A stretch of 64,000 nucleotides of DNA from Paramacrobiotus metropolitanus (taxonomy: Eukaryota > Tardigrada > Eutardigrada > Parachela > Macrobiotidae), in contig NW_026570324.1 of assembly GCF_019649055.1 (NCBI RefSeq), positions 558,001-622,000 on the forward strand, read 5' to 3'. Under the pieces are notes generated by a model. The model made no database searches. It saw only the letters and a list, made by a program, of their open reading frames with translations, and was not told the DNA's origin. The translations under genes and the position numbers were made by a program. Shown in pieces: positions 1-64,000 of the stretch. Each line of letters starts with the position of its first letter. Position 1 is the first letter of the stretch.

Positions 1-1850
1 ACATCGTGGGGACGATGAAGCTGTACATCCAGTCGGCGGAGGAGCTGCTCAGTCTCCCGGTGGCGCAGGCCATGATCAACATCATCAAACCCCCGACACA
101 GCCCGGTCCGGCGCCGCCCACTGACCAGCCGGACTCGCCGCAGCTCTTCATACCCTTCCTGATCGACGTGCGGGTCAGCGGCGGCCCCGATCTGCCGGTG
201 AAGGATTCTCTGGAGACGGAGGAGCGCGACGCGGCCGGTCTGACGCCGCACGACACCCGCGACTTCTCCCCGCCCAATTCGCCCAATTTGGCGCATGTCC
301 TGGGACTGGGCGGCGGTGGGGAGCGGGAACGGGAGCGGGAGAAGGCCGGCGAGCTGATGGAGTTGCAGGTATGTGGAGGAGGCCGGTGACTGGTAAACAG
401 CAGTAGCTTGCGTTCCTGTATTTCTGCAGTGTAGCTTACTAGGGAAATTTGATTAGCTGTACTTTTGGGATTTTCTGATTTTTTTTGGAATTAATTTGGA
501 TCCCACCAATCTGATTAATCATATCTATTGTACCTATTTTTTCGTATTATTATTTTCGGTACATTTATGGTTTACTGGATATATTTTTCATGAGAGTCCT
601 GCTCAGTTCACAGCAAGAGCTCACAACGTTGGTTTCACCGTGTTCAGTGACGGTAGCCGTAGAGTAGTGGCACGGAAGCGCCCCAAGTTCCTTCAACGTG
701 CATCGGTATTTATCATTTACACTTGTCTTTGATGACTCAGCGACCATTGCCTCTAACGAATCATCCAAAATAGCGTTTTACTTCTTTTGGATTTTTTTGC
801 CGATCAAATTGTGTTGGTTAGTCGGTTGGATTTCCTTATTAATAATAATTATATTATCGCATTTATGTCTCTTGTTCTAGTATTTTGGTTTGTCATTAAC
901 ATAAGAATGTCATTGCACTGGTGGAGTAATGTGCTGACATATTCAGGTGGATTTCTGGATGCCGGGGAGTCAGTCGAGCGACGAGCGCAGTAAGAAGACG
1001 GAGGTCATCTTATCCGTGACGGAGACGCCGGGCAGCGTGGCCTCGCGCGCCCCCCACAAGGCCCCGCCCAAGGACATCCCCTCGGTGAAGACCTCGCTGA
1101 AGGCGCCCTTCAAGTTCCTGTACGTGGTGCGGCCCATTACGCAGGCGCAGCCGGGCGGCAGCGCCGTTATCGGCACGGGCGGCAATGTTTTCACGCTGCT
1201 GTACGCTGTCAAGGAGAAGAAGATCCCGCTGATGCGCGCCCTGGCCAAGAAGCCCAAGGACTCCGAGACAAGGACGGTCCGCGAGGAGCCCGTCACGCGC
1301 CTCATCTGCCGGATCAGTAAGCCCCAGGGGACCACCATGAAAGGTCAGTGGAACTTTGCATTAAGTGGAAGTTTGGTTAATCAAACTTTTTATATAGAAA
1401 TGATTTTCTAGTCATAATTTAAATCATTTAATTAAGATTGCTGTTATATTTTTAATATTGATTTTTAATTTTGGTTGTATTCTTTATTACGTGCTTAAAA
1501 CGGGTTCACTGTTATTTGACGCTGATGAGTGAAATATTTGCTATCAGTCAGTAATTAATTGTTTCCCAGGGAAACCATGTGAAGTATTCGTTATTATTTT
1601 GAAAACTAATCAGCCGTGAATGCAGATATAGAGACAACTTCCCCCGAGTAATATTATTACAAATGAATTTAATATTATTGAAATGACGTCTGATAAATGA
1701 TGATGTGCAACGACGAAGAAAAGGATTGGTTTTTCCTTTGCAGTGGCCATCGACGGCTGCGACTGGCACCACATCAACTTCTTCCAGCTGTCGACGCCCT
1801 GGCATTCCACGGTCAAGACCTTTCCCCTGCTGATCTCGCAGCCAACATAG
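1..1850 (+). CDS. PACS: PACS family sorting adaptor, C-terminal three exons (5' end outside window)
   Basis: Phosphofurin acidic cluster sorting proteins are cytosolic adaptors that bind acidic-cluster cargo and route it between trans-Golgi, endosomes and other membranes. Exons seen: from before the window to 368 (frame starts at base 3), 947-1343 and 1744-1850, with stop TAG at 1848-1850. Junctions are phase 0 and then phase 1, and both introns are GT-AG. Recognition rests on the C-terminal PACS domain: LPVAQAM, the stretch GELMELQ running across the splice into VDFWMP, then SRAP...FKFLYVVRP, TRLICRI, and an end AIDGCDWHHINFFQLS...WHSTVKTFPL. These match vertebrate PACS1/2 in order (compare ELMGLQVDYWMP and LIDGVE...VKFFQLAAQWSSHVKHFPI). 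A low-complexity acidic, Pro- and Gly-rich stretch at about 180-340 sits where PACS proteins carry a variable linker. GC is clearly higher in the exons than in the introns. The identity is confident; PACS1 versus PACS2 does not apply to an invertebrate single gene. Confidence 0.93.
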
Positions 1851-1884
1851 ACGGAATGCGGATACCCAGTCCGTGCTGTCGCTT

Positions 1885-2050
1885 GTACATTTGCGTGTGC
1901 GTAATTCCCGTTGAATTTCTTACGTTTACTTTCTTATTCTCTCCCATTAATATCAGGTATTGAGTGTACATTCAGCACGACGGTGAGTGGTTTGTTTGGG
2001 CTGGTAGCGGAATTTTATTGACTTATTTCAGAGACAATTCTAAGACACTT
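1885..2050 (+). repeat. diverged dispersed repeat, copy 1
   Basis: It shares GTAATTCCCGTTGAATT with copy 2 (from 3380). It then has a loose match of the type ACGGTGAGTG-TTTG-GCTGGTA to copies 2 and 3. It starts shortly after the PACS stop codon. The three copies keep the same order of short blocks, so common descent is more likely than chance. The class is unknown. Confidence 0.45.
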
Positions 2051-3354
2051 AATGGCTGAGTGATGAAGATTTTTTTATTACGTATTATTTATTTAGACGG
2101 CATCTGTACAAAAGAATGAAAATAATAAAACATTTGTGGCGCGGATTAATGAAGCACTGCGAATTCGTGGGTCATTTGGTAGAATTAATAGCGATTTTAA
2201 TATGCAGCATTACATCGTCATTTTATATTATCATTTTCGGCCATTTCCGGATTCGTTTTACTTTTATGGCCGCGATAGTCCTTCGATTTTTGACTTCTCT
2301 CTTGTTACCACCTTTTTTTTAATTCTTGCTGGCGTAAATGACGTACAAAAATAAAAACAGGCAAATTTTATTAAAGTAAGTTGCAAATTATAGCAAATCG
2401 TGATTGCGTTTGAATCCGACCGGGTTTTGCCATTGCTCTACGATAATCGTTGTCATGCCGGTGCCGAATCTGCAATGTCTGTCAGTGTGAAATATTTAAT
2501 CTTAAGATTCAAATCTGCAAAGGGAGCACCGGCATTCGCAGTGTTGTGACTGGTGGTGGTTCCATCAAAAGCCATCCTGCTGATAATTAGATACTAATAA
2601 TTTACGAAAGTATAGGCATTTTTTTTCCGTTGTTTTGATTTTTTACGACCGACGTACTCTGTATTGTGTCCGATCCGTTGCATTTTTGTAATGGTATAGC
2701 TTCACTTATTTAATGTATGCAGGGTGGTAAAGAAATCGTAGTGTGATGGTGGTTGAGTTGAAAAAATTTTGGTGCTAATCACATAAGGTGCGCTAATAGA
2801 GTGAAGGGGAAAAGCGTAGCTTTAAGTGAATGTTTTTGCCATTTATTTCGGACATTATTTGTTTGTCGGAGTTTCCCTCAAATTTCAGCTAATTTCGTCA
2901 CTCGAAAGTACTTTTATTTTTTGGGTGGTCTTGTCTTTTCTTTAATTATCACTTGATCGTATTTTCTTCTAATGCTTACGTGAGTTTATTTATTATAGTG
3001 GTTTGGGTTTTTCTTCATCCATATAAAATTTTCTAAATAAAAAAACTCTACAGTACATGGGAAAATTGACTTTAGGAGATGACACTGCTTCTTTGCATTA
3101 TACAAAGATGCCGATTCCTGTTTTCGAAACACACTCACCAAAGAAAACGGCACCGCGGTCGTCCACAAGGAATATCGTAGTGTAGTGTATCGCAGAATTT
3201 TTACTTGCGCTGATACTGGTGAGTTTCAAATTGTCGTACAGCGATATGGGTCAAGTTTGAGTGTCTCGTTTTCTCAACAACTTTTTCTCTGGCGTGTTGT
3301 TTGTATCGCAGTATTCCTGCGCCGGTTTGGTTAGGCAGTCCATTCTAATATAAT

Positions 3355-3700
3355 ATTATGAGTGTGTTTGTAATTCCCGTTGAATTCCTATTTTTGTTTT
3401 CTGGGTTAGTATCGATACCGTACTGAAGTCTGAAAGTAGACACGATGGTGAAAGTGTTTGCGCTGGTAACTGTGTTTTATGTACTGAGTATTTTAAAAGA
3501 TCTTAGGTAGATTTGAGAAACCTACAAAAATTTAAAATTTTGGAATGAGAGATTTTCGTAAATTTGATATTCTTTGTGTAGGCGGTACTTGTTCAAAATA
3601 GGAAAACCATGTTTATGGCATGATTAACTGAGCACTACAAAACCGTATTTATACGCCTGACACCGTTGCATAAATTTCAAAGGTCATTACTTAATTCCAT
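3355..3700 (+). repeat. diverged dispersed repeat, copy 2
   Basis: Shared blocks with copy 1 are GTAATTCCCGTTGAATT and the following T-rich tract. Shared blocks with copy 3 (12290-12610) are GATGGTG-GTG, TTTGCGCTGGTAAC and a terminal CAAAGGTCA. No reading frame and no terminal repeats are visible. Confidence 0.45.
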
Positions 3701-4544
3701 GTTGCAGAGAATGAATCATAAATAAAACCGGAATTCCAGATCGCTTAGTTGTGCAGTCAAGCTGTTTGTAAATGGCACATAAAAACACTAAAGCCGCCCT
3801 TTACGGTTGAATGGTAGGTCGCCAAAAACAAACATATACATAGATTAACTGCAGGGATTTTCGGATAGAACAGCAATGACTTGTGCCCGGATCTTTGGAG
3901 CATTTCCGTGTACTCAAAATTTCCTGGTCCAAATCGAATCTGGTTTTTTTTAAACACCGAAACTGTCATTTTACCAGTAAGGGAATTAATGTGTTTTGTT
4001 GGCCGAAGACTACAGTGCTGCCAGATTTGGTTAGCGGTTGCACAACACAATCGCATACTTAATTTTGTACGGGTACTATTCGCAATCGCGCTACAGTATT
4101 CTAATACAGGAAAAGTGCGTTCAGATACCGTGTTCTTCATGCGGACGAAAAGATTTTCGCGGTGACCTTTCTAGTTGAGACGGCGGTTGCGGTATATACC
4201 TAAATACTAACGTAAACCTTTCGGTGCTAGTGTAATCTTGTTATTTACGATACATAAACCGTCTTGTATTTTGGCGCGCTTTCTTATGAGGAGGATTCTT
4301 AATTTTTTTGTTTAGTACAACACTGGACATTCTGTTTCCTTGTACTCGTTCGTTTTCGGACATAGGTTTCTCTTCAGCTGTTAAATTTACTTTTGACGCA
4401 GCCCGTGTAAGAAAAATAAACATTCGCCAATCAGTCGTAAGATTTCTACCTAATTACCGCAGACTATAATTCCTATCGTAAACCGGCTGGTGACTATGTT
4501 ATAACTGCTGACATTGTAATATTACCATAACACTGACAAATTGA

Positions 4545-4832
4545 ACCTTTAATAAGTATCGTGGTACGAGTGCAAACTATGCACCAGAACAAAACGGCAT
4601 TTACAAAAGAAACACTTCCTCTATGCTATCCTGGTCGGGGATCGTACCCATTACACAAATCGCGTTTCCCCGTTGTATTTGCATAGATATTCGCTGTTTA
4701 AAAAACTCTTTCGCCCGCTTTTGGCCAGTTGAAGCCGCAATACCGTTTCCAACCGTTTCCACTAGCTTTTTAGTACCGTCTCCAAAAGGTCCGTAAATTT
4801 CGAAGGCTGCGGCAACGAAATCGTCGCAGCCT
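4545..4832 (-). pseudogene. 5'-truncated RLE-type non-LTR retrotransposon, 3' end only
   Basis: Read on the minus strand, this encodes the last ~72 residues of the retroelement polyprotein: FVAAAFEIYGPFGDGTKK..., then EFFKQRISMQIQRGNA, then GT...SIEEVFLL and a stop at 4601-4603 (TTA on plus). The frame is intact, although there is no start codon. The same protein end and the same 3' non-coding tail (ACCTTTAATAAGTATCG on plus) occur in the nested copy at 28561-29214, so both come from one family. The insertion breaks off at about 4832, next to an 18-bp hairpin. This is a dead-on-arrival copy, as expected from incomplete reverse transcription. Confidence 0.8.
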
Positions 4833-4878
4833 TAATTGCCATAACACTACATCTGCATTCGTAGTGTTATGGCAATTA
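4833..4878. repeat. hairpin, 18-bp arms and 10-nt loop
   Basis: TAATTGCCATAACACTAC at 4833-4850 is followed by a 10-nt loop and its exact reverse complement at 4861-4878. A third, imperfect copy (ATTACCATAACACT) lies at about 4519, on the other side of the truncated retroelement. The sequence may therefore be linked to the insertion site. Confidence 0.7.
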
Positions 4879-4879
4879 G

Positions 4880-6053
4880 TCCTCGATCTCTCTTCAATGC
4901 TGCATTATCGTTTAACTTTACTTTCGCCACGGATCCTGATACGGTACATATGACAGAGAAAATAAATTTAATCTTTTTAGTGAATATTTTTTTAGTTAAC
5001 TGAAATCAGTGTCGGTATACCTACTGTACTTAACAGTTAACGGTATGTGTACAGCTGATTGACTTATATTAACTCGCGTATTGCTTTTTCATATTTTATG
5101 TGTGCTTGTACGAATACTGGAATTTTTTTAGCCGTTTTCTTTCGTATTTTTTAAGTGTACGTATTTGTATTTTTAAACATGAATACATGATTATGGCATG
5201 ACGGGTCGGCTTCACATTTCGACACAGGACGTAAATAATCAATTTTTGATGATGTGATGTCATTGTCCACACCAAATTTTGCCGGTGTATCAAGAATTCG
5301 CTCAAAACTCGTAGTACGTATGATGGCAACTATAGCTTCACCGCTAGGCGGAAAATTGCATCCTCCATTGCCATAAACCATTACGAAACGGTACATTAAA
5401 AGTTTCGGTAAACAGCAGAATAAATTTTTTTTAAGAACCGAAATTATTTCATGTTTTACGATTATACCTGCTATGTATGGTACGTTCGGTGTCAGCTTGG
5501 GAAGGAACTGCACTGCTCATCTGACTTGGCTGGTTTTCTGTAAAAGTCTGTAAGAAAGACTTCTGCAGAATCCGTTTCACGTCAGTTGGTGGGTGTTTGG
5601 TTTCTGGGTCGTATCTCCATTAAATGTCGATACTTCCGGCCGCCTCTGACATTGGAAAGATTATTTTCTATTAATCTTATGTATCTGTACAAGCTTGTAT
5701 AAAAACAATAATTATCATGTAATCAGTTCTGAAAGCTTTTTTCACGTGAAAAACACATCGATTTACTTCCTTGCGTTATTACTCGTATTTACTTCGCAAA
5801 TTTTGTTCTCACGGTTGTTGTGACATTTTAAAGTTAAAGTTCGGAGGCGGTATAAAGCCAGGATTTAAAACGATTTTAACTGGTAGGCAACTGTGCTAGC
5901 CATACGTGCAAACAATTACAAAAATTGGCCCGAAATCAGTCGCTGCTCAATAAAAAGCATCCACATGTACAGATACAACGAATTTCAGGTGGATATAGAC
6001 TACTGTATGTAGAATTTGCGCTGATCGTGCTGGTACTTCCCTCGTACTTCAGC
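4880..6053. other. non-coding spacer
   Basis: No supported gene. A minus-strand reading frame at 5151-5513 (120 codons) has no recognisable domain or splice context. From about 5935 begins a diverged repeat that recurs at 9595-9770; both contain CGCTGCTCA and AGAATTTGCGCTGAT. Confidence 0.5.
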
Positions 6054-6941
6054 TTAAGGGGAGGGCTATGAGATGAAAGTGGGTCTGGGAAAACATGAAT
6101 AAGTTTAAAACAACTGAAAGAACACTGTTGCTATTGTTATGACTGCAGGCGCAAAAGGTTTGGCTACACAATGGTGTGCTGCGATCTTGTCTGCGCTCTG
6201 TCTAGACAGAGCTATTCAAGAAACAAAGAAAAAACTTTGGAATCAAAAGCTGAATGAGAAAGTTTTTTCGAATTAGATGCAATACACATCGTTAAATGTG
6301 TTTTAGCCTGGAAAGCTTATATTCTCCAACATGTTAATAAAAAATGTTGTTAGTTTACAAAAAAATTGAGAAAAACACTTTCTGAAAAGTGTTTTTTTGA
6401 GTTTACTCAAACACGCTTTGTTGGACTACAGCGGAGTGTCGGTATATAAGCTTTCTAGAAAATAACACATTATCTGATGCCCATTTGGAAAGTGTAGGAA
6501 GTTTAACAATGAAGTTATCGATTTTTAAAGCCCTTTAACTAGTTTTTGGAAAACGTCAGCTGAATGGAGGGCTTGTTGACTGGCCGGCAGCAATGTGTGC
6601 CAGAGCCGGCTACCCATGCCCGCGCTGTGCATAAAGAGATCAGACAGGACATAGCTTGCGAGGGAAGAATGGGTTTGCTCCGGCCACAGGACAGCATTTG
6701 ATGTTCTGTCTGAGATCTTCTGTGGCATATCTGCCATGTGGCTGGCCATGGCTAGCCGATAACATCAGTGCATTTACTGCGCCGCTGCTGACCCGCCTTG
6801 TTTTTTAACTGATAACTTGTGATCACAGTATACTATATCTTATCGGGACACACTCTCTGGAAGCCCGAAAATTTTCCTACAAGCTGATGTTAAAATTTGA
6901 AACATATTAAACGAAAAGTCATCTCATAGTGGTCCCCTTAA
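6054..6941. mobile_element. TTAA-flanked miniature transposon (piggyBac-like MITE), 880 bp
   Basis: The element (6058-6937) is bounded by TTAA at 6054-6057 and 6938-6941. Its ends are imperfect inverted repeats: left GGGGAGGGCTATGAGATGA, right (reverse complement) GGGGACCACTATGAGATGA. The flanks CTCGTACTTCAGC and GGAATGAGCTGTTGG are contiguous in the related repeat at about 9713-9740 (CTCATACTTCACTATGGAATGAGCTGTTGG, in two parts), which acts as an empty site. TTAA target duplication is the hallmark of piggyBac transposases. No transposase is encoded, so the element is non-autonomous. Confidence 0.8.
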
Positions 6942-8139
6942 GGAATGAGCTGTTGGTTGCTAATTTTGATGTAGGCTAAAAATAATTTTGTTGGTGGTGC
7001 TATTAATTTTGTCACTGGTATATATAATCTGCTGAAAAATCGTAGTATCGTGGCTGTAAGCATGCAAACAGAAATTTCGTTGGCACAATATGTTCCGTGC
7101 GATTGTGGTTTTAATTGTCGACATTTTTACATACTTAACACAGTCGTTCACTGTCGCCAGCGAGTTGCATTTTTGCAAAGTGGCGTTTTTTTACCAGTAC
7201 TTTTTAACAGTTAATTGCGAATTACATTGTATTTTTCATAATATTTTTTTTGGTACTGGTACATAATTTCCATGAATGCGTTACTTGTGAAGAGAATTGT
7301 ACGAGTACAATGCACTTTGTATGTGTTTTCCTTTTGCGATATTGCACGTTGTCGCTGTTTGTACTGTTCACGGAAACATGTACATGAATTAAGTGGTAAT
7401 TGTATTTTGGATTAAAAAGATAACAGTACGTCTATTACTTCGTAAACTTGTGGAATCAAAGGTTTCCAAAGGTTGCTAGAGGCTGCAATGAAAATAACCG
7501 GAAGACTGCCATTGTACTACGATACTGCTACGATAATTATATCCGTGCAGAATGTGCAGTGTGCATCTGACACGTTGATTTAATCTTTATTGGTCAAATC
7601 GAACACAAGGCGCAAGATATCGGAACATAATAAAGTGATAAAGAAAAGAGATATAACAGGTAAATCTGACACGTTTGGTTATCTGCAAATGCCTGGAAGA
7701 GGGACTGACGTCGGTGACGATCGCTGTCAAGATGGAGGTGCGACGCGCAGTATGCTGTAGTACACTGCCGGATACCGTGGTTGGTCGCAGCGTTCCAAGA
7801 GAACGCTGCGCTCGGCGGAGATCGATTTGGCGAACAGGACCGGCGGTCTACTGGATACCGAGCTGGATCTGTCCTTGTCTTTACAAACACGAAGGCAAGG
7901 TTGATTTTGAGTTTACTGAACTGTTTTTATTAACAGTATCGACTAGATAGTTTCTTAAATATTGTGAGTCGATTATGCAGGCGATATCTTGGTTTTTACG
8001 GTTGGTACACTGTACTTATTATTGGCAGCAAAAACTGTAGAATAGTCTTACGGTACGGTATCAATCTCCATAGGAGGCATCGGAAATCGTAGTTCTGTGG
8101 CTATTGGCCGATTTAGTTATCATTAGCTTCAGTATGCCG
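6942..8139. other. non-coding spacer
   Basis: Continuation of the repeat interrupted by the TTAA element, followed by AT-rich DNA. The GC-richer patch at 7680-7890 is open on both strands for about 90 codons, but I recognise no protein in it. Confidence 0.45.
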
Positions 8140-8580
8140 TCATCCATGCGATAGCCTGACAGAGGTAAACGCTGTAGTATACGAAGTAGTTCAATTTTTT
8201 ATATTTCTGGTTGTTCATTTCCCTGCGGTATACGCCGGATTTGATGCATTCGAAAGTAATACTGATGGATCGCGGCGTGGGGTGCAGTTTTTTTATAATG
8301 TAGTTCCAGGTAATTTTCATCGATTTGTAGCACTTCGCTAGTTATAGTATTCCATGCATTTCCGCTAATGGCCTGACAGAGTAAAACGCTTTAATACAGC
8401 ATCGTTTTTTTGTATTTCTGGTGGTTTATTTATACCTCGGATAAGTTGCATTAGAAAATATTTTGTAATAGTGTTGGATCGCGGCGTGACAGATATTCTG
8501 CGTGCAGTTTTGTATAATACTGTTGTTCCAGGTAAATTTAACCGATTTGTGACATTTCTTGTCAACTTAACGGTCATAGC
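8140..8580 (+). repeat. tandem duplication, ~220-bp unit, two copies
   Basis: Unit 1 (about 8145-8345) and unit 2 (about 8370-8580) share, in the same order, GCCTGACAGAG, TATTTCTGG, GGATCGCGGCGTG, GTGCAGTTTT, TATAAT and GTTCCAGGTAA. They are diverged by substitutions and small gaps. No coding sense is evident. Confidence 0.65.
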
Positions 8581-8654
8581 TTACATGTATGGCTTCGAAT
8601 TCAAGTTGTGAATTAAGTTTTCTGTTGAATAGCCTTTCGCAAACGCGTATATCT

Positions 8655-8745
8655 ATATGTAGTAGTAAATGCTGATGTAGTAGTAAATGTAGTAGTAAAT
8701 GCTGATGTAGTAATAATACTGATGATATGTAGTAGTAAATGTCGA
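8655..8745 (+). repeat. simple tandem repeat (GTAGTAGTAAATGCTGAT type)
   Basis: Three to four imperfect repeats built from GTAGTAGTAAATG and CTGATGTAGTA. This is a minisatellite-like tract. Confidence 0.75.
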
Positions 8746-8924
8746 AGTTCGAACAGCTTGAGTCATATTACGGTACAATGTAGCGGGTGGCTGTCTGCGT
8801 ATAAGGCACATCCTTTCTCAGCCACTTCACTACGAGCCTACATGAAATATTAAAATTTATCGTTAATAGCACTGATGAGTACTGGTACTGTCATTGACGA
8901 CGTTAACGTTTGTCTTCATTTGTA

Positions 8925-9180
8925 GTGTCGTGGCATTAAGCTGTTATAAGCAAGAAAGTACAGCTTCCTCTTGGGGCGATACGAATTTAAGGCTGTCGGT
9001 TTCGAAACATTCGGCAGTTTTGGTACATCTGCCAAACGATTTGTTAACGAGATTGGGAAGAGGATTTTGCTACAAACCGGCGAGATTCGTAGTCTGGAAT
9101 TTTTGAAACAGAACATCTCTTTGCAGTTCAACGTGGTAATGCTGCTTCAGCAATCGGTACTGTAGAGAACGCTGTTTCGT
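8925..9180 (+). pseudogene. decayed 3' fragment of RLE-type non-LTR retrotransposon
   Basis: The plus strand encodes YEFKAVGFETFGSFGTSAKR, then VNEIGKRILLQTGE, then LEFLKQNISLQ and a diverged end, followed by a stop at about 9163. This is the same C-terminal region as in the copies at 51840-52084 and 56300-56570 (AFETMG/AVETLG; ELGKRL; RQRLSLEIQRGNA). The canonical IQRGNA is eroded here to FNVV. A possible poly(A) signal AATAAA lies near 9220. The copy is 5' truncated and ancient. Confidence 0.75.
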
Positions 9181-10469
9181 TTAACCATAATTAGATCTTG
9201 ATATTGTTATCATGCTATTGAAATAAAAGATACAAGCTTTATGCATGACCTGAGTCACTTCTCCACTAATGTTTGACTACAACCTCTCCACTTGAAACCC
9301 TGAGACAGAATACGGTTTCCCGTTGTTTGCTGTAACTGTCTGTAAATATTTCTTCTGGTTTGCTAGTTGGGGGCCGTTTGTGGGCTTTTGCATTACTGGT
9401 GGATCAAAGCATTACAGTAACGTAGGCACTTTCCGGATCCTCGGCAGCAGCTGTAACGATTACCTACTTGAATATGTCACGCTTGGGGACAACAAAATTT
9501 TTTAAAAATTTAAAAAAATAACTGAAAAGTTACAAACATTTCGCAAAAACGAAAAATCCCGCAGAGCCGGGGATCACAGAAAAACAAGGAAACGTGCGCC
9601 TGAAATCAAACGCTGCTCAGTAGAAACTCTGACAGCAACATTTTAGGCGGACAGTCACCATACAGAATTTGCGCTGATTGTGCTGGTATTTTCTACTACT
9701 TTGCTCATACTTCACTATGGAATGAGCTGTTGGTCGTACATCAAGAATTTGTTGAAAATCGTAGTATGGTGGCTATGTGCTTGAATACCCAGAACTCGTT
9801 GGCAAATCAACTTCGATAACAGGTACCTTACGGGATGGTAAAGTGTCAATGATTAATTTTTTATAAAAACAATCAAATGAACGCATCTCTGAATTGCACT
9901 GCTTTTTGTAACTGAATTAGCCTCAGCTTTAAAAATATTACAGCGGTTAGTTTCGTAGAACGATGGCACCGTTGCGATCAGGAACGTTGTGCTTGGCGGG
10001 TGTTTTGTGTAATACATATGTACGATTCGCAGCATAGGCTCCAGTGCTTAATGAGTATCAGAAACTGTTTTCTTTTCTGACTTTTATTTTTTTCCTACAG
10101 AGTTTCTCGTTACAATATTAAACATACTCTTTGTTAATTATCAAAGTAATTTTTTAGTCGTTTTCAGTCCAGTTTGCCCAGTTCAGTTTAAAAGGGCAGT
10201 ATCACCATGAACATAGGAGCGCACGATAAGTGAAAACATTTTTTATAGCATTGGCATTGGCGTGTATTGGTACCCCTATTATGGGTATGGCTTCTCCCTA
10301 GTCCGTCAAGAATCTCTAGATGGGAACCCGTTATGGCGGTATTCGCGACGACGTGTTTACCACTTTGGAGCGGATAGTTCGTTCGTAAACTAACCTTACA
10401 TGTCCCCAAACACCCCAAACACAAGTACTACTCGCTTGATCGCTTCCCGACTAATGTCGTGTCTCCCGT

Positions 10470-10832
10470 CTATTTCGTTATTGTACATTCTGCATTTCCA
10501 TATACATAATAATCAAACGCCATTAAGCGATACATAGAAATCAGCCGACAGCCGAAATCCTGCGGCCTAATCACCGTGAACGCTTCGGCTTGAATGGGCG
10601 CGTTGGCCGGAAGTTGGAACGTAGTGCTGTTTTCGCATTCCCATGCACATAAATCGATGTTGTATGCGGACGACGTATTTCTGTTGTTTGTGGTCATACA
10701 TTCGCTTGTCCATGCTCTAACTAACCTCTCAGTTATATTTCCGCTAACCGCGTTTATTTTCGGACAGCTGATTTCTTTCGAAATCAAGCCGTGTCGCGGT
10801 CGCCTTCTTCCCCATCCCGGCAATAGCTGCAC
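10470..10832 (-). CDS. uncertain hypothetical open frame, 120 codons
   Basis: A minus-strand open frame that is less AT-biased than its surroundings. It contains CPKIN, CMTTNN, CAWECEN and a tail ending YYVYGNAECTITK, with several cysteines but no motif I can name. No second exon was found, and a splice acceptor upstream is only possible, not compelling. It could be a real exon of an unrecognised gene, an old repeat fragment or chance. Confidence 0.15.
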   Translation of the reverse strand: MQLLPGWGRRRPRHGLISKEISCPKINAVSGNITERLVRAWTSECMTTNNRNTSSAYNIDLCAWECENSTTFQLPANAPIQAEAFTVIRPQDFGCRLISMYRLMAFDYYVYGNAECTITK

Positions 10833-11797
10833 GGCTGCTGGAGATGCAAGTACCTAATTAGTGCTGTAAATAAAATTATGCCGGTAATGCAAGATGACTT
10901 CGGGCCTGTATTTTATTTTTAAATTTATCGTTGTTGCATCGTTACTGATGACAGTTTTCGTAAGTTTGTCAATTTGGTGTTTCTATGACTGTAAGAAAGG
11001 TCATCGCGCGGAGGACTACGATACCGGCTGACAGTGGAGGAAGTCCATGCGTAGAATCCTTAGGGTACTAATCATAATCAAAGATTTAAAGCTGATGGCG
11101 TCTTATGTTGTCACTACTGCCGACACGGCGACACCGGCGTACAATGAGATTTGCTAAGACATTGAGCTAGAAGTGATGTGACAATTCCAGCTCGATCTCC
11201 TAACCAATCTCATCATATGCGCCGTCGTCCAGGGCGGCCTATATGCGGTGAGATTTTGCCTGGCGTAATAAGAAAAATTATTCAACTAATGGATTTTATT
11301 TTGCATGAATTTCTACATAATTACTGTAATTTTATGGAAAAAAAGTCATGCTTTAATTGATTGTTTTCTCCTGTCCGTATGTACAGCAGCTACCAGATGA
11401 TTGTACTCTTTTATGCTTTTACTTACTCGTGCATCAGAGTTTATTACAAAAGTGCAAATAATTGTTATAATGGCTTTGCTTTACGCTTTTGTCCGGTTTT
11501 TTCTACAAAGCCTCCTTAACTTTAAACAAGTTCATATTCGTAAACTGAATTTATGTTTATTGTTTTCGTATTTCTGTTGGTAAATTAAAGTATGTACTGT
11601 ATAGAACTGCTAGAAGTACGTATGCGTCAGACGCATGGAATGCCATGGATCACAGTCACCCTTAAATCAGTTGCTTTTTGCTTTTATCAGCAAGTAAATA
11701 CTTATATATCGCCTTGCACAGGAAATTGTTGCGCTGTTTTCTGGATATTTTTGTTACAACACAACGTAATAATTTTATTTGCAGATTTCAATGTTAT

Positions 11798-11849
11798 GGC
11801 ATCATCGAAGCATGCATATATCATGATATATGCATGCTTCGATGATGCC
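11798..11849. repeat. perfect 52-bp palindrome without a loop
   Basis: The left arm starts GGCATCATCGAAGCATGC and continues ATATATCA; the right arm is its exact reverse complement, centred between 11823 and 11824. The 26-bp arms have no mismatch or spacer, and the symmetry stops abruptly on both sides. It could be a cruciform, a very recent fold-back event or an assembly artefact. Confidence 0.9.
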
Positions 11850-12289
11850 GCAACAATTCTGGGAGCAGACCTTGAAAAGCGGTTCCCGCTTTTTCTCTTT
11901 GTCATGGAACGAATAATTTGTCTTAAGATTTATTAATTATTGTTTGTACTCGTATTCTCGATTTTCGGTTAAGCTAATAACAGTTCATTAAGTTAATTAA
12001 AGCGAGCTGTTTTCGAAAACGAATACGAAATACTTGGCGATATGCAGAAAATTAATCAGTTATCAATGCGAAATAAAGAACCATCCGTGATCGTTGAATT
12101 AGTAAGTAAAGTAGCTGTAAACATATTGATGTACAGATACAATACAACATGTAAAATTGGATACGAGTAGTTAATTAAATTAATTAGGTAACTGGTGCTG
12201 ACTTGCAGCAGTTACCTACTGAGTAAGTAATAATTTGATACATGTACGGTATATACTGGGCTGTCGACGGATGCGGCTCCACATTAATA

Positions 12290-12610
12290 ATTTCTTCTCT
12301 TTTATCTTGGGTGTAATTCTGTATAAGCCCATGTCACTCATGTGTGTTAGTTTATAGGGAATGTTGGCGCGATGGTGGGTGTTATGTTTGCGCTGGTAAC
12401 CAAGTTTCTTTACTTACTGTATTGAAAAGTTTTAAAGCAGCCATTTTACGGCATTTAATGTTTGTGCTATGTCGACGATCGTTCCGTAAAATATGTGTTG
12501 AAGTGACTGTGTTCTAGTGTTAGACTTCATAACAATAATGTGCGCAATGCGCATATAAATAAGCACAGCAAATCCGTACCGCTGCATAGCATGCAAAGGT
12601 CAACTTGTTG
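12290..12610 (+). repeat. diverged dispersed repeat, copy 3
   Basis: It carries GATGGTGGGTG, TTTGCGCTGGTAAC and GCAAAGGTCA in the same order as the copy at 3355-3700. No coding content. Confidence 0.4.
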
Positions 12611-13745
12611 CATCTACCTAGTTCACATTTTCTTCCTTATGCAAAGTATTAAGAAATAATTTTTGCTTCATATATGGCGGCAGACTAGCGGTTGAGGTCT
12701 GAGTGTGTTAGAGATGAAGTTCGTGATGACAGAAAACAAAATGTAAACAAATCTGTTTTTATGGACAACTGATTGCATAATAAAATTGTTGGCGATTGTC
12801 ACATACACTGTTCTATGTATTGTCATAGTTTACTATGTACGAGTTACTACGCATACTTCGTATTATTGATATCTGCACTCTACAGTATATATCGCTTGTC
12901 GCCGGTCAAGTCCTTATCGTACCAAACCTTTCAATGCTAATCAATTAGCATTGTCCTTGAGTTTTTATTCCTTAGAATTTTTATTGTTTACCGCATTATT
13001 ACTTTATTTCGGTCTTATATGTATTGTTTGTGATGGTTTATTTTTACTATTACTAAATCATTTCCTGATGCTGTTTTAGTAATTTTCAGCATGCACCGTG
13101 CAGTTACAAGTGTCGTTTTTGTGCTATTATTTTCAATTTAACTAAAGCATTATTTTTATGGTTTAATTAAATAAACATAATTTTATTTTTTGCTGTCTTT
13201 TTTAAAATAATTCTTTTGTGACTGCCTTTTTGATTAGAAGGATCAGATTATGCTTTACGCGGTACAACCGCGTGATTTCACTGGAAAAGGCAGCAGCCGG
13301 TGCATTGTATATCGGTTAATCGACAATTAATCTGCATAATCACCCGGTCACAATACACAGGCTGTTCAGCTGTGGAAACACTTTTATTTTATCGCTCGAG
13401 TGCACCTTCGATAACATCAAGAACAGGGTTACAAAACCTTTTCCTAGCCAAACAGCAAATACACTACCGGCGGAAATCCTTCAGAACTTGCCGCATAAGG
13501 ACTAACTAAGGCGGCCTGGAAACCGGTTGCATTAGCATTAGACCCGAACGCACCGTGTGTCTGTTGTTTTCTGCACACATTAAGTCGCGCCCAGAATAAC
13601 TCTCGTGACAGTTTTTTCCCACTGACATTGAAATTTCGCACCTGCGCCAGCTGCATTCAGTTGTAGCAAAAATTATTCTGCGGTATTTTTTGTCGGCCAA
13701 CAACGCGGTGATTTATTATCTGGGAAGCCGTGGTAATTTCACATC

Positions 13746-16700
13746 ATGAAATTCGCTAACATTTGCCGGTATTTGCTGGCAGTGGCTGTCTTCGCCGTTG
13801 TTGGAGTATCCTGCCAAAATGAGCGGTAAAAATTTCTCAACTATCAAAACATAATTTTAAATGAATACAGTTTTTGAAAACTCAACTTTATTATTATTCT
13901 CTACATCGAATTCGTCTTCAGAAATAACATAAACAATATTTTTGAACTTTCACGTACTTAGTAATATGTGTTGTACGAGTACATAATTAACGTTTCTAAC
14001 GGCCTAACATCGTATTTTTATTTTCTCTTGTGTTCTCTAGTTTTAAAGCAAGTATTTCAGCAGCGCATTATTAAAAATTATTTACGAAAGCTATATGAAC
14101 CAGTTCTTGCCCTGCCCAATGTGACACTGCATGCCAATTATTGATTTGATTTAATAATATATTTGCACACATTTTATTTTTATCATTTTCATCTGCTTTT
14201 ACTGTTGAAAATTTTGAATCATTTTAGTTAGATCATTGATCATTAATTATTTGATTTTGCTACTTAATTTGGATCATATAGTTATCGGACTTATTAAAGG
14301 TTTCAGTTCAAACCAGCGCCGGTTTGTTATTTGAATTGACCTTTGCCGAGTTAAAATAAAATCTGGCCAAATATTTCTCCAAGTTTGCATTTCAGTAAAC
14401 AGTCTTTCTAGAAGTTTTTGCCAGAAAAAGATAGCCATTAAGTTTGGGAATAAAAACCTGCTCTGGTGGTACTTGCCGTGCTGCAGCTATTTTCATTGGC
14501 TTGAACGATCCGCTTTATGTAGGCGGTTTTCCGAAAAGGAAGTCCTGGATATGTTGCTGGAAGGCTACGATACTAAGCTCCGCCCTGGCCTTAACAGCAC
14601 CGGTAATCCTTGCGTCCGTTGCGTGATTACAGCTGTATTAATTCAGCTTCTTACATAACCATAATTTACTATTCATACTTGATTGACTATAGGTGAAAGT
14701 CAGCCGGTGCATGTGCGCGTCAACATGCTCATCCGCAGTATTACCCGTGTGGACGACATCGCTATGGTAAGCCCAGTTGACATAAAATTACTTTAAAACC
14801 GGTCTCCCCGAGTGCCAGTAGAATATACTCGTAAGTTCAAACAAAACTGCAAAAAAATTAAAATTAATTAGGAATTGCCGAACATTATAAAGACAGCTGA
14901 ACGACCGTAATATACGTACACAGCGTAAAACCGTGAACCTGCTGGACAACGTCCCGGCAAATGATTAAAAAAACAGTCAGCCGGCTTATGATAAAGCAGT
15001 AATTCATATGTTTACTGTTACCATATGTTGTTTTTAGTATTTGTTTAGTTAAATCATTGACCCACTGATCATTAACAACGAAGCTTCAGTTTTCCTGAAT
15101 TCAATACCCTGCTTGTGATTAAAAACGTACATGTCCTGTGAGCAGGCGTATGACGCCCAGATAACACTGCGCACCGAGTGGAACGATCCGCGACTGGCCT
15201 ACGACGCGCCGCACCTGGCCCATCTCAACCTGCCGGATCCCGATCGCATCTGGAAGCCGGATCTGTTCTTCCAGAACGAACGCTCCGCCTACTTCCACAT
15301 GGTCCCCACTCCCAGTCAGTAAATTCTTTAATCATCACACTGCAGTGCAGCCGATGACCTTTATCATGTTACAGATGTCATGACACGGATTACTCCCAAC
15401 GGCGACGTGATGAACAGCGTGCGGTACGTTCAACAACATCGGTATCACGATTGTGCCTTGTTTAACCGTTTATTTACAGTCTGACGGTGACCTGTTTAGG
15501 GTGCCTTGTTTAACCGTTTATTTACAGTCTGACGGTGACCTTTGGATGTCCCATGGATCTGCGCATGTTCCCCATGGATCGGCAGGTGTGCGAGATCCGT
15601 ATGGCCAGTTGTAAGTACAGCCCGGCGTCTACCACGTCAAATGCAACAGGCTGTACAACGATGACCTTTGACTTAGATGGATTTACTAGTCGCGATGTCA
15701 TCGTGGAGTGGAAGACCGGAGCGGCTTCGGATTTCCAGCCCATTCAGCTGGCCGCGGATCTCACCATGGCCCGCTTCCGTCTGGTGGACCGTAAAGCCAG
15801 CACGTGCACTTCGCACACCACTAGCGGTGCGAACATTCATATTTTATTTGATTCATTTGGTTGGGTTTGGTTTTTTATTTTCCATATTATTTTATTTATT
15901 TTTGAATCACACATTTGTATTTTGTCGTTTTATTGCATTCTCTTTTTTTCCGTTGTGGGGGTTAATCATGATTACTCACCTTCCGGTGTACACGCGAGTG
16001 ATAATTACAGCTCGGTAAAATTTCATATGGTTAAAATTATGATCTGCAATTGGTCAACAGTGCTGTGTTATTTATTATTGCATTGTTATCAACAGGAACT
16101 TACTCCTGCATCAAAGCCGGATTGTTTCTCCAGCGTGAACTCTCCTACTATATCTGCCAGGTGTACCTGCCTACGGTAAGGCGGCTTTTTCATTATTACC
16201 CGATAATCTGGCTCCAGGGTTCAACGTGTTTTACAGACCGTGCTGGTGCTGGTGTCCTTCATCAGCTTCTGGTTCGACGCCGGCGCCACCACCGCCCGCG
16301 TCCTCATCGGCGTTATGACGCTGCTGACCATGGCAACCACCCAGGCCGGCATCAACTCCCAACTTCCGCCGGTAGCCTACACCAAAGGTCAGGCGTTTTC
16401 TCTGTGCAAAGTTTAAATGCTTTCACCTGTATTAAACTTCTTTAACAGCGATCGACGTATGGACCGGCGTGTGCCTGTTCTTCATCTTCGCCAGCCTCCT
16501 GGAGTTCGCCGCCGTCCACTATTATTCGCGCGCCGAACGTCGGCACACTAACACGGTGGTGCGCATCGACAACAACGAGCAGCCGCTGTTGAGTGACGCG
16601 TACGGTCAGCGCAAGACGTTCGGTCTGCAGATACCGGTGGCCCGCGCCCACAAACTGGACTTCCTCTCCCGTCTCATCTTCCCGCTGGGCTTCCTGGTTT

Positions 16701-16827
16701 TCAATATTCTCTACTGGAGCATCTACCTGTACGTTCCGTGCCGGAAACAAAGCATCTAATATTTTTGTATTTATAGTAATAACTGTTTTTCAGAGCCACC
16801 GTCCGACAATGGCCGGATCCTTACTAA
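13746..16827 (+). CDS. glutamate-gated chloride channel-like Cys-loop receptor subunit, intact, 11 exons
   Basis: A pentameric ligand-gated anion channel subunit of the plasma membrane. Exons: 13746-13825 (signal peptide KFANICRYLLAVAVFAVVG), 14523-14602, 14693-14766, 15146-15314, 15375-15423, 15528-15610, 15677-15826, 16096-16175, 16237-16387, 16449-16728 and 16794-16827. They sum to 1230 nt, giving 409 aa. Ligand domain: LRTEWNDPRL, IWKPDLFFQNE, then the Cys-loop CPMDLRMFPMDRQVC with exactly 13 residues between the cysteines (about 158-172). Also seen are a YGFTSRDVIVEW segment like the GluCl YGWTTADLVFLW and a second disulfide pair around TSHTTSGTYSC. M1 follows LSYYICQVYLP. M2 contains ATTARVLIGVMTLLTM, keeping Ala(-1') and Arg(0') of the anion filter but with Thr in place of Pro(-2'). 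M3 is AIDVWTGVCLFF; the M3-M4 loop is short (~45 aa); M4 contains IFPLGFLVFNILYWS. A 66-bp intron lies between exons 6 and 7. GluCl is likeliest, but the ligand is inferred only from similarity. Confidence 0.92.
15453..15540 (+). repeat. tandem duplication of a splice acceptor (48-bp period)
   Basis: The 40 bp at 15453-15492 (GTGCCTTGTTTAACCG...CTGACGGTGACC) recur exactly at 15501-15540 after TGTTTAGG. Both copies carry TTTACAG followed by the first exon codons. Using the first acceptor (exon start 15480) leads to an in-frame TAA within the duplicated stretch. Using the second (15528) restores LTVTFGCPMD. The second must be the productive site. Confidence 0.9.
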
Positions 16828-17084
16828 ACCGTTAATCAAAGACCGATGTTCGTTCCTGCAAATTGATATGCCCTAATTACCGGCTCTGTATAAGAACATT
16901 CGATGGATTTGAAAATTATATTGCCAAATATTCAATTTTGAGTGGCTATATGCAGTTTTTGTATTACGGTTTTGGGAATTGCTAGACCAGGGTCTCCCAG
17001 GTATAAAATGCGGGATTATTGTCTACTCTCTCCGGTTTTGCGAGTTGTCTTCGCACTTCGCCCTGTATTCAACATTCTGGTGAA

Positions 17085-17090
17085 AATAAA
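17085..17090 (+). terminator. probable poly(A) signal of the intact channel gene
   Basis: AATAAA about 258 bp after the stop codon at 16825-16827. A second AATAAA-like motif follows within 15 bp. No other signal is nearer. Confidence 0.45.
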
Positions 17091-17901
17091 GAATGAAATA
17101 AATAACAAGAAATGCTCTAGGTAACTACCTTTTTCCGGGCTCCATTCTGTACAACGTAGAATACTTGAAATGTTTTTTGCGACGCCTACTAAGGGAAAAT
17201 TTTGCATAAATGCACTGACAGGCACGCTGATTAATTTAGCAATAAATTGTTAATAATTCCTGACAATAATATTAATTGAAATAATGGCTGTCTGATGCAT
17301 AACCCTGAGTATGCGTTTTGTTTGCCGCTGTGAATCAGAAAACTGAGAAAAACACTACTAATTTTTATTAATTAGTGCAGCACTGAATATTTGTATACGT
17401 AAATACTCGTATATTTCCTTCGTGTGTTAGGTTTACTGGTCGATGTCCAATCAATGAAAAACAGAAAATCATCATCGGTTAATCGCTGTAATTAATCAGA
17501 AAATACAGAGTAATCACTGTTCGCGTGCAAGCAATTTTCCAGCCACGCTGCTGTATCGCATAAACAAATCCTTAAATTTGATGGCATCACACAAATTGCA
17601 CAAGGTCCACCGTTACACCACATTGTCGGCAGAAATGCTGCAAAACCTGCCGCATAACCGGTTCTATCGGCCTTAATTACTGTACAACATCTTGCGACTG
17701 TTATCTTCCACACACGCTATTCAAATCAGCCTAGTTTAGGTTTAGTATAAGTTGTGCGGCAGCTATTTGTTAATGCTCTGACAACCCCTTTTCGCCCCCC
17801 CCCCCGCCCCCGCTAATTTCTGTTGGGTGCGGGCATTTCCTTATCTGCCGGTAGCGTAATTTGTTGTGTGCCAACACAACAGAGCGTGGGCATCTCGTGC
17901 A
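17091..17901. other. spacer between the two channel paralogues
   Basis: No gene seen. A C/G homopolymer-rich tract (C9 G C5) lies at about 17797. The segment should hold the former promoter of the second channel copy, but I cannot point to an element. Confidence 0.5.
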
Positions 17902-20900
17902 ATGATGTCTGTCCCCCGTATTCACTTCTGGGTGGCGGTTAGTATTTTCTCGGCTATCGCAATATCTTGCCAAAGTGCCCGATAAACAAATTAATTCACC
18001 GAGATATTTTTTAATCTGCTTTTCATTTTGTTTTACACATCGCTGACATCAGGGTGTTAAATTCCTCTACTTTATAATAAATTATTTATTTCAAAACTGA
18101 TGTAATTTGTTAATGAAACCGCCGCACTGTCATTGCATCGCAGTTATTGTAATAAATTACTGAATTTAATTATTTATAACCAAAAAGCTGTGATTTATTT
18201 ACAAAATATGAAATAGCGCCGAAATGTATTACGAAGGTTGCGAAAATATATTTATTACAGTAATTATATGAATACTAACTACGTGACAAGGGTCCTCGAC
18301 ACTTTGCCGTTGTACTCAATGTTCTCCCGTTCTACACATCCAATCTGCACGCTCTAAAGTTCTACAGAATCCTCTCAGTGTCGAGAGTAATCCTGCATCT
18401 TCAAATTTCTGAAAAGCCCAATTCCCACAGTCCAGTGGTCACTCAAAAGCTTGTTACCATGGTGGCCATTATCTTAACATGGGCTGTTTGTAAATTCCCA
18501 GATTGTTACTATGCGTTATTATATCGAACTGTCATTGGAAATTAGCGAACTGCGAATTAGCAAGAATAACAGGTTCTGCTCACGCCTGTTTATTTTGTTC
18601 GTGCCTCCTTATTGTAATAAACATCGTGCCATATGCAGTTAACCTTTTTACATGCTCGAAATCCTAAGACAGTATTCATCCGTGCTGGGCTTGTATTAAC
18701 TTATGTAATAAGTACATGTGTAAAAGTATAGCACACACAAGTCAGTGCCAGCTCACCTGCCTATGAAAACATAACGGAGATAAAAATTAAAACAGAATAA
18801 ACACAAATCAGTAATCGTACAGGGATCCCCGCAGCCACAGATTCTCGGAGAAAGAAATCCTCGACATTCTGCTGTCCGGTTACGATAGAGACGTTCGTCC
18901 CCAACCGATTGTCAACGGCAGCGGTAAGAAAATTAACGAATATATGAGTATTTTACGGTATTCATAGGGAGAATTATTACCGGAATGCGTTTTGCAATAC
19001 AACTATACTGAAAGCTTAGAAGTTGTAATTAAAGTCAACGATAATTTTGCAGGAACAGTTCAGCCCGTTCGCATCCGGGTCAGCATGCTCCTCCGGAGTA
19101 TTTTTCATCTGGACGACATAACAATGGTAAGAATTGAGAACCAATACCGAAATGACAGAGCAAAAGCCTACGTATTTGGTTTATACAGATGCAGGTGTAT
19201 TCTGTACGAAAAACGTTTGTGCATTAACATACAGCGGAAGCTGCATGTTATAATGGCAATGTTATCTTTTCCATGCAGTCCCCCGTCGCACAAATGACCC
19301 TGCGCCTGCGGTGGAACGATCCCCGGCTGGTGTTTAACGCGCCCAACCATGAATACCTCACCCTACCTTCGCCAGCTCGCATCTGGAAAGCGGATCTCTT
19401 CTTCGCCAACGAACAGTCCGCTCATTTCCACAACATACTACAACCTAGTCAGTGGCCAGTATCTGTACGACTAAACCTAAGTGGTGACCTTTGCAATGTT
19501 TTTCAGACGTCCTAACCCGGATTTATCCAAATGGTGACGTATTAATGAGTCTCCGGTACGCCGCATAAGCAACACAAACCTGGAAACTGATAGTAACATT
19601 GCATAATGTGGACGTTTAGTCTGACGTTGAAATTTGGATGTTCCATGGATCTGCGGATGTTCCCCATGGATCGGCAGGTGTGCGCGATCCCCCTGTCCAG
19701 TTGTAAGTCAGTTTACACTAGTTAGATCCCTGCCTTACTGCATTAGTGATGACCTTTCGGTTAGTCGGAACGACGAGTAAGGATGTGGAGATTGTGTGGG
19801 ACACCGGTGACAGCATCCAGCCTCCTCATCCCATACAGCTGGGATTCGATGTGTCCATGCCGCGGTTCCGCCTGGTTGGCGTCTAAGCCGAAGACTGTAC
19901 AATACACACCAGTACCGGTATGATAAGACTGAAAAGCTTTAGTTTGACCAGCTGTAAGATATCTCGGACTTTTGATCACGGACTCAATAATAATCGCTTT
20001 GCCTATGTAGGGACATTCAGTTGCGTTAGAGCTAGATTACGCCTGCAGCGCCAGACCTCATTCTACATTCTGCAAGTGTACTTACCTACGGTGAGTAAAT
20101 TTACATACCTAATTGATAACAAGCTAGACAGTTCATATTATCATGTAGCGCATGTCCTGCAGCTGTACGTACTCACCATTGTTGATACACCACTGTTTTC
20201 CGCTGTTTTTTATATATTATGTAGGCCATGCTTGTGTTGGTGTCGTTCATCTCCTTCTGGTTTGACGCGGAAGCTACAACGGCCCGTGTACTGATCGGTG
20301 TGACGACACTCCTAACCATGACCACCACCATTTCCGGTATCACTTCCGAGCTGCCGTCTGCCACCTACACAAAAGGTCAATCTTTCTCTTCTATAATTAA
20401 TACAATCCTTTACATAAACTGTTGAAACACTCCATGCTTTGCTCGAATTCATGACCTGAGGGACAGGATGGGCTCGATGAAGATAGAACTCAGGCAAAGC
20501 GGAATACTGCGAAATTAATACTGTACAACAAGGACAAATTTTGTAGCTCTAGGAAGAGGTTCTCGCGTAGGAAGGGTTAGGTACTGATGGTTTCTTGTGG
20601 TTGACAGCGATTGACGTGTGGACCGGTGTGTGCCTGTTCCTGATCGTCGCCAGTCTCCTGGAGTTTGCCAGCGTACACTACTTATTACTACTACAAAAGT
20701 ACAAAAGTGTCAACGAGCAGCGGCTCGTAAGCGAACCTGAGAGCCAGCGCAAGAGTTTCGCTTTTCGGATACCCTCGTCACTCGCCCACAAACTGGACTT
20801 TCTCTCGCGAATCATCTTCCCGCTGGCCTTTCTAGCCTTCAATATTCTCTACTGGAGCATCTGCTTGTAAGTTGGCTTTGCGAAGAAAACCTGCTATTGA

Positions 20901-21016
20901 TGTGGACAACTTCATGGTTGTTTCTTTGCAGTGCCAGTGTGCGCCAGTGGTCCGACATGTGCGCTAAAGATTGTTTGTTCCTCGGTTCTATTCGCGATGC
21001 ACATGTTAAATCATAA
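17902..21016 (+). pseudogene. second GluCl-like channel copy with lost splice donor and in-frame stop
   Basis: Tandem paralogue of the gene at 13746-16827 with the same 11-exon plan and mostly identical exon lengths: 17902-17981, 18823-18923, 19053-19126, 19279-19447, 19507-19555, 19620-19702, 19765-19917, 20011-20090, 20225-20375, 20608-20866 and 20932-21016. Exon 1 encodes a signal peptide (HFWVAVSIFSAIAISC). Its donor, GTAAAA in the intact gene, reads ATAAAC here. In exon 7, TAA at 19884-19886 stands where the intact gene has a Lys codon, just before the second disulfide region. Elsewhere the frame is kept: Cys-loop CSMDLRMFPMDRQVC, M2 with TARVLIGVTTLLTM, and M4 IFPLAFLAFNILYWS. Two lesions in an otherwise open gene suggest recent inactivation. 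A truncated ligand-domain protein, or a different first exon, remains possible. Confidence 0.88.
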
Positions 21017-21040
21017 TGTGTATTACTATTATTACACCGA

Positions 21041-21046
21041 AATAAA
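21041..21046 (+). terminator. poly(A) signal of the second channel copy
   Basis: AATAAA 25 bp after the stop codon at 21014-21016, followed by a T-rich stretch. Confidence 0.6.
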
Positions 21047-21897
21047 TGCCTTTTTCGGTTTACCCTGGTGTAATTTCCTTATACGAGCTTAGTATGGCCA
21101 ATAGCAAATACGGGTTAAAAGGAAATTAAGTCAGTGGAAACTGATAATTGCGAAATGTCAAGCAAAACCATATTAAAATTAACGCAAACCCAGCATGCAG
21201 AAGATTGTGCAACTGCCGATCCCTGCGTACAGCGTAAAGGAAGTAGATTTGTTGTGAAACAAGGGCCGTTCATGTTGAAGCCTCGAAGGCTGATAATAAG
21301 ATTTATATGTGTAACGTGCTGCGACATTAATATAGTGTTGAAGGTAAAAAGAGTGTTGTTGATAATTGTGTTGATGAATAAGAGCGTTTCATCTTTTACA
21401 TGACGCATACATATACATATGAGATTACGCATGATATGTTGCGGCAGCAATCGGACTACTATACTGTACAGCACAGGCCACAGAATAAAACTGTACGAGA
21501 ACCAGAAGATAAACAACCGATTTCCTGTTGAAAGGCAGTACAGTCCAGATGTCGAGAACTTTGTACCACCCAAAGAAAAATTATCTCCTGCCGTTTTCCC
21601 TCTTGCAGTGTAGATATCGGAATGCTGTCACTTATGACCAGATCCCTGAGACTAGCAACAGAACAGATGTAGAACAGTAAACAACCGTACCGTATTTACT
21701 TAGCGTATTTATTTAGCGTACCGTATATACAGATACAGTATATACCTGTTACAGCGTTCTTGGATCACCGTAGTCTGCCATCAGTCATTTAATCATTATG
21801 TACCCCCACGAACTTGAGCGAAACCCAACGTACCGATTGAACATCAGTTTTCGCATTCTGCATTTTTCCATTTTGAATTGTGGCTGCCATTTACCAA
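21047..21897. other. spacer and upstream region of F-box gene A
   Basis: No gene is recognised; the 152-codon minus-strand frame at 21115-21573 shows no domain. The stretch TTTCCTGTTG-AAGGC...TGCCGTTTTC-CT-TTGCAGTG at about 21520-21612 is duplicated before F-box gene B (about 24925-24980). It is probably part of the common promoter or 5' leader. Confidence 0.5.
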
Positions 21898-24451
21898 ATG
21901 CCTTTACTGCTCAAAACTGGTGCAATCTGCAAGTGGAATGCAGTTGACGTTGTGCGGCGCGATGATGCTGTACTGGAATACGGCATTGTCATAAACACCG
22001 CGGAAAATGGCTTGATCATCGACTTCGACTGTCCCGGCCGGCGCTCCGAATTTGTAGGGTATGACAAGATCTTTGAAAGCCAAAAACGGAACGACTATTA
22101 CGACGAATACGAAAGCTGCGGCCCATTCTCGCTGTTGGATGTCGCACTGCTGCGTTCTGATCAAGCGTTCCAAGTCTTAGCGCGCGCATCGACCAGTCAA
22201 CCGTGGACGTGGCATCCCGCTAAATTCCTGTACTTTGACTATCTGTTCCAGTCACGGTACGCCTTTGTCGAGGTACAGTGTGTCTCAGGCGTCTGCAGAC
22301 AATTGGTGAATGCCTACTCAGTCCGTATTGGACCGTCGGCAGATGATTTACACCAGCGCAGCATTGGCGCTGATCATTTCCGGATACAGTCGTATTCGCT
22401 GCCGGATACCATCGATGGCCGCTCGAATCCACTTCCGTTGTGGAAACTTTGTCTGCACACTTTATGCAGCTGGCCGTGCAATATTTATCCGTTACATCTG
22501 CTGCCTGCGACGTTGTTTGCCATCAGTGGGCTGAAATCAAAGAGCTTCAACTCGGAGGAGCTGGTTAGTGCAACAAAAGGTTAGAAACTGAAGAAACAAA
22601 CTTGTACAGCAAATTAACCCAGACGCCTGGGCTTCTTCGTGCCAACATGCAGTTACTGTACTTTATTTTAGTTTCCCACGCATCTTTATCTATAAACAAT
22701 GAGCATGTAACAGAGCTGTGTTTGACCTCAGGTACGCGAATTAGTTTGCGCCAAAAATGATATGGAAAGACGCATTGCCAGCGGGTGGACTTTTAACGCA
22801 TCTATCGGTGGCTGGATTTCACCAAACGACCGTCACGCGAGCAAAACCGGCGATCCTAACTCGACACCAAATCCCGTTGATCCCAATGAGGCTTTGTCAG
22901 TGTTGCCGGTAGAAATTCTGGAAAACCTTCTTCAGTATGTGGACAGTTACGAACAAGTGAAGTACCGTCGTGTGAGTGCGCTGTGGAATGCGGTATTAAC
23001 TCAGCCGTCGAACTTTCGAGAAATTCGAGTATCCTTTTTGTCATCGCATACCGAGGTCGTTTTCAATGCGGGTACGCGTCGAAGTGTCATGGTCGGCAGA
23101 ACTCTTCAGCACTGCCTGAGCACAATCACCCAGCGAATCATCATAACCAACGCGTTCGAAGGGAACATCTCTAACGATATAGCAGACTGCCTCGGGTTCC
23201 TAGCCGGTTTATCCCAGATGCAACGGCAGCCGCCGAAGAAACGGCTTACGGTCATTTTCAATAGGTTTGCATGGGAAATTCCGTGGAATGTTAACGTGGC
23301 GCTAGATTGGGTTGTCAAGACTTTTTCCTCCGCGGCACCGGTGATTGAGATTCTTCGTTTTACCAACAGCAAATATCTGATGATTTTGGGGTACCTAAAT
23401 GAAGAGCGGAGCTTCTCTGGTGTTCTCAATTTAAATCCCTCTTTTTCTGTCCTCGCACTATGGGATTTGTTGGAGACCAGTGTACCAGTCATGGATTCGA
23501 GCCTAACGGTTCTCTCTCAGTGGATTCAGAAGACGACTGTTGACGGTAACCCTTGGAGTCGTAACGCTATAAAAGAGGTACTGCATTTACACAGTCACTC
23601 TGTATTAAAACGAATCTGGTAGAATTTATACTGCTGCCACTAAGCCAAAAACCCGCAATGCATTGTGCTGCGCGTGCTTTGGTTCACTTTACTTACGTAC
23701 TCACACACTCCCTTTCGTAACTTTTCTATTGTTATTCTATAAGATTCTGTAAGTGGTTTACTTAAAACTTCGTCCTCTACAACTTATCTCCAAGTGGTGT
23801 TTCTGCGATTTGGATGGAAAACCGCTATTGAAACTGTCAAGTTAATAACCAGAATTTATTACTGAAGGCTCATGACCATTTGCTCGTTGTAAAATTAGTA
23901 TAATAGTAAGCGCACTCTCACAAACAACCGCTGATTTGACTCGCTCACACTGTGAGTGAACACCTGTGAGCTTACCGGCTTCGGGCTGAGATGTTCTCGG
24001 GTGGCTGCTTATTTATTTACTACTAGTATTTTAGTGAAATGACATTTTGCTATTAAACTCATGTGTTGCATTCTAACAGATATTGACCACCTGCCAGAGC
24101 AATGATCCCCGGGAAGGTATTCACTACAGGCTCACTGACTGGGATGCCGATGCTTTACGCCGCCTCGACATATGCAAGCTGACCAAACTAACACTCTACG
24201 CATTGCACCGTTTAATGATTAGTTTCAGACATGAGTCACTTGACGTTGCGGAATTAGACGGTCGTATCTACCACACGAAGGAGCTACAAGATAATGATGT
24301 TAATGGCAAAAGCATCACAGTGCATGCGAATACTGTAATTCGAATTTCCGGCTGCCGTGGCGAATTTAAGGCGGGACTCGAGGGGCCATCCTTCCGTAAC
24401 TCGGACGCCAAAAAAATTCGCAAAAGAGGGGTATGCTGCGAAATTGTATAA
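21898..24451 (+). CDS. F-box protein A, three exons, C-terminus read from a MITE
   Basis: Exons 21898-22563, 22732-23577 and 24080-24451 (phase 0 junctions; donor GTTAGT then GTACTG) give 1884 nt, 627 aa. Start ATG at 21898 is preferred because the paralogue starts in register (MPLLLKTG versus MRFLFKTE). Residues ~13-60 form a compact module also seen in gene B: KWNAVDVVR, YGIVINTAENGLIIDFDCPG and FVGYDKIFES. The F-box is at ~277-320: LPVEILENLLQYVDSYEQ, then YRRVSALWNAVL. F-boxes bind SKP1 and bring substrates to SCF ubiquitin ligases. The region after it (ITQRIIITNAFEG, NRFAWEIPW, LTDWDADALRRLDICKL) has no assigned domain and may recognise the target. The last ~32 codons lie inside a hAT-like MITE (24355-24543). 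The N-terminal module resembles tardigrade family proteins as I recall them; the F-box is certain, the role is inferred. Confidence 0.8.
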
Positions 24452-24543
24452 GACGGTGGTTGCGGAAAAATCGAGAGAATACTCCCCTTTTGGTGCGAGT
24501 TCTCTGGTCCACCCTCTCCCAAACCCGCCTAGATTCGCCACTG
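24355..24543. mobile_element. hAT-like MITE, 189 bp, providing the end of F-box protein A
   Basis: The ends are inverted: left CCGTGGCGAATTTAAG, right (reverse complement) CAGTGGCGAATCTAGG. CAGTGGCG is a common hAT-type terminus. Flanks TCCGGCTG and TCCGGTTA could be a diverged 8-bp target duplication. Gene B lacks this block at the equivalent place: its sequence passes from the TGATGTTAACGG area to GCGCTAATTTATAATTC, which matches gene A immediately outside the element. The stop codon of gene A (24449-24451) is inside the element. Confidence 0.7.
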
Positions 24544-25114
24544 TCCGGTTAAAAATTGCTCTAATTTGTATTCCTTAAATAAACTACAACTTATAAATGG
24601 GACAGGCCCGTTGCTCTGTGTAAGCGATGCGCGATGCGTAACGGGCGCAAACGCTCACAGATATAATTATCATGAATTTTACAACAACAACAAAAATTAA
24701 TATTAGTACTAAACTGTTAAACATTATTATTTGTGGCGCATAGCCGCGTATTACGGGCAACCTCACAAAACTAACTAAAGAAAATTCATTTGTTCACATT
24801 ACACATACAATCATTCCATGGTATGTGTAACTTGTGTTTACGATAGCGCGCGATACAGTGCGGCAGCAATCAGATTTCTCTGTGTTCCGCGCGTAGATCG
24901 AAGCAACGCCGACAGATAGCAAAATTTCCTGTTGCAAGGCGATACCATCATCACTTGCCGTTTTCTCTGTTGCAGTGCAGGTTCTGTAAACTTGGTGTTT
25001 TTATTGGTCTGGTTTGCCTTTAGTTATTGTGTATGTACAAAACCGCACTGATTTTCGCAATCTGTACAGTATTATCCGTATCACGTCCAGAATAAACACT
25101 GGCTTGGAATCAAA
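24452..25114. other. 3' region of gene A and upstream region of gene B
   Basis: AATAAA at 24578-24583 lies 127 bp after the gene A stop and is the likely poly(A) signal. The rest shows no gene. The segment at about 24850-24985 repeats the upstream region of gene A. Confidence 0.5.
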
Positions 25115-27392
25115 ATGCGCTTTTTGTTCAAAACCGAGAACGTTTACAGGTGGAATGCAGTAGACGTTGTGCGAGACGACGGTTTTGGCCTCGAATACGG
25201 AACGGTCATAAACATTGCTCAAGATGGCCTCATTATCGACTTCGACTGCCCCGGTCGACGTGCCCATTTTGTGGAGTACGGGAAGGTCTTCGAAAGCCAG
25301 AGATGGAACGGCTATTACGACGAAGACGACGCGCCAGACCCATATTCGCCGGTGGATATTGCATTGAAGTCCCTTAAAACGTTTATTGAAGTGTTAGCGC
25401 GAACATCGACCAGTCAGCCATGGACTTGGTATCCGGCTGTTTCTGTACTCTGACTATCTGTTCCAGTCGAAATACGTTTTCATTGAGGTGCAGTGTGACT
25501 CAGTCGTCTGCAGAGAACTGGTGGATCCTCAGGCAGTCCGCACTGCGCCGTCGCCAGACGATTTAAACGAGCGCATCATTAGTGCGGGTCATTTCAACGT
25601 ACAAAGGTATTCGCTGCCGGAAACCATTGACAATCATTGCCTTTCGCTTCCTCTATGGAATCTTTGGATGAACAATCTCACCACGTGGCCGTGGAGTATT
25701 TATCCTTGCTACTTAATACCTGGGGCGCTGGTAGCCTGGAGTGGGTTCAGATCGAGGAGCTTCCAGATGCACGATCTGGTCAGTGGCGCAGTGAATTAAT
25801 GCACCAACGCTTTTGCAAAAATTGGATCTCAAATTAGCAGTCAGGTGTTTCATTAACGTTATAGATATAGCAGTACTGATTACTGAGTATTGTAGTAAGC
25901 ACTAAGCACTCGTAGTATTGAACGTTATTTGGCACGACAGGTAGTCGCTTTGGAAAACGCAAGAGAAGAAATGGAAAGCCGCTTTGCCCGCGGGTGGACT
26001 TTTGGCGAATCTGGCTGGATTTCACCCAAGGACGCCGACGGGCGCAAAACCGACGAAACCAACACGAAATCCAATCCCGACGATTCAGATGAGTTCTTGT
26101 CAGTGTTGCCGGTAGAAATTCTTGAAAACATTCTTCAATATGTGGACAGTTATGATCAAGTGAAATACCGCCGTGTATGCGCGCTGTGGAATACGGTACT
26201 AACCCAGACGTCAAACTTTCGAGAACTTCGAGTCTCCTTTTTGCCATCGTATATGAATAGCGATATCTTTTTCAATCCTGATACACATCGAAGTCTCATG
26301 GTCGGCAGAACTCTTCAGTACTGCGTGAGCACAATCACCGAACGAGTCATCATTACCAACGCGATAGAAGGGAAAAGCTGTGACGATATGAAAGACTGTC
26401 TCGGGCTCATAAGCGTTTTATCCCATCGGCAAGGGCAGCCGCCGGTGAACCGGTTTACGGTGTGTGAAGGCCGATAGCTCCGCCTTCATGATTGGCCATT
26501 CGCCATTGTGTTTTGCTGTTCTGGGGATTTCCATCCCACACATTGCTGCTGTTTTGACGGACCTACAGCACAGCTGCGCTGGCTGTAGGATCCGATCTCA
26601 TTAGTCTGGTTTTGCTGCGCCACGGTGCGCGAGTTAGATTTCGGCATTAAAGCCTCAATCCGGGTTCGCCGCTGTTTCGCCGTCGAAGGTACGTGGGCGC
26701 CCATAAGGCCCCACGTAACAGGTGATCTTCAATCGATTGGCTTGGGAAATTCCGTGTAATGTAAACGTAATGCTACATTCGGTTGCCCAAGCTTGTTCGT
26801 CCGCGGCACCGGTGATTGAGGTTCTGCGTTTTACGAATTGCAAATATCTGATGATTTTGACGTACCTGTGCGAGGAGCAAACTTTTTCCGGTGTGCTCAG
26901 TTTAAATGCCACTTTCTCCGACATCGCACTATGGGATTTGATGGAGGCCAGTTTACCAATGATGGGTCCCAGCCTAACGGTTCTCTCGGAATGGATTCAG
27001 GAGTCTGTTGACGATGAGTCTGACAAGTGGAGTCGTGAGGCTATAGTACAAGTACAAGTACGTACTGTATTTGCGTAGTTGCTAAAGCGCCTCAGTTTAA
27101 AGTTTAAACTGATGCAACGCAATACGCAGTTCGTGCGTTACGAGTATTTATTTTAATAAAAATAATAAGTTTTCCGAACCCCTGAGTTGCATGTTGACAG
27201 ATGTTGACCATCTGCCAGAGTGATGATCCACGGGAAGATGTTCACTACAAACTCACTAACTGGGATGCCGATGCTTTGCGCTGCCTGGACGTGTGCAAGC
27301 TGACTAAGCTAACACTCTACGCTTTGAACCGTTTAATGATTAAGGTCAAACATGAGTCAAATGACGCTGTCGAAGGAGCGGAGGAAATCTGA
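25115..27392 (+). pseudogene. F-box gene B, broken by a frameshift and a solo LTR
   Basis: Tandem paralogue of gene A. Exon 1 starts at ATG 25115 (FKTENVYRWNAVDVVRDDG) and shares the module YGTVINIAQDGLIIDFDCPG. After TSQPWTWYPA, a net loss of 2 nt near 25436-25442 (compared with gene A) leads to a stop at 25451-25453. The homologous frame resumes downstream (from about 25444) and runs to a GTCAGT donor at about 25779. Exon 2 (from 25941) holds the F-box (LPVEILENILQYVDSYDQ, then YRRVCALWNTVL). It is cut at 26462 by a 258-bp LTR-like insertion and continues at 26725 with IFNRLAWEIPCN, ending at about 27051. Exon 3 is 27201-27392 and ends AVEGAEEI, without the MITE-derived tail of gene A. Excision of the LTR would keep the frame; the upstream frameshift is a separate lesion. 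Confidence 0.85.
26463..26720 (-). mobile_element. solo LTR-like element inside exon 2 of F-box gene B
   Basis: A 258-bp insert beginning TGTGAAGGCC and ending ACGTAACA on plus, so it starts TG and ends CA. It is flanked by an exact 4-bp target duplication GGTG (26459-26462 and 26721-26724). Its reverse complement aligns along its length with the 244-bp terminal repeats of the element at 33038-34350 (shared: GGGGCC-TATGGGCGCC, GCACCGTGGCGCAGCA, GGTCCGTCAAAACAGC, GGAAATCCCCAGAA). Gene A has no insert at this position, so its paralogous exon is an empty site. No internal region is present, as expected of a solo LTR. Confidence 0.85.
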
Positions 27393-28209
27393 TGGCCGTA
27401 TGGGACACCCGAGGGGCTAAACGTTACTGATGTTAACGGTTAAAAGGCTCATTCTGTACTCCGTGTTACTCGTACGTGTACAACTATTGTACTTCGACTC
27501 CTTGGCCGTAATAACTGCGCTAATTTATAATTCTTTAGTAAAACGAACTGCTTCGGGATTTTTGAACATTTGGTTATTTTAACTAACCACGACGAAAAAT
27601 TGGTGACACACTAGCGAGATTGCGGGAACATCGTTAGCAAACTATAAATTGTGTCCGTCTTACCAACATGCGTTAATACACCTACAAACCTTAATTGTAG
27701 TACAGTATTGTACTTATCCTAAAATTCGTCAACTTACATGCTTAACTAGCTTACTAACTTATGTACTTCACTTTTGTGCATGGTGTGTTATGACATTTAA
27801 ATTTGGAGCCAAATGATATTATTCTTGTACATTGGCGTTAACACCGTATGTGCACGCAATATCCGACTGGGCAATACAATTCATAAAAGGTATTGACCGA
27901 TTTTTTGCACATGTGTCAGCTTGAATGAAATTTAAAATTTTTGATACAAGTGCTTTAAAATTTGTGAAATGCCGGAACCGTGGTTTGGTGCCAAAACAAT
28001 CTTCAATAATTTTATGTGGAGTTTTATCAAAATATGACGAGATTGTAATGCGACTTCCGGTGCGTTTGTTTAAATATAAACCTTTGGAAACTTTTTTCCT
28101 GATTCCACCCTCTCAGTGGCTCTCACAATCAGCAACCGGATGTTGCGCACGTACAGCTTTCACATCAAGTATACAAGTTCATGGACCATAATATACCGAC
28201 ATGTACTTA
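27393..28209. other. non-coding spacer
   Basis: The 3' flank of F-box gene B followed by AT-rich DNA. The 88-codon frame at 27925-28191 has no recognisable feature. Confidence 0.5.
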
Positions 28210-28429
28210 CAAATACATGAAATAATATTTATTACGACTGTAATCAAAAACTGTAATGGAGTAATACGTTAGTACATGAAAATTAATAATTACAAATACG
28301 ATTGTACAAAATTTAATACGATTTTGTATTAATACGACTTTACGAATAATACGATTGTAATAATACGATTGAAATAATATTTATTACGACTGTACATGGA
28401 GTAATACGTTAGTACATGAAAATTAATAA
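28210..28429 (+). repeat. AATACGA-rich tandem and direct repeats
   Basis: The block ATAATATTTATTACGACTGTA...GGAGTAATACGTTAGTACATG occurs at about 28222-28282 and again at about 28373-28420. Between them lie many AATACGATT / AATACGACT units. Similar units continue on the far side of the MITE at 29395-29460, so the MITE landed inside this repeat. Confidence 0.75.
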
Positions 28430-29346
28430 GGGGCCATCCATAAATTACGTAACGCCAAAATTCACGGTTTTGAATACTTCCCTCCCCCTGTGTCACTAAT
28501 GCTAACAAAACTGAGATCCCCTCCCCTAAGCGTTACGTAATAAAATCAAAACCCGTCCATTAATTGGCTAGACCTTTAATAAGTATCGTTGTACAAGTAC
28601 AAACTTAGTACCAAAACAGAACGTCATTATAACAGAAAAACTTCCTCTATGCTATCCTGATAGGGAAGCGTACCCATTACACAAATCGCGTTTCCCCGTT
28701 GTATTTGCATAGATATTCGCTGCTTAAAAAACTCTTCCGCTCGCTTCTGGCCAGTGGAAGTCGCTATACCCTTTCCAACCTTCTCCACTAGCTTTGTTGT
28801 TCCGTCTCCCAAAGGTCCGTAGATTTCGAAGGCAGCGGCAACAAAATCGTATCTTGGTTGCAGCCAAGCGTGTTTCGAAAGTTTCTTCCTTTCCGCGAGT
28901 TCGGCTGCTGCGCCGGCGTTCACGGAGATGCGGTCGATTTACGAGGCCGCCAGCGTGTCCACGCAGGTAACATCCACGGCCAGCGGCTTTCCGCGTGCCC
29001 ACGGTATAAGCGTGATCACATCCGGCCTTTTTTTGTCTTTCACGGACAGACCTTTTGGTTCCATTCTAGAAGGAAAGCCTGCTGACTTCAGACCTCGGGC
29101 AAATTCTGCGCTGATTCCGTCGTGTCGTGGTAGTCTTCCGGCGGACCGCTTACAGCGAAGTCCATGCCGGCCTAGCTCGTCGACCAACCCTCCACAAACG
29201 CACACGTGTGGGATAAACCCGTCCATAAGCTATACCATTCAAACGTAACAAAATTTTTAAAGCCCCCATCCCCTATGTCATAAATCGTAACGTTTCAAAG
29301 ACTCCCCCATCCCCCTACTTGCGTTACGTAATTTATGGATGGCCCC
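28430..29346. mobile_element. MITE with 26-bp perfect terminal inverted repeats and TAA target duplication
   Basis: The left end starts GGGGCCATCCATAAATTACG and the right end, reverse complemented, is the same for 26 bp. The 3-bp TAA at 28427-28429 is repeated at 29347-29349. A 3-bp T(A/T)A duplication together with G/C-rich termini fits PIF/Harbinger-type elements. The element encodes nothing of its own. Without its nested insert it would be about 250 bp. Confidence 0.85.
28561..29214 (-). pseudogene. 5'-truncated RLE-type retrotransposon nested in the MITE
   Basis: Minus-strand coding remnant of the polyprotein C-terminus. It has a zinc-binding motif of the CVCG...GRHGLRC type, then LPRHDGISAEF, KSAGFPSRMEPKGLS, then the restriction-like endonuclease core KKRPDVITLIPWARG...AVDVTCVDT. 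After one frame change near 28920 come AAAFEIYGPLGDGT, EFFKQRISMQIQRGNA and an end SIEEVFLL. It is bounded by exact 12-bp direct repeats AAACCCGTCCAT at 28549-28560 and 29215-29226, a plausible target duplication. The 3' tail is shared with the copy at 4545-4832. The order of insertion is clear: MITE first, retroelement second. Confidence 0.85.
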
Positions 29347-29349
29347 TAA

Positions 29350-30111
29350 TTACATGTACAAATTAATACAAGCCCGTTTAAATAACGATTGTACAATTTA
29401 ATACGATTTTAATACGACTTTACGAATGATACGATTGTAATACGATTACGAATTTACGATTGTTAGGGTACATTACAGAAAGCCGAAAGATACAGGTAAT
29501 GCGTTGCATAAAATCATAGATTCAGGATCAGATTCAGGATCATTTGATCATATTTGTTGAGCGAAGCTCGCCTTGTGCGTATTGAGAAATAAAATATCAT
29601 AAATTCAGGATATGTACGAGTAGTCGTGATCACAGATATCTCAGGGCGGCTGCTTCATGTTGCCAGCATGGTGCGGTAGAAGGCACGAAAGTTCTCCGTT
29701 TATCCGTTGTCTTCGCTTTTCAGTTAGTCACTTACATTAGGGTTGTTTTTGTTCTTTATGCAAGGGGGTTCGTTAAATTCCACCATTCGAAGTTATTACT
29801 TATCACCGTGTAACGTGTTACGTTGAGTCGTTGACGTTGACTATAATTTTTGCTTAAGCCAGTTCCCATATAATCTTCTCTGAAGTTTACGCTGTTTTCG
29901 ACCACTTTTCGGGACCCCGTTATTTTCGACGATATCGCAGGTCTTCGCGTTCTCGTTATTGCTTGGATCGGTTCATTAGTAATCCGCACAACATGCAGCG
30001 TAATTGATAGCTCGTTGCGGACTGATGATATTGAGCAAATGAATTGCAGTGCGGAGTACTCGCACAGACTCCCAGTATTACAGTATCTTGCGAGAGTTGG
30101 AGTGTTCAGCC
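29350..30111. other. upstream region of PRDM copy P1
   Basis: Remainder of the AATACGA repeat to about 29465, then no gene. The ~110 bp before the P1 start resemble upstream DNA of other copies (GCGGA-TG, a run of purines, CAGCACT-type end). No TATA element is convincing. Confidence 0.4.
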
Positions 30112-33100
30112 ATGCCTGCTCCGCAGCGCTGTCAGCCCTTGGAGCAGATCTGTAAGTTTTGCGTATCGCTGTGAAGGTATTTTCAGTTTCTATCAGCCCA
30201 TGCGGAGTACTTCTTCGAGTCTCCATAAAGCTGTAGCAGTGTAGCTGCAAAGAAATCTTCACACACATGGGTCGTTGCGTAATAGTTTTGTGCGACCTGC
30301 TAATTATCTGCAAAAATCAGATGTTTTTACTTTGCTGCGCTTTCAGTTTGCGGACAGTGCCAGAAATGGACGGATCTTCCCTGTTTGTCGCACGCGCAAC
30401 GCGTACGGGACGCCAGCGTGTTGCCTTATTCGGTGGCCAGTCTTCCGCACATTCTGTATTTGGATGTACCTCAACATGGCCAGGCTGGTAAGGATGCCAA
30501 CGAAAATGATTAAATAGGAACTGCTGTTGCTGTCTATACAATAATTATAATTGCTTTTCTGATTTAATTCTGTAACTGAGTAATTTTTTCATATTTTATT
30601 CTTGTTTTCTTTCTTATAATTTTTCTTATTGAAGTGGCGTTTTCTGAAATATTTCTAGGGTTTTTTTTCCAAAATTTTGATTTTTAAAACTTCTGTGGAA
30701 AATAAAGCAAAAGAAGGGAACGCAGAAAATAATCCATTTTATGTTTAACAGGATAAGTACTCGCAATCTATTGTAAGCAAAACTCAATAAACATGTCTTC
30801 TCTGCAAAGTTGCAAACTGCTAAAGTATTTATTTATATATCACTCAAAATTATCGTATGTTCCAAGCATACCATTGTTTTAATTTAAATGATTAAATAGT
30901 GTTTAAAAGAATACTTTTTAATGTTCTTTTTCTATATATCAAAATTTCAAAAAAACTTTTCTGTGCGAAATTGTGAAAAATTTTGTATTCTTATATTTTG
31001 ACAGACAAGGCGGTTTTTGCCAAAGAAGCAGTTCTGCCTCTGACAGTTTTCGGCCCGTTAATCGGTGTGCGCAGTAAAAAGGAGCCAGCGGATGTTGCCT
31101 TCGCCTGCGGAAATGCAACGAGAAAGGGATTGCATTATTTCCATCTGGAATCCGATGAGACGACCAACTGGATGAAATACGTCCGATTTGCACAATCTCC
31201 GGAGGAGCAAAATTTAGCTGCGTACGAAGTACGGAAAATAATTAGCAAATTACTATAATAATTAAAGCTTTGGTGAATTATCGGCGAATCACGAGGACGG
31301 ATTGGGAAAAGCAGATGGTGCTGCCTTTTTCTTTTGCTTCGTAGACATTTCAACTCTTGACGTTTTCTGATTACCATTGCACTTTCAACGAAATTTTATT
31401 AGTTTTATTCAGTATTTTTAATTCGCAAATTTGATCGCATTGGTTTTATTCTTAAATTTTCTTTAATTTAAATTTTCTTTAAATATAACGCTTCAATTAA
31501 AGATTGAAGAGCCTATCGTTAGAATCGGATTTCAGAATTGAAAATTCTGAAAAATAACAAAACGATGTGATAATAAAATTCTGAAATATCAAAATTACTA
31601 TCCAGAATATTTCTGATGATTTTCTCTTTGTTGGCCTAGTAAAGCATAATTTAGAAAAAAACATTTTCTGCCTCATATCTGTAGTTGAGTTTTCGAAGTA
31701 CAACAAATTTTCCAATATACTCGTATTTTTGATGATACCACTTCGTGTAAGCACTTCCGTATTTGAATTATAAAAATTATTGCGCCTCAAAACTCATTAT
31801 TTTGGCCTGATTACCGGGAAAACACGTCGCAGAATGAAGGAATTTCACTGGAAAAATAATTGTATTAGGTACACGAAGCGTCTCCATTACTCCCCGCTCC
31901 CGCCGTTTCCCCGACGCGAACGCATGTGATATTTGTTTCAACGAAAACGATCCAGCCGGGCGATGAACTGAAGGTGGCCTACTCCCTGGTTTATTCCCAG
32001 GCATACGGTGGTCCCGATGCTCCCAAGGCCCAACCTACAAGGAAGAATCACGCGGCAGCTAGTCAGACTGTTGAACACGATAATCCGAACGCTTCTTCCA
32101 CTGGGAAGGGCCTCGTTAGACCAGAGATCAATCCCAGCGTCGAGCCGAACGCTCCGACCGACACCATCATCCCACCGCGTCCGGTGACGACCGTCAAACG
32201 TCTGCGTTTCACCTATAAGCGCAATACACCGCGGCCGAAACCGGTCCCGAACGGTGCATCCGTGAAAGATAAGGAAAATGATACCGGTCAGGTGGCCATA
32301 GAGGCGAGGCCGAAAAAGCGCCGAAAACTCACGGACGATTCCATGGAGATGCCCAGTTTCTTGCTGCCCAATTTCTTGCCGCCTGATGAAGAGGATCCCG
32401 TTGTGAATATGCCGGCGAATGCGGAGGTTAGTGCGTATGGAATCGCTGCTGTCGCAGTGCCGGACGTTGCGGTTGAACCGGAAGTTGCCGTTGGTGTGGG
32501 GGATTTTTATGATGCCGGGAACGATAGCTTAGGTAAAAAACCGGACATTTTTTCTTTTCCAAAATCTCCAACCAGACGTTGGATGTGGAGAGATAACTCA
32601 GATAAGATGGCGGAATTGCATAAATACAGTGTACGCTCACAATCTTGGGCATCCTGACTAGGGTACATAGCCCAGGGCATAGCCTAGGGTGCATCCTGAC
32701 TAGGGCCGGTACATAGCCCTAAATCCGGTATATAGCGCTTAATCTGTACTTTAAGTACACATCCACGGGATCCTGAGCTGTTGCGGCCCTTCCAGACACT
32801 TTTTGCATTGTTTTACAACATTCTGTGGCCAGATAATTTGTGTACATAGGCGTGAACTGTGTTTGCGCGCGCAACTTCCGGTTGCCGAGTTCTGAGGGTT
32901 GTGAATGAGGATCTCATTATTTACCAGTCTTTTTCAAATTTTCTCCATAACTGCACATACACAACTACACATAAAAAATTTTGAAATTTTGAAAAAAATT
33001 GGTGGAGCTCAAATCCGTATGAAAACAATATTCATAGTATAACGCGGGGCCATATGGGCGCCACGCGTATCCTCGACAGCGAACAGCGTGAACCCGGATG

Positions 33101-36100
33101 AGGCTTTATTGCCGAATCTAATGCGCACCGTGGCGCAGCAACACCAAAACTAATGAGGAAGGATCCTGCAGCCAGTGCAACTGTGCTGCAGGTCCGTCAA
33201 AACAGCGCAGCAATGTGCGGGGTGGAAATCCCCAGAAACAGCGAATAGCTACTCAGGAGGGCGGGGCGTCCCGCCCTTACACCCCTTTTGCAGGCATCGC
33301 TACGTCCTCGGAGCGAAATCTCCCAGGATTCGGAGGATCCGCACCCCCGCCGGTTCGGCTCATGTTGGGTTCCGGGTCAGTTCGGTCCGGTTCGGGCGGT
33401 TAATCCGGTCGGCTCGGTTCCAGTTTGGTCGGCTCAAATCCGGTTCGGCTCAGGTTGGGTTCCGGGTCAGGTCGGCTCCGGTTCGGTCCGAGTCAACCGT
33501 CTGGGTCAACGCACTGTCGCGCCAGATCCAGGGTCCAACCCGGAAACGGGTGAATTCCGTAGTTTCTTCAGCAAGGGAAAGGTCACGTTCTGGGGAAATT
33601 TGGGCAGGGGTTTGGGGTCTATGTGGCCCGTGACCCCTGCAAAAAAACAAAGCACGCAAATCCGCGGTGAAATCCACTGCTCCGTCCGGGGGGATGTCGC
33701 CGTCTCAGGAAGTTCGGGCAGTGTTTTGGTGGGGGAATTCTTCGGCGTGGTGCTGGTGGTCGATCCGTGCCGTTGGGATCGGAGTTGGTGCTGCTGTTGG
33801 CGGTGTATTCGTTCTGGTTTCCCGCTGGTCCGGGTCGCGTTCGCCGTCGGCATCGCAGGAGGCAATTCTCGCTCCACGGCATCGCAGGAGGCGTTTCTCG
33901 CTCCGCGGCATCTCCGTCCAGTTTGGGAGGCATCCGTCGCGGGGAGGCGTCCATCTCCGTCAGTTGGGAGAGGAATCCATCACGTTCCGCGGGAATGGGG
34001 GGCATTTGTAGCTCCACACATGGGGGTTAAATTGGCTCAAATAATCAGAGGAGCCGTGCGCGCGGGCAGCGCGCACGGCCTGGCTCGAAACCGCGATCTG
34101 CGACCATATAACGCGGGGCCATATGGGCGCCACGCGTATCCTCGACAGCGAACAGCGTGAACCCGGATGAGGCTTTATTGCCGAATCTAATGCGCACCGT
34201 GGCGCAGCAACACCAAAACTAATGAGGAAGGATCCTGCAGCCAGTGCAACTGTGCTGCAGGTCCGTCAAAACAGCGCAGCAATGTGCGGGGTGGAAATCC
34301 CCAGAAACAGCGAATAGCTACTCAGGAGGGCGGGGCGTCCCGCCCTTACAATAGTTATGTGGTTTTACAAGTAAATTTGAAGAAAATTGGTTAATATTGA
34401 GATCTGAAGCACCTGAAGAATTTTAACCTATCTGAGATTTTGCTACTCTCATATTTTGCCAACCGGAAGTGGAATGCGCATCCACATGCATTTCGCGCCT
34501 GTGTATACAAATCATTTGGCTACAGAAGGTTACAAAGCATTGCAAAACGTGGCTGAATCTGCGCAAAAGCGGTTAGTTTGTTAGCCTGTACATCAGTCCG
34601 TTATTTCGTTTTTCAGGGGGAGAAACATCAACGTCTGAACCCAGAGTGACAGTTCCACAAGATGATAATGGTGAATCGACCCAACCGACGGAACCCGTCG
34701 AGCAGAAACGTGTCGCCGATGTGTCTGAGGTACTGATAAAACAAATGGACAGTCTGAAATCGAAAGCCCATCTTAAACTCCGGAACAGCGGAGTGTGTTT
34801 GGTGTGCGGCAAACACATGAAGAATCTGCCGGAGCATCTGGAGAACATGCACACCGACGCGGATGTTCAAGCGGTGGATGATGCGTGCTTCATCTGCCAC
34901 AGGAAGTTCAAAAATCGCTCGTCGCTGACTCATCATTTCAATATTGTAAGCACATACGTAAAAACAAAATAAAATCATCAACAGATAAATGAATTAAATA
35001 CAAAATAAAAAAATTTGTGTAAATTACGTGGTATCTGTTCGTTGGTTAAAATGGCGAACATTGGCAGGTTCACCGCGTAGTGACGACCGTGCCCGATGAA
35101 GCCAGTCAAGCGGCCGCTCTGGAATTTATGCGCCGAACGGGATTCTTGAATTACTGTTGCTCCAAATGCCGGCAAACGTTTCCCAGTAAAAAGCTGCTGG
35201 ATTTGCACAGCTTTAAGCATAATAAGGACCACACGGATCAGCATCAGCGCCGGTGCTCCGAATGCCCGTTCGAAGCGGCGAAATTCGCCGATCTCGTCAA
35301 GCACACCTCCAAGCACGCTTTATCACGCAAGCTCCAGCGATTTCCCTGCTTGCTGTGCGGTGCCGAAATTGGCAACTCCATCCGCGAGCACATGGAAATC
35401 CACCACCCGGAAGCCTTTAAACTGATCAAGGAAGCCTGGAAATTCCAGTGTCCGGAGTGTCGGCAGACGTTTCCTGGGAATACCAATCTCAACAACCATG
35501 TGTCCATTCAGCACAAAGGCTGGCAGTGTGTGTACTGCGGGCAGCGTGGCGCCCGGGGGTGGCTGGTCTTCGACCAGCACGTCCGGACCCATAAGATCGA
35601 GAAATCGTTTCCCTGTCTGGTTTGTGATAAATCGTTCAAGAAATACCATCGACTATGCATTCATCTCCGAGATTCTCATCAAACCGAGTCCGTGCAGCAT
35701 CCGGACATGGTGGCGGTGGCGGACACCGCGGCATCGGCGCTTCCTCCCGTGATGGTGGAACGCGCCATCGAGCACATGCGTGACACGCAGCAATTCTCCT
35801 GCTATTGCTGGAAATGTAAGCAGTCTTTTGCGAGCTTTGAGCTGCTCGATCTGCACGCATTCCGGTATTTGGATTCTGAGGACCCGCAAGACGATCCGCG
35901 TCGGGAGTGTCCCGCCTGCCCGTTCCACGCGGCGAGTTTTGCGGAGTTGGTGCAGCACACCTCGCAGCATCGTCTGCGCAAGCTCGACCGGCGGCCGTGT
36001 CTGATTTGCGGGACGAGTGTGAAACATGTGCGCGCGCATATCCAGCAACATCATCCCGACGTGATGCAGCGCATCACGGAGACCTTCGAGCACCCGTGTC

Positions 36101-36891
36101 CGGAGTGTGGAGACCGGTTTCGGAGTCGCGGGGCGCTGGAGTTCCACACCAAGGTGAAACATAAGGGCTACCAGTGCTGGTACTGCGCCAAGGTGTTCCG
36201 GGCGTCAAACCTGTTGGGCAGTCACGTGGTGGAGCACAGCGTCAACGGGGAGTATCCCTGCCCCGCGTGTGACAAGATCCTACCGAATTATCCACAGATC
36301 AACGTTCATTATCAGGCGTGCCACGATGCGACGCGGCTGAAGACGTGCAGTGTGTGTCAGGCAACGTTTTTCGGGGAAGACAAACTGGACCAGCATATGG
36401 CCGCCAGCCACAGCAATGCGGACGAACGGGAAGTGAGCAAAACAGCGCGCTGTGGACGGCCGCTTGGTGCTAAACCAACTCGCGCGTGTGATTTTTGTGG
36501 GAAATCTTTTAAAAGTTATCAAGCCATGTATTACCATCGCCTCACGGTGCATTTGGGGAAGAAGCCGAAATACGCCCTGAAAGTGCGCGTGCAATGCGAT
36601 CGGTGCGGCAAGATGTTTTCTTGTAAAGAAACTTTGCATAATCACGTGCAGTGGGTGCATATGGACGGTGGCAAGAAGAAGCTCGCGTATCAAAAGGTGC
36701 GGGCGGAAAGGATAGCGGCCGGTCTGCCCGCCGATCCGATGTGCAACTATGTCCGGCCGCGGAATCGGACGGCCTTCGAGGATTTCAAGTATAAATGCGA
36801 GGAATGCCAGCTGGGATACACCTGGCAGATCTCCCTGACGAAGCACAACGAATCCCGGCATCCCGAGAAGATCCTGCAACAGCCGAAGTAG
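30112..36891 (+). CDS. PRDM-type PR/SET zinc-finger protein, copy P1, complete
   Basis: A probable nuclear DNA-binding regulator and possible lysine methyltransferase. Exons 30112-30151, 30347-30487, 31005-31228, 31869-32532, 34617-34945 and 35068-36891 sum to 3222 nt, 1073 aa. Residues 15-29 form a zinc knuckle C-x2-C-x7-C-x2-H (CGQCQKWTDLPCLSH), followed by SVASLPHILYLDVPQHG. The PR domain shows AKEAVLPLTVFGPLIGV, ETTNWMKYVRFAQ and EEQNLAAYE, then THVIFVSTKTIQPGDELKVA and a conserved Tyr (KVAYS). A ~15-residue insert sits at the exon 3/4 border. Then come a basic patch (PKKRRKL, possible nuclear signal), an acidic linker and about 18 C2H2 fingers. Fingers of the first half of the last exon repeat as a second module (both have ELLDLH/KLLDLH, CPF.A..FA.LV.HTS.H and HHP). 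The layout matches PRDM4/9/10/15 types; no KRAB is present. The intron found in P3 and P5 between linker exons is absent here. Confidence 0.9.
33038..34350 (+). mobile_element. TRIM-like element with identical 244-bp direct terminal repeats
   Basis: Terminal repeats 33038-33281 and 34107-34350 appear identical by eye, starting TATAACGCGGGGCC and ending CGTCCCGCCCTTACA. The element is flanked by the 4-bp duplication ATAG (33034-33037 and 34351-34354). It lies in the intron of P1 between exons 4 and 5. The inner 825 bp is GC-rich with repeats of GGTTCGGCTCA-GTTGGGTTCCGG and GCATCGCAGGAGGC units. I see no gag or pol, no convincing primer-binding site and no polypurine tract. Each repeat ends with a GGGCGGGGC/GTCCCGCCC hairpin. 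Identical repeats imply a young insertion. The solo copy at 26463 supports the LTR ends and the 4-bp duplication. Confidence 0.85.
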
Positions 36892-38540
36892 CAGTCGTTA
36901 ATTCTGCGTTTTTATTACTCCAGATAGATTTTGATATTAGACTGCCGCCTGCACTAGACCGGAAATGGCTGCATTGTCAGTAATCAGTCCAGTGTGAACT
37001 CCCCCATTGTCTGGAATGTATCTAGTGATTGTCGTAGGGTGATTGTAAACTTGTAATTTGTGAGAAATGCGTTTTCAGTTGTTGAGACAGACAGATTTGT
37101 TACTACAGTGGTGCAAAGTTGCGATGCTGACGCTGCGCCAGATTGTGCGATCACCGCTGACGATAAAGTGTTGGAGGAAGGTCACGTCAAGTGTCAAGTA
37201 AAACGGAATTTCGAGGAACGTCTAACAGAATTATAAGTATAACAGAATTATAAGTATTTCGAGGAACGTATAACAGAATTATAAGCAACAGCAAAATTAT
37301 TAAAATGCTCACCAGATCATCAGGATGCAAACTGGGACAAACTATTCAAGGATTAAGGAAAGAATACTCTAAAAGAAAACAGTGATTCGTTGTTCACCTG
37401 TGCTAAGGCTGTCATTACGAAAGGGGATAAAATAAGTGCCGTAGAACCATCGGTTACTGGTCAGTGGTGATTATAGGTACAAACTGTCAACAGTCTCCTG
37501 TATTTTGGATCTGAATTTTGTATTTGAATTTGATACTGATCTTTCTAACCATAAGCAGAGATGGCAGCTCTACTTTCCGCAATCTGAGCACTCCTGATCC
37601 ACCCTAACGCCTAGCAAGCAAGAAGCCTTTCTTATTTACCTGGATTATCATCGAAATCCACAACACCGGCATCAACTTCCGGTTCAACGGAAGCAGTGGA
37701 TATTTCCATTGACGGAGAGATCAGTACGATAGGAATAATTACCGTAATAATCTATCCTACCGACCTAACTCCACGACAGAGAATGAGCTGGTATCTCAAT
37801 GTGGCATAGCTAAGTCTAAAAAATAATCTTTTTAATTTCAACCCCGTACAAGCAAATGCAAAATGCCGTAACAGTTACCGTAACAGTTTGCCTGTGCTTT
37901 CCGAGTCGGACAGTGTGCCCAGTAACACAATACGAGTATTATCGCGATTCCTCATTAGACCTGACTCACCTGAGGCCCGTCAATGCAATCGCGCCCGGAA
38001 GAAGCCTTTTGATTGTGGTTGCCGGTATGTGGCCGTGCTGACCATGCGGTCCACAAGGCCTTTGGCGCCTTATCTCCAACGGCCGTATTATGTCAAACAG
38101 TATCGGTACGGAGTATAAGTTGTCATAATCCACGGAACTTTCAGTTAACCGCGTGCATGCGTACGTCAGTACGTACGCAGTACGGTACTACAACCAAGAC
38201 TCCAGAATGCGCACAGTATCACCAGTTTCTTTGGAACTACGGTGCGCATACGTTGTTGTAGCTTGTGCACTCCTTAGTTTCAAGAATTGTTTTGATTTCA
38301 GATCCGATGCTAATCTGTCCAGTAGACTTTCCAAAGGGCGGGCCTCTTTTTCCGGAACCGACTTTTCTGCCGATCCTCGCAATTCCCAGCTCTCCTTTAA
38401 AAGTAATTAATACCACCGTTTATTACGTTCAACGCGACTGCGACGGGTTTAACTAATTTCAAAGATTCAGCTGCGTACGCTGATTTGGTTACGCACTGGG
38501 ACTACGCAGTATTCGGAGTCGAAGAGTATTCTGCACAGCT
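36892..38540. other. spacer between P1 and P2 and P2 upstream region
   Basis: No gene. A short tandem repeat (GAGGAACGT and TAACAGAATTATAAG units) lies at 37209-37285. From about 37470 and 37990 the DNA resembles the P3 upstream region (43337-43920): GTATTTTGGATCTGAATTTT, GGTCCACAAGGCCTTTGGCG, ATCCACGGAACTTTC. It is therefore a copied 5' region of the gene family. Confidence 0.6.
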
Positions 38541-41500
38541 ATGCCTCCTCCGACGCGCTGCGTACCCTTGGATTTAATTTGTACGTTTTATGTTAAATTA
38601 TGTAGAATATTCGGTTAACAGGTACTTTCTATTTAGCATATTCCCCTCCGTGAAGCTCCGGTAAAACTAATTAAACATAATTATTAAGACGTACGCCCTA
38701 TATCACTGAACTTGAACGTTGAATAATTGTTACTATGTTTTATGTACAGTACTGTGCTTTTCAGAGACACATTTATTCGCTTAAAGCCAAAGGGCAACGC
38801 AATGGAATTCTTACGCAATGGTTTTGTTCAGATGTTCAGAAAAGGTTGAATTTTAAGTTTTCAAAAATAATTTACCGGCTAATTTAAGGAAGTGACCATT
38901 AGCTAAAATCAAAGAGGTTTAGAACCTATGTAAAATTTTCGAAATCCAGTACCCGGCGTATGTATGGTACCCCATGTTTTTCCAGTCTATGTGCTTGAGA
39001 ATGCGTAGTCGAACCAGGCGATGGGTACAATTATAAGCAATTCAACCTGGAAGATTTTCTACCGTATGCTTTCTGTACCTAGGTCCATGAGACATCTCCA
39101 TTGGTGTCCGATCCGGATTCTGCTTCCCCCACACGAACTCACGTGGCATTTGTTACAACGAAAACGATTCTGCCGGGTGATGAACTGAAGGTGGCCTACT
39201 CCCTGGTTTATTTTCAAAGTCTCGGCTGCCGTCGTTGGTCGCAGGTGCAAAAGGCAGGCGATAATGTAACGGCAGCCAGCCATATTGGTACGTACCAATA
39301 CTAATCATATACTAATCATAATCAAGATCCTTCCTCTACGTGGGAAAACCATGTGGCACCAGACCTTTCAACCAGTGTACTGTGCCGTACAACAACGCCC
39401 ACCATTAACAATTCGCCGATCTTTAATATGGTCTACTTGATGCAAAATCATCGTGAACCGGAGTTTAAATCGACCCAGGCCGGTGCACCGTTTCCAGAAA
39501 ACAAGCACAATCATAGCGGTCGGGTGTCCACCAACTCGGGTATGCGAAGGGTTTCTATTCTGAACAGAATTGCGGGTGACCAATCATAAAATATTTTGTT
39601 ACCTAAAGATTTCGTAATAGATACGTATCTCTATATGTCTGATTACTCTGTATATCCAGTGCTTACAAACTCCGTTGACCGGCCGGTTTGGTCACCTTTC
39701 ATTAATTACCATTTCGCTCTGCCATATAATTATGTGATTATATTTCAGTTAGGGTGATTTTTCGAAGCGAATCTACGTGCTCTTCCTCGCGAGCCGGTTT
39801 CTTAAACCGCACATGCATATGGCCACTAGAGATGGGCATCGGATAAGAATATCCGATTTTGTCCTATCCGAATCCGAATTTCGGATAGAATAAAAGATAA
39901 TTATACGAAATGTTATAAGAATAAGAATAATTTGCCGTAGCACTCGGATAGGGTCGGATAAATGACAGCGTGTCCCAACTTTATACCAATAAAATCATTT
40001 AAATTGTTAATTTTGCGCATTTTCACATTGTTTTTAAAATTCGGATAGGATTAGGATAAAAAAATGTTACCCGATGCCAGTCTCGAACAGCCACGTCTTG
40101 CGGTTTAGCAGCCGTACGGTAACTAGTTCCCCTTTGAAATTGAGACCTACCTATTGTATCTCGCAGGTGCAAATGCGCGAAAGCGCAGAAAGTTATCCAT
40201 CCCCATCCGTCCGGATCCTTGCCGTCCGATGAAGATCCTGCTGAGAATTTGTCAGGCGATATAGCGGCTGTTAACGCGCATGGGATAGATGCTGCCGAAA
40301 CGGCAGCCGGTTCGGTTGAACCGGAAGTTAATAGCGATGAAGTGGTTTTCGATGACATGGGAAACGATAACACAGGTGAGAGACGGTTTTTTTCGCTGTG
40401 AATGAGTTCGAATCTGCGATCTGTTATATTAGACGAAGAAATTGCGGAACCCAACGCGCTGGTCGCGCCAGATGACAGTTCCGGCGAAGCCTCCGATGGA
40501 GCGATACTGAAAATGAACAGGTTAAAATCACGAGCCCACCTCGAGCTGCGGAAAACTGGAGCATGTTTGGTGTGCGGCGAACATGCCCGTCCATCTGGAC
40601 TCGATGCACACCGACGAGGACATCCGAGCTGTGGATGATGCGTGTTTCTTCTGTCATCGGAAGTTCGCAAATCGCTCCTCATTTCGCACTCATTTTAGAC
40701 GGGTAAGCACATAAACAGATTGCAACTTTTGTTGCTCAAAATTAGATTTTGGAAAGGCTAACTTTTGCAGGTCCATTCCGCAGCAGCGGCTTGGCCCGAT
40801 GAAGCCAGTCAAGCTGTGGCTGTGGAATTCATGCGTCAAACAGGGTTCCTAAATTACCGTTGCACCAAATGCTGCAAAACGTTACCCAGTAAAACGCTCC
40901 TGGATGTGCACAGTTTTATGCATGGTAACTCTGCTGATACTGTCACTGATCAGCATGAAGAACAGTGTTCAGAATGCCCTTTTGTGACGGCAAGTTTCGC
41001 CGAACTGGTCAAACACACATCGGAGCACGCTGTGTCGTTCCGGACAGAAGGACATTTCTGTCTTCTGTGCGGTGCCGCGTTAGGAAACTGGGCCCGTCAC
41101 CACATGGAAAGCCACCACCGGAAGCGTTGAAACTGATCATGGAAGGATGGCAGTTCCAGTGTCCGGAGTGTCGGCAGAAATTCGGACAGAATTCCCATCT
41201 CAACACCCATGTGTGGATACAGCACAAACTACTGTGCCAAGATAATCCGTACAGTCAGACTGCTTAGCTGTCATGTCGTGGAGCACAAGGTTAACGGGGG
41301 ATATCCTTGTCCGGCATGTGATAAGATCTTGCCCAGTTATGCACGAGTCAATGTTCATTATCAGGCGTGCCGTGAAACGCTGCGCTCGAAGGCGCGCAGT
41401 ATGCGCCAGATAAATTGTTGTGGTGAAGACAAGCTGGACGCGCATATGGCGACGTTGGACAGTAGTGCAAACCAAACAAATGGAGCGACGAGGAGCAGAA

Positions 41501-41550
41501 CACTGCGTCATGCATCGACAAACAACACTTTAACAAAGGGTATATGATCG
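38541..41550 (+). pseudogene. PRDM-type gene copy P2, without knuckle and first PR exons
   Basis: Exon 1 (38541-38580, 40 nt like all copies; RCVPLDLI) has a GTACG donor. The zinc-knuckle exon and first PR exon are absent. The second PR exon is at 39083 (HETSPLVS, then THVAFVTTKTILPGDELKVA). Its linker is broken after AASHIG, where a short insert brings stops near 39301. Linker material resumes at 39353-39585. A further exon at 40167-40375 is frameshifted before LPSDEDPAENLSGDIAAVNA. The finger exon 40433-40702 loses frame near 40585, and the last exon from 40771 loses it near 41125. It then jumps across a deletion to the CHVVEHKVNGGYPCPACDK finger at about 41270 and peters out by 41550. Inactive beyond reasonable doubt. 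Confidence 0.9.
39827..40086. mobile_element. hAT-like miniature element in P2
   Basis: The left end TAGAGATGGGCATCGGATAA and the reverse complement of the right end (TCGAGACTGGCATCGGGTAA) are imperfect inverted repeats. Flanks ATGGCCAC and ACAGCCAC agree at 6 of 8 positions, as for an old 8-bp duplication. TAGAGATGGGCA-type ends are common in hAT elements. The 260-bp element contains repeated ATCCGAT/TCGGATA motifs and no coding sequence. Confidence 0.6.
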
Positions 41551-43924
41551 TGGCTTGCGTTTGGGAAAGAGGAGGAAAAATGCCAGCGAGAGTGAGCATG
41601 AAGTCTCTGCGTCACGATGTATGCCGATCAATGAAGCTGGAAGAAGCACATGCGCCGGGTGCGTACCGGCAGCGCCAAAGAGAAGTTAACCAGAGATCAC
41701 GCGGACAAGGTAGCGGCCGGTCTTCCCGCCAATACGGTCAGCCGTCAAGCAGCAGTCAATAATTCTTGGCGGGCGTGCGATTAGTTCTGCGAAATCTTTG
41801 TACTAATTTTCTGTTTGACATAGAAAATGACTGGATTTTTTGCGCTACAGAGTATATGTAATGAGGTGGTTCTGAAAAATGCCTCCGGATTTGCCTAGAT
41901 TGAGGAATTTGATGATATGCAGTAATAACTGGTAGCAACGCGCAATGCTGGGAGTGATGCTTCGTGTCGCCCCAAAAATCTATGATTGCAAATTCGCAGG
42001 TACAGTGTCGGATAAAGGTCATTACTCAGTTTAAGAGGGTTTATGGAACTATTGATTCGCTTCACAAGAGCGCGCCGCAGCAGTGTGCACGAAACAAGTG
42101 CAGCGACGGGAAGCACAACGTGTCGATTTAAGACCGGAAACGACTGCAGTTTCTGTATCCCGCGTCGACCTTTTTAATGTCGTTTTAAACCGTTCTTACG
42201 TGTACAGATATTTAGGAAACTGCGTCTAGAAAACCTGAACTACATTTTAAATTATTATTGTTCTGTGTGACGTAACCGCAGTGTCTTTTGTATGCACTGA
42301 AAAAAGTACATTACGTATCTGTTTTAGGTGCAGAAGAAAACGTTCTTGCAAATTTGCATTACGGTATACTTAAAAATCTCGTTGAAAAATTTGTCAATGG
42401 TGAGAACCAACACTGAAAATAAAAGCCTACATCGCACGCCCGAAATCAGTTACATGCATGTACCCAAGAACTTACTGTACTATAGCTAGAATGACTGGGA
42501 ACGGACTCCGCAACAGTCGACTACGTCATCACTGTCGCATACAGAAAGCGCTGCTGTGCTAATCCTTACCATCGTCCCACAGACTGTGTAGTCTCGTTTA
42601 GAAGATATTCTGAAGTTTCTTTCTCATAAAAGGCTCTCTGAGATTTTATTAGATCATATTAAATATTAAAATCCCAATTTCGGGGGGTGGAAATAGAAAT
42701 CTGCTGAGAAAACTGACAAAAACCGTAAAAAACGCGCATCTGTCACCATGGCAGCCGCCCTCCTGTGTATGCGAGAGTGATAACGTCAAACGGTTGGTTA
42801 CCAGTCCTTCTCACACTATAATAAGTACTTGATGTACCACCAGGCAAATTAAAATGCCGCGCAACCAGACGTTTCTATGTTTGAGCCCCGGGCTGACCAC
42901 CGGCTGTCTGCTGTCGTCCGTCCGTCATGATTTGTGTTTATCAGTTCAAGTTGATATCTTACCTGCTTGTAATTTGGCTTTTATAGCAGTACATAAACCA
43001 AGTATCAAAGATTGTGAGATAGGATATAGGTGAAAGAACAACGGCTTCGACTTGTATGGGAAAAGAAAGAAAGAGTCTGCAAATGTAAAATTAATGTACT
43101 TACTTAATACATGTGCACAGTGTATAGGTAATCGACCCCGTGCAATATCTATATGACTGCAACAAACTGCCGGTACCCGAGCCGTAAGTATGTAACTGCA
43201 CATTCTTATATAAGGGACTAAATCTGCGGCCTGCCCCTGCTATGTATGTGATGGCCACTCATCACGTTAATGTAGCAGCATAGTAGTTATAAGAGGAAAC
43301 GAAAAACAAACTTAAAGCAGAAACATTAATTTTCATCTATGTTTTCCAAGTCGCCGGAAGAGCTTTTTCGACCCTGATTGGCCGGCAGACTACTGTGCTG
43401 CCCATACGATCCACAATGCCAATCGGGCCTTCTTCTCCCGGCCATTGCATACAGCTTATATCAAACACAGCCACAGGTACATGGTGCGAAATCCACGGAA
43501 CTTTCCGAAAACAGCGTCTGTACGTACGCCGTACTTGTACGGTACTACCACCGCAACTCAAAGAGGAGGTACATACCCTGCCGGTTTTTATTCGTAGCTA
43601 TCGTAGATTGTGCACATGCACTTTGGATCTGAATATTGGATTTTGAGTCTGACAATAATCTTTCTAGCCTTGCTGAAGTTCGGGACTGCTTTTCCGCCAC
43701 CGACTGTTCCGACGATATCAGCTATGGTCCAGCTTTCCTTTAGCATGATGGATATTATTGCGCTCTCGGCCCGTATCGGCCGTGACTGTGGCGGATACGA
43801 AGAGTATCGAGTCTATCGACTATCGAGCGTGTACTAACTTAATTTAGTGTACTAACTTCATTGCGGACTGCATGGCACTGCGGGGACAGAACAAGAGCTT
43901 ATCCTGACAGCACTTTCCACAGTC
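41551..43924. other. spacer between P2 and P3 and P3 upstream region
   Basis: No supported gene at 41551-43336. The segment 43337-43920 is the 5' flank of P3 and has relatives before P2 (about 37990-38300), before P4 (about 50080-50200 and 52170-52337) and, inverted, at 48905-49210. Landmark sequences are GCATACAGCTTATATCAAAC, ATCCACGGAACTTTC and CACATGCACTTTGGATCTGA. Conservation across copies suggests promoter or leader function, or simply recent duplication. Confidence 0.55.
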
Positions 43925-46900
43925 ATGTTCGTTCCGCCGCGCTGTGACCCCTTGGAGCTAATTTGTAAGTTTGTAGAATTATACATGTATACGTAGTTAT
44001 TACTTCGCTTATATATCTCTGGGAGGCTCTGCTGAGTGTCCCTGTTGCGTCCTTTATCGGGAATATGCATTGGTGTTTCACAGCTACCTACTCTGACGTT
44101 TTGATTGGCTTTTAATCGTCGTTTGCTTTATTTTGCTGCAATTTTTAGTTTGCGAGCTGTGTAAGAAATGGACGCATGTCCCATGCTTTTTGCATGCCAA
44201 ACGCGTACGAGATGCTGCTGCAGTGCCGTATTCTGTCATTTCTGTGGCAAGCCTTCCCAACGTTTTGTACTTGGATGTGCCTCAACATGGCCAGTCTGGT
44301 GAGGTCACCAATAGAAAAACTACAGATAAATTACGAATTACAATTGCACAGTGAGTTTCGCTTAAGGCCATGGCTAGTTTGGCTTTATTCAGATGAAGAA
44401 GGTCGGTTTTTTAAGTTTCTTGAAATCGTATTTTCTTTTTTGATACTTTGTTATATCCAGTTTAAATTGAGAAAAATTCACAACTTAAAACCGGAAAGAT
44501 TGGCTTTAAACACACAGTTTAAAATGTGAACTGAATAAATCACGCTAAAAAATTAACTAGTCTTCAGGCAACCACACAGAATTTTAGATAGACCACCCAG
44601 AAAATCGTAAACGTAGTCCTCCTGCACCTTGTTAGAGCTTTTTTTGAAAAAATTTTGTAAACTTCACAAACTTAAAAAAACACATTTAGGGTTTCGATTT
44701 TCGTAAATAACTTGAGTTAAAACATTTTTTTTCAAAATCGCTCTCGCAATTATACTTCTAAGGCATTTCCACACCCAATGCATCAAGTTTAAAAATTATG
44801 TTAGATCGCCTGAATTAGGAGTTAGTTTTCAAACTTTATCTGGTGCAATTTGAACGGTAGCCTTCAAAAGTTCATGCAAGTTTATATCACTCATGGGCAT
44901 GTTGACTGTTTCAGCCCACCACACATATCAAACCATAGTGACTATCCAGACAGCCATTGCCCGCTTCTTACCACACTTGAGTGTGATCAAAATCTATTGT
45001 CTTTCGGTGTTTGCTTTGATTCCGCTGACCAGTGCTGTGTTATGGCTGGCAGTAGAACAAAAGATGCGTAGCCCGATTCTGTGCTCTCCATTGATTTCAT
45101 CGCAGGTGCGCTAACTTGCATATGCGTTCGTAATGGTGAGCCGGGCCAGTCACTGCTAGCATCGTTACTCAGTTAAGGCAGCTAACTTAAAAAATTTATA
45201 TTTCATAACCCTGGATTTTTATCACTTCAATGTTTTTACCATCGGATAGAGCAGTCTTCAATCTGTAAAGCGCCTTACTTCTGCAAAATGGCCTGTTATG
45301 AATAAAGCCGAACTAGCCATGGCCTTAAATGGTACAAATACCTTTAATAAATTTTTTTAAATATAAAATAAGAGGGAAAGATTGATCATTCGAAAGGAAA
45401 ATTTTAGAGGTTACCTGTTGGAACCGTTTCTTAATTTGAAAAAATAAGCAACTGAGAATTATAGGTGTATGTCCAAGGATCTTGCAACGAAGAAAAACAA
45501 AACTTAATAATGTATTCGATAAAATACGTGGGAAATGTGATTAATTACGCTAGAACCTAGATATAAAGTTATATAATAATATAAATCCAAAACATATCGT
45601 GGTTTGAGAGACTCAGAAGAGCACACCACGCCGTTTTATTAGGCAAAGCGGTTTTCGCCAAGGAAACCATTCCGCGTATGACAGTTTTCGGTCCATTAAT
45701 CGGTGAACTCAGTACAAGTAAATCGGCGGATGTGGCGTTTGCCTGCGGAAAGCCAACGACAAAACGACTGCATTATTTCCAGCTGGAATCGGATAAGACT
45801 TCCAACTGGATGAAATTTGTTAGATTTGCAGCAACTCCAGAGGAGCAAAATTTGGCTGCATTCGAAGTACGTAGCAAATATACAGATAGTTTACAGATCA
45901 AGTACTCGTACAGTATGATACTTGGTTTTGATTGTACGTGGTCTTTGATTTTAACCAGAGTAGTTTGTCTCGGTATGCACTCCACTGTAGGTTAAAGAAA
46001 CATCTCCATTGCTATCCGATCCGGATGCTATTTCCCCCACACGAACTCATGTGTTATTTGTTTCAACGAAAGCGATTTTGCCGGGCGATGAACTGAAGGT
46101 GGCGTACTCGCTAATTTATTGCCAAGATATCGGCTGTCCTGTGCGGTTGAACGCTCAACAAGCAGGCGACAACGTAATAGCAGCCAGTCATATTGGTGGT
46201 GATGACCACGAGGATCCGTCTTCCACGTGGAAAATCCTTGTTAGGACGAGAACCCACCTTCGGCCCATTATCGTACCGAGAGATGGTTCGGGACGACCCG
46301 TTAATACAGTCCGGTTGATGCATAATCATAATGAACCGCACTCCGAATCTACCGAGAATGGTGCGTCCCTAAAAGATAAGGAAAATCACAGCACTCGAGC
46401 TTCCGATTCCACGATTTCAGGTGTGTGGCCTATGAAGGAAGCACTTAAATTTTTAAAAAAACCATTACTTGCTCAGTTGTAAGTACTAGAAACATACATC
46501 GAGAATTGACAATTAAAATTACCGCTATGTAGGATCTGTTGACCGGCCGGTTTGGCCATGACATTACATCATCTCATACTGTTTCGTTCTACCAAATACG
46601 TCGTAACACTTTCAGCGGGTCGCAGTTTCCGAAGCGAAGCGGCAAACTTGCAATAGAGCTCCAACTAGCGAGGTGGCTCCACGAGCTGTTTAACGATGTA
46701 TGTGGCCCACTGCATATCTGACGGGCTCTATGATCCGGTGAAAATTTCATCTTCGCCTCGGTAAAATAGTTAGCGTGGAGTTAGTTAGGCTCGGTGAAAT
46801 AACCACCTCGTACGGTTTAGCGGCCGTCACCGTCGCCGTCACTTTAGCCCCTTACCGTAGCTAGCTTCGCTTCGAAACTAGTGAGACCGACTCTTTGTTT

Positions 46901-48699
46901 ATTCTAGATGCACGTGCGCAAAAGCGCAGAAAGCTATCCATCCCTGTGCGCAAGGTCTTGCCGCCAGACAAAGATTCCGCCGTCAATTTGCCGGGCGATA
47001 TAGCGGTTGTTAATGCGCAGGAGATAGCCGCTGTCGTAACGCCAGTCGTCTCAGTTGAACCGGAAGCTAATACCGGTGTTGTGGGTAGCGATGATGCGGG
47101 GACTGACAAAACAGGTGAACATGAAACGACAGAAGTAATTCCATTTTGAATAAGTTCCTGTTTTGCAAGACGTTAAGCAACGTTTTACAAGACGTTTTAC
47201 AAGACGTTTACAAGACACCTTGTAGTTGTAGGTAAATGATTTGTATACGCTTGTCAGAGAGGCATCCTCTCTTAATAATAATTATGGTCGTTTGGTGTCG
47301 GCTTCTAGACCGTTCGTTTGAATTCTCGCTTAAAAATTTGCGCGGGAACGTGTATTATAAATTAAAACTCTATTTAATTATAATTATTTTATACAGCCTT
47401 AAGCTTTACGGCCAAAGAAAGCGCAGTTGTTTACTTTACTGCATGCGCCAGTTTCCGAATAATCATGTACATCACGCATGTTCAGCGTTTATGCGGTGTA
47501 AACTGCGAACGTTCAAAGGTCACGGATTCTAGGTTTATTGCTGGCAGTTAGATAGCTTTTATCTGAGTCGGTCATCTCAGTTATCGGGTGTTGCAGGCGG
47601 AGACATGCCGGTGTTGCCGGACGGTAGTTGTCGATTGACGCCGTCGATTGAACCTGTCGAGGATGAAGGTGCAGTAAACGCGGCAGATGCACCGATAGAG
47701 AAAATGAACCGACTAAAATCGATAGCCCCACTTCAATTGCGGAAAAGAGGAATATGTCCGGTTTGCGGGAAGCGAGTGTTGAATATGGCCTACCATTTGG
47801 GGAAGATGCACACCGACAAGGATATCCAAAAGCATCCGGCCGCGATGCAGCGCACCACGAAGACCTGGAAGCACAAGCGTCCGGATTGTGGAGAGCGGTT
47901 CAGCACTCAGCGGACGTTGGAGTTCCACACTGAGGTTCAACGTAAAAGCTTGCAGTGCTGGTACTGCGCTAGGGTGTTCGGGACTTTCAGTCTGCTTAAC
48001 AGTCATGTCGTGGACCACAGAGTTAACGGGAAATACCCATGTCCGGTGTGCGCTAAGAGCCTGTCCACCTATCCGCTTCTCAACATCCATTATCTGATGC
48101 ACCATGACCCCACGCGCTTGATGGCGTGCAGCATATGTCAGACTGCTTGTTGCGGAAAGGACAAACTTGACGAACATATGGTGACGTGCCACAACAATGC
48201 GGACCCATCGGGTGAAACGACGATGACTCCAAGGAGCAAAACAGTGCGCCGTGGACGGCCACCTGGCTCTAAATCACGCGTGTGTGATGTTTGTTTGAAG
48301 CAGTTCAACAATTATCAAGCCCTTTGGCTCCATCGACGCACCGTGCACTTGGGGAAGAAGCTGAAATTGTCGCCGGCGAAAGTGCCTATGCAGTGCAGTC
48401 AGTGCGACAAGATGTATGCCAGTAAATACACTTTGTTAACACACATGCGCAGGAAGCATATCGGCGATCTTCAGGAAAAGAACAGAAACGAATGTACGGA
48501 AAGAATAGCGGCCGGTCTGCCGGCCAGTCCGCACCCCAGACATATCAGGCCGCGCCTTCGAACAGCCTTTGAGGATTTCCAGTATGAATGCGAAGAATGC
48601 CATCTGCGGTTTTTGTGGCAGATTTCCCTGAAGACACACGACACAATCCGGCATCCAGAGAGGGCTTCGGCATCCGAGCGGCAGACATTAATTCCGTGA
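43925..48699 (+). CDS. PRDM-type PR/SET zinc-finger protein, copy P3, short open form
   Basis: Exons 43925-43964, 44149-44298, 45643-45866, 45991-46420, 46908-47114 and 47597-48699 sum to 2154 nt, 717 aa. Zinc knuckle: CELCKKWTHVPCFLH, then SVASLPNVLYLDVPQHG. The PR domain is complete: AKETIPRMTVFGPLIGE, KTSNWMKFVRFAATPEEQN, then THVLFVSTKAILPGDELKVA. Linker exons carry QKRRKL (possible nuclear signal). In the last exon the first finger (CPVCGKRVLNMAYHLGKMH) runs from HTDKDIQ directly into KHPAAMQRTTKTW. In P1 the intervening ~12 fingers and one intron lie there, so one in-frame deletion removed them. The finger at the junction is damaged (first Cys to Arg, last His to Gln); about six intact C-terminal fingers follow, ending CEECHLRFLWQISLKTH. 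A TTAA-flanked transposon sits in the second intron. The open frame suggests a functional short paralogue. Confidence 0.88.
44362..45328 (+). mobile_element. TTAA-flanked transposon in P3 intron 2, with exon-like membrane-protein ORF
   Basis: TTAA at 44362-44365 and 45325-45328 bounds a 959-bp element. Its termini are inverted repeats of 26 bp with one mismatch (GGCCATGGCTAGTTTGGC... left; GGCCATGGCTAGTTCGGC... reverse-complemented right). This fits a piggyBac-like non-autonomous element. Inside, a segment preceded by TGTTTCAG (about 44915) and followed by CGCAGGTGCGC (about 45107) is open for ~64 codons. It encodes hydrophobic runs such as YCLSVFALIPLTSAVLWLAV, like a transmembrane exon between splice sites. 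A second hydrophobic stretch (FFKFLEIVFSFLILCYI) lies near the left end. The source gene is unknown. Confidence 0.72.
47160..47218 (+). repeat. short tandem repeat CAAGACGTTTTA
   Basis: Four to five imperfect units of (A)CAAGACGTTTTA in the last intron of P3. Confidence 0.7.
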
Positions 48700-48904
48700 G
48701 GCTTAGCTATCGGTTCTGATTCAGTTCGGTACCTGTTTTAGACCGGAAACGACTGCAGTTTCAGTATTTCAGAAATCAGTACTCTCGATTCAATTTATTT
48801 TTCCAGCTGTACGTCACTGCAAGTGGGCATCCGTACAAGCATTTTAAACGCCGTTTAGTCTGCTAACGTACTGTTTACCTGACGCGGTAGTTTCTAGTGA
48901 ACGG

Positions 48905-49210
48905 AGCCTAAGCCATGTGAAATCTAAAATTCCCTAATAGAAACCGGCAGCGTTCTCGCTGAGTCTCGTTGGTAGTACCGTATTGCGTTCGTACGCACGC
49001 TGTTAATTGACAGTTCCGTGGATTTTCTATCACGTAACCTATGTAGAATGTATCGGCTGTGTTTGATGTAAGCTGTATACAACGGCCGCTGGAGAGAAGG
49101 CGCGAATGACGATGGGGGCCATATATAGGGCAGCGCACCAGTCCACCGGCCAACCACGTGCGACAGAGCTCTTCCGGCGACCGGGAAGCACACATGAAAA
49201 CAATTCACTG
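48905..49210 (-). repeat. inverted copy of PRDM upstream DNA
   Basis: Reverse complement of sequence like 43337-43590: on plus it reads GTGGATTTTCTATCACG, GTTTGATGTAAGCTGTATAC and GAGCTCTTCCGGCGACC. On minus these correspond to the P3 flank ATCCACGGAAC, GCATACAGCTTATATCAAAC and TCGCCGGAAGAGC. The motif GTGAAATCTAAAATTC occurs at 48914 and again at about 50066, where upstream-type DNA resumes in the direct orientation. An inversion of about 1.1 kb between these points would explain the arrangement. Confidence 0.7.
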
Positions 49211-50204
49211 TCTTCGATGCAACGTGTGTTCTTGTTTTCGTTTCTTGTTGTAACTACTCTGCTATTGAATGCTAGGCAAAGCATTACCGTCAACCGCTGC
49301 TCAGCCCAGGATTTGAACAGAGAAGAGTCTGGGTTGTGCGGTATTTCATTTTTTTGGTGATACTGAATATTATTACTGAAACTCGGTTCCGGTGTCCACT
49401 TAGTGTCGGTTCGTTACTCCTTACCGTTGACAATTTTTTAATGTGATGTATGTACATTGTAAATCTATATAAGTAACGTAAGTAACGAAATATTAAGTGA
49501 TTTATATGATCAGTGATTTATATAAGTGATTTTTTCAGGTAAGGAAAACTTGCACAAACTATTCTTTCTGTATACACAACACACTCTTTCAACGGTCTTA
49601 AAAAGCACAGCACTTATGACACAGGTGGTCGAACATTATTTACCCGTACAGATAACATTATTTTGACCTAGCTCTGCCGACACTGGCACTTTTAGTACCC
49701 CTTGAAATTTGCACTAACATGCATTTGCACTAAATGCCGTTGATGTTGTAGTATAAGTTACTCAGTAATCTGTAAACGTAAGAGCGGTTAATAGGCCAAA
49801 CCGGAAAAGTTCGACGGATGCCGAGAGCGTGACCAACCTTCTCGCGGGGAGGCGGTTAGAGCACACAAAAAAGATCCACAGGCAGCATACGCTGCCTTCT
49901 CGCTCAGACATATGGCTGAGCCGTTGCACAGATCCACGTAAGGCAGATAGTTTTTACGCGTCAGCCAACGACGTTGGGTTACGGTGCCTTACGTCGCGAA
50001 CGGACGTAAATCAACCCGTAACGCCAACTTCTACCCGAACGTCGAACTAGACGGAACTTGTTTTGTGAAATCTAAAATTCGCTATTGGTAGCTGTCGTAC
50101 GTAGATAAGCACATGCACTTGGGTCTGAATTTTGGATTTTGTATCTGACACTGACTGTAATCTTGCTAGCAGTTCTGGGCTACTTCTCCGGACCCGATTA
50201 TTTC
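49211..50204. other. spacer with PRDM P4 upstream remnant
   Basis: No gene. The segment 50064-50204 (ATCTAAAATTCGCTATTGG, CACATGCACTTGGGTCTGA, ATCTTGCTAGCAGTTCTGGG) parallels 43590-43690 upstream of P3. It is cut off at about 50205 by a retroelement. Confidence 0.55.
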
Positions 50205-52160
50205 GCCATTTTATCTCCAGTACAGATGGGATTTAACGTACGTGGCGGAGCTGAAGCCATAGTACATGCAACCAGACAGTTTTTGGAATCCGACCCTGAA
50301 TCGACAAAAGCGCTATTGAAAATCGATTTCAGGAATGCGTTCAACACCGTTTCCAGGGAAGCCGTGCTGAAAGTCGTGGACACACACTTCCCGGAATACA
50401 GTGCATTCGTTCTGTCAGCATATGGATATTATTCGTCCCTCTTCGTGGGAGAACACATATTGTCATCGGAATCCGGTGTGCAGCAGGGAGATCCTTTGGG
50501 CCCATTACTGTTTTGTCTCGTTCTACACCTCCTAGTCCGAGCGTTATCCACCGAGCTCAACGCCTGGTTTCTTGACGACGGAACTTTAGGCGGATCTCCT
50601 GCGAATGTGCTTGACTGCTTTGCCCGAGTCATTGCGGATGCACACTCCATTGGTCTTGACATCAATATTAGCAAGTGTGAGTTATTTGTTTCAGGTGGGA
50701 CTCAAAGTATGCAGCAAGAAGTGCTTAATAATTTTGCTGCCCGACATCCACAGCTGCGCATTGTGTCCAGTTCTACTCTTACACTGCTCGGGGCCCCCGT
50801 GCTGGACGACGCGATTGGCTCATCGCTTACCGAAAAGGCAGCTACACTGGTCAGCGTATGTGAAAGGTTGCAAATTCTGCCGCGTCACCATGCACTGTAT
50901 CTCCTCAAACATTGCCTTGGCGCGCCGAAAGTCGTTTACATGCTGAGATGCTGCAACGCCTGGAGGTACCCGCTGAAGTTATATGAAATAGACGAGATGC
51001 TGCGCTCCTGTTTCCAAACGCTGTGCAACGTACGTACTAGTCACGACGACTACCCTTGCTGGCGACAGGCTAGTCTTCCCGTTAGCAGAGGCGGCATCGG
51101 CATACGTCGGTCGGAGGAATTAGCACTCCCAGCCTATTTGGCTTCGATTCACTCCGTATCCGATTTAGTATCGAAAATGCTTCCAATTCGTGCGCCCGTC
51201 GTATTTACAGAAGCCCTCGAACTGTGGAAACAGAAGTCCAACCAACCGGAATTCCCAGAACCAAACTTCCGCAGACAACAGAAGGCCTGGGATATTCCTC
51301 TCTGTAATGTATCTTTATCCACGCTGCTAGATGTTTTCCGGGACGATAAAGTGAACAAAGCGCGGCTTCTCGCACAGTCTAAACCAGAAGCCGGCATTTG
51401 GCTAAATGCACTGCCTTCCTCTCACATTGGCAATCTCCTAGATGATGACACTTTAAAAATCTCCGTGGGCCTGAGATTGGGAATTGCTATATGCGAGCCT
51501 CACGAATGTATGAAGTGTCACAAGCATGTCGACAAATATGGGCATCATGGGTTGTCCTGTGCGTTTTCTGCTGGCAGACACCCACGTCACGGAGCACTGA
51601 ACAGTATTGTCTGTCGATCTTGTGTCTCGGCTGGGATTCCGGCGAAGTTGGAGCCACGTGGCACGTCGCACACGTCCGAACGGCGGCCCGATGGCTGTAC
51701 AACCTTCGCCTGGCAGAGAGGGATGTGTTTAGCTTGGGACGTTACTTGCGTGGACACTGTCGCGCCTTCACACGTTAACTCATCAGCAGCCAACGCAGGT
51801 GCGATTGCAATGGAGGCAGAAGAAAAAAGTCAAGATTCTATTTGTATTTGAGTGGCAGATACATTTTTGCGCCAATCGCCTTCGAAACAATGGGACCATG
51901 GGGACCGTCGGCCATTGCGATTATTAAAGAACTTGGCAAGCGACTGAAACAACACACAGGCGAAGCGCGCTCCCATGAGTTTTTACGTCAAAGATTATCG
52001 CTGGAGATACAGCGGGGAAATGCGGCATCAGTTATGGGGACGATGGAAGGAGCGGAAAAGTTTAATGAAATCTTAATGTTGTAAAAAACTTTTGCGATGT
52101 TTTAAAGTGTTTAATTGTACGTTATACCAAAGGTGAATAAAGATTATTTCGACGATATTC
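50205..52160 (+). mobile_element. 5'-truncated RLE-type non-LTR retrotransposon, copy R-1
   Basis: A 5'-truncated polyprotein starting inside the reverse transcriptase domain. The frame is open to 51851 (the hydrophobic stretch read in frame before 50205 is host flank). Domains: RT motif A region LLKIDFRNAFNTVSREAV, SSESGVQQGDPLGPLLFCL, then the catalytic motif as NAWFLDDGTLGG (FLDD in place of the usual F/YADD). Next come a thumb region, a CCHC-type motif CMKCHKHVDKYGHHGLSC and a restriction-like endonuclease core ERRPDGCTTFAWQ...LAWDVTCVDT. One frame change at about 51840 leads to YIFAPIAFETMGPWGPSA, ELGKRL, FLRQRLSLEIQRGNAASVMG and a stop at 52082-52084. AATAAA lies at about 52137. Placement of the endonuclease after RT and zinc finger is that of R2/NeSL-like elements. 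Upstream PRDM-flank DNA is interrupted here. Confidence 0.85.
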
Positions 52161-52337
52161 AGCTATGTTTCCAACTTCCTGTATTGTGCTTGATACTTAA
52201 CTTGAGAGCACCGAGTACCGAGCGTATACTTAACTTGAAATACTTCGTTACCGTTAACGTTGTTGACTGGTACTGCGAGTGCGGAGAGAGACAAAATAAG
52301 AGTGTTTCCCGACAGCACTATCTTGGAACCCACAGCC

Positions 52338-55300
52338 ATGACTGCTCTACCGCGCTGTGAAACCTTGGAGCTAATTTGTAAGTTTGTAGATTTATACATG
52401 TACTGTACTTATTATTTCGCTTATTCATCTCCGTGATGCTCTGCTAAAAAAATTCAAAAGTTCTTTGCTGCGTCCATATCTCGGATATTTACTTTGAAGT
52501 CTCGATTATCTATCTCGAACTATAATTATTATTATCTTTGGCTTTTTCTCTTTTCCCCGCAAAATTTGCAGAATGTCGGTCGATAATAGGACTGCTTGCA
52601 CCTTCTTGTATTCAAACGTTTTGAAATAGTATCGTATCGTTCAAACCTGTTCAAATCGTATTTCCACGCACAACAATGGAACCGTCCAACCGCATGTTGC
52701 ATGCACAAGCGATTTTACGTCAGTCTGTGTTATTTTACGCACACATCCCCATGTCGCAAAAAAATTGTCATAATACATGTATAATGCAAAAAAAGTTATA
52801 GGGTGCGCGAAAAAGCGTATACATATGAACGGTGGAGGCTGAACAACGTTATGAGCCAGCTAACCGAGGCCGGCAACGGCATTCTTAGTAGCAGTTCACT
52901 CGCTGTTTTTCGTAATGCACTGAAGCATGTTATCATTACTTGATTGCCTTCCTTTTCTTAATCCTTCTCTTGTATTAATGGGTTTTGCTCTAATTTCATT
53001 ATGATGCCTGTTATTTAGCCAGGTTTAAATTCCCAGCTAGATTTCGATCCTAGCCTTTAATGGGTTACCTGCCTGCCGTATAATAAACAATAAACAATAT
53101 GCGCACAAGCGGGAATACCAATTGCAACTCCCCTCATGCCTTTAAACACTCGTTCAAAAAGAACTGCTGTGCCGGCTTCTAGGCCGTTCGTTTGAACTTT
53201 GAACTCACGCTTAAAATTCGGCGCGCAGAGGCGCATTGCATTGTAAATTATTAAATATGTCAGGCCAAAAAAAATAAATAAAAAAAATCAGTTAATAATA
53301 AATAAATCGTATAGTTCGCCTACGTATAGTTTCTATGACATGTTTGTAATTGTTCCTCAACCACTGACTAACCTAACAAGTACGGAAAACTCGTAGGGCA
53401 GTACATTTTTTCTTCCTATAAAATTAATATTTTGATTAAATTAATCTTCCTTGATTGCTGCATCTGATTGGGCTTATAAATATTGCCCCTGAATGGCAAA
53501 TTTCCCGCCGTTCAGTATGGAGGGTGGCTGCGGGACCTGAGTCTGGTAGACTGGGGTTCGCCAGAGGCTGTGTGGTGGCAGCTGTCCCGCAGACATCCAG
53601 CGACCACCAACGAAGACCCAGTAAGTTTCTCGCACGCTGTTTCGTTCTCATTGCTTCCTGGACACGGACTGCCGCTTTTTCTTTCATTTTATTCTCATGG
53701 CGACAAGCGGCCAGTCTCAGCTACGACGAAAGAAGGATGGTTCTTTGGACATGCGGTTCAAAGCCTCCAAGGACCACGTCGCCAGTCAAGATGGGCAGAA
53801 CGCTCCCAAACAACCTCCACCTGTGACTTGCCTTCAGGAACTGCTAACGGGACCACGTGTGAAGATCTCTGCTAGGATTCCCAAAGCAGCCAAGCACCTT
53901 TGTACGGCGGAATTTTTGAAGAGAGTCCGTCGCTGTGTGCAGCAGAATGATGTGGCGTCCTGGTCCGCAGTGCTTAGTTTTTCTAGGTTCGCCCTGGCAT
54001 TGCCCGAGTCGAAAGCTCTTCGGAAGGAATCTCTGAGCAGTATTGTCAAAAAGAATTTCCATGCGATGGAAGAGGGCAATACAGATACCGACCGCCCCAG
54101 TCGTCGTTCAACTCGCAAAGCGCCACAGGGAAACAAGGGAAAGAGAATGGATGACACAGAGCAGCTTCGTTAACGCGTGGCTCAGATGTTTCAAAATGGG
54201 CGGACTAAGGATATTGTGAAATTTCTTTCCTCCGAAGAAACCATAGCGGAGATGAATGATGAAACCGTAGCTGCATTAAGAGATAAGCATCCCCAGCGGT
54301 CGATCGATGAGATTTTTCCCACTCTTGCCCCAGTGCCACCAGCAGTACCGCGTGTTTCTCCTACTGAGTTACTGGACGCCGTTTTTAATATGCCTGCTGG
54401 CTCTGCGGGAGGGTTCACGGGAATGAAGCCGCAGCACTTAAAAGACTTGTTGAATCGCCGGGACGATGTGGAAAGTGAGCTGTGTCTGGCGATGACGAGT
54501 CTAATGGACATTGTACTCAATGGCAAAGTTCCAACTGAAGTGCGACCATTTTTGTTTGGTGCTAATTTAATCCCTTTAAAAAAACCTACGGGAGGAATCC
54601 GCCCCATCGCAGTTGGTGAGGTGTTACGCAGAGTAGCTTCGAAAATTGTTAGCGCAAGGTGTCAGGAACAATTAGGTGCACTATTCCGCCCCATTCAACT
54701 GGGATATGGCACGAAAGGAGGCGCGGAGGCTGTTGTACATGCAGCGCGAACTTACTTGGAAACTGACCACGGAGGAACGCGTGTGATGGTCAAACTTGAC
54801 TTCAAAAACGCCTTCAATATGATCAGTAGAAGCGCAGTGTTGGAAGCAGTGCAGTCGATCATACCAGTGTATCATCCCTACTTCGACCAGTCTTACGTAC
54901 CCGTGTCCCATCTGGCCTGTCAGGATACCGTCATTGCTTCGGAAAGCGGCGTACAGCAGGGCGATCCAGGAGGACCGTTAGCATACTGCCTGGGGACATT
55001 TCCATTGCTACGCAAGTTAATAAGCCAGTTTAAAGCCGGCTTTTTGGATGACGTAACTCTGGCGGGACTGATTGAAGAAGTAATGGCAGATATCCGAACA
55101 ATAGAGGAAGAAGGGAGAAAGATTGGCCTTATGCTAAACTACAGTAAATGTGAAGCTTTCTTCTTCGACGGAAATGAAGAAGAGCGAGCGGCCGCCAAGC
55201 ATCGTTTGGTTTGGGAATGGCCAGATTTTGAGATTTTGGAGAGCGAAAACCTAACGCTATTGGGAGCACCTGTCAACGTGATCGCAGTGCCATCCTTTTT

Positions 55301-57480
55301 GAAAAATAAAATTCAACTGATAGAGAAACTAGTGAAAAGACTAAAACTGCTGCCATCCCAACAAGTTCTGTATCTGCTCCGAAACTGTCTCAGCGTGCCA
55401 AAATTAATGCATACCCTAACGCAGCAGCCAGTGCTACGAACATCCCTTGGTTCTGCGTTAATTCGACGACTTAATGCGGGGTGCGGTTACCTCCATTGTC
55501 AATGCCCATATCGATGACAAGAATTGGATACAGATGACTCTTCCGGTCGGCCGGGGAGGCCTGGGAATGCGGCGAGCAGAGGTGCTAGCTTTATCGGCGT
55601 TTATCGCCTCAGCGTCCTCGGTTTTGCCAGTGTGCCTGGAAATGCTCCCAGTCGACCGAATATCGGGTCTGGATCAGGCTACGGACAAGTGGGTTAGGAC
55701 GTATCAGTGCGAATTGCCCTCCGAAAATTTAAGGAAATACCAGAAAAGCTGGGATTGGCCAGTCGTGGAACGTGCATACTCGCAGCTACGCCTACAAGCA
55801 ATGGCCAGTGGTAAGCCGCAGGAAATGGCAGCACTATTAGCGGCGTCTGAGAAAGAATCTGCGGCATGGTTGCACGCGCTACCGGCAGCATGCTTGGGAA
55901 CGGTGGTGAATGACGAACAAGTTCTAATTGCAATCGGATTACGATTTGGTTTGCCGGTAGTGGCACCGCATGAATGCGCAGGATGTGGCTTTCAGGTAAC
56001 TCCCGATGGCCATCATGGATTATCCTGCCTGTACAGCAAAGGTCGATGGAGCCAACACACAGAACTGAACAATATACTGGAACGAGGATGCGTAGCAGCG
56101 GGCTTTCCCTGCGAGTTGGAGCCCGTAGGGTTATCCAGGGACAATGGAAAGCGTCCAGACGGATTGACCTTGGTGCCGGTTCGAGAGGGAAAGCAGCTGG
56201 TATGGGACGCCACCTTTGCGGGCACGTTAGCACAGTCGTACCTTAAACGGTCTGCAAAGGCAGCGGGCGCAGCGGCACACCAAGCAGAATGCCGGAAACG
56301 ATACAATTATCGAGATCTGGGCGATCAGTTCTGGTTTTACCCTTTGCTGTAGAAACGCTCGGAGTGCTCGGCGAAGGAGCCAGAGAAATGGTCAGCTTTT
56401 TTGGTCGGAAAATCAAGGAGAGATCCGGAGAAGGCAGATCCACGGCGTTTTTAAAGCAGCGCATTAGCCTTGCAATTATTAAAGGCAATGCGGCCGCGGT
56501 TTTAGGAACTTTGCCGGGAAAGAATAAAGTTGTTGACAATTGTGATTTTGGTTGTTTCTTTAATTCTTGATTGTGCAGTAATGGCTGTAGTGGAATGATT
56601 GACTGTTATGTCGCAGTATAAATCGGTATTAAAGAATAAGCTCGTAAAAAATAAATAAATCAGTTAATCAAAAATAAATCAGTTAATTCGGTTATCTGGT
56701 GTTTCAGGCGGAGAAATGCCGGTTTTACCGATCGAAAGTTGCCGATCGACGCCAGCGATTGAACCTGTCGATGATAAACGGCCAGTCAACGCGGCAGATA
56801 CAGTGATGGAGAGAATGAACCGTTTAAAAATCGAAAGCCCACCTTCGGTTGCGGACAAGTGGAGTTTGTCTGGTGTGCGGGAAACGAGCGCGGAATATGG
56901 CCGACCATCTGGAGACGATGCACACCGATGAGGATATTCAAGCTCTGGATGATGTATGCTTCTTCTGCCAAAGGAAGTTTGAAAGTCGGTCGCTGTTGCT
57001 TCAGCACCTCAGAATAGTAGGTACACGGACACCTGCATTTTTTATAGTTTCCGGTATGCTATGAACCGGTTTTGCAGGTTCATAACGAAACGTCTGTCGT
57101 GCCCGATAAAGCCAGTCAAGCGGCCGCTATGGATTTTATGTGCCAGACCGGATTTCTCAACTACCGTTGTTCCATATGTCCAGGCGTGTTTCCGAACGAA
57201 ACGCTCCTGAATAAGCATAGCTTTGAGCATAATCCGGACCACCGGAATCAACATCAACGCAAATGCTCAGAATGCCCGTTTGCGGCGAGGAGTTTTGCCG
57301 ACCTGCTCAAGCAATCGCAGCACGCTTTGTGGCACAGCAGCATGGCACACACGCAACAGCATCCGTGTCGGCCATCTGTGTCCGTGTCCGAAATTTTTTT
57401 ATCATCATTGCCGGGACACAGCAAATTATTGATCGTGGGTATACCGTATGAACGCATAATCATTATAATCAACCTCCGCA
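52338..57480 (+). pseudogene. PRDM-type gene copy P4: exon 1 and finger-exon relics around a retroelement
   Basis: Exon 1 survives at 52338-52377 (RCETLELI, same 40-nt length, GTAAGT donor). Its flank (CTTATTTCGCTTAT-ATCTC) matches intron 1 of P3. Zinc-knuckle, PR and linker exons are missing. DNA at about 53160-53240 (GGCTTCTAGGCCGTTCGTTTGAA) matches the last intron of P3, so a deletion joined intron 1 to that intron. After retroelement R-2, the finger exon resumes at 56708 (MPVLPIESCRSTPAIEPVDD). A one-base gain in an A-run near 56825 then shifts the frame; the original frame returns as CLVCGKRARNMADHLETMH up to about 57016. The last exon begins at 57078 (DKASQAAAMDFMCQTGFLNY) and decays after CSECPF near 57320. 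It ends against a MITE at 57491, with nothing homologous beyond. Inactive. Confidence 0.87.
53300..56646 (+). mobile_element. near full-length RLE-type non-LTR retrotransposon, copy R-2
   Basis: Longest copy in the window. An open frame from ATG 53697 runs 158 codons (basic, with EFLKRVRRCVQQNDVASWSA) to a TAA at 54171-54173. The same frame continues to 55517, so the stop splits one polyprotein. RT signatures: GFTGMKPQHLKDLL, IPLKKPTGGIRPIAVGE, VKLDFKNAFNMISRSAV, ASESGVQQGDPGGPLAYCL and FLDDVTLAG. A frameshift between 55430 and 55475 leads to VGRGGLGMRRAEVLALSAF, then CAGCGFQVTPDGHHGLSC and KRPDGLTLVPV...LVWDATFAGT. A second, near 56325, leads to FAVETLGVLGEGAR, FLKQRISLAIIKGNAAAVLG. The ends are uncertain: similar AAATAAATAA...ATCAGTTAAT stretches at 53270-53297 and 56647-56685 suggest the target duplication. 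With one stop and two frameshifts it cannot make the full protein. Confidence 0.85.
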
Positions 57481-57490
57481 ATGGTACTGT

Positions 57491-58156
57491 CACGGTGTAA
57501 AGGGTAGAACCTGGTGCTGAAAGTAACTGGCGAAAAATTCAGTACTTTTTTTGCCGTCACACCTCGTTAACATTTCTCGAAAGACAAAAGAAATACAATG
57601 GGCAAAACGGCCATCAAGTTGTAAACGTGTGGCAGTGATTTACGGACGATCCTTAAAGGCTACAAACTTTTTACAGACAGAAAGCCATGGTAAAATTTTA
57701 CGCTGATTCTGAATTCGGAATTTGTTTATCCAAATTCCAAAAACATCTGACTCGAGTAAAGTAGTAGAAATGTGGTTTGAATCGGGCATGTATACATAGA
57801 GACCAGGCAGGCAGCGCGGTAACGACAGTCTGTCTGCGCCCTACAATCGCACTCACTCCGACTGCTGCTATGACTTATATAAGGCTCACTCATATTCATA
57901 ATTCGACTTATGCAAAAACCATAATTTCATATCAAATCGATAACGAGCATGGAGAGCATGAAAAACTAATAAGAGAATGTGCAATCCGTTTTGAAATACT
58001 CCAAGCGGTTGAGGCTGTAGGCCGTGCCACACGTTTGCGCTCTTAATTACAACTTGATGCCTTTGACGAAAACATGCCGAAAAGTACTGAATTTTTGTAC
58101 AGCTTAACTTCAGCTACGAGTACTTTCAGCACCAGGTTCTACCCTTTACACCGTGG
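57491..58156. mobile_element. MITE with 35-bp perfect terminal inverted repeats
   Basis: The left end starts CACGGTGTAAAGGGTAGAAC and continues CTGGTGCTGAAAGTA; the right end is its exact reverse complement, finishing at 58156. An inner pair (AAAAATTCAGTACTTTT) is also inverted. Flanks GGTACTGT and GTAGTGTACTGT are similar, but the target duplication is not clear. The 666-bp element encodes nothing recognisable. It abuts the broken last exon of P4. Confidence 0.85.
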
Positions 58157-59579
58157 TAGTGTACTGTACTCGTAGCCTCTCGGTCGACGCCTCAGGGCGG
58201 CTGTCTTGGTTCAAAGCCAATTTTGTATCCTTCTCCGGATGGCAGTTTGGAGCTATTTGAGTGTGTGTTATAGTTTTACATTAATTTTGTGATTTGTTTT
58301 TCAATAAGTTATTATTATCATATTATGGAGTCAATAATTATTCGTCTTAGTTTCAGACTTTTGGTGTTCTTCATACTTCCCTCGTAGAATTTACTATTCT
58401 TGTGCTTTTTAGCAGCAGCTGGATTCGTAATTAAGTATTTTCGGATGACACCGCACGACTACGTACTGCGTAGGCCGTAGCTATCGGATCGCCTGTGTTT
58501 TTGGATCTGTTTCAGTGTTTAGAGATTTCAGACACCATGAAAATGTTCAAACCAACATAAGCGAAAACAACTGACGATTAAGATGATTTTACGACATTCG
58601 AGAACCTAGCAAATACAGAGACCGACAGAAAAAACTACAAACAAGCAGCCAGAATCCACAGGTGCCACACCAACGAGCTCGCTGGTTAAGGGCCAAACGC
58701 AGAGCGTTGTAAGGGCAAGCCCCCAGATTGCTTCGGGCGTAACAACAGAAAAATCCGACCGCAAACATCCGCGCTTCCTCCATCCGTATCCAGAGCCTGG
58801 GAGATCCACGTTCGTTCCACGATACCCCAACGACATGAACAATGAAATGAAACGATCCAACGCGCAGTGAGAGTTCCAGAAGTCAACAAGGCTCCACAGC
58901 ACAGATCCACGTTCTTCGGGCGCATTTACCATAAAAGCAGGATTTAGGGGTTTACCGATTGCCGCGCTGACGAGATCACTGGTTAAAAGGGCCAAACGCG
59001 AAGCGTTATAAGGGCAAGCCCCCAGATCACTCGAAGCACAACATTCAGACGCCCCAGAATGTCCCCTCACAGCGCATGCAGTCGCTCCCGCAGCACAGGC
59101 TCCAGCGTCCTGACGACTCCATTAGATAGGCAAGAATGGGTTCCGACGTATGACTCGAGCAGTATGAAGGTAAGTAAGGAATAATGAGAGGAATAAAAGT
59201 CACGAAAAGATGCTGCGAGAACCGAAGGCAGTTCGTACACTGGAGAGTGTATCTGTAGTTCCTATGAACAACTTGTCCCTGCCAATCTGGTTCGAACCAG
59301 AAATGGCAGGGCTCACTATTTATCCACAAAAATTCCCAAGAAGAAATCGAAAAACACAAAAGGGTTACTCTAGACGAAGTTGTCTAGAGAAGACTTTAAA
59401 AGAACTCCTTATGGCGACCCGGCATATATCTACGTTAGAGATTTTGAATCTGATAAATTGTTCCGAAGCTTGGGACAACGGTTCGGAATTCGTTAAGTTG
59501 TTTTATTTGCATTGTAACCTGTCTTGACTCGATAAAATTCACATTGTCTGACGTTATCGACTGTCTGGAATTCTCATCA
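58157..59579. other. spacer and P5 upstream region
   Basis: No gene. It contains a ~75-bp direct repeat (next entry). The last ~60 bp before 59580 are the presumed leader of P5. Confidence 0.5.
58670..59045 (+). repeat. direct repeat, two units ~300 bp apart
   Basis: Both 58672-58745 and about 58972-59045 contain GAG(C/A)TC(G/A)CTGGTTAA, GGGCCAAACGC, AGCGTT and AAGGGCAAGCCCCCAGAT. This produces a long minus-strand open frame (58606-59070) with internal similarity. I do not regard that frame as a gene, because no domain or splice context supports it. Confidence 0.65.
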
Positions 59580-62500
59580 ATGCATTCTTCGCAGCGCTGC
59601 GAACCCTTGGAGCAAATTTGTAAGGTTTTGTATATAATTATCAGCTGCTTTTAAGTTTTAACTGAAACCTCACTGTTGCAGTGTAGCTAGATATTTTCGA
59701 TTCCCAAGTTTTTTTCTGAGATATATTGCAAATTTAAAATTGCTTGATTATTTTTGCAATTTGGTAATTTATTACGTACTAAAAAGCAATTTTTCGCAGT
59801 TGTGAATTACTTGGAGTTGTATTATGTAGTTGTTTTCTATCATAATACATTTATTATTTGCAAGCATAAGATATAAGATGTTTTACTTCGCTGCGTTTTT
59901 CAGTTTGCAAGCAGTGTCAGAAATGGACAGATCTTCCCTGTTTTCCCCATGCCAGACGCGTTCGAGACGCACCTGTGTTCCCGTATTCCGTGGCCAGTCT
60001 CCCGCAGATTTTGTATTTCGATGTACCTCAGCATGGCCAGGCTGGTGAGAATGGTTATTAGGCAGATTATTAATATATATCAGCGACAGGCAGATTATTA
60101 ATATATTACTAATATTGTCTGTATTGATAGTTATTAATATTTGTTTTTAAATCGAAGTAGTGTAACCTCTAAGGCTCTAACCATAGGGTTTTTTTTGCGA
60201 ATGCAAGTACCTAAAATTAAAAAAATCTGGCTTTTAAAACTTTAGAATTTGGTTTCTATTCGTTAGTCTAATATCATAAAAGCAAGATAGTAATAGAATA
60301 ACGTTAGTATAAAACTTTTATGGCATACTACATTTATTTGTATACGGTTCGAAAATACCGTACAAAGAGCGAGTACATACATGACCTCCCAAAACGGATG
60401 AGATTCCAGTGATTATTTATATTCCAACGTTGGCGAATGACCGTGCAGAATAAAACTAATTGCAGTTGTATTTGGATACATACGGGGAAATTCGATACTG
60501 CACAGAAATTTCAGTGTAAACTAGAATTTGTTGCGTGCAAAACTTTAAAGTATTTTTTGCAGATAAAGCCGTTTACGCCAGAGAAACCATTCCGCCCCTG
60601 ACAGTTTTCGGGCCATTAATCGGCGTGCTAAGTGCAAAGGAACCGGTGAATGCTGCATTTGCCTGCGGAAATGCATCCAACAGGGACTGCGTTATTTCCA
60701 GCTGGAGTCGGATCAGACGTCCAACTGGATGAAATTCGTCCGATTTGCAGAATCTCCGGCAAAGCAGAATTTAGCTGCATACGAAGTAAGAGTACAGCAA
60801 ATATTCAGTTCAGTGTTCGGCATTTTGGCTTCTGGAAATTTTCGGCAATCACGAAATTAATTTTATAGTAACAGACAGTTTTTCCGGTGTGAATTTGAAC
60901 TTCTACATGTTATTTTTACAGTTCATGTTGTAACGACAGTTTTCTCTAAATTTTGACTGAAGAGTTTACTTTGCTATTTTTTTGCGGAATACTTTACGCT
61001 TAACATTTTTGCGTTTGTCAGAAATCAAATATTACGTCTTAATTGAGATGATTCTCTATTTCATCGACTTCCCAGCTAAGTTAACAAAATATACTGAAGC
61101 TGTTTAAATATACAAAGAAATATATAAAGAATTATATATATATGTCCAGTGTTGTTTTGAAGATATTCAGTTCGTGTTCTGTAGAATGAATTTATTTGCC
61201 AAATCTTTTGGCTTCACATAGTCATGGCAAATTTTGGTCTGCTATTTGAAAACAAATGAAAGAAACTCCACAGCAGTGACTTTGTAGGTGCCAGAAGCGT
61301 CTTTACCGCTGTCAGCTCCGAATGCGGTCTCCCCTACGCAAACGCACGTGATATTCGTTACGACGAAACAAATTCCGCCGGGCGCGGAACTGAAGGTGGC
61401 CTACTCCCTGACTTATTCCCGAGCGATCGGTTGTCCCGTTTGGCAAAATGCTCCACAGACCGACTGGGAGATAGTGGATGATAATCATATCGCTCTCAGT
61501 GATAGTCCAGATTCTTCGTCCATTTTCTTCCTACTCGTGGGACCACACCTTCAGCCCAGTTTAGTGCAGTGCACTGCGACGGGCGCAAGTGACGAACCGC
61601 ATCCGGATTCGGTGCGGAACGTTAAGAAACGACGTCGAAGACATGGTGACTATAGACCGCGGTCTGCATCTGTGGAGAACGGTGTTCTCGTCACAGATAA
61701 AGAGAACCATACCGGTCCGGCGTTCATGAACTCAGGTACGGGTTGGAAACAATTTTCTGCGGTTATGGAAGTGTTGTTTCTTGTCCTATACAGTATACAG
61801 TATCAATTTTTATACTGCTCCCCCACGATGCCCTTTTAGAAATAAAGGCTTCGCCGTAAGGACACATCGTGTTTCTCCATATGTAGATTTATATGATTTA
61901 GGTAGCGCTGTGTATGAGGTTCTGAACAGAACGGTTAGCATTTCATCGGATTTGTTATGTGACGGCAAGTTGTTGATATACCACAGATGTCAGTGCGCAA
62001 AAGCGCATAAAGCGATCTGACGAATCCATGGATATGCCCAATTTCTTGCCGCCTGATGATGATCCCGTTGAGAATTTGCCAGAGGATGCGCCAGGTGTTA
62101 TTTGTGGACTGTCGGACGAACTTTCGGACGTTGCATTTGGACCGGAAGTTAGCTTGGAGTGTGGTTATGAGAGCAACCATGGAATAGGTACAGTACAATC
62201 AAACATTTTTACGTTTCGACTTTCGAATCACTCGGTATTTATAGTCCAAAATTATAGGAAGATTCTGTTGAGATTTTCTGGATTGTGGGAATACATACAG
62301 TAAATTCATTTGTTTCTGAGACTTCCGATTCTTAGCATCCGGCCAGTTCTAATAGACGCCCGCGTTTTTAGCCAAGCATTGAAACATTGAAATTATGCGG
62401 ATATTCGTGCCGCGAGAATGTTCAGAAGTCTCATTTTACAATTCAGGGTTTTGCGATCACTTGGTTGATTATTTAATTGTTCCTGTTTACAGAGGAAGAA

Positions 62501-64000
62501 AAGTGCGAACTGAAAGCGCTAAGTGACAACTATGGAGCGAGCCAGGACACCGAAGCTGCATTACAACAATGTCCCGTTAATATGTCCGACACATTGATGG
62601 AGAGAATGGACAGTTTAAAATCCAAAGCCCATCTTGGATTGCACAAAACCGGAGTGTGTTTGGTCTGCGGCGAACGAGTGGAGAATCTGCCTGACCATCT
62701 GGATACGAAGCACACCGATGAAGACATTCAAGCTGTGGATGATGCATGTTTCATCTGTTACCGGAAGTTCAAAAACCGCTCGACAGTGAGCCACCATTTC
62801 AAGCTTGTAAGCACACTGGTGCGTCGCATTTTTCCTTGTTTAGTGTTCAGATCGAAGGACCCTTGCAGGTTCACCGCGCAGCGGCGATCGTGCCCGATGC
62901 AGCCAGTCAAGCGGCCGCTCTGGAATTTATGTGCCGAACGGGATTTTTAAATTACCGCTGCTCCGAATGCCGAGTCGTGTTTCCCAGTAAGAAGCTTCTG
63001 GATGTGCACAGCTTTGAGCATAATTCAGACCACACTAATCAGCAGCAGCGCCGCTGCTCCGAATGCCCGTTTCTGGCGACTAGTTTCGCCGCTCTCGTCG
63101 ATCACACTTCGCAGCATGCTCTGCCGGCAAAACTCAAACATTATCCGTGCTTACTCTGCGGTGTCGCTGCACGGACCGGGGCACGCATATATATGTACAG
63201 AAACCATCCTGAAGCGATGAAGCTGATCACGGAAGCATGGGCGTTCCAGTGTCCGGAATGCCGGGAGAAATTCGCCGAGAATTTCGATCTGAACTCGCAC
63301 GTGTGGGCGGCTCACAAAGGTTGGCAGTGTGTGTACTGCGGATACCGTGGACCCCGGGGGTGGTTGGCTTTCGACGAACACATCACAACGCATCAGATGG
63401 ACAATTTTGTTTCCTTGCCTGGTTTGTGATAAATTCTTTGAAAAATATGACCAGCTGTGCATTCATGTCCGAGACTGTCACCAAACCGAGTCCCTAACAC
63501 ACGCGGATATGGCGGCAGTGGCCGATTCCGCTTTGGCAGTATCTCCGGCGATGGTGGAACGCGCCGTCGAACATATGCGGGAGACGCAAAAATTCTCCTG
63601 CTACTGCGTTAAATGCAGTCAGTTCTTCGCGAGCTTTGAGCTGCTCGATCTGCACACACTGGGGCACAGTGAGCCGAACGAACTGCAAGACGATCCGCGA
63701 CGTGGTTGTCCCGTCTGCTCGTTCCACGGAGCGAGTTTCGCGGAGTTGGTGCAGCACACGTCAGAGCACCGTCTAGGGAAGAGAGACTCGCGGCCCTGTC
63801 TGATCTGTGGGCAGAATGTCGTCGGCATGCGCGGTCATATCTCCGAAAAACACCCCGATGTGATGCAGCGAATCACGGGGACCTGGAAGCATCAGTGTCC
63901 GGAGTGTGGAGAGCGGTTCAGTCGTCGCGGGAAGCCAGATTTTCACACCAAGGTCAAGCATAAAGGGTTCCAGTGTTGGTGCTGCGCCAAAGTGTTTCAG
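59580..64000 (+). pseudogene. PRDM-type gene copy P5, two single-base frameshifts, runs off the window
   Basis: Exons 59580-59619, 59904-60044, 60563-60785, 61288-61735, 61987-62187, 62493-62806 and 62869 to beyond 64000. Exon 1 and the zinc knuckle (CKQCQKWTDLPCFPHA) are intact. The first PR exon is 223 nt against 224 in P1 and P3: one base is missing near 60675-60684, after ACGNAS, so the frame breaks inside the PR domain. Its remainder (NWMKFVRFAES, QNLAAYE) reads in another frame. The second PR exon keeps THVIFVTTKQIPPGAELKVA, with Ala for the usual Asp. The last exon has one extra base near 63400, before the CLVCDK finger. On either side the fingers are well kept (CSECRVVFPSKKLLDVH; CPECGERFSRRG). 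Because the rest is so clean, these may be recent mutations or base-calling errors in the assembly. Confidence 0.82.

What the first reader, a model, noticed from the sequence alone, without database searches (positions are those of the whole stretch)
30112..64000. Tandem birth-and-death cluster of a PRDM-type gene: five copies, two open
Five units in the same orientation share a 40-nt exon 1, a C-x2-C-x7-C-x2-H zinc-knuckle exon, a 223-224-nt PR exon where retained, a second PR exon and finger exons. P1 and P3 are open; P2, P4 and P5 are broken in different ways. PRDM genes are usually single-copy and conserved outside PRDM9/7, so a local expansion with rapid loss is unusual. This is my leading candidate for something undescribed.
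Basis: partly seen in the sequence, partly recalled or inferred. Interest (0 to 1): 0.85.

Follow-up and report, generated by a model that had tools for sequence, protein, structure and literature searches.

The report
Eighty-member PRDM-like gene family
The five gene copies seen in this window are the frayed edge of a family of about eighty related, apparently DNA-binding, regulator genes in one animal genome, in a gene class for which published surveys report only 2 to 19 genes per species.

Summary
In detail: five same-strand units share a 40-nt exon 1, a zinc-knuckle exon, a split PR domain and C2H2-finger exons. P1 (1073 aa) and P3 (717 aa) are open with GT-AG introns; P2, P4 and P5 are broken. 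The cluster continues past the window (P6 open, P7 broken, a P8 shard). Genome-wide, 79 readable PR domains on 10 contigs form one clade (SH-aLRT 96.3, UFBoot 100), nearest PRDM10 and then PRDM4 among six human chains; 49 lie in 0.81 Mb of one contig. Published PRDM counts are 2-19 per species. The PRDM9 tyrosines 276 and 341 are absent from every member with a residue there, so the PR domain is probably not an enzyme. Knuckle-PR is under purifying selection (dN/dS 0.20-0.23); finger contact positions change faster than the rest of the finger. Most likely role: sequence-specific DNA-binding regulators with a protein-binding PR part. A KRAB-ZNF-like role against retroelements is possible but untested. 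No expression data and no second tardigrade genome were available.

The parts
30112..30151 (+). P1 exon 1 (40 nt)
30347..30487 (+). P1 exon 2, zinc knuckle C-x2-C-x7-C-x2-H
31005..31228 (+). P1 exon 3, PR domain first part (224 nt)
   Evidence: PRDM2_PR 5.2e-14
31869..32532 (+). P1 exon 4, PR domain second part and linker
   Evidence: SET match below cut-off
34617..34945 (+). P1 exon 5, linker and two fingers
35068..36891 (+). P1 exon 6, 14 pattern-matched C2H2 fingers, an internal repeat, stop
38541..41736 (+). P2, broken: exon 1 38541-38580, PR second part from 39083, exon 4 piece 40218-40329, exon 5 piece 40511-40680, finger pieces 40756-41450 and 41701-41736; no exons 2-3; 1-nt deletion near 41118
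43925..48699 (+). P3, open 717 aa; exons 43925-43964, 44149-44298, 45643-45866, 45991-46420, 46908-47114, 47597-48699; exon 5 fused in frame to the middle of the finger exon
52338..52377 (+). P4 exon 1
53455..56570 (+). Reverse-transcriptase element (non-LTR type by eye) where P4 exons 2-4 would be; outer limits approximate
   Evidence: 54174-55514 matches RVT_1 6.2e-18; other ORFs by eye; genome copies
56687..57336 (+). P4 exon 5 (start approximate) and truncated exon 6
59580..64000 (+). P5, broken: exon 1 59580-59619, exon 2 about 59902-60043, exon 3 60563-60785 (1-nt deletion near 60680), exon 4 parts from 61288 and 62035, exon 5 to about 62805, exon 6 from about 62869 (frameshift near 63405), running past the window end

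Best explanation
Shown: this is a partly decayed cluster belonging to one large family of knuckle-PR-C2H2 genes in this genome (79 readable PR domains in one clade whose nearest tested relatives are PRDM10 and PRDM4). Neighbouring copies on the main contig are close relatives, as tandem duplication predicts. Inferred: each intact member is a nuclear regulator. Arrays built from a repeated finger block bind DNA, and the knuckle plus PR domain, which keeps the fold but lacks two of the three PRDM9 catalytic tyrosines, works as a protein-binding platform rather than a methyltransferase. Duplication, change at finger contact positions, and loss or gain of finger blocks give copies new DNA targets while the PR part is held by purifying selection. 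Copies no longer needed decay, as P2, P4, P5 and P7 show.
For: Gene models with GT-AG introns for P1, P3 and P6. Cluster beyond the window. 91 PRDM2_PR matches, 85 over the cut-off, some genes giving two; 80 blast matches with the P1 PR exon; the tool calls such counts lower bounds. One clade of 79 (96.3/100), PRDM10 as its sister (81.9/98), then the C154 gene, then PRDM4. phmmer best hit PRDM10 for P6 (4.3e-11) and for a C12 member (3.2e-17). On C17 mean tree distance of neighbours 0.77 against 1.76 for shuffled order (minimum 1.38 in 1000), 37 of 48 neighbours on the same strand. PR model pLDDT 85.5; best PDB matches PRDM4 Z 15.4, PRDM10 Z 15.2 and, tied within 1, PRDM11 Z 14.6. PRDM9 tyrosine 276 kept in 0 of 78, 341 in 0 of 67, 357 in 51 of 66 with a residue there. 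dN/dS knuckle-PR 0.20-0.23 at dS 0.69-0.77. Young C17 paralogues, 11 exon pairs: contact codons pN 0.205, pS 0.288; rest of finger 0.080, 0.311; between fingers 0.147, 0.352. The knuckle also occurs in two C17 genes and one C12 gene.
Against: No transcript or protein data; gene models rest on sequence alone. The tree uses 102 columns and six human PR chains, without PRDM15 or other animals, so the exact parent is uncertain, and many deep branches within the family have low support. PRDM9 is the second-best phmmer hit for P6 (5.7e-10). Absence of residues does not prove absence of activity, and 51 of 66 members keep the third tyrosine. The contact-position excess is modest in older pairs (66 of 112 against 103 of 224, p 0.03) and in none of 6 older pairs did contact dN/dS exceed 1 (0.19-0.55), with dS near saturation. 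The young pairs are not independent, and the rest-of-finger class holds the fixed zinc ligands.
Confidence: 0.75

Rival explanations
1. A genome-defence family analogous to KRAB-ZNF, FiNZ-ZNF or ZAD-ZNF genes: copies bind and silence retroelements and turn over with them. This is a special case of the best explanation.
For: Large clustered PR-ZNF family with contact positions changing faster than the finger scaffold. A large reverse-transcriptase element family in the same genome, 94 scored of 700 candidates, many with long open frames, with two copies in this cluster. Retroelement and ZNF numbers correlate across animals (PMC10547256, abstract).
Against: No binding, expression or silencing data. 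dN/dS below 1 in the pairs tested. The elements in the cluster may be bystanders.
Confidence: 0.25
2. Mostly neutral birth and death: the copies are drifting duplicates with little function and the open ones are recent.
For: Four of seven C104 units are broken. P3 has about half the fingers of P1, and one of its fingers lacks zinc ligands (by eye).
Against: dN/dS of knuckle-PR about 0.2 at dS 0.69-0.77; open frames would not survive random substitution at 0.10 per site; 72 of 77 family places outside C104 had a readable PR exon.
Confidence: 0.12
3. PRDM9-like function: the family directs meiotic recombination through a catalytic PR/SET domain and fast-changing fingers.
For: Same knuckle-PR-finger order and a phmmer match to PRDM9 that runs through the knuckle (5.7e-10); contact positions change faster than the finger scaffold.
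Against: Two of three catalytic tyrosines absent from every member with a residue there (criterion from passages of PMC5519329). The tree puts the family with PRDM10/4. The KRAB search found nothing, but its control rang nowhere, so it is uninformative.
Confidence: 0.06
4. Assembly artefact: uncollapsed haplotypes inflate the count.
For: Two copies sit on a small contig (C448, 21.5 kb).
Against: No pair of the 72 stretches compared reaches 98% over 500 bases; the best is 94.9% over 331 (C104 copies and five C17 copies were not in that comparison, but C104 exons are 71-85% alike to P1). 72 of the 79 lie on four long contigs.
Confidence: 0.03

Closest known systems
PRDM10 and PRDM4 (human)
   Same: Nearest PR domains in the tree and among the best by fold. 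Like both, 74 of 79 members have R where PRDM9 has N320; PRDM4 also shares L, F and Y at the three tyrosine positions. A 2013 review lists both without an activity (PMC4009873, passages).
   Different: Single genes in man; here about 80 copies, an intron inside the PR domain after the EQNLAAYE stretch in the C104/C17 branch, and a repeated finger block (the human PRDM10 finger set is recalled, not compared).
PRDM9
   Same: Knuckle, PR, finger order; phmmer alignment extends through the knuckle.
   Different: PR domain groups elsewhere; tyrosines 276 and 341 absent; many copies instead of one or a few.
KRAB-ZNF, FiNZ-ZNF and ZAD-ZNF expansions
   Same: Large C2H2 families with a shared N-terminal domain and local duplication (FiNZ and KRAB: PMC10547256 abstract; the rest recalled).
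   Different: The shared domain here is knuckle-PR. The KRAB search was uninformative; FiNZ and ZAD were not searched.

Membership tests
PRDM (PR-domain C2H2 proteins) | PR domain over the family cut-off | tested here: met
   P1 and P3 first PR exons over the PRDM2_PR cut-off; 85 genome-wide matches over it; fold of a C12 member matches PRDM structures, Z up to 15.4.
PRDM (PR-domain C2H2 proteins) | C2H2 fingers C-terminal to the PR domain in the same gene | tested here: met
   Joined models of P1, P3 and P6, finger matches in Pfam. Splicing is inferred from splice sites, not seen in RNA.
PRDM10/PRDM4 group | Position in a PR-domain tree | tested here: met
   Clade of 79 sister to PRDM10 (81.9/98), PRDM4 outside. 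PRDM15 and other species were not in the tree.
PRDM10 orthologue proper | One-to-one orthology with PRDM10 | tested here: not met
   79 co-paralogues are sister to the one PRDM10 chain. A knuckle-PR gene with classical fingers on C154 falls outside PRDM10 plus family (72.2/98), from a partial sequence, so its identity is open.
PRDM9 | Catalytic tyrosines 276, 341, 357 | tested here: not met
   Y in 0 of 78, 0 of 67 and 51 of 66 members with a residue there; criterion from passages of PMC5519329.
PRDM9 | KRAB and SSXRD domains | tested here: inconclusive
   KRAB: no match, but the search rang in no control genome. SSXRD not searched.
KRAB/FiNZ/ZAD-type defence ZNFs | Binding to and silencing of transposable elements | not testable with these tools
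   Needs binding and knockdown data.

The most novel reading that the evidence does not exclude
This animal has evolved its own counterpart of the KRAB-ZNF system from a PRDM10/4-type gene: about 80 regulators use a non-catalytic PR/knuckle as a common recruiting domain, and in some branches the DNA-binding part is built from repeated finger-block exons of matching phase that could be dropped or combined by splicing, so that target sets against retroelements change quickly.
Probability: 0.2. Interest if true: 0.9.

Novelty: new variant of a known kind. Interest (0 to 1): 0.72.

Why it matters
PRDM genes are described as a small set: 2 in a sponge to 19 in teleosts (PMC10451705 citing Vervoort 2016, passages), 2 in nematodes and 3 in arthropods in an older survey (PMC2082429, passages). 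A family of about 80 in one genome, with the PR part conserved and the finger contacts changing, would add a new shared domain to the list of large ZNF expansions. It would also be a natural test of what a PR domain does when it is not an enzyme.

Tried and rejected
PRDM9 kinship: rejected on the tree and on catalytic residues. Haplotype duplication: rejected for the 72 stretches compared. Positive selection at contact codons of the C104/C17 finger exon: not found; contact dN/dS 0.19-0.55 in 6 pairs, dS near saturation; only a faster rate of change. Assembly error as the cause of all broken frames: unlikely, since P2, P5 and P7 carry separate defects, but single indels, such as the one in P5 beside a run of T, could still be errors. 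KRAB search: uninformative, no control rang. Reading the C154 gene as the PRDM10 orthologue (my own note): not borne out, because the tree joins PRDM10 to the family rather than to C154.

Literature: ten searches of the held library. Among the titles and abstract starts listed I saw no paper on a PRDM or PR-domain expansion in tardigrades. Only (6 of 6; 9 of 9) listed every hit; the others were cut, for example 20 of 76, 10 of 42, 12 of 106 and 12 of 40. A 2026 paper on tardigrade zinc fingers (PMC12941274; abstract and passages) treats C4-type fingers, and its main text does not hold PRDM or PR domain. The main text of PMC10547256 holds neither tardigrad nor PRDM. Vervoort 2016 is not held. 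No supplementary file was read, and most subscription journals are not in the library.

Full report
What is in the window. Five units of the same gene lie head to tail on the + strand. Each starts with a 40-nt exon (30112, 38541, 43925, 52338, 59580). P1 has six exons, a 1073-aa frame and GT-AG introns throughout; P3 has six exons and 717 aa. The order is zinc knuckle, PR domain split by an intron, linker, C2H2 fingers. P1 carries two fingers in exon 5 (by eye) and 14 pattern-matched fingers in exon 6, which also holds an internal repeat. P3 is open but shortened: exon 5 runs in frame into the middle of the finger exon, and one of its fingers lacks zinc ligands (by eye). P2, P4 and P5 are broken in different ways. 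Random substitution at 0.10 per site left no stop-free frame in 300 runs for each of P1, P3 and P6; at 0.05 per site 2, 3 and 0 of 300 stayed open. The copies are 71-85% alike per exon, so the open frames are not chance.

Beyond the window. The window is C104:558001-622000 of a 169.8-Mb genome. P5 runs on past 64000. P6, outside the window, is open (1069 aa). P7 has a stop and two internal frameshifts in the fingers. An eighth place holds only three shards of the finger exon. In C104, 3 of 7 units are open.

How large the family is. The P1 PR exon finds 80 matches in the genome at E up to 0.1. The PRDM2_PR model finds 91, of which 85 pass the cut-off; some genes give two matches. The tool says its counts are lower bounds. 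I took 82 places outside C104. Two proved to be ordinary SET domains on C43 and two were broken (C17:786k and C17:870k); these four were dropped before the tree. With four C104 copies (P1, P3, P6, P7) and six human chains the tree holds 88 rows. Three genome rows fall outside the expansion: C2 beside PRDM1, C5 beside PRDM14, and C154 outside PRDM10 plus family. The other 79 form one clade (SH-aLRT 96.3, UFBoot 100), with PRDM10 as sister (81.9/98). They lie on C17 (49), C73 (10), C12 (9), C104 (4), C448 (2) and one each on C15, C26, C47, C166 and C168. Three of the 79 are truncated (L033, L066, L079), and 11 were represented by their first PR exon only. The tree has 102 columns, and many deep branches inside the family are weak.

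Origin of this cluster. The C104 copies group with C17 copies at 856-901 kb (98.3/100) and are not a clade of their own: P3 branches first (40.1/91) and P1 groups with the C17 copies (79.3/74). The simplest reading is transfer of units between the two places plus tandem duplication; the direction is not shown. On C17 the copies sit on average 16.9 kb apart over 0.81 Mb; neighbours are closer in the tree (0.77) than in any of 1000 shuffles (1.38 at least), and 37 of 48 neighbouring pairs share a strand. No pair of the 72 stretches compared looks like two haplotypes of one gene.

Other branches. In C17:1219-1278k the PR domain is in one exon and the fingers come as repeated exons, each with a block of up to four fingers (by eye). 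Of 13 such exons with a recognisable block start, 7 show a pyrimidine-rich acceptor 30 or 33 nt before the block, in phase 0; seven exon ends show a phase-0 donor; three exons show both (by eye). Such exons could be skipped without a frame change; no splicing was observed. The same finger block, without a PR match nearby, is repeated on C70. The knuckle is present in two C17 genes and one C12 gene and in the C154 gene.

What the PR domain can do. A model of a single-exon member (C12:1800205) has pLDDT 85.5 and matches PRDM4 (Z 15.4, 1.6 A, 102 residues), PRDM10 (Z 15.2, 1.5 A, 101) and PRDM11 (Z 14.6, 1.6 A, 103) best; these three are tied. The window's own split PR domain was not folded. At the three tyrosines used to judge PRDM9 activity (PMC5519329, passages) members have Y in 0 of 78, 0 of 67 and 51 of 66 cases with a residue. 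PRDM4, which a 2013 review lists without an activity (PMC4009873, passages of a table), has L, F and Y there. I infer a non-catalytic protein-binding domain; the residues alone do not prove it.

Selection. Among P1, P3 and P6, dN/dS is 0.20-0.23 for knuckle and PR, 0.43-0.48 for the linker and 0.31-0.50 for the fingers. Finger contact positions (-1, 2, 3, 6; numbering recalled) differ in 66 of 112 cases against 103 of 224 at other exposed positions (p 0.03). In young C17 paralogues, over 11 exon pairs, contact codons show pN 0.205 and pS 0.288, other finger codons 0.080 and 0.311, and codons between fingers 0.147 and 0.352. The second class contains the fixed zinc ligands and the pairs are not independent, so this shows faster change of contacts, not positive selection.

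Judgement. I rate it a new variant of a known kind: PRDM genes are known and large ZNF expansions are known, but an expansion of this size built on a PR domain was not among the papers listed in my searches (named under Tried and rejected), and it lies well above the published range of 2-19 PRDM genes per species (PMC10451705, passages). Function is inferred; expression and comparison with other tardigrades are the missing tests.

Noticed in passing
33038-34350: A small element in P1 intron 4 with 244-nt terminal direct repeats, 100% identical, with ATAG on both sides; looks like a recent miniature LTR element.
   Followed up: partly
50109-51851 and 53455-56570: Two same-strand reverse-transcriptase elements (RVT_1); the second sits where P4 exons 2-4 would be. 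The search with the second gave 94 scored matches of 700 candidates genome-wide, many with long open frames.
   Followed up: partly
28627-29229: Minus-strand fragment resembling the end of the same reverse-transcriptase elements at the left edge of the cluster (by eye).
   Followed up: no
L093:1736-7360 (C70:707736-713360): Cluster of genes with the same finger block; the PRDM2_PR search found no match on this contig.
   Followed up: partly
L092:3516-6887 (C154:226516-229887): Separate knuckle-PR gene with classical fingers, of the PRDM4/10 kind, whose exact orthology is open.
   Followed up: partly
15514-16173: Fragment of a neurotransmitter-gated ion channel gene.
   Followed up: no
22726-23616 and 25899-26471: Two F-box gene fragments about 3 kb apart that look like relatives.
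   Followed up: no
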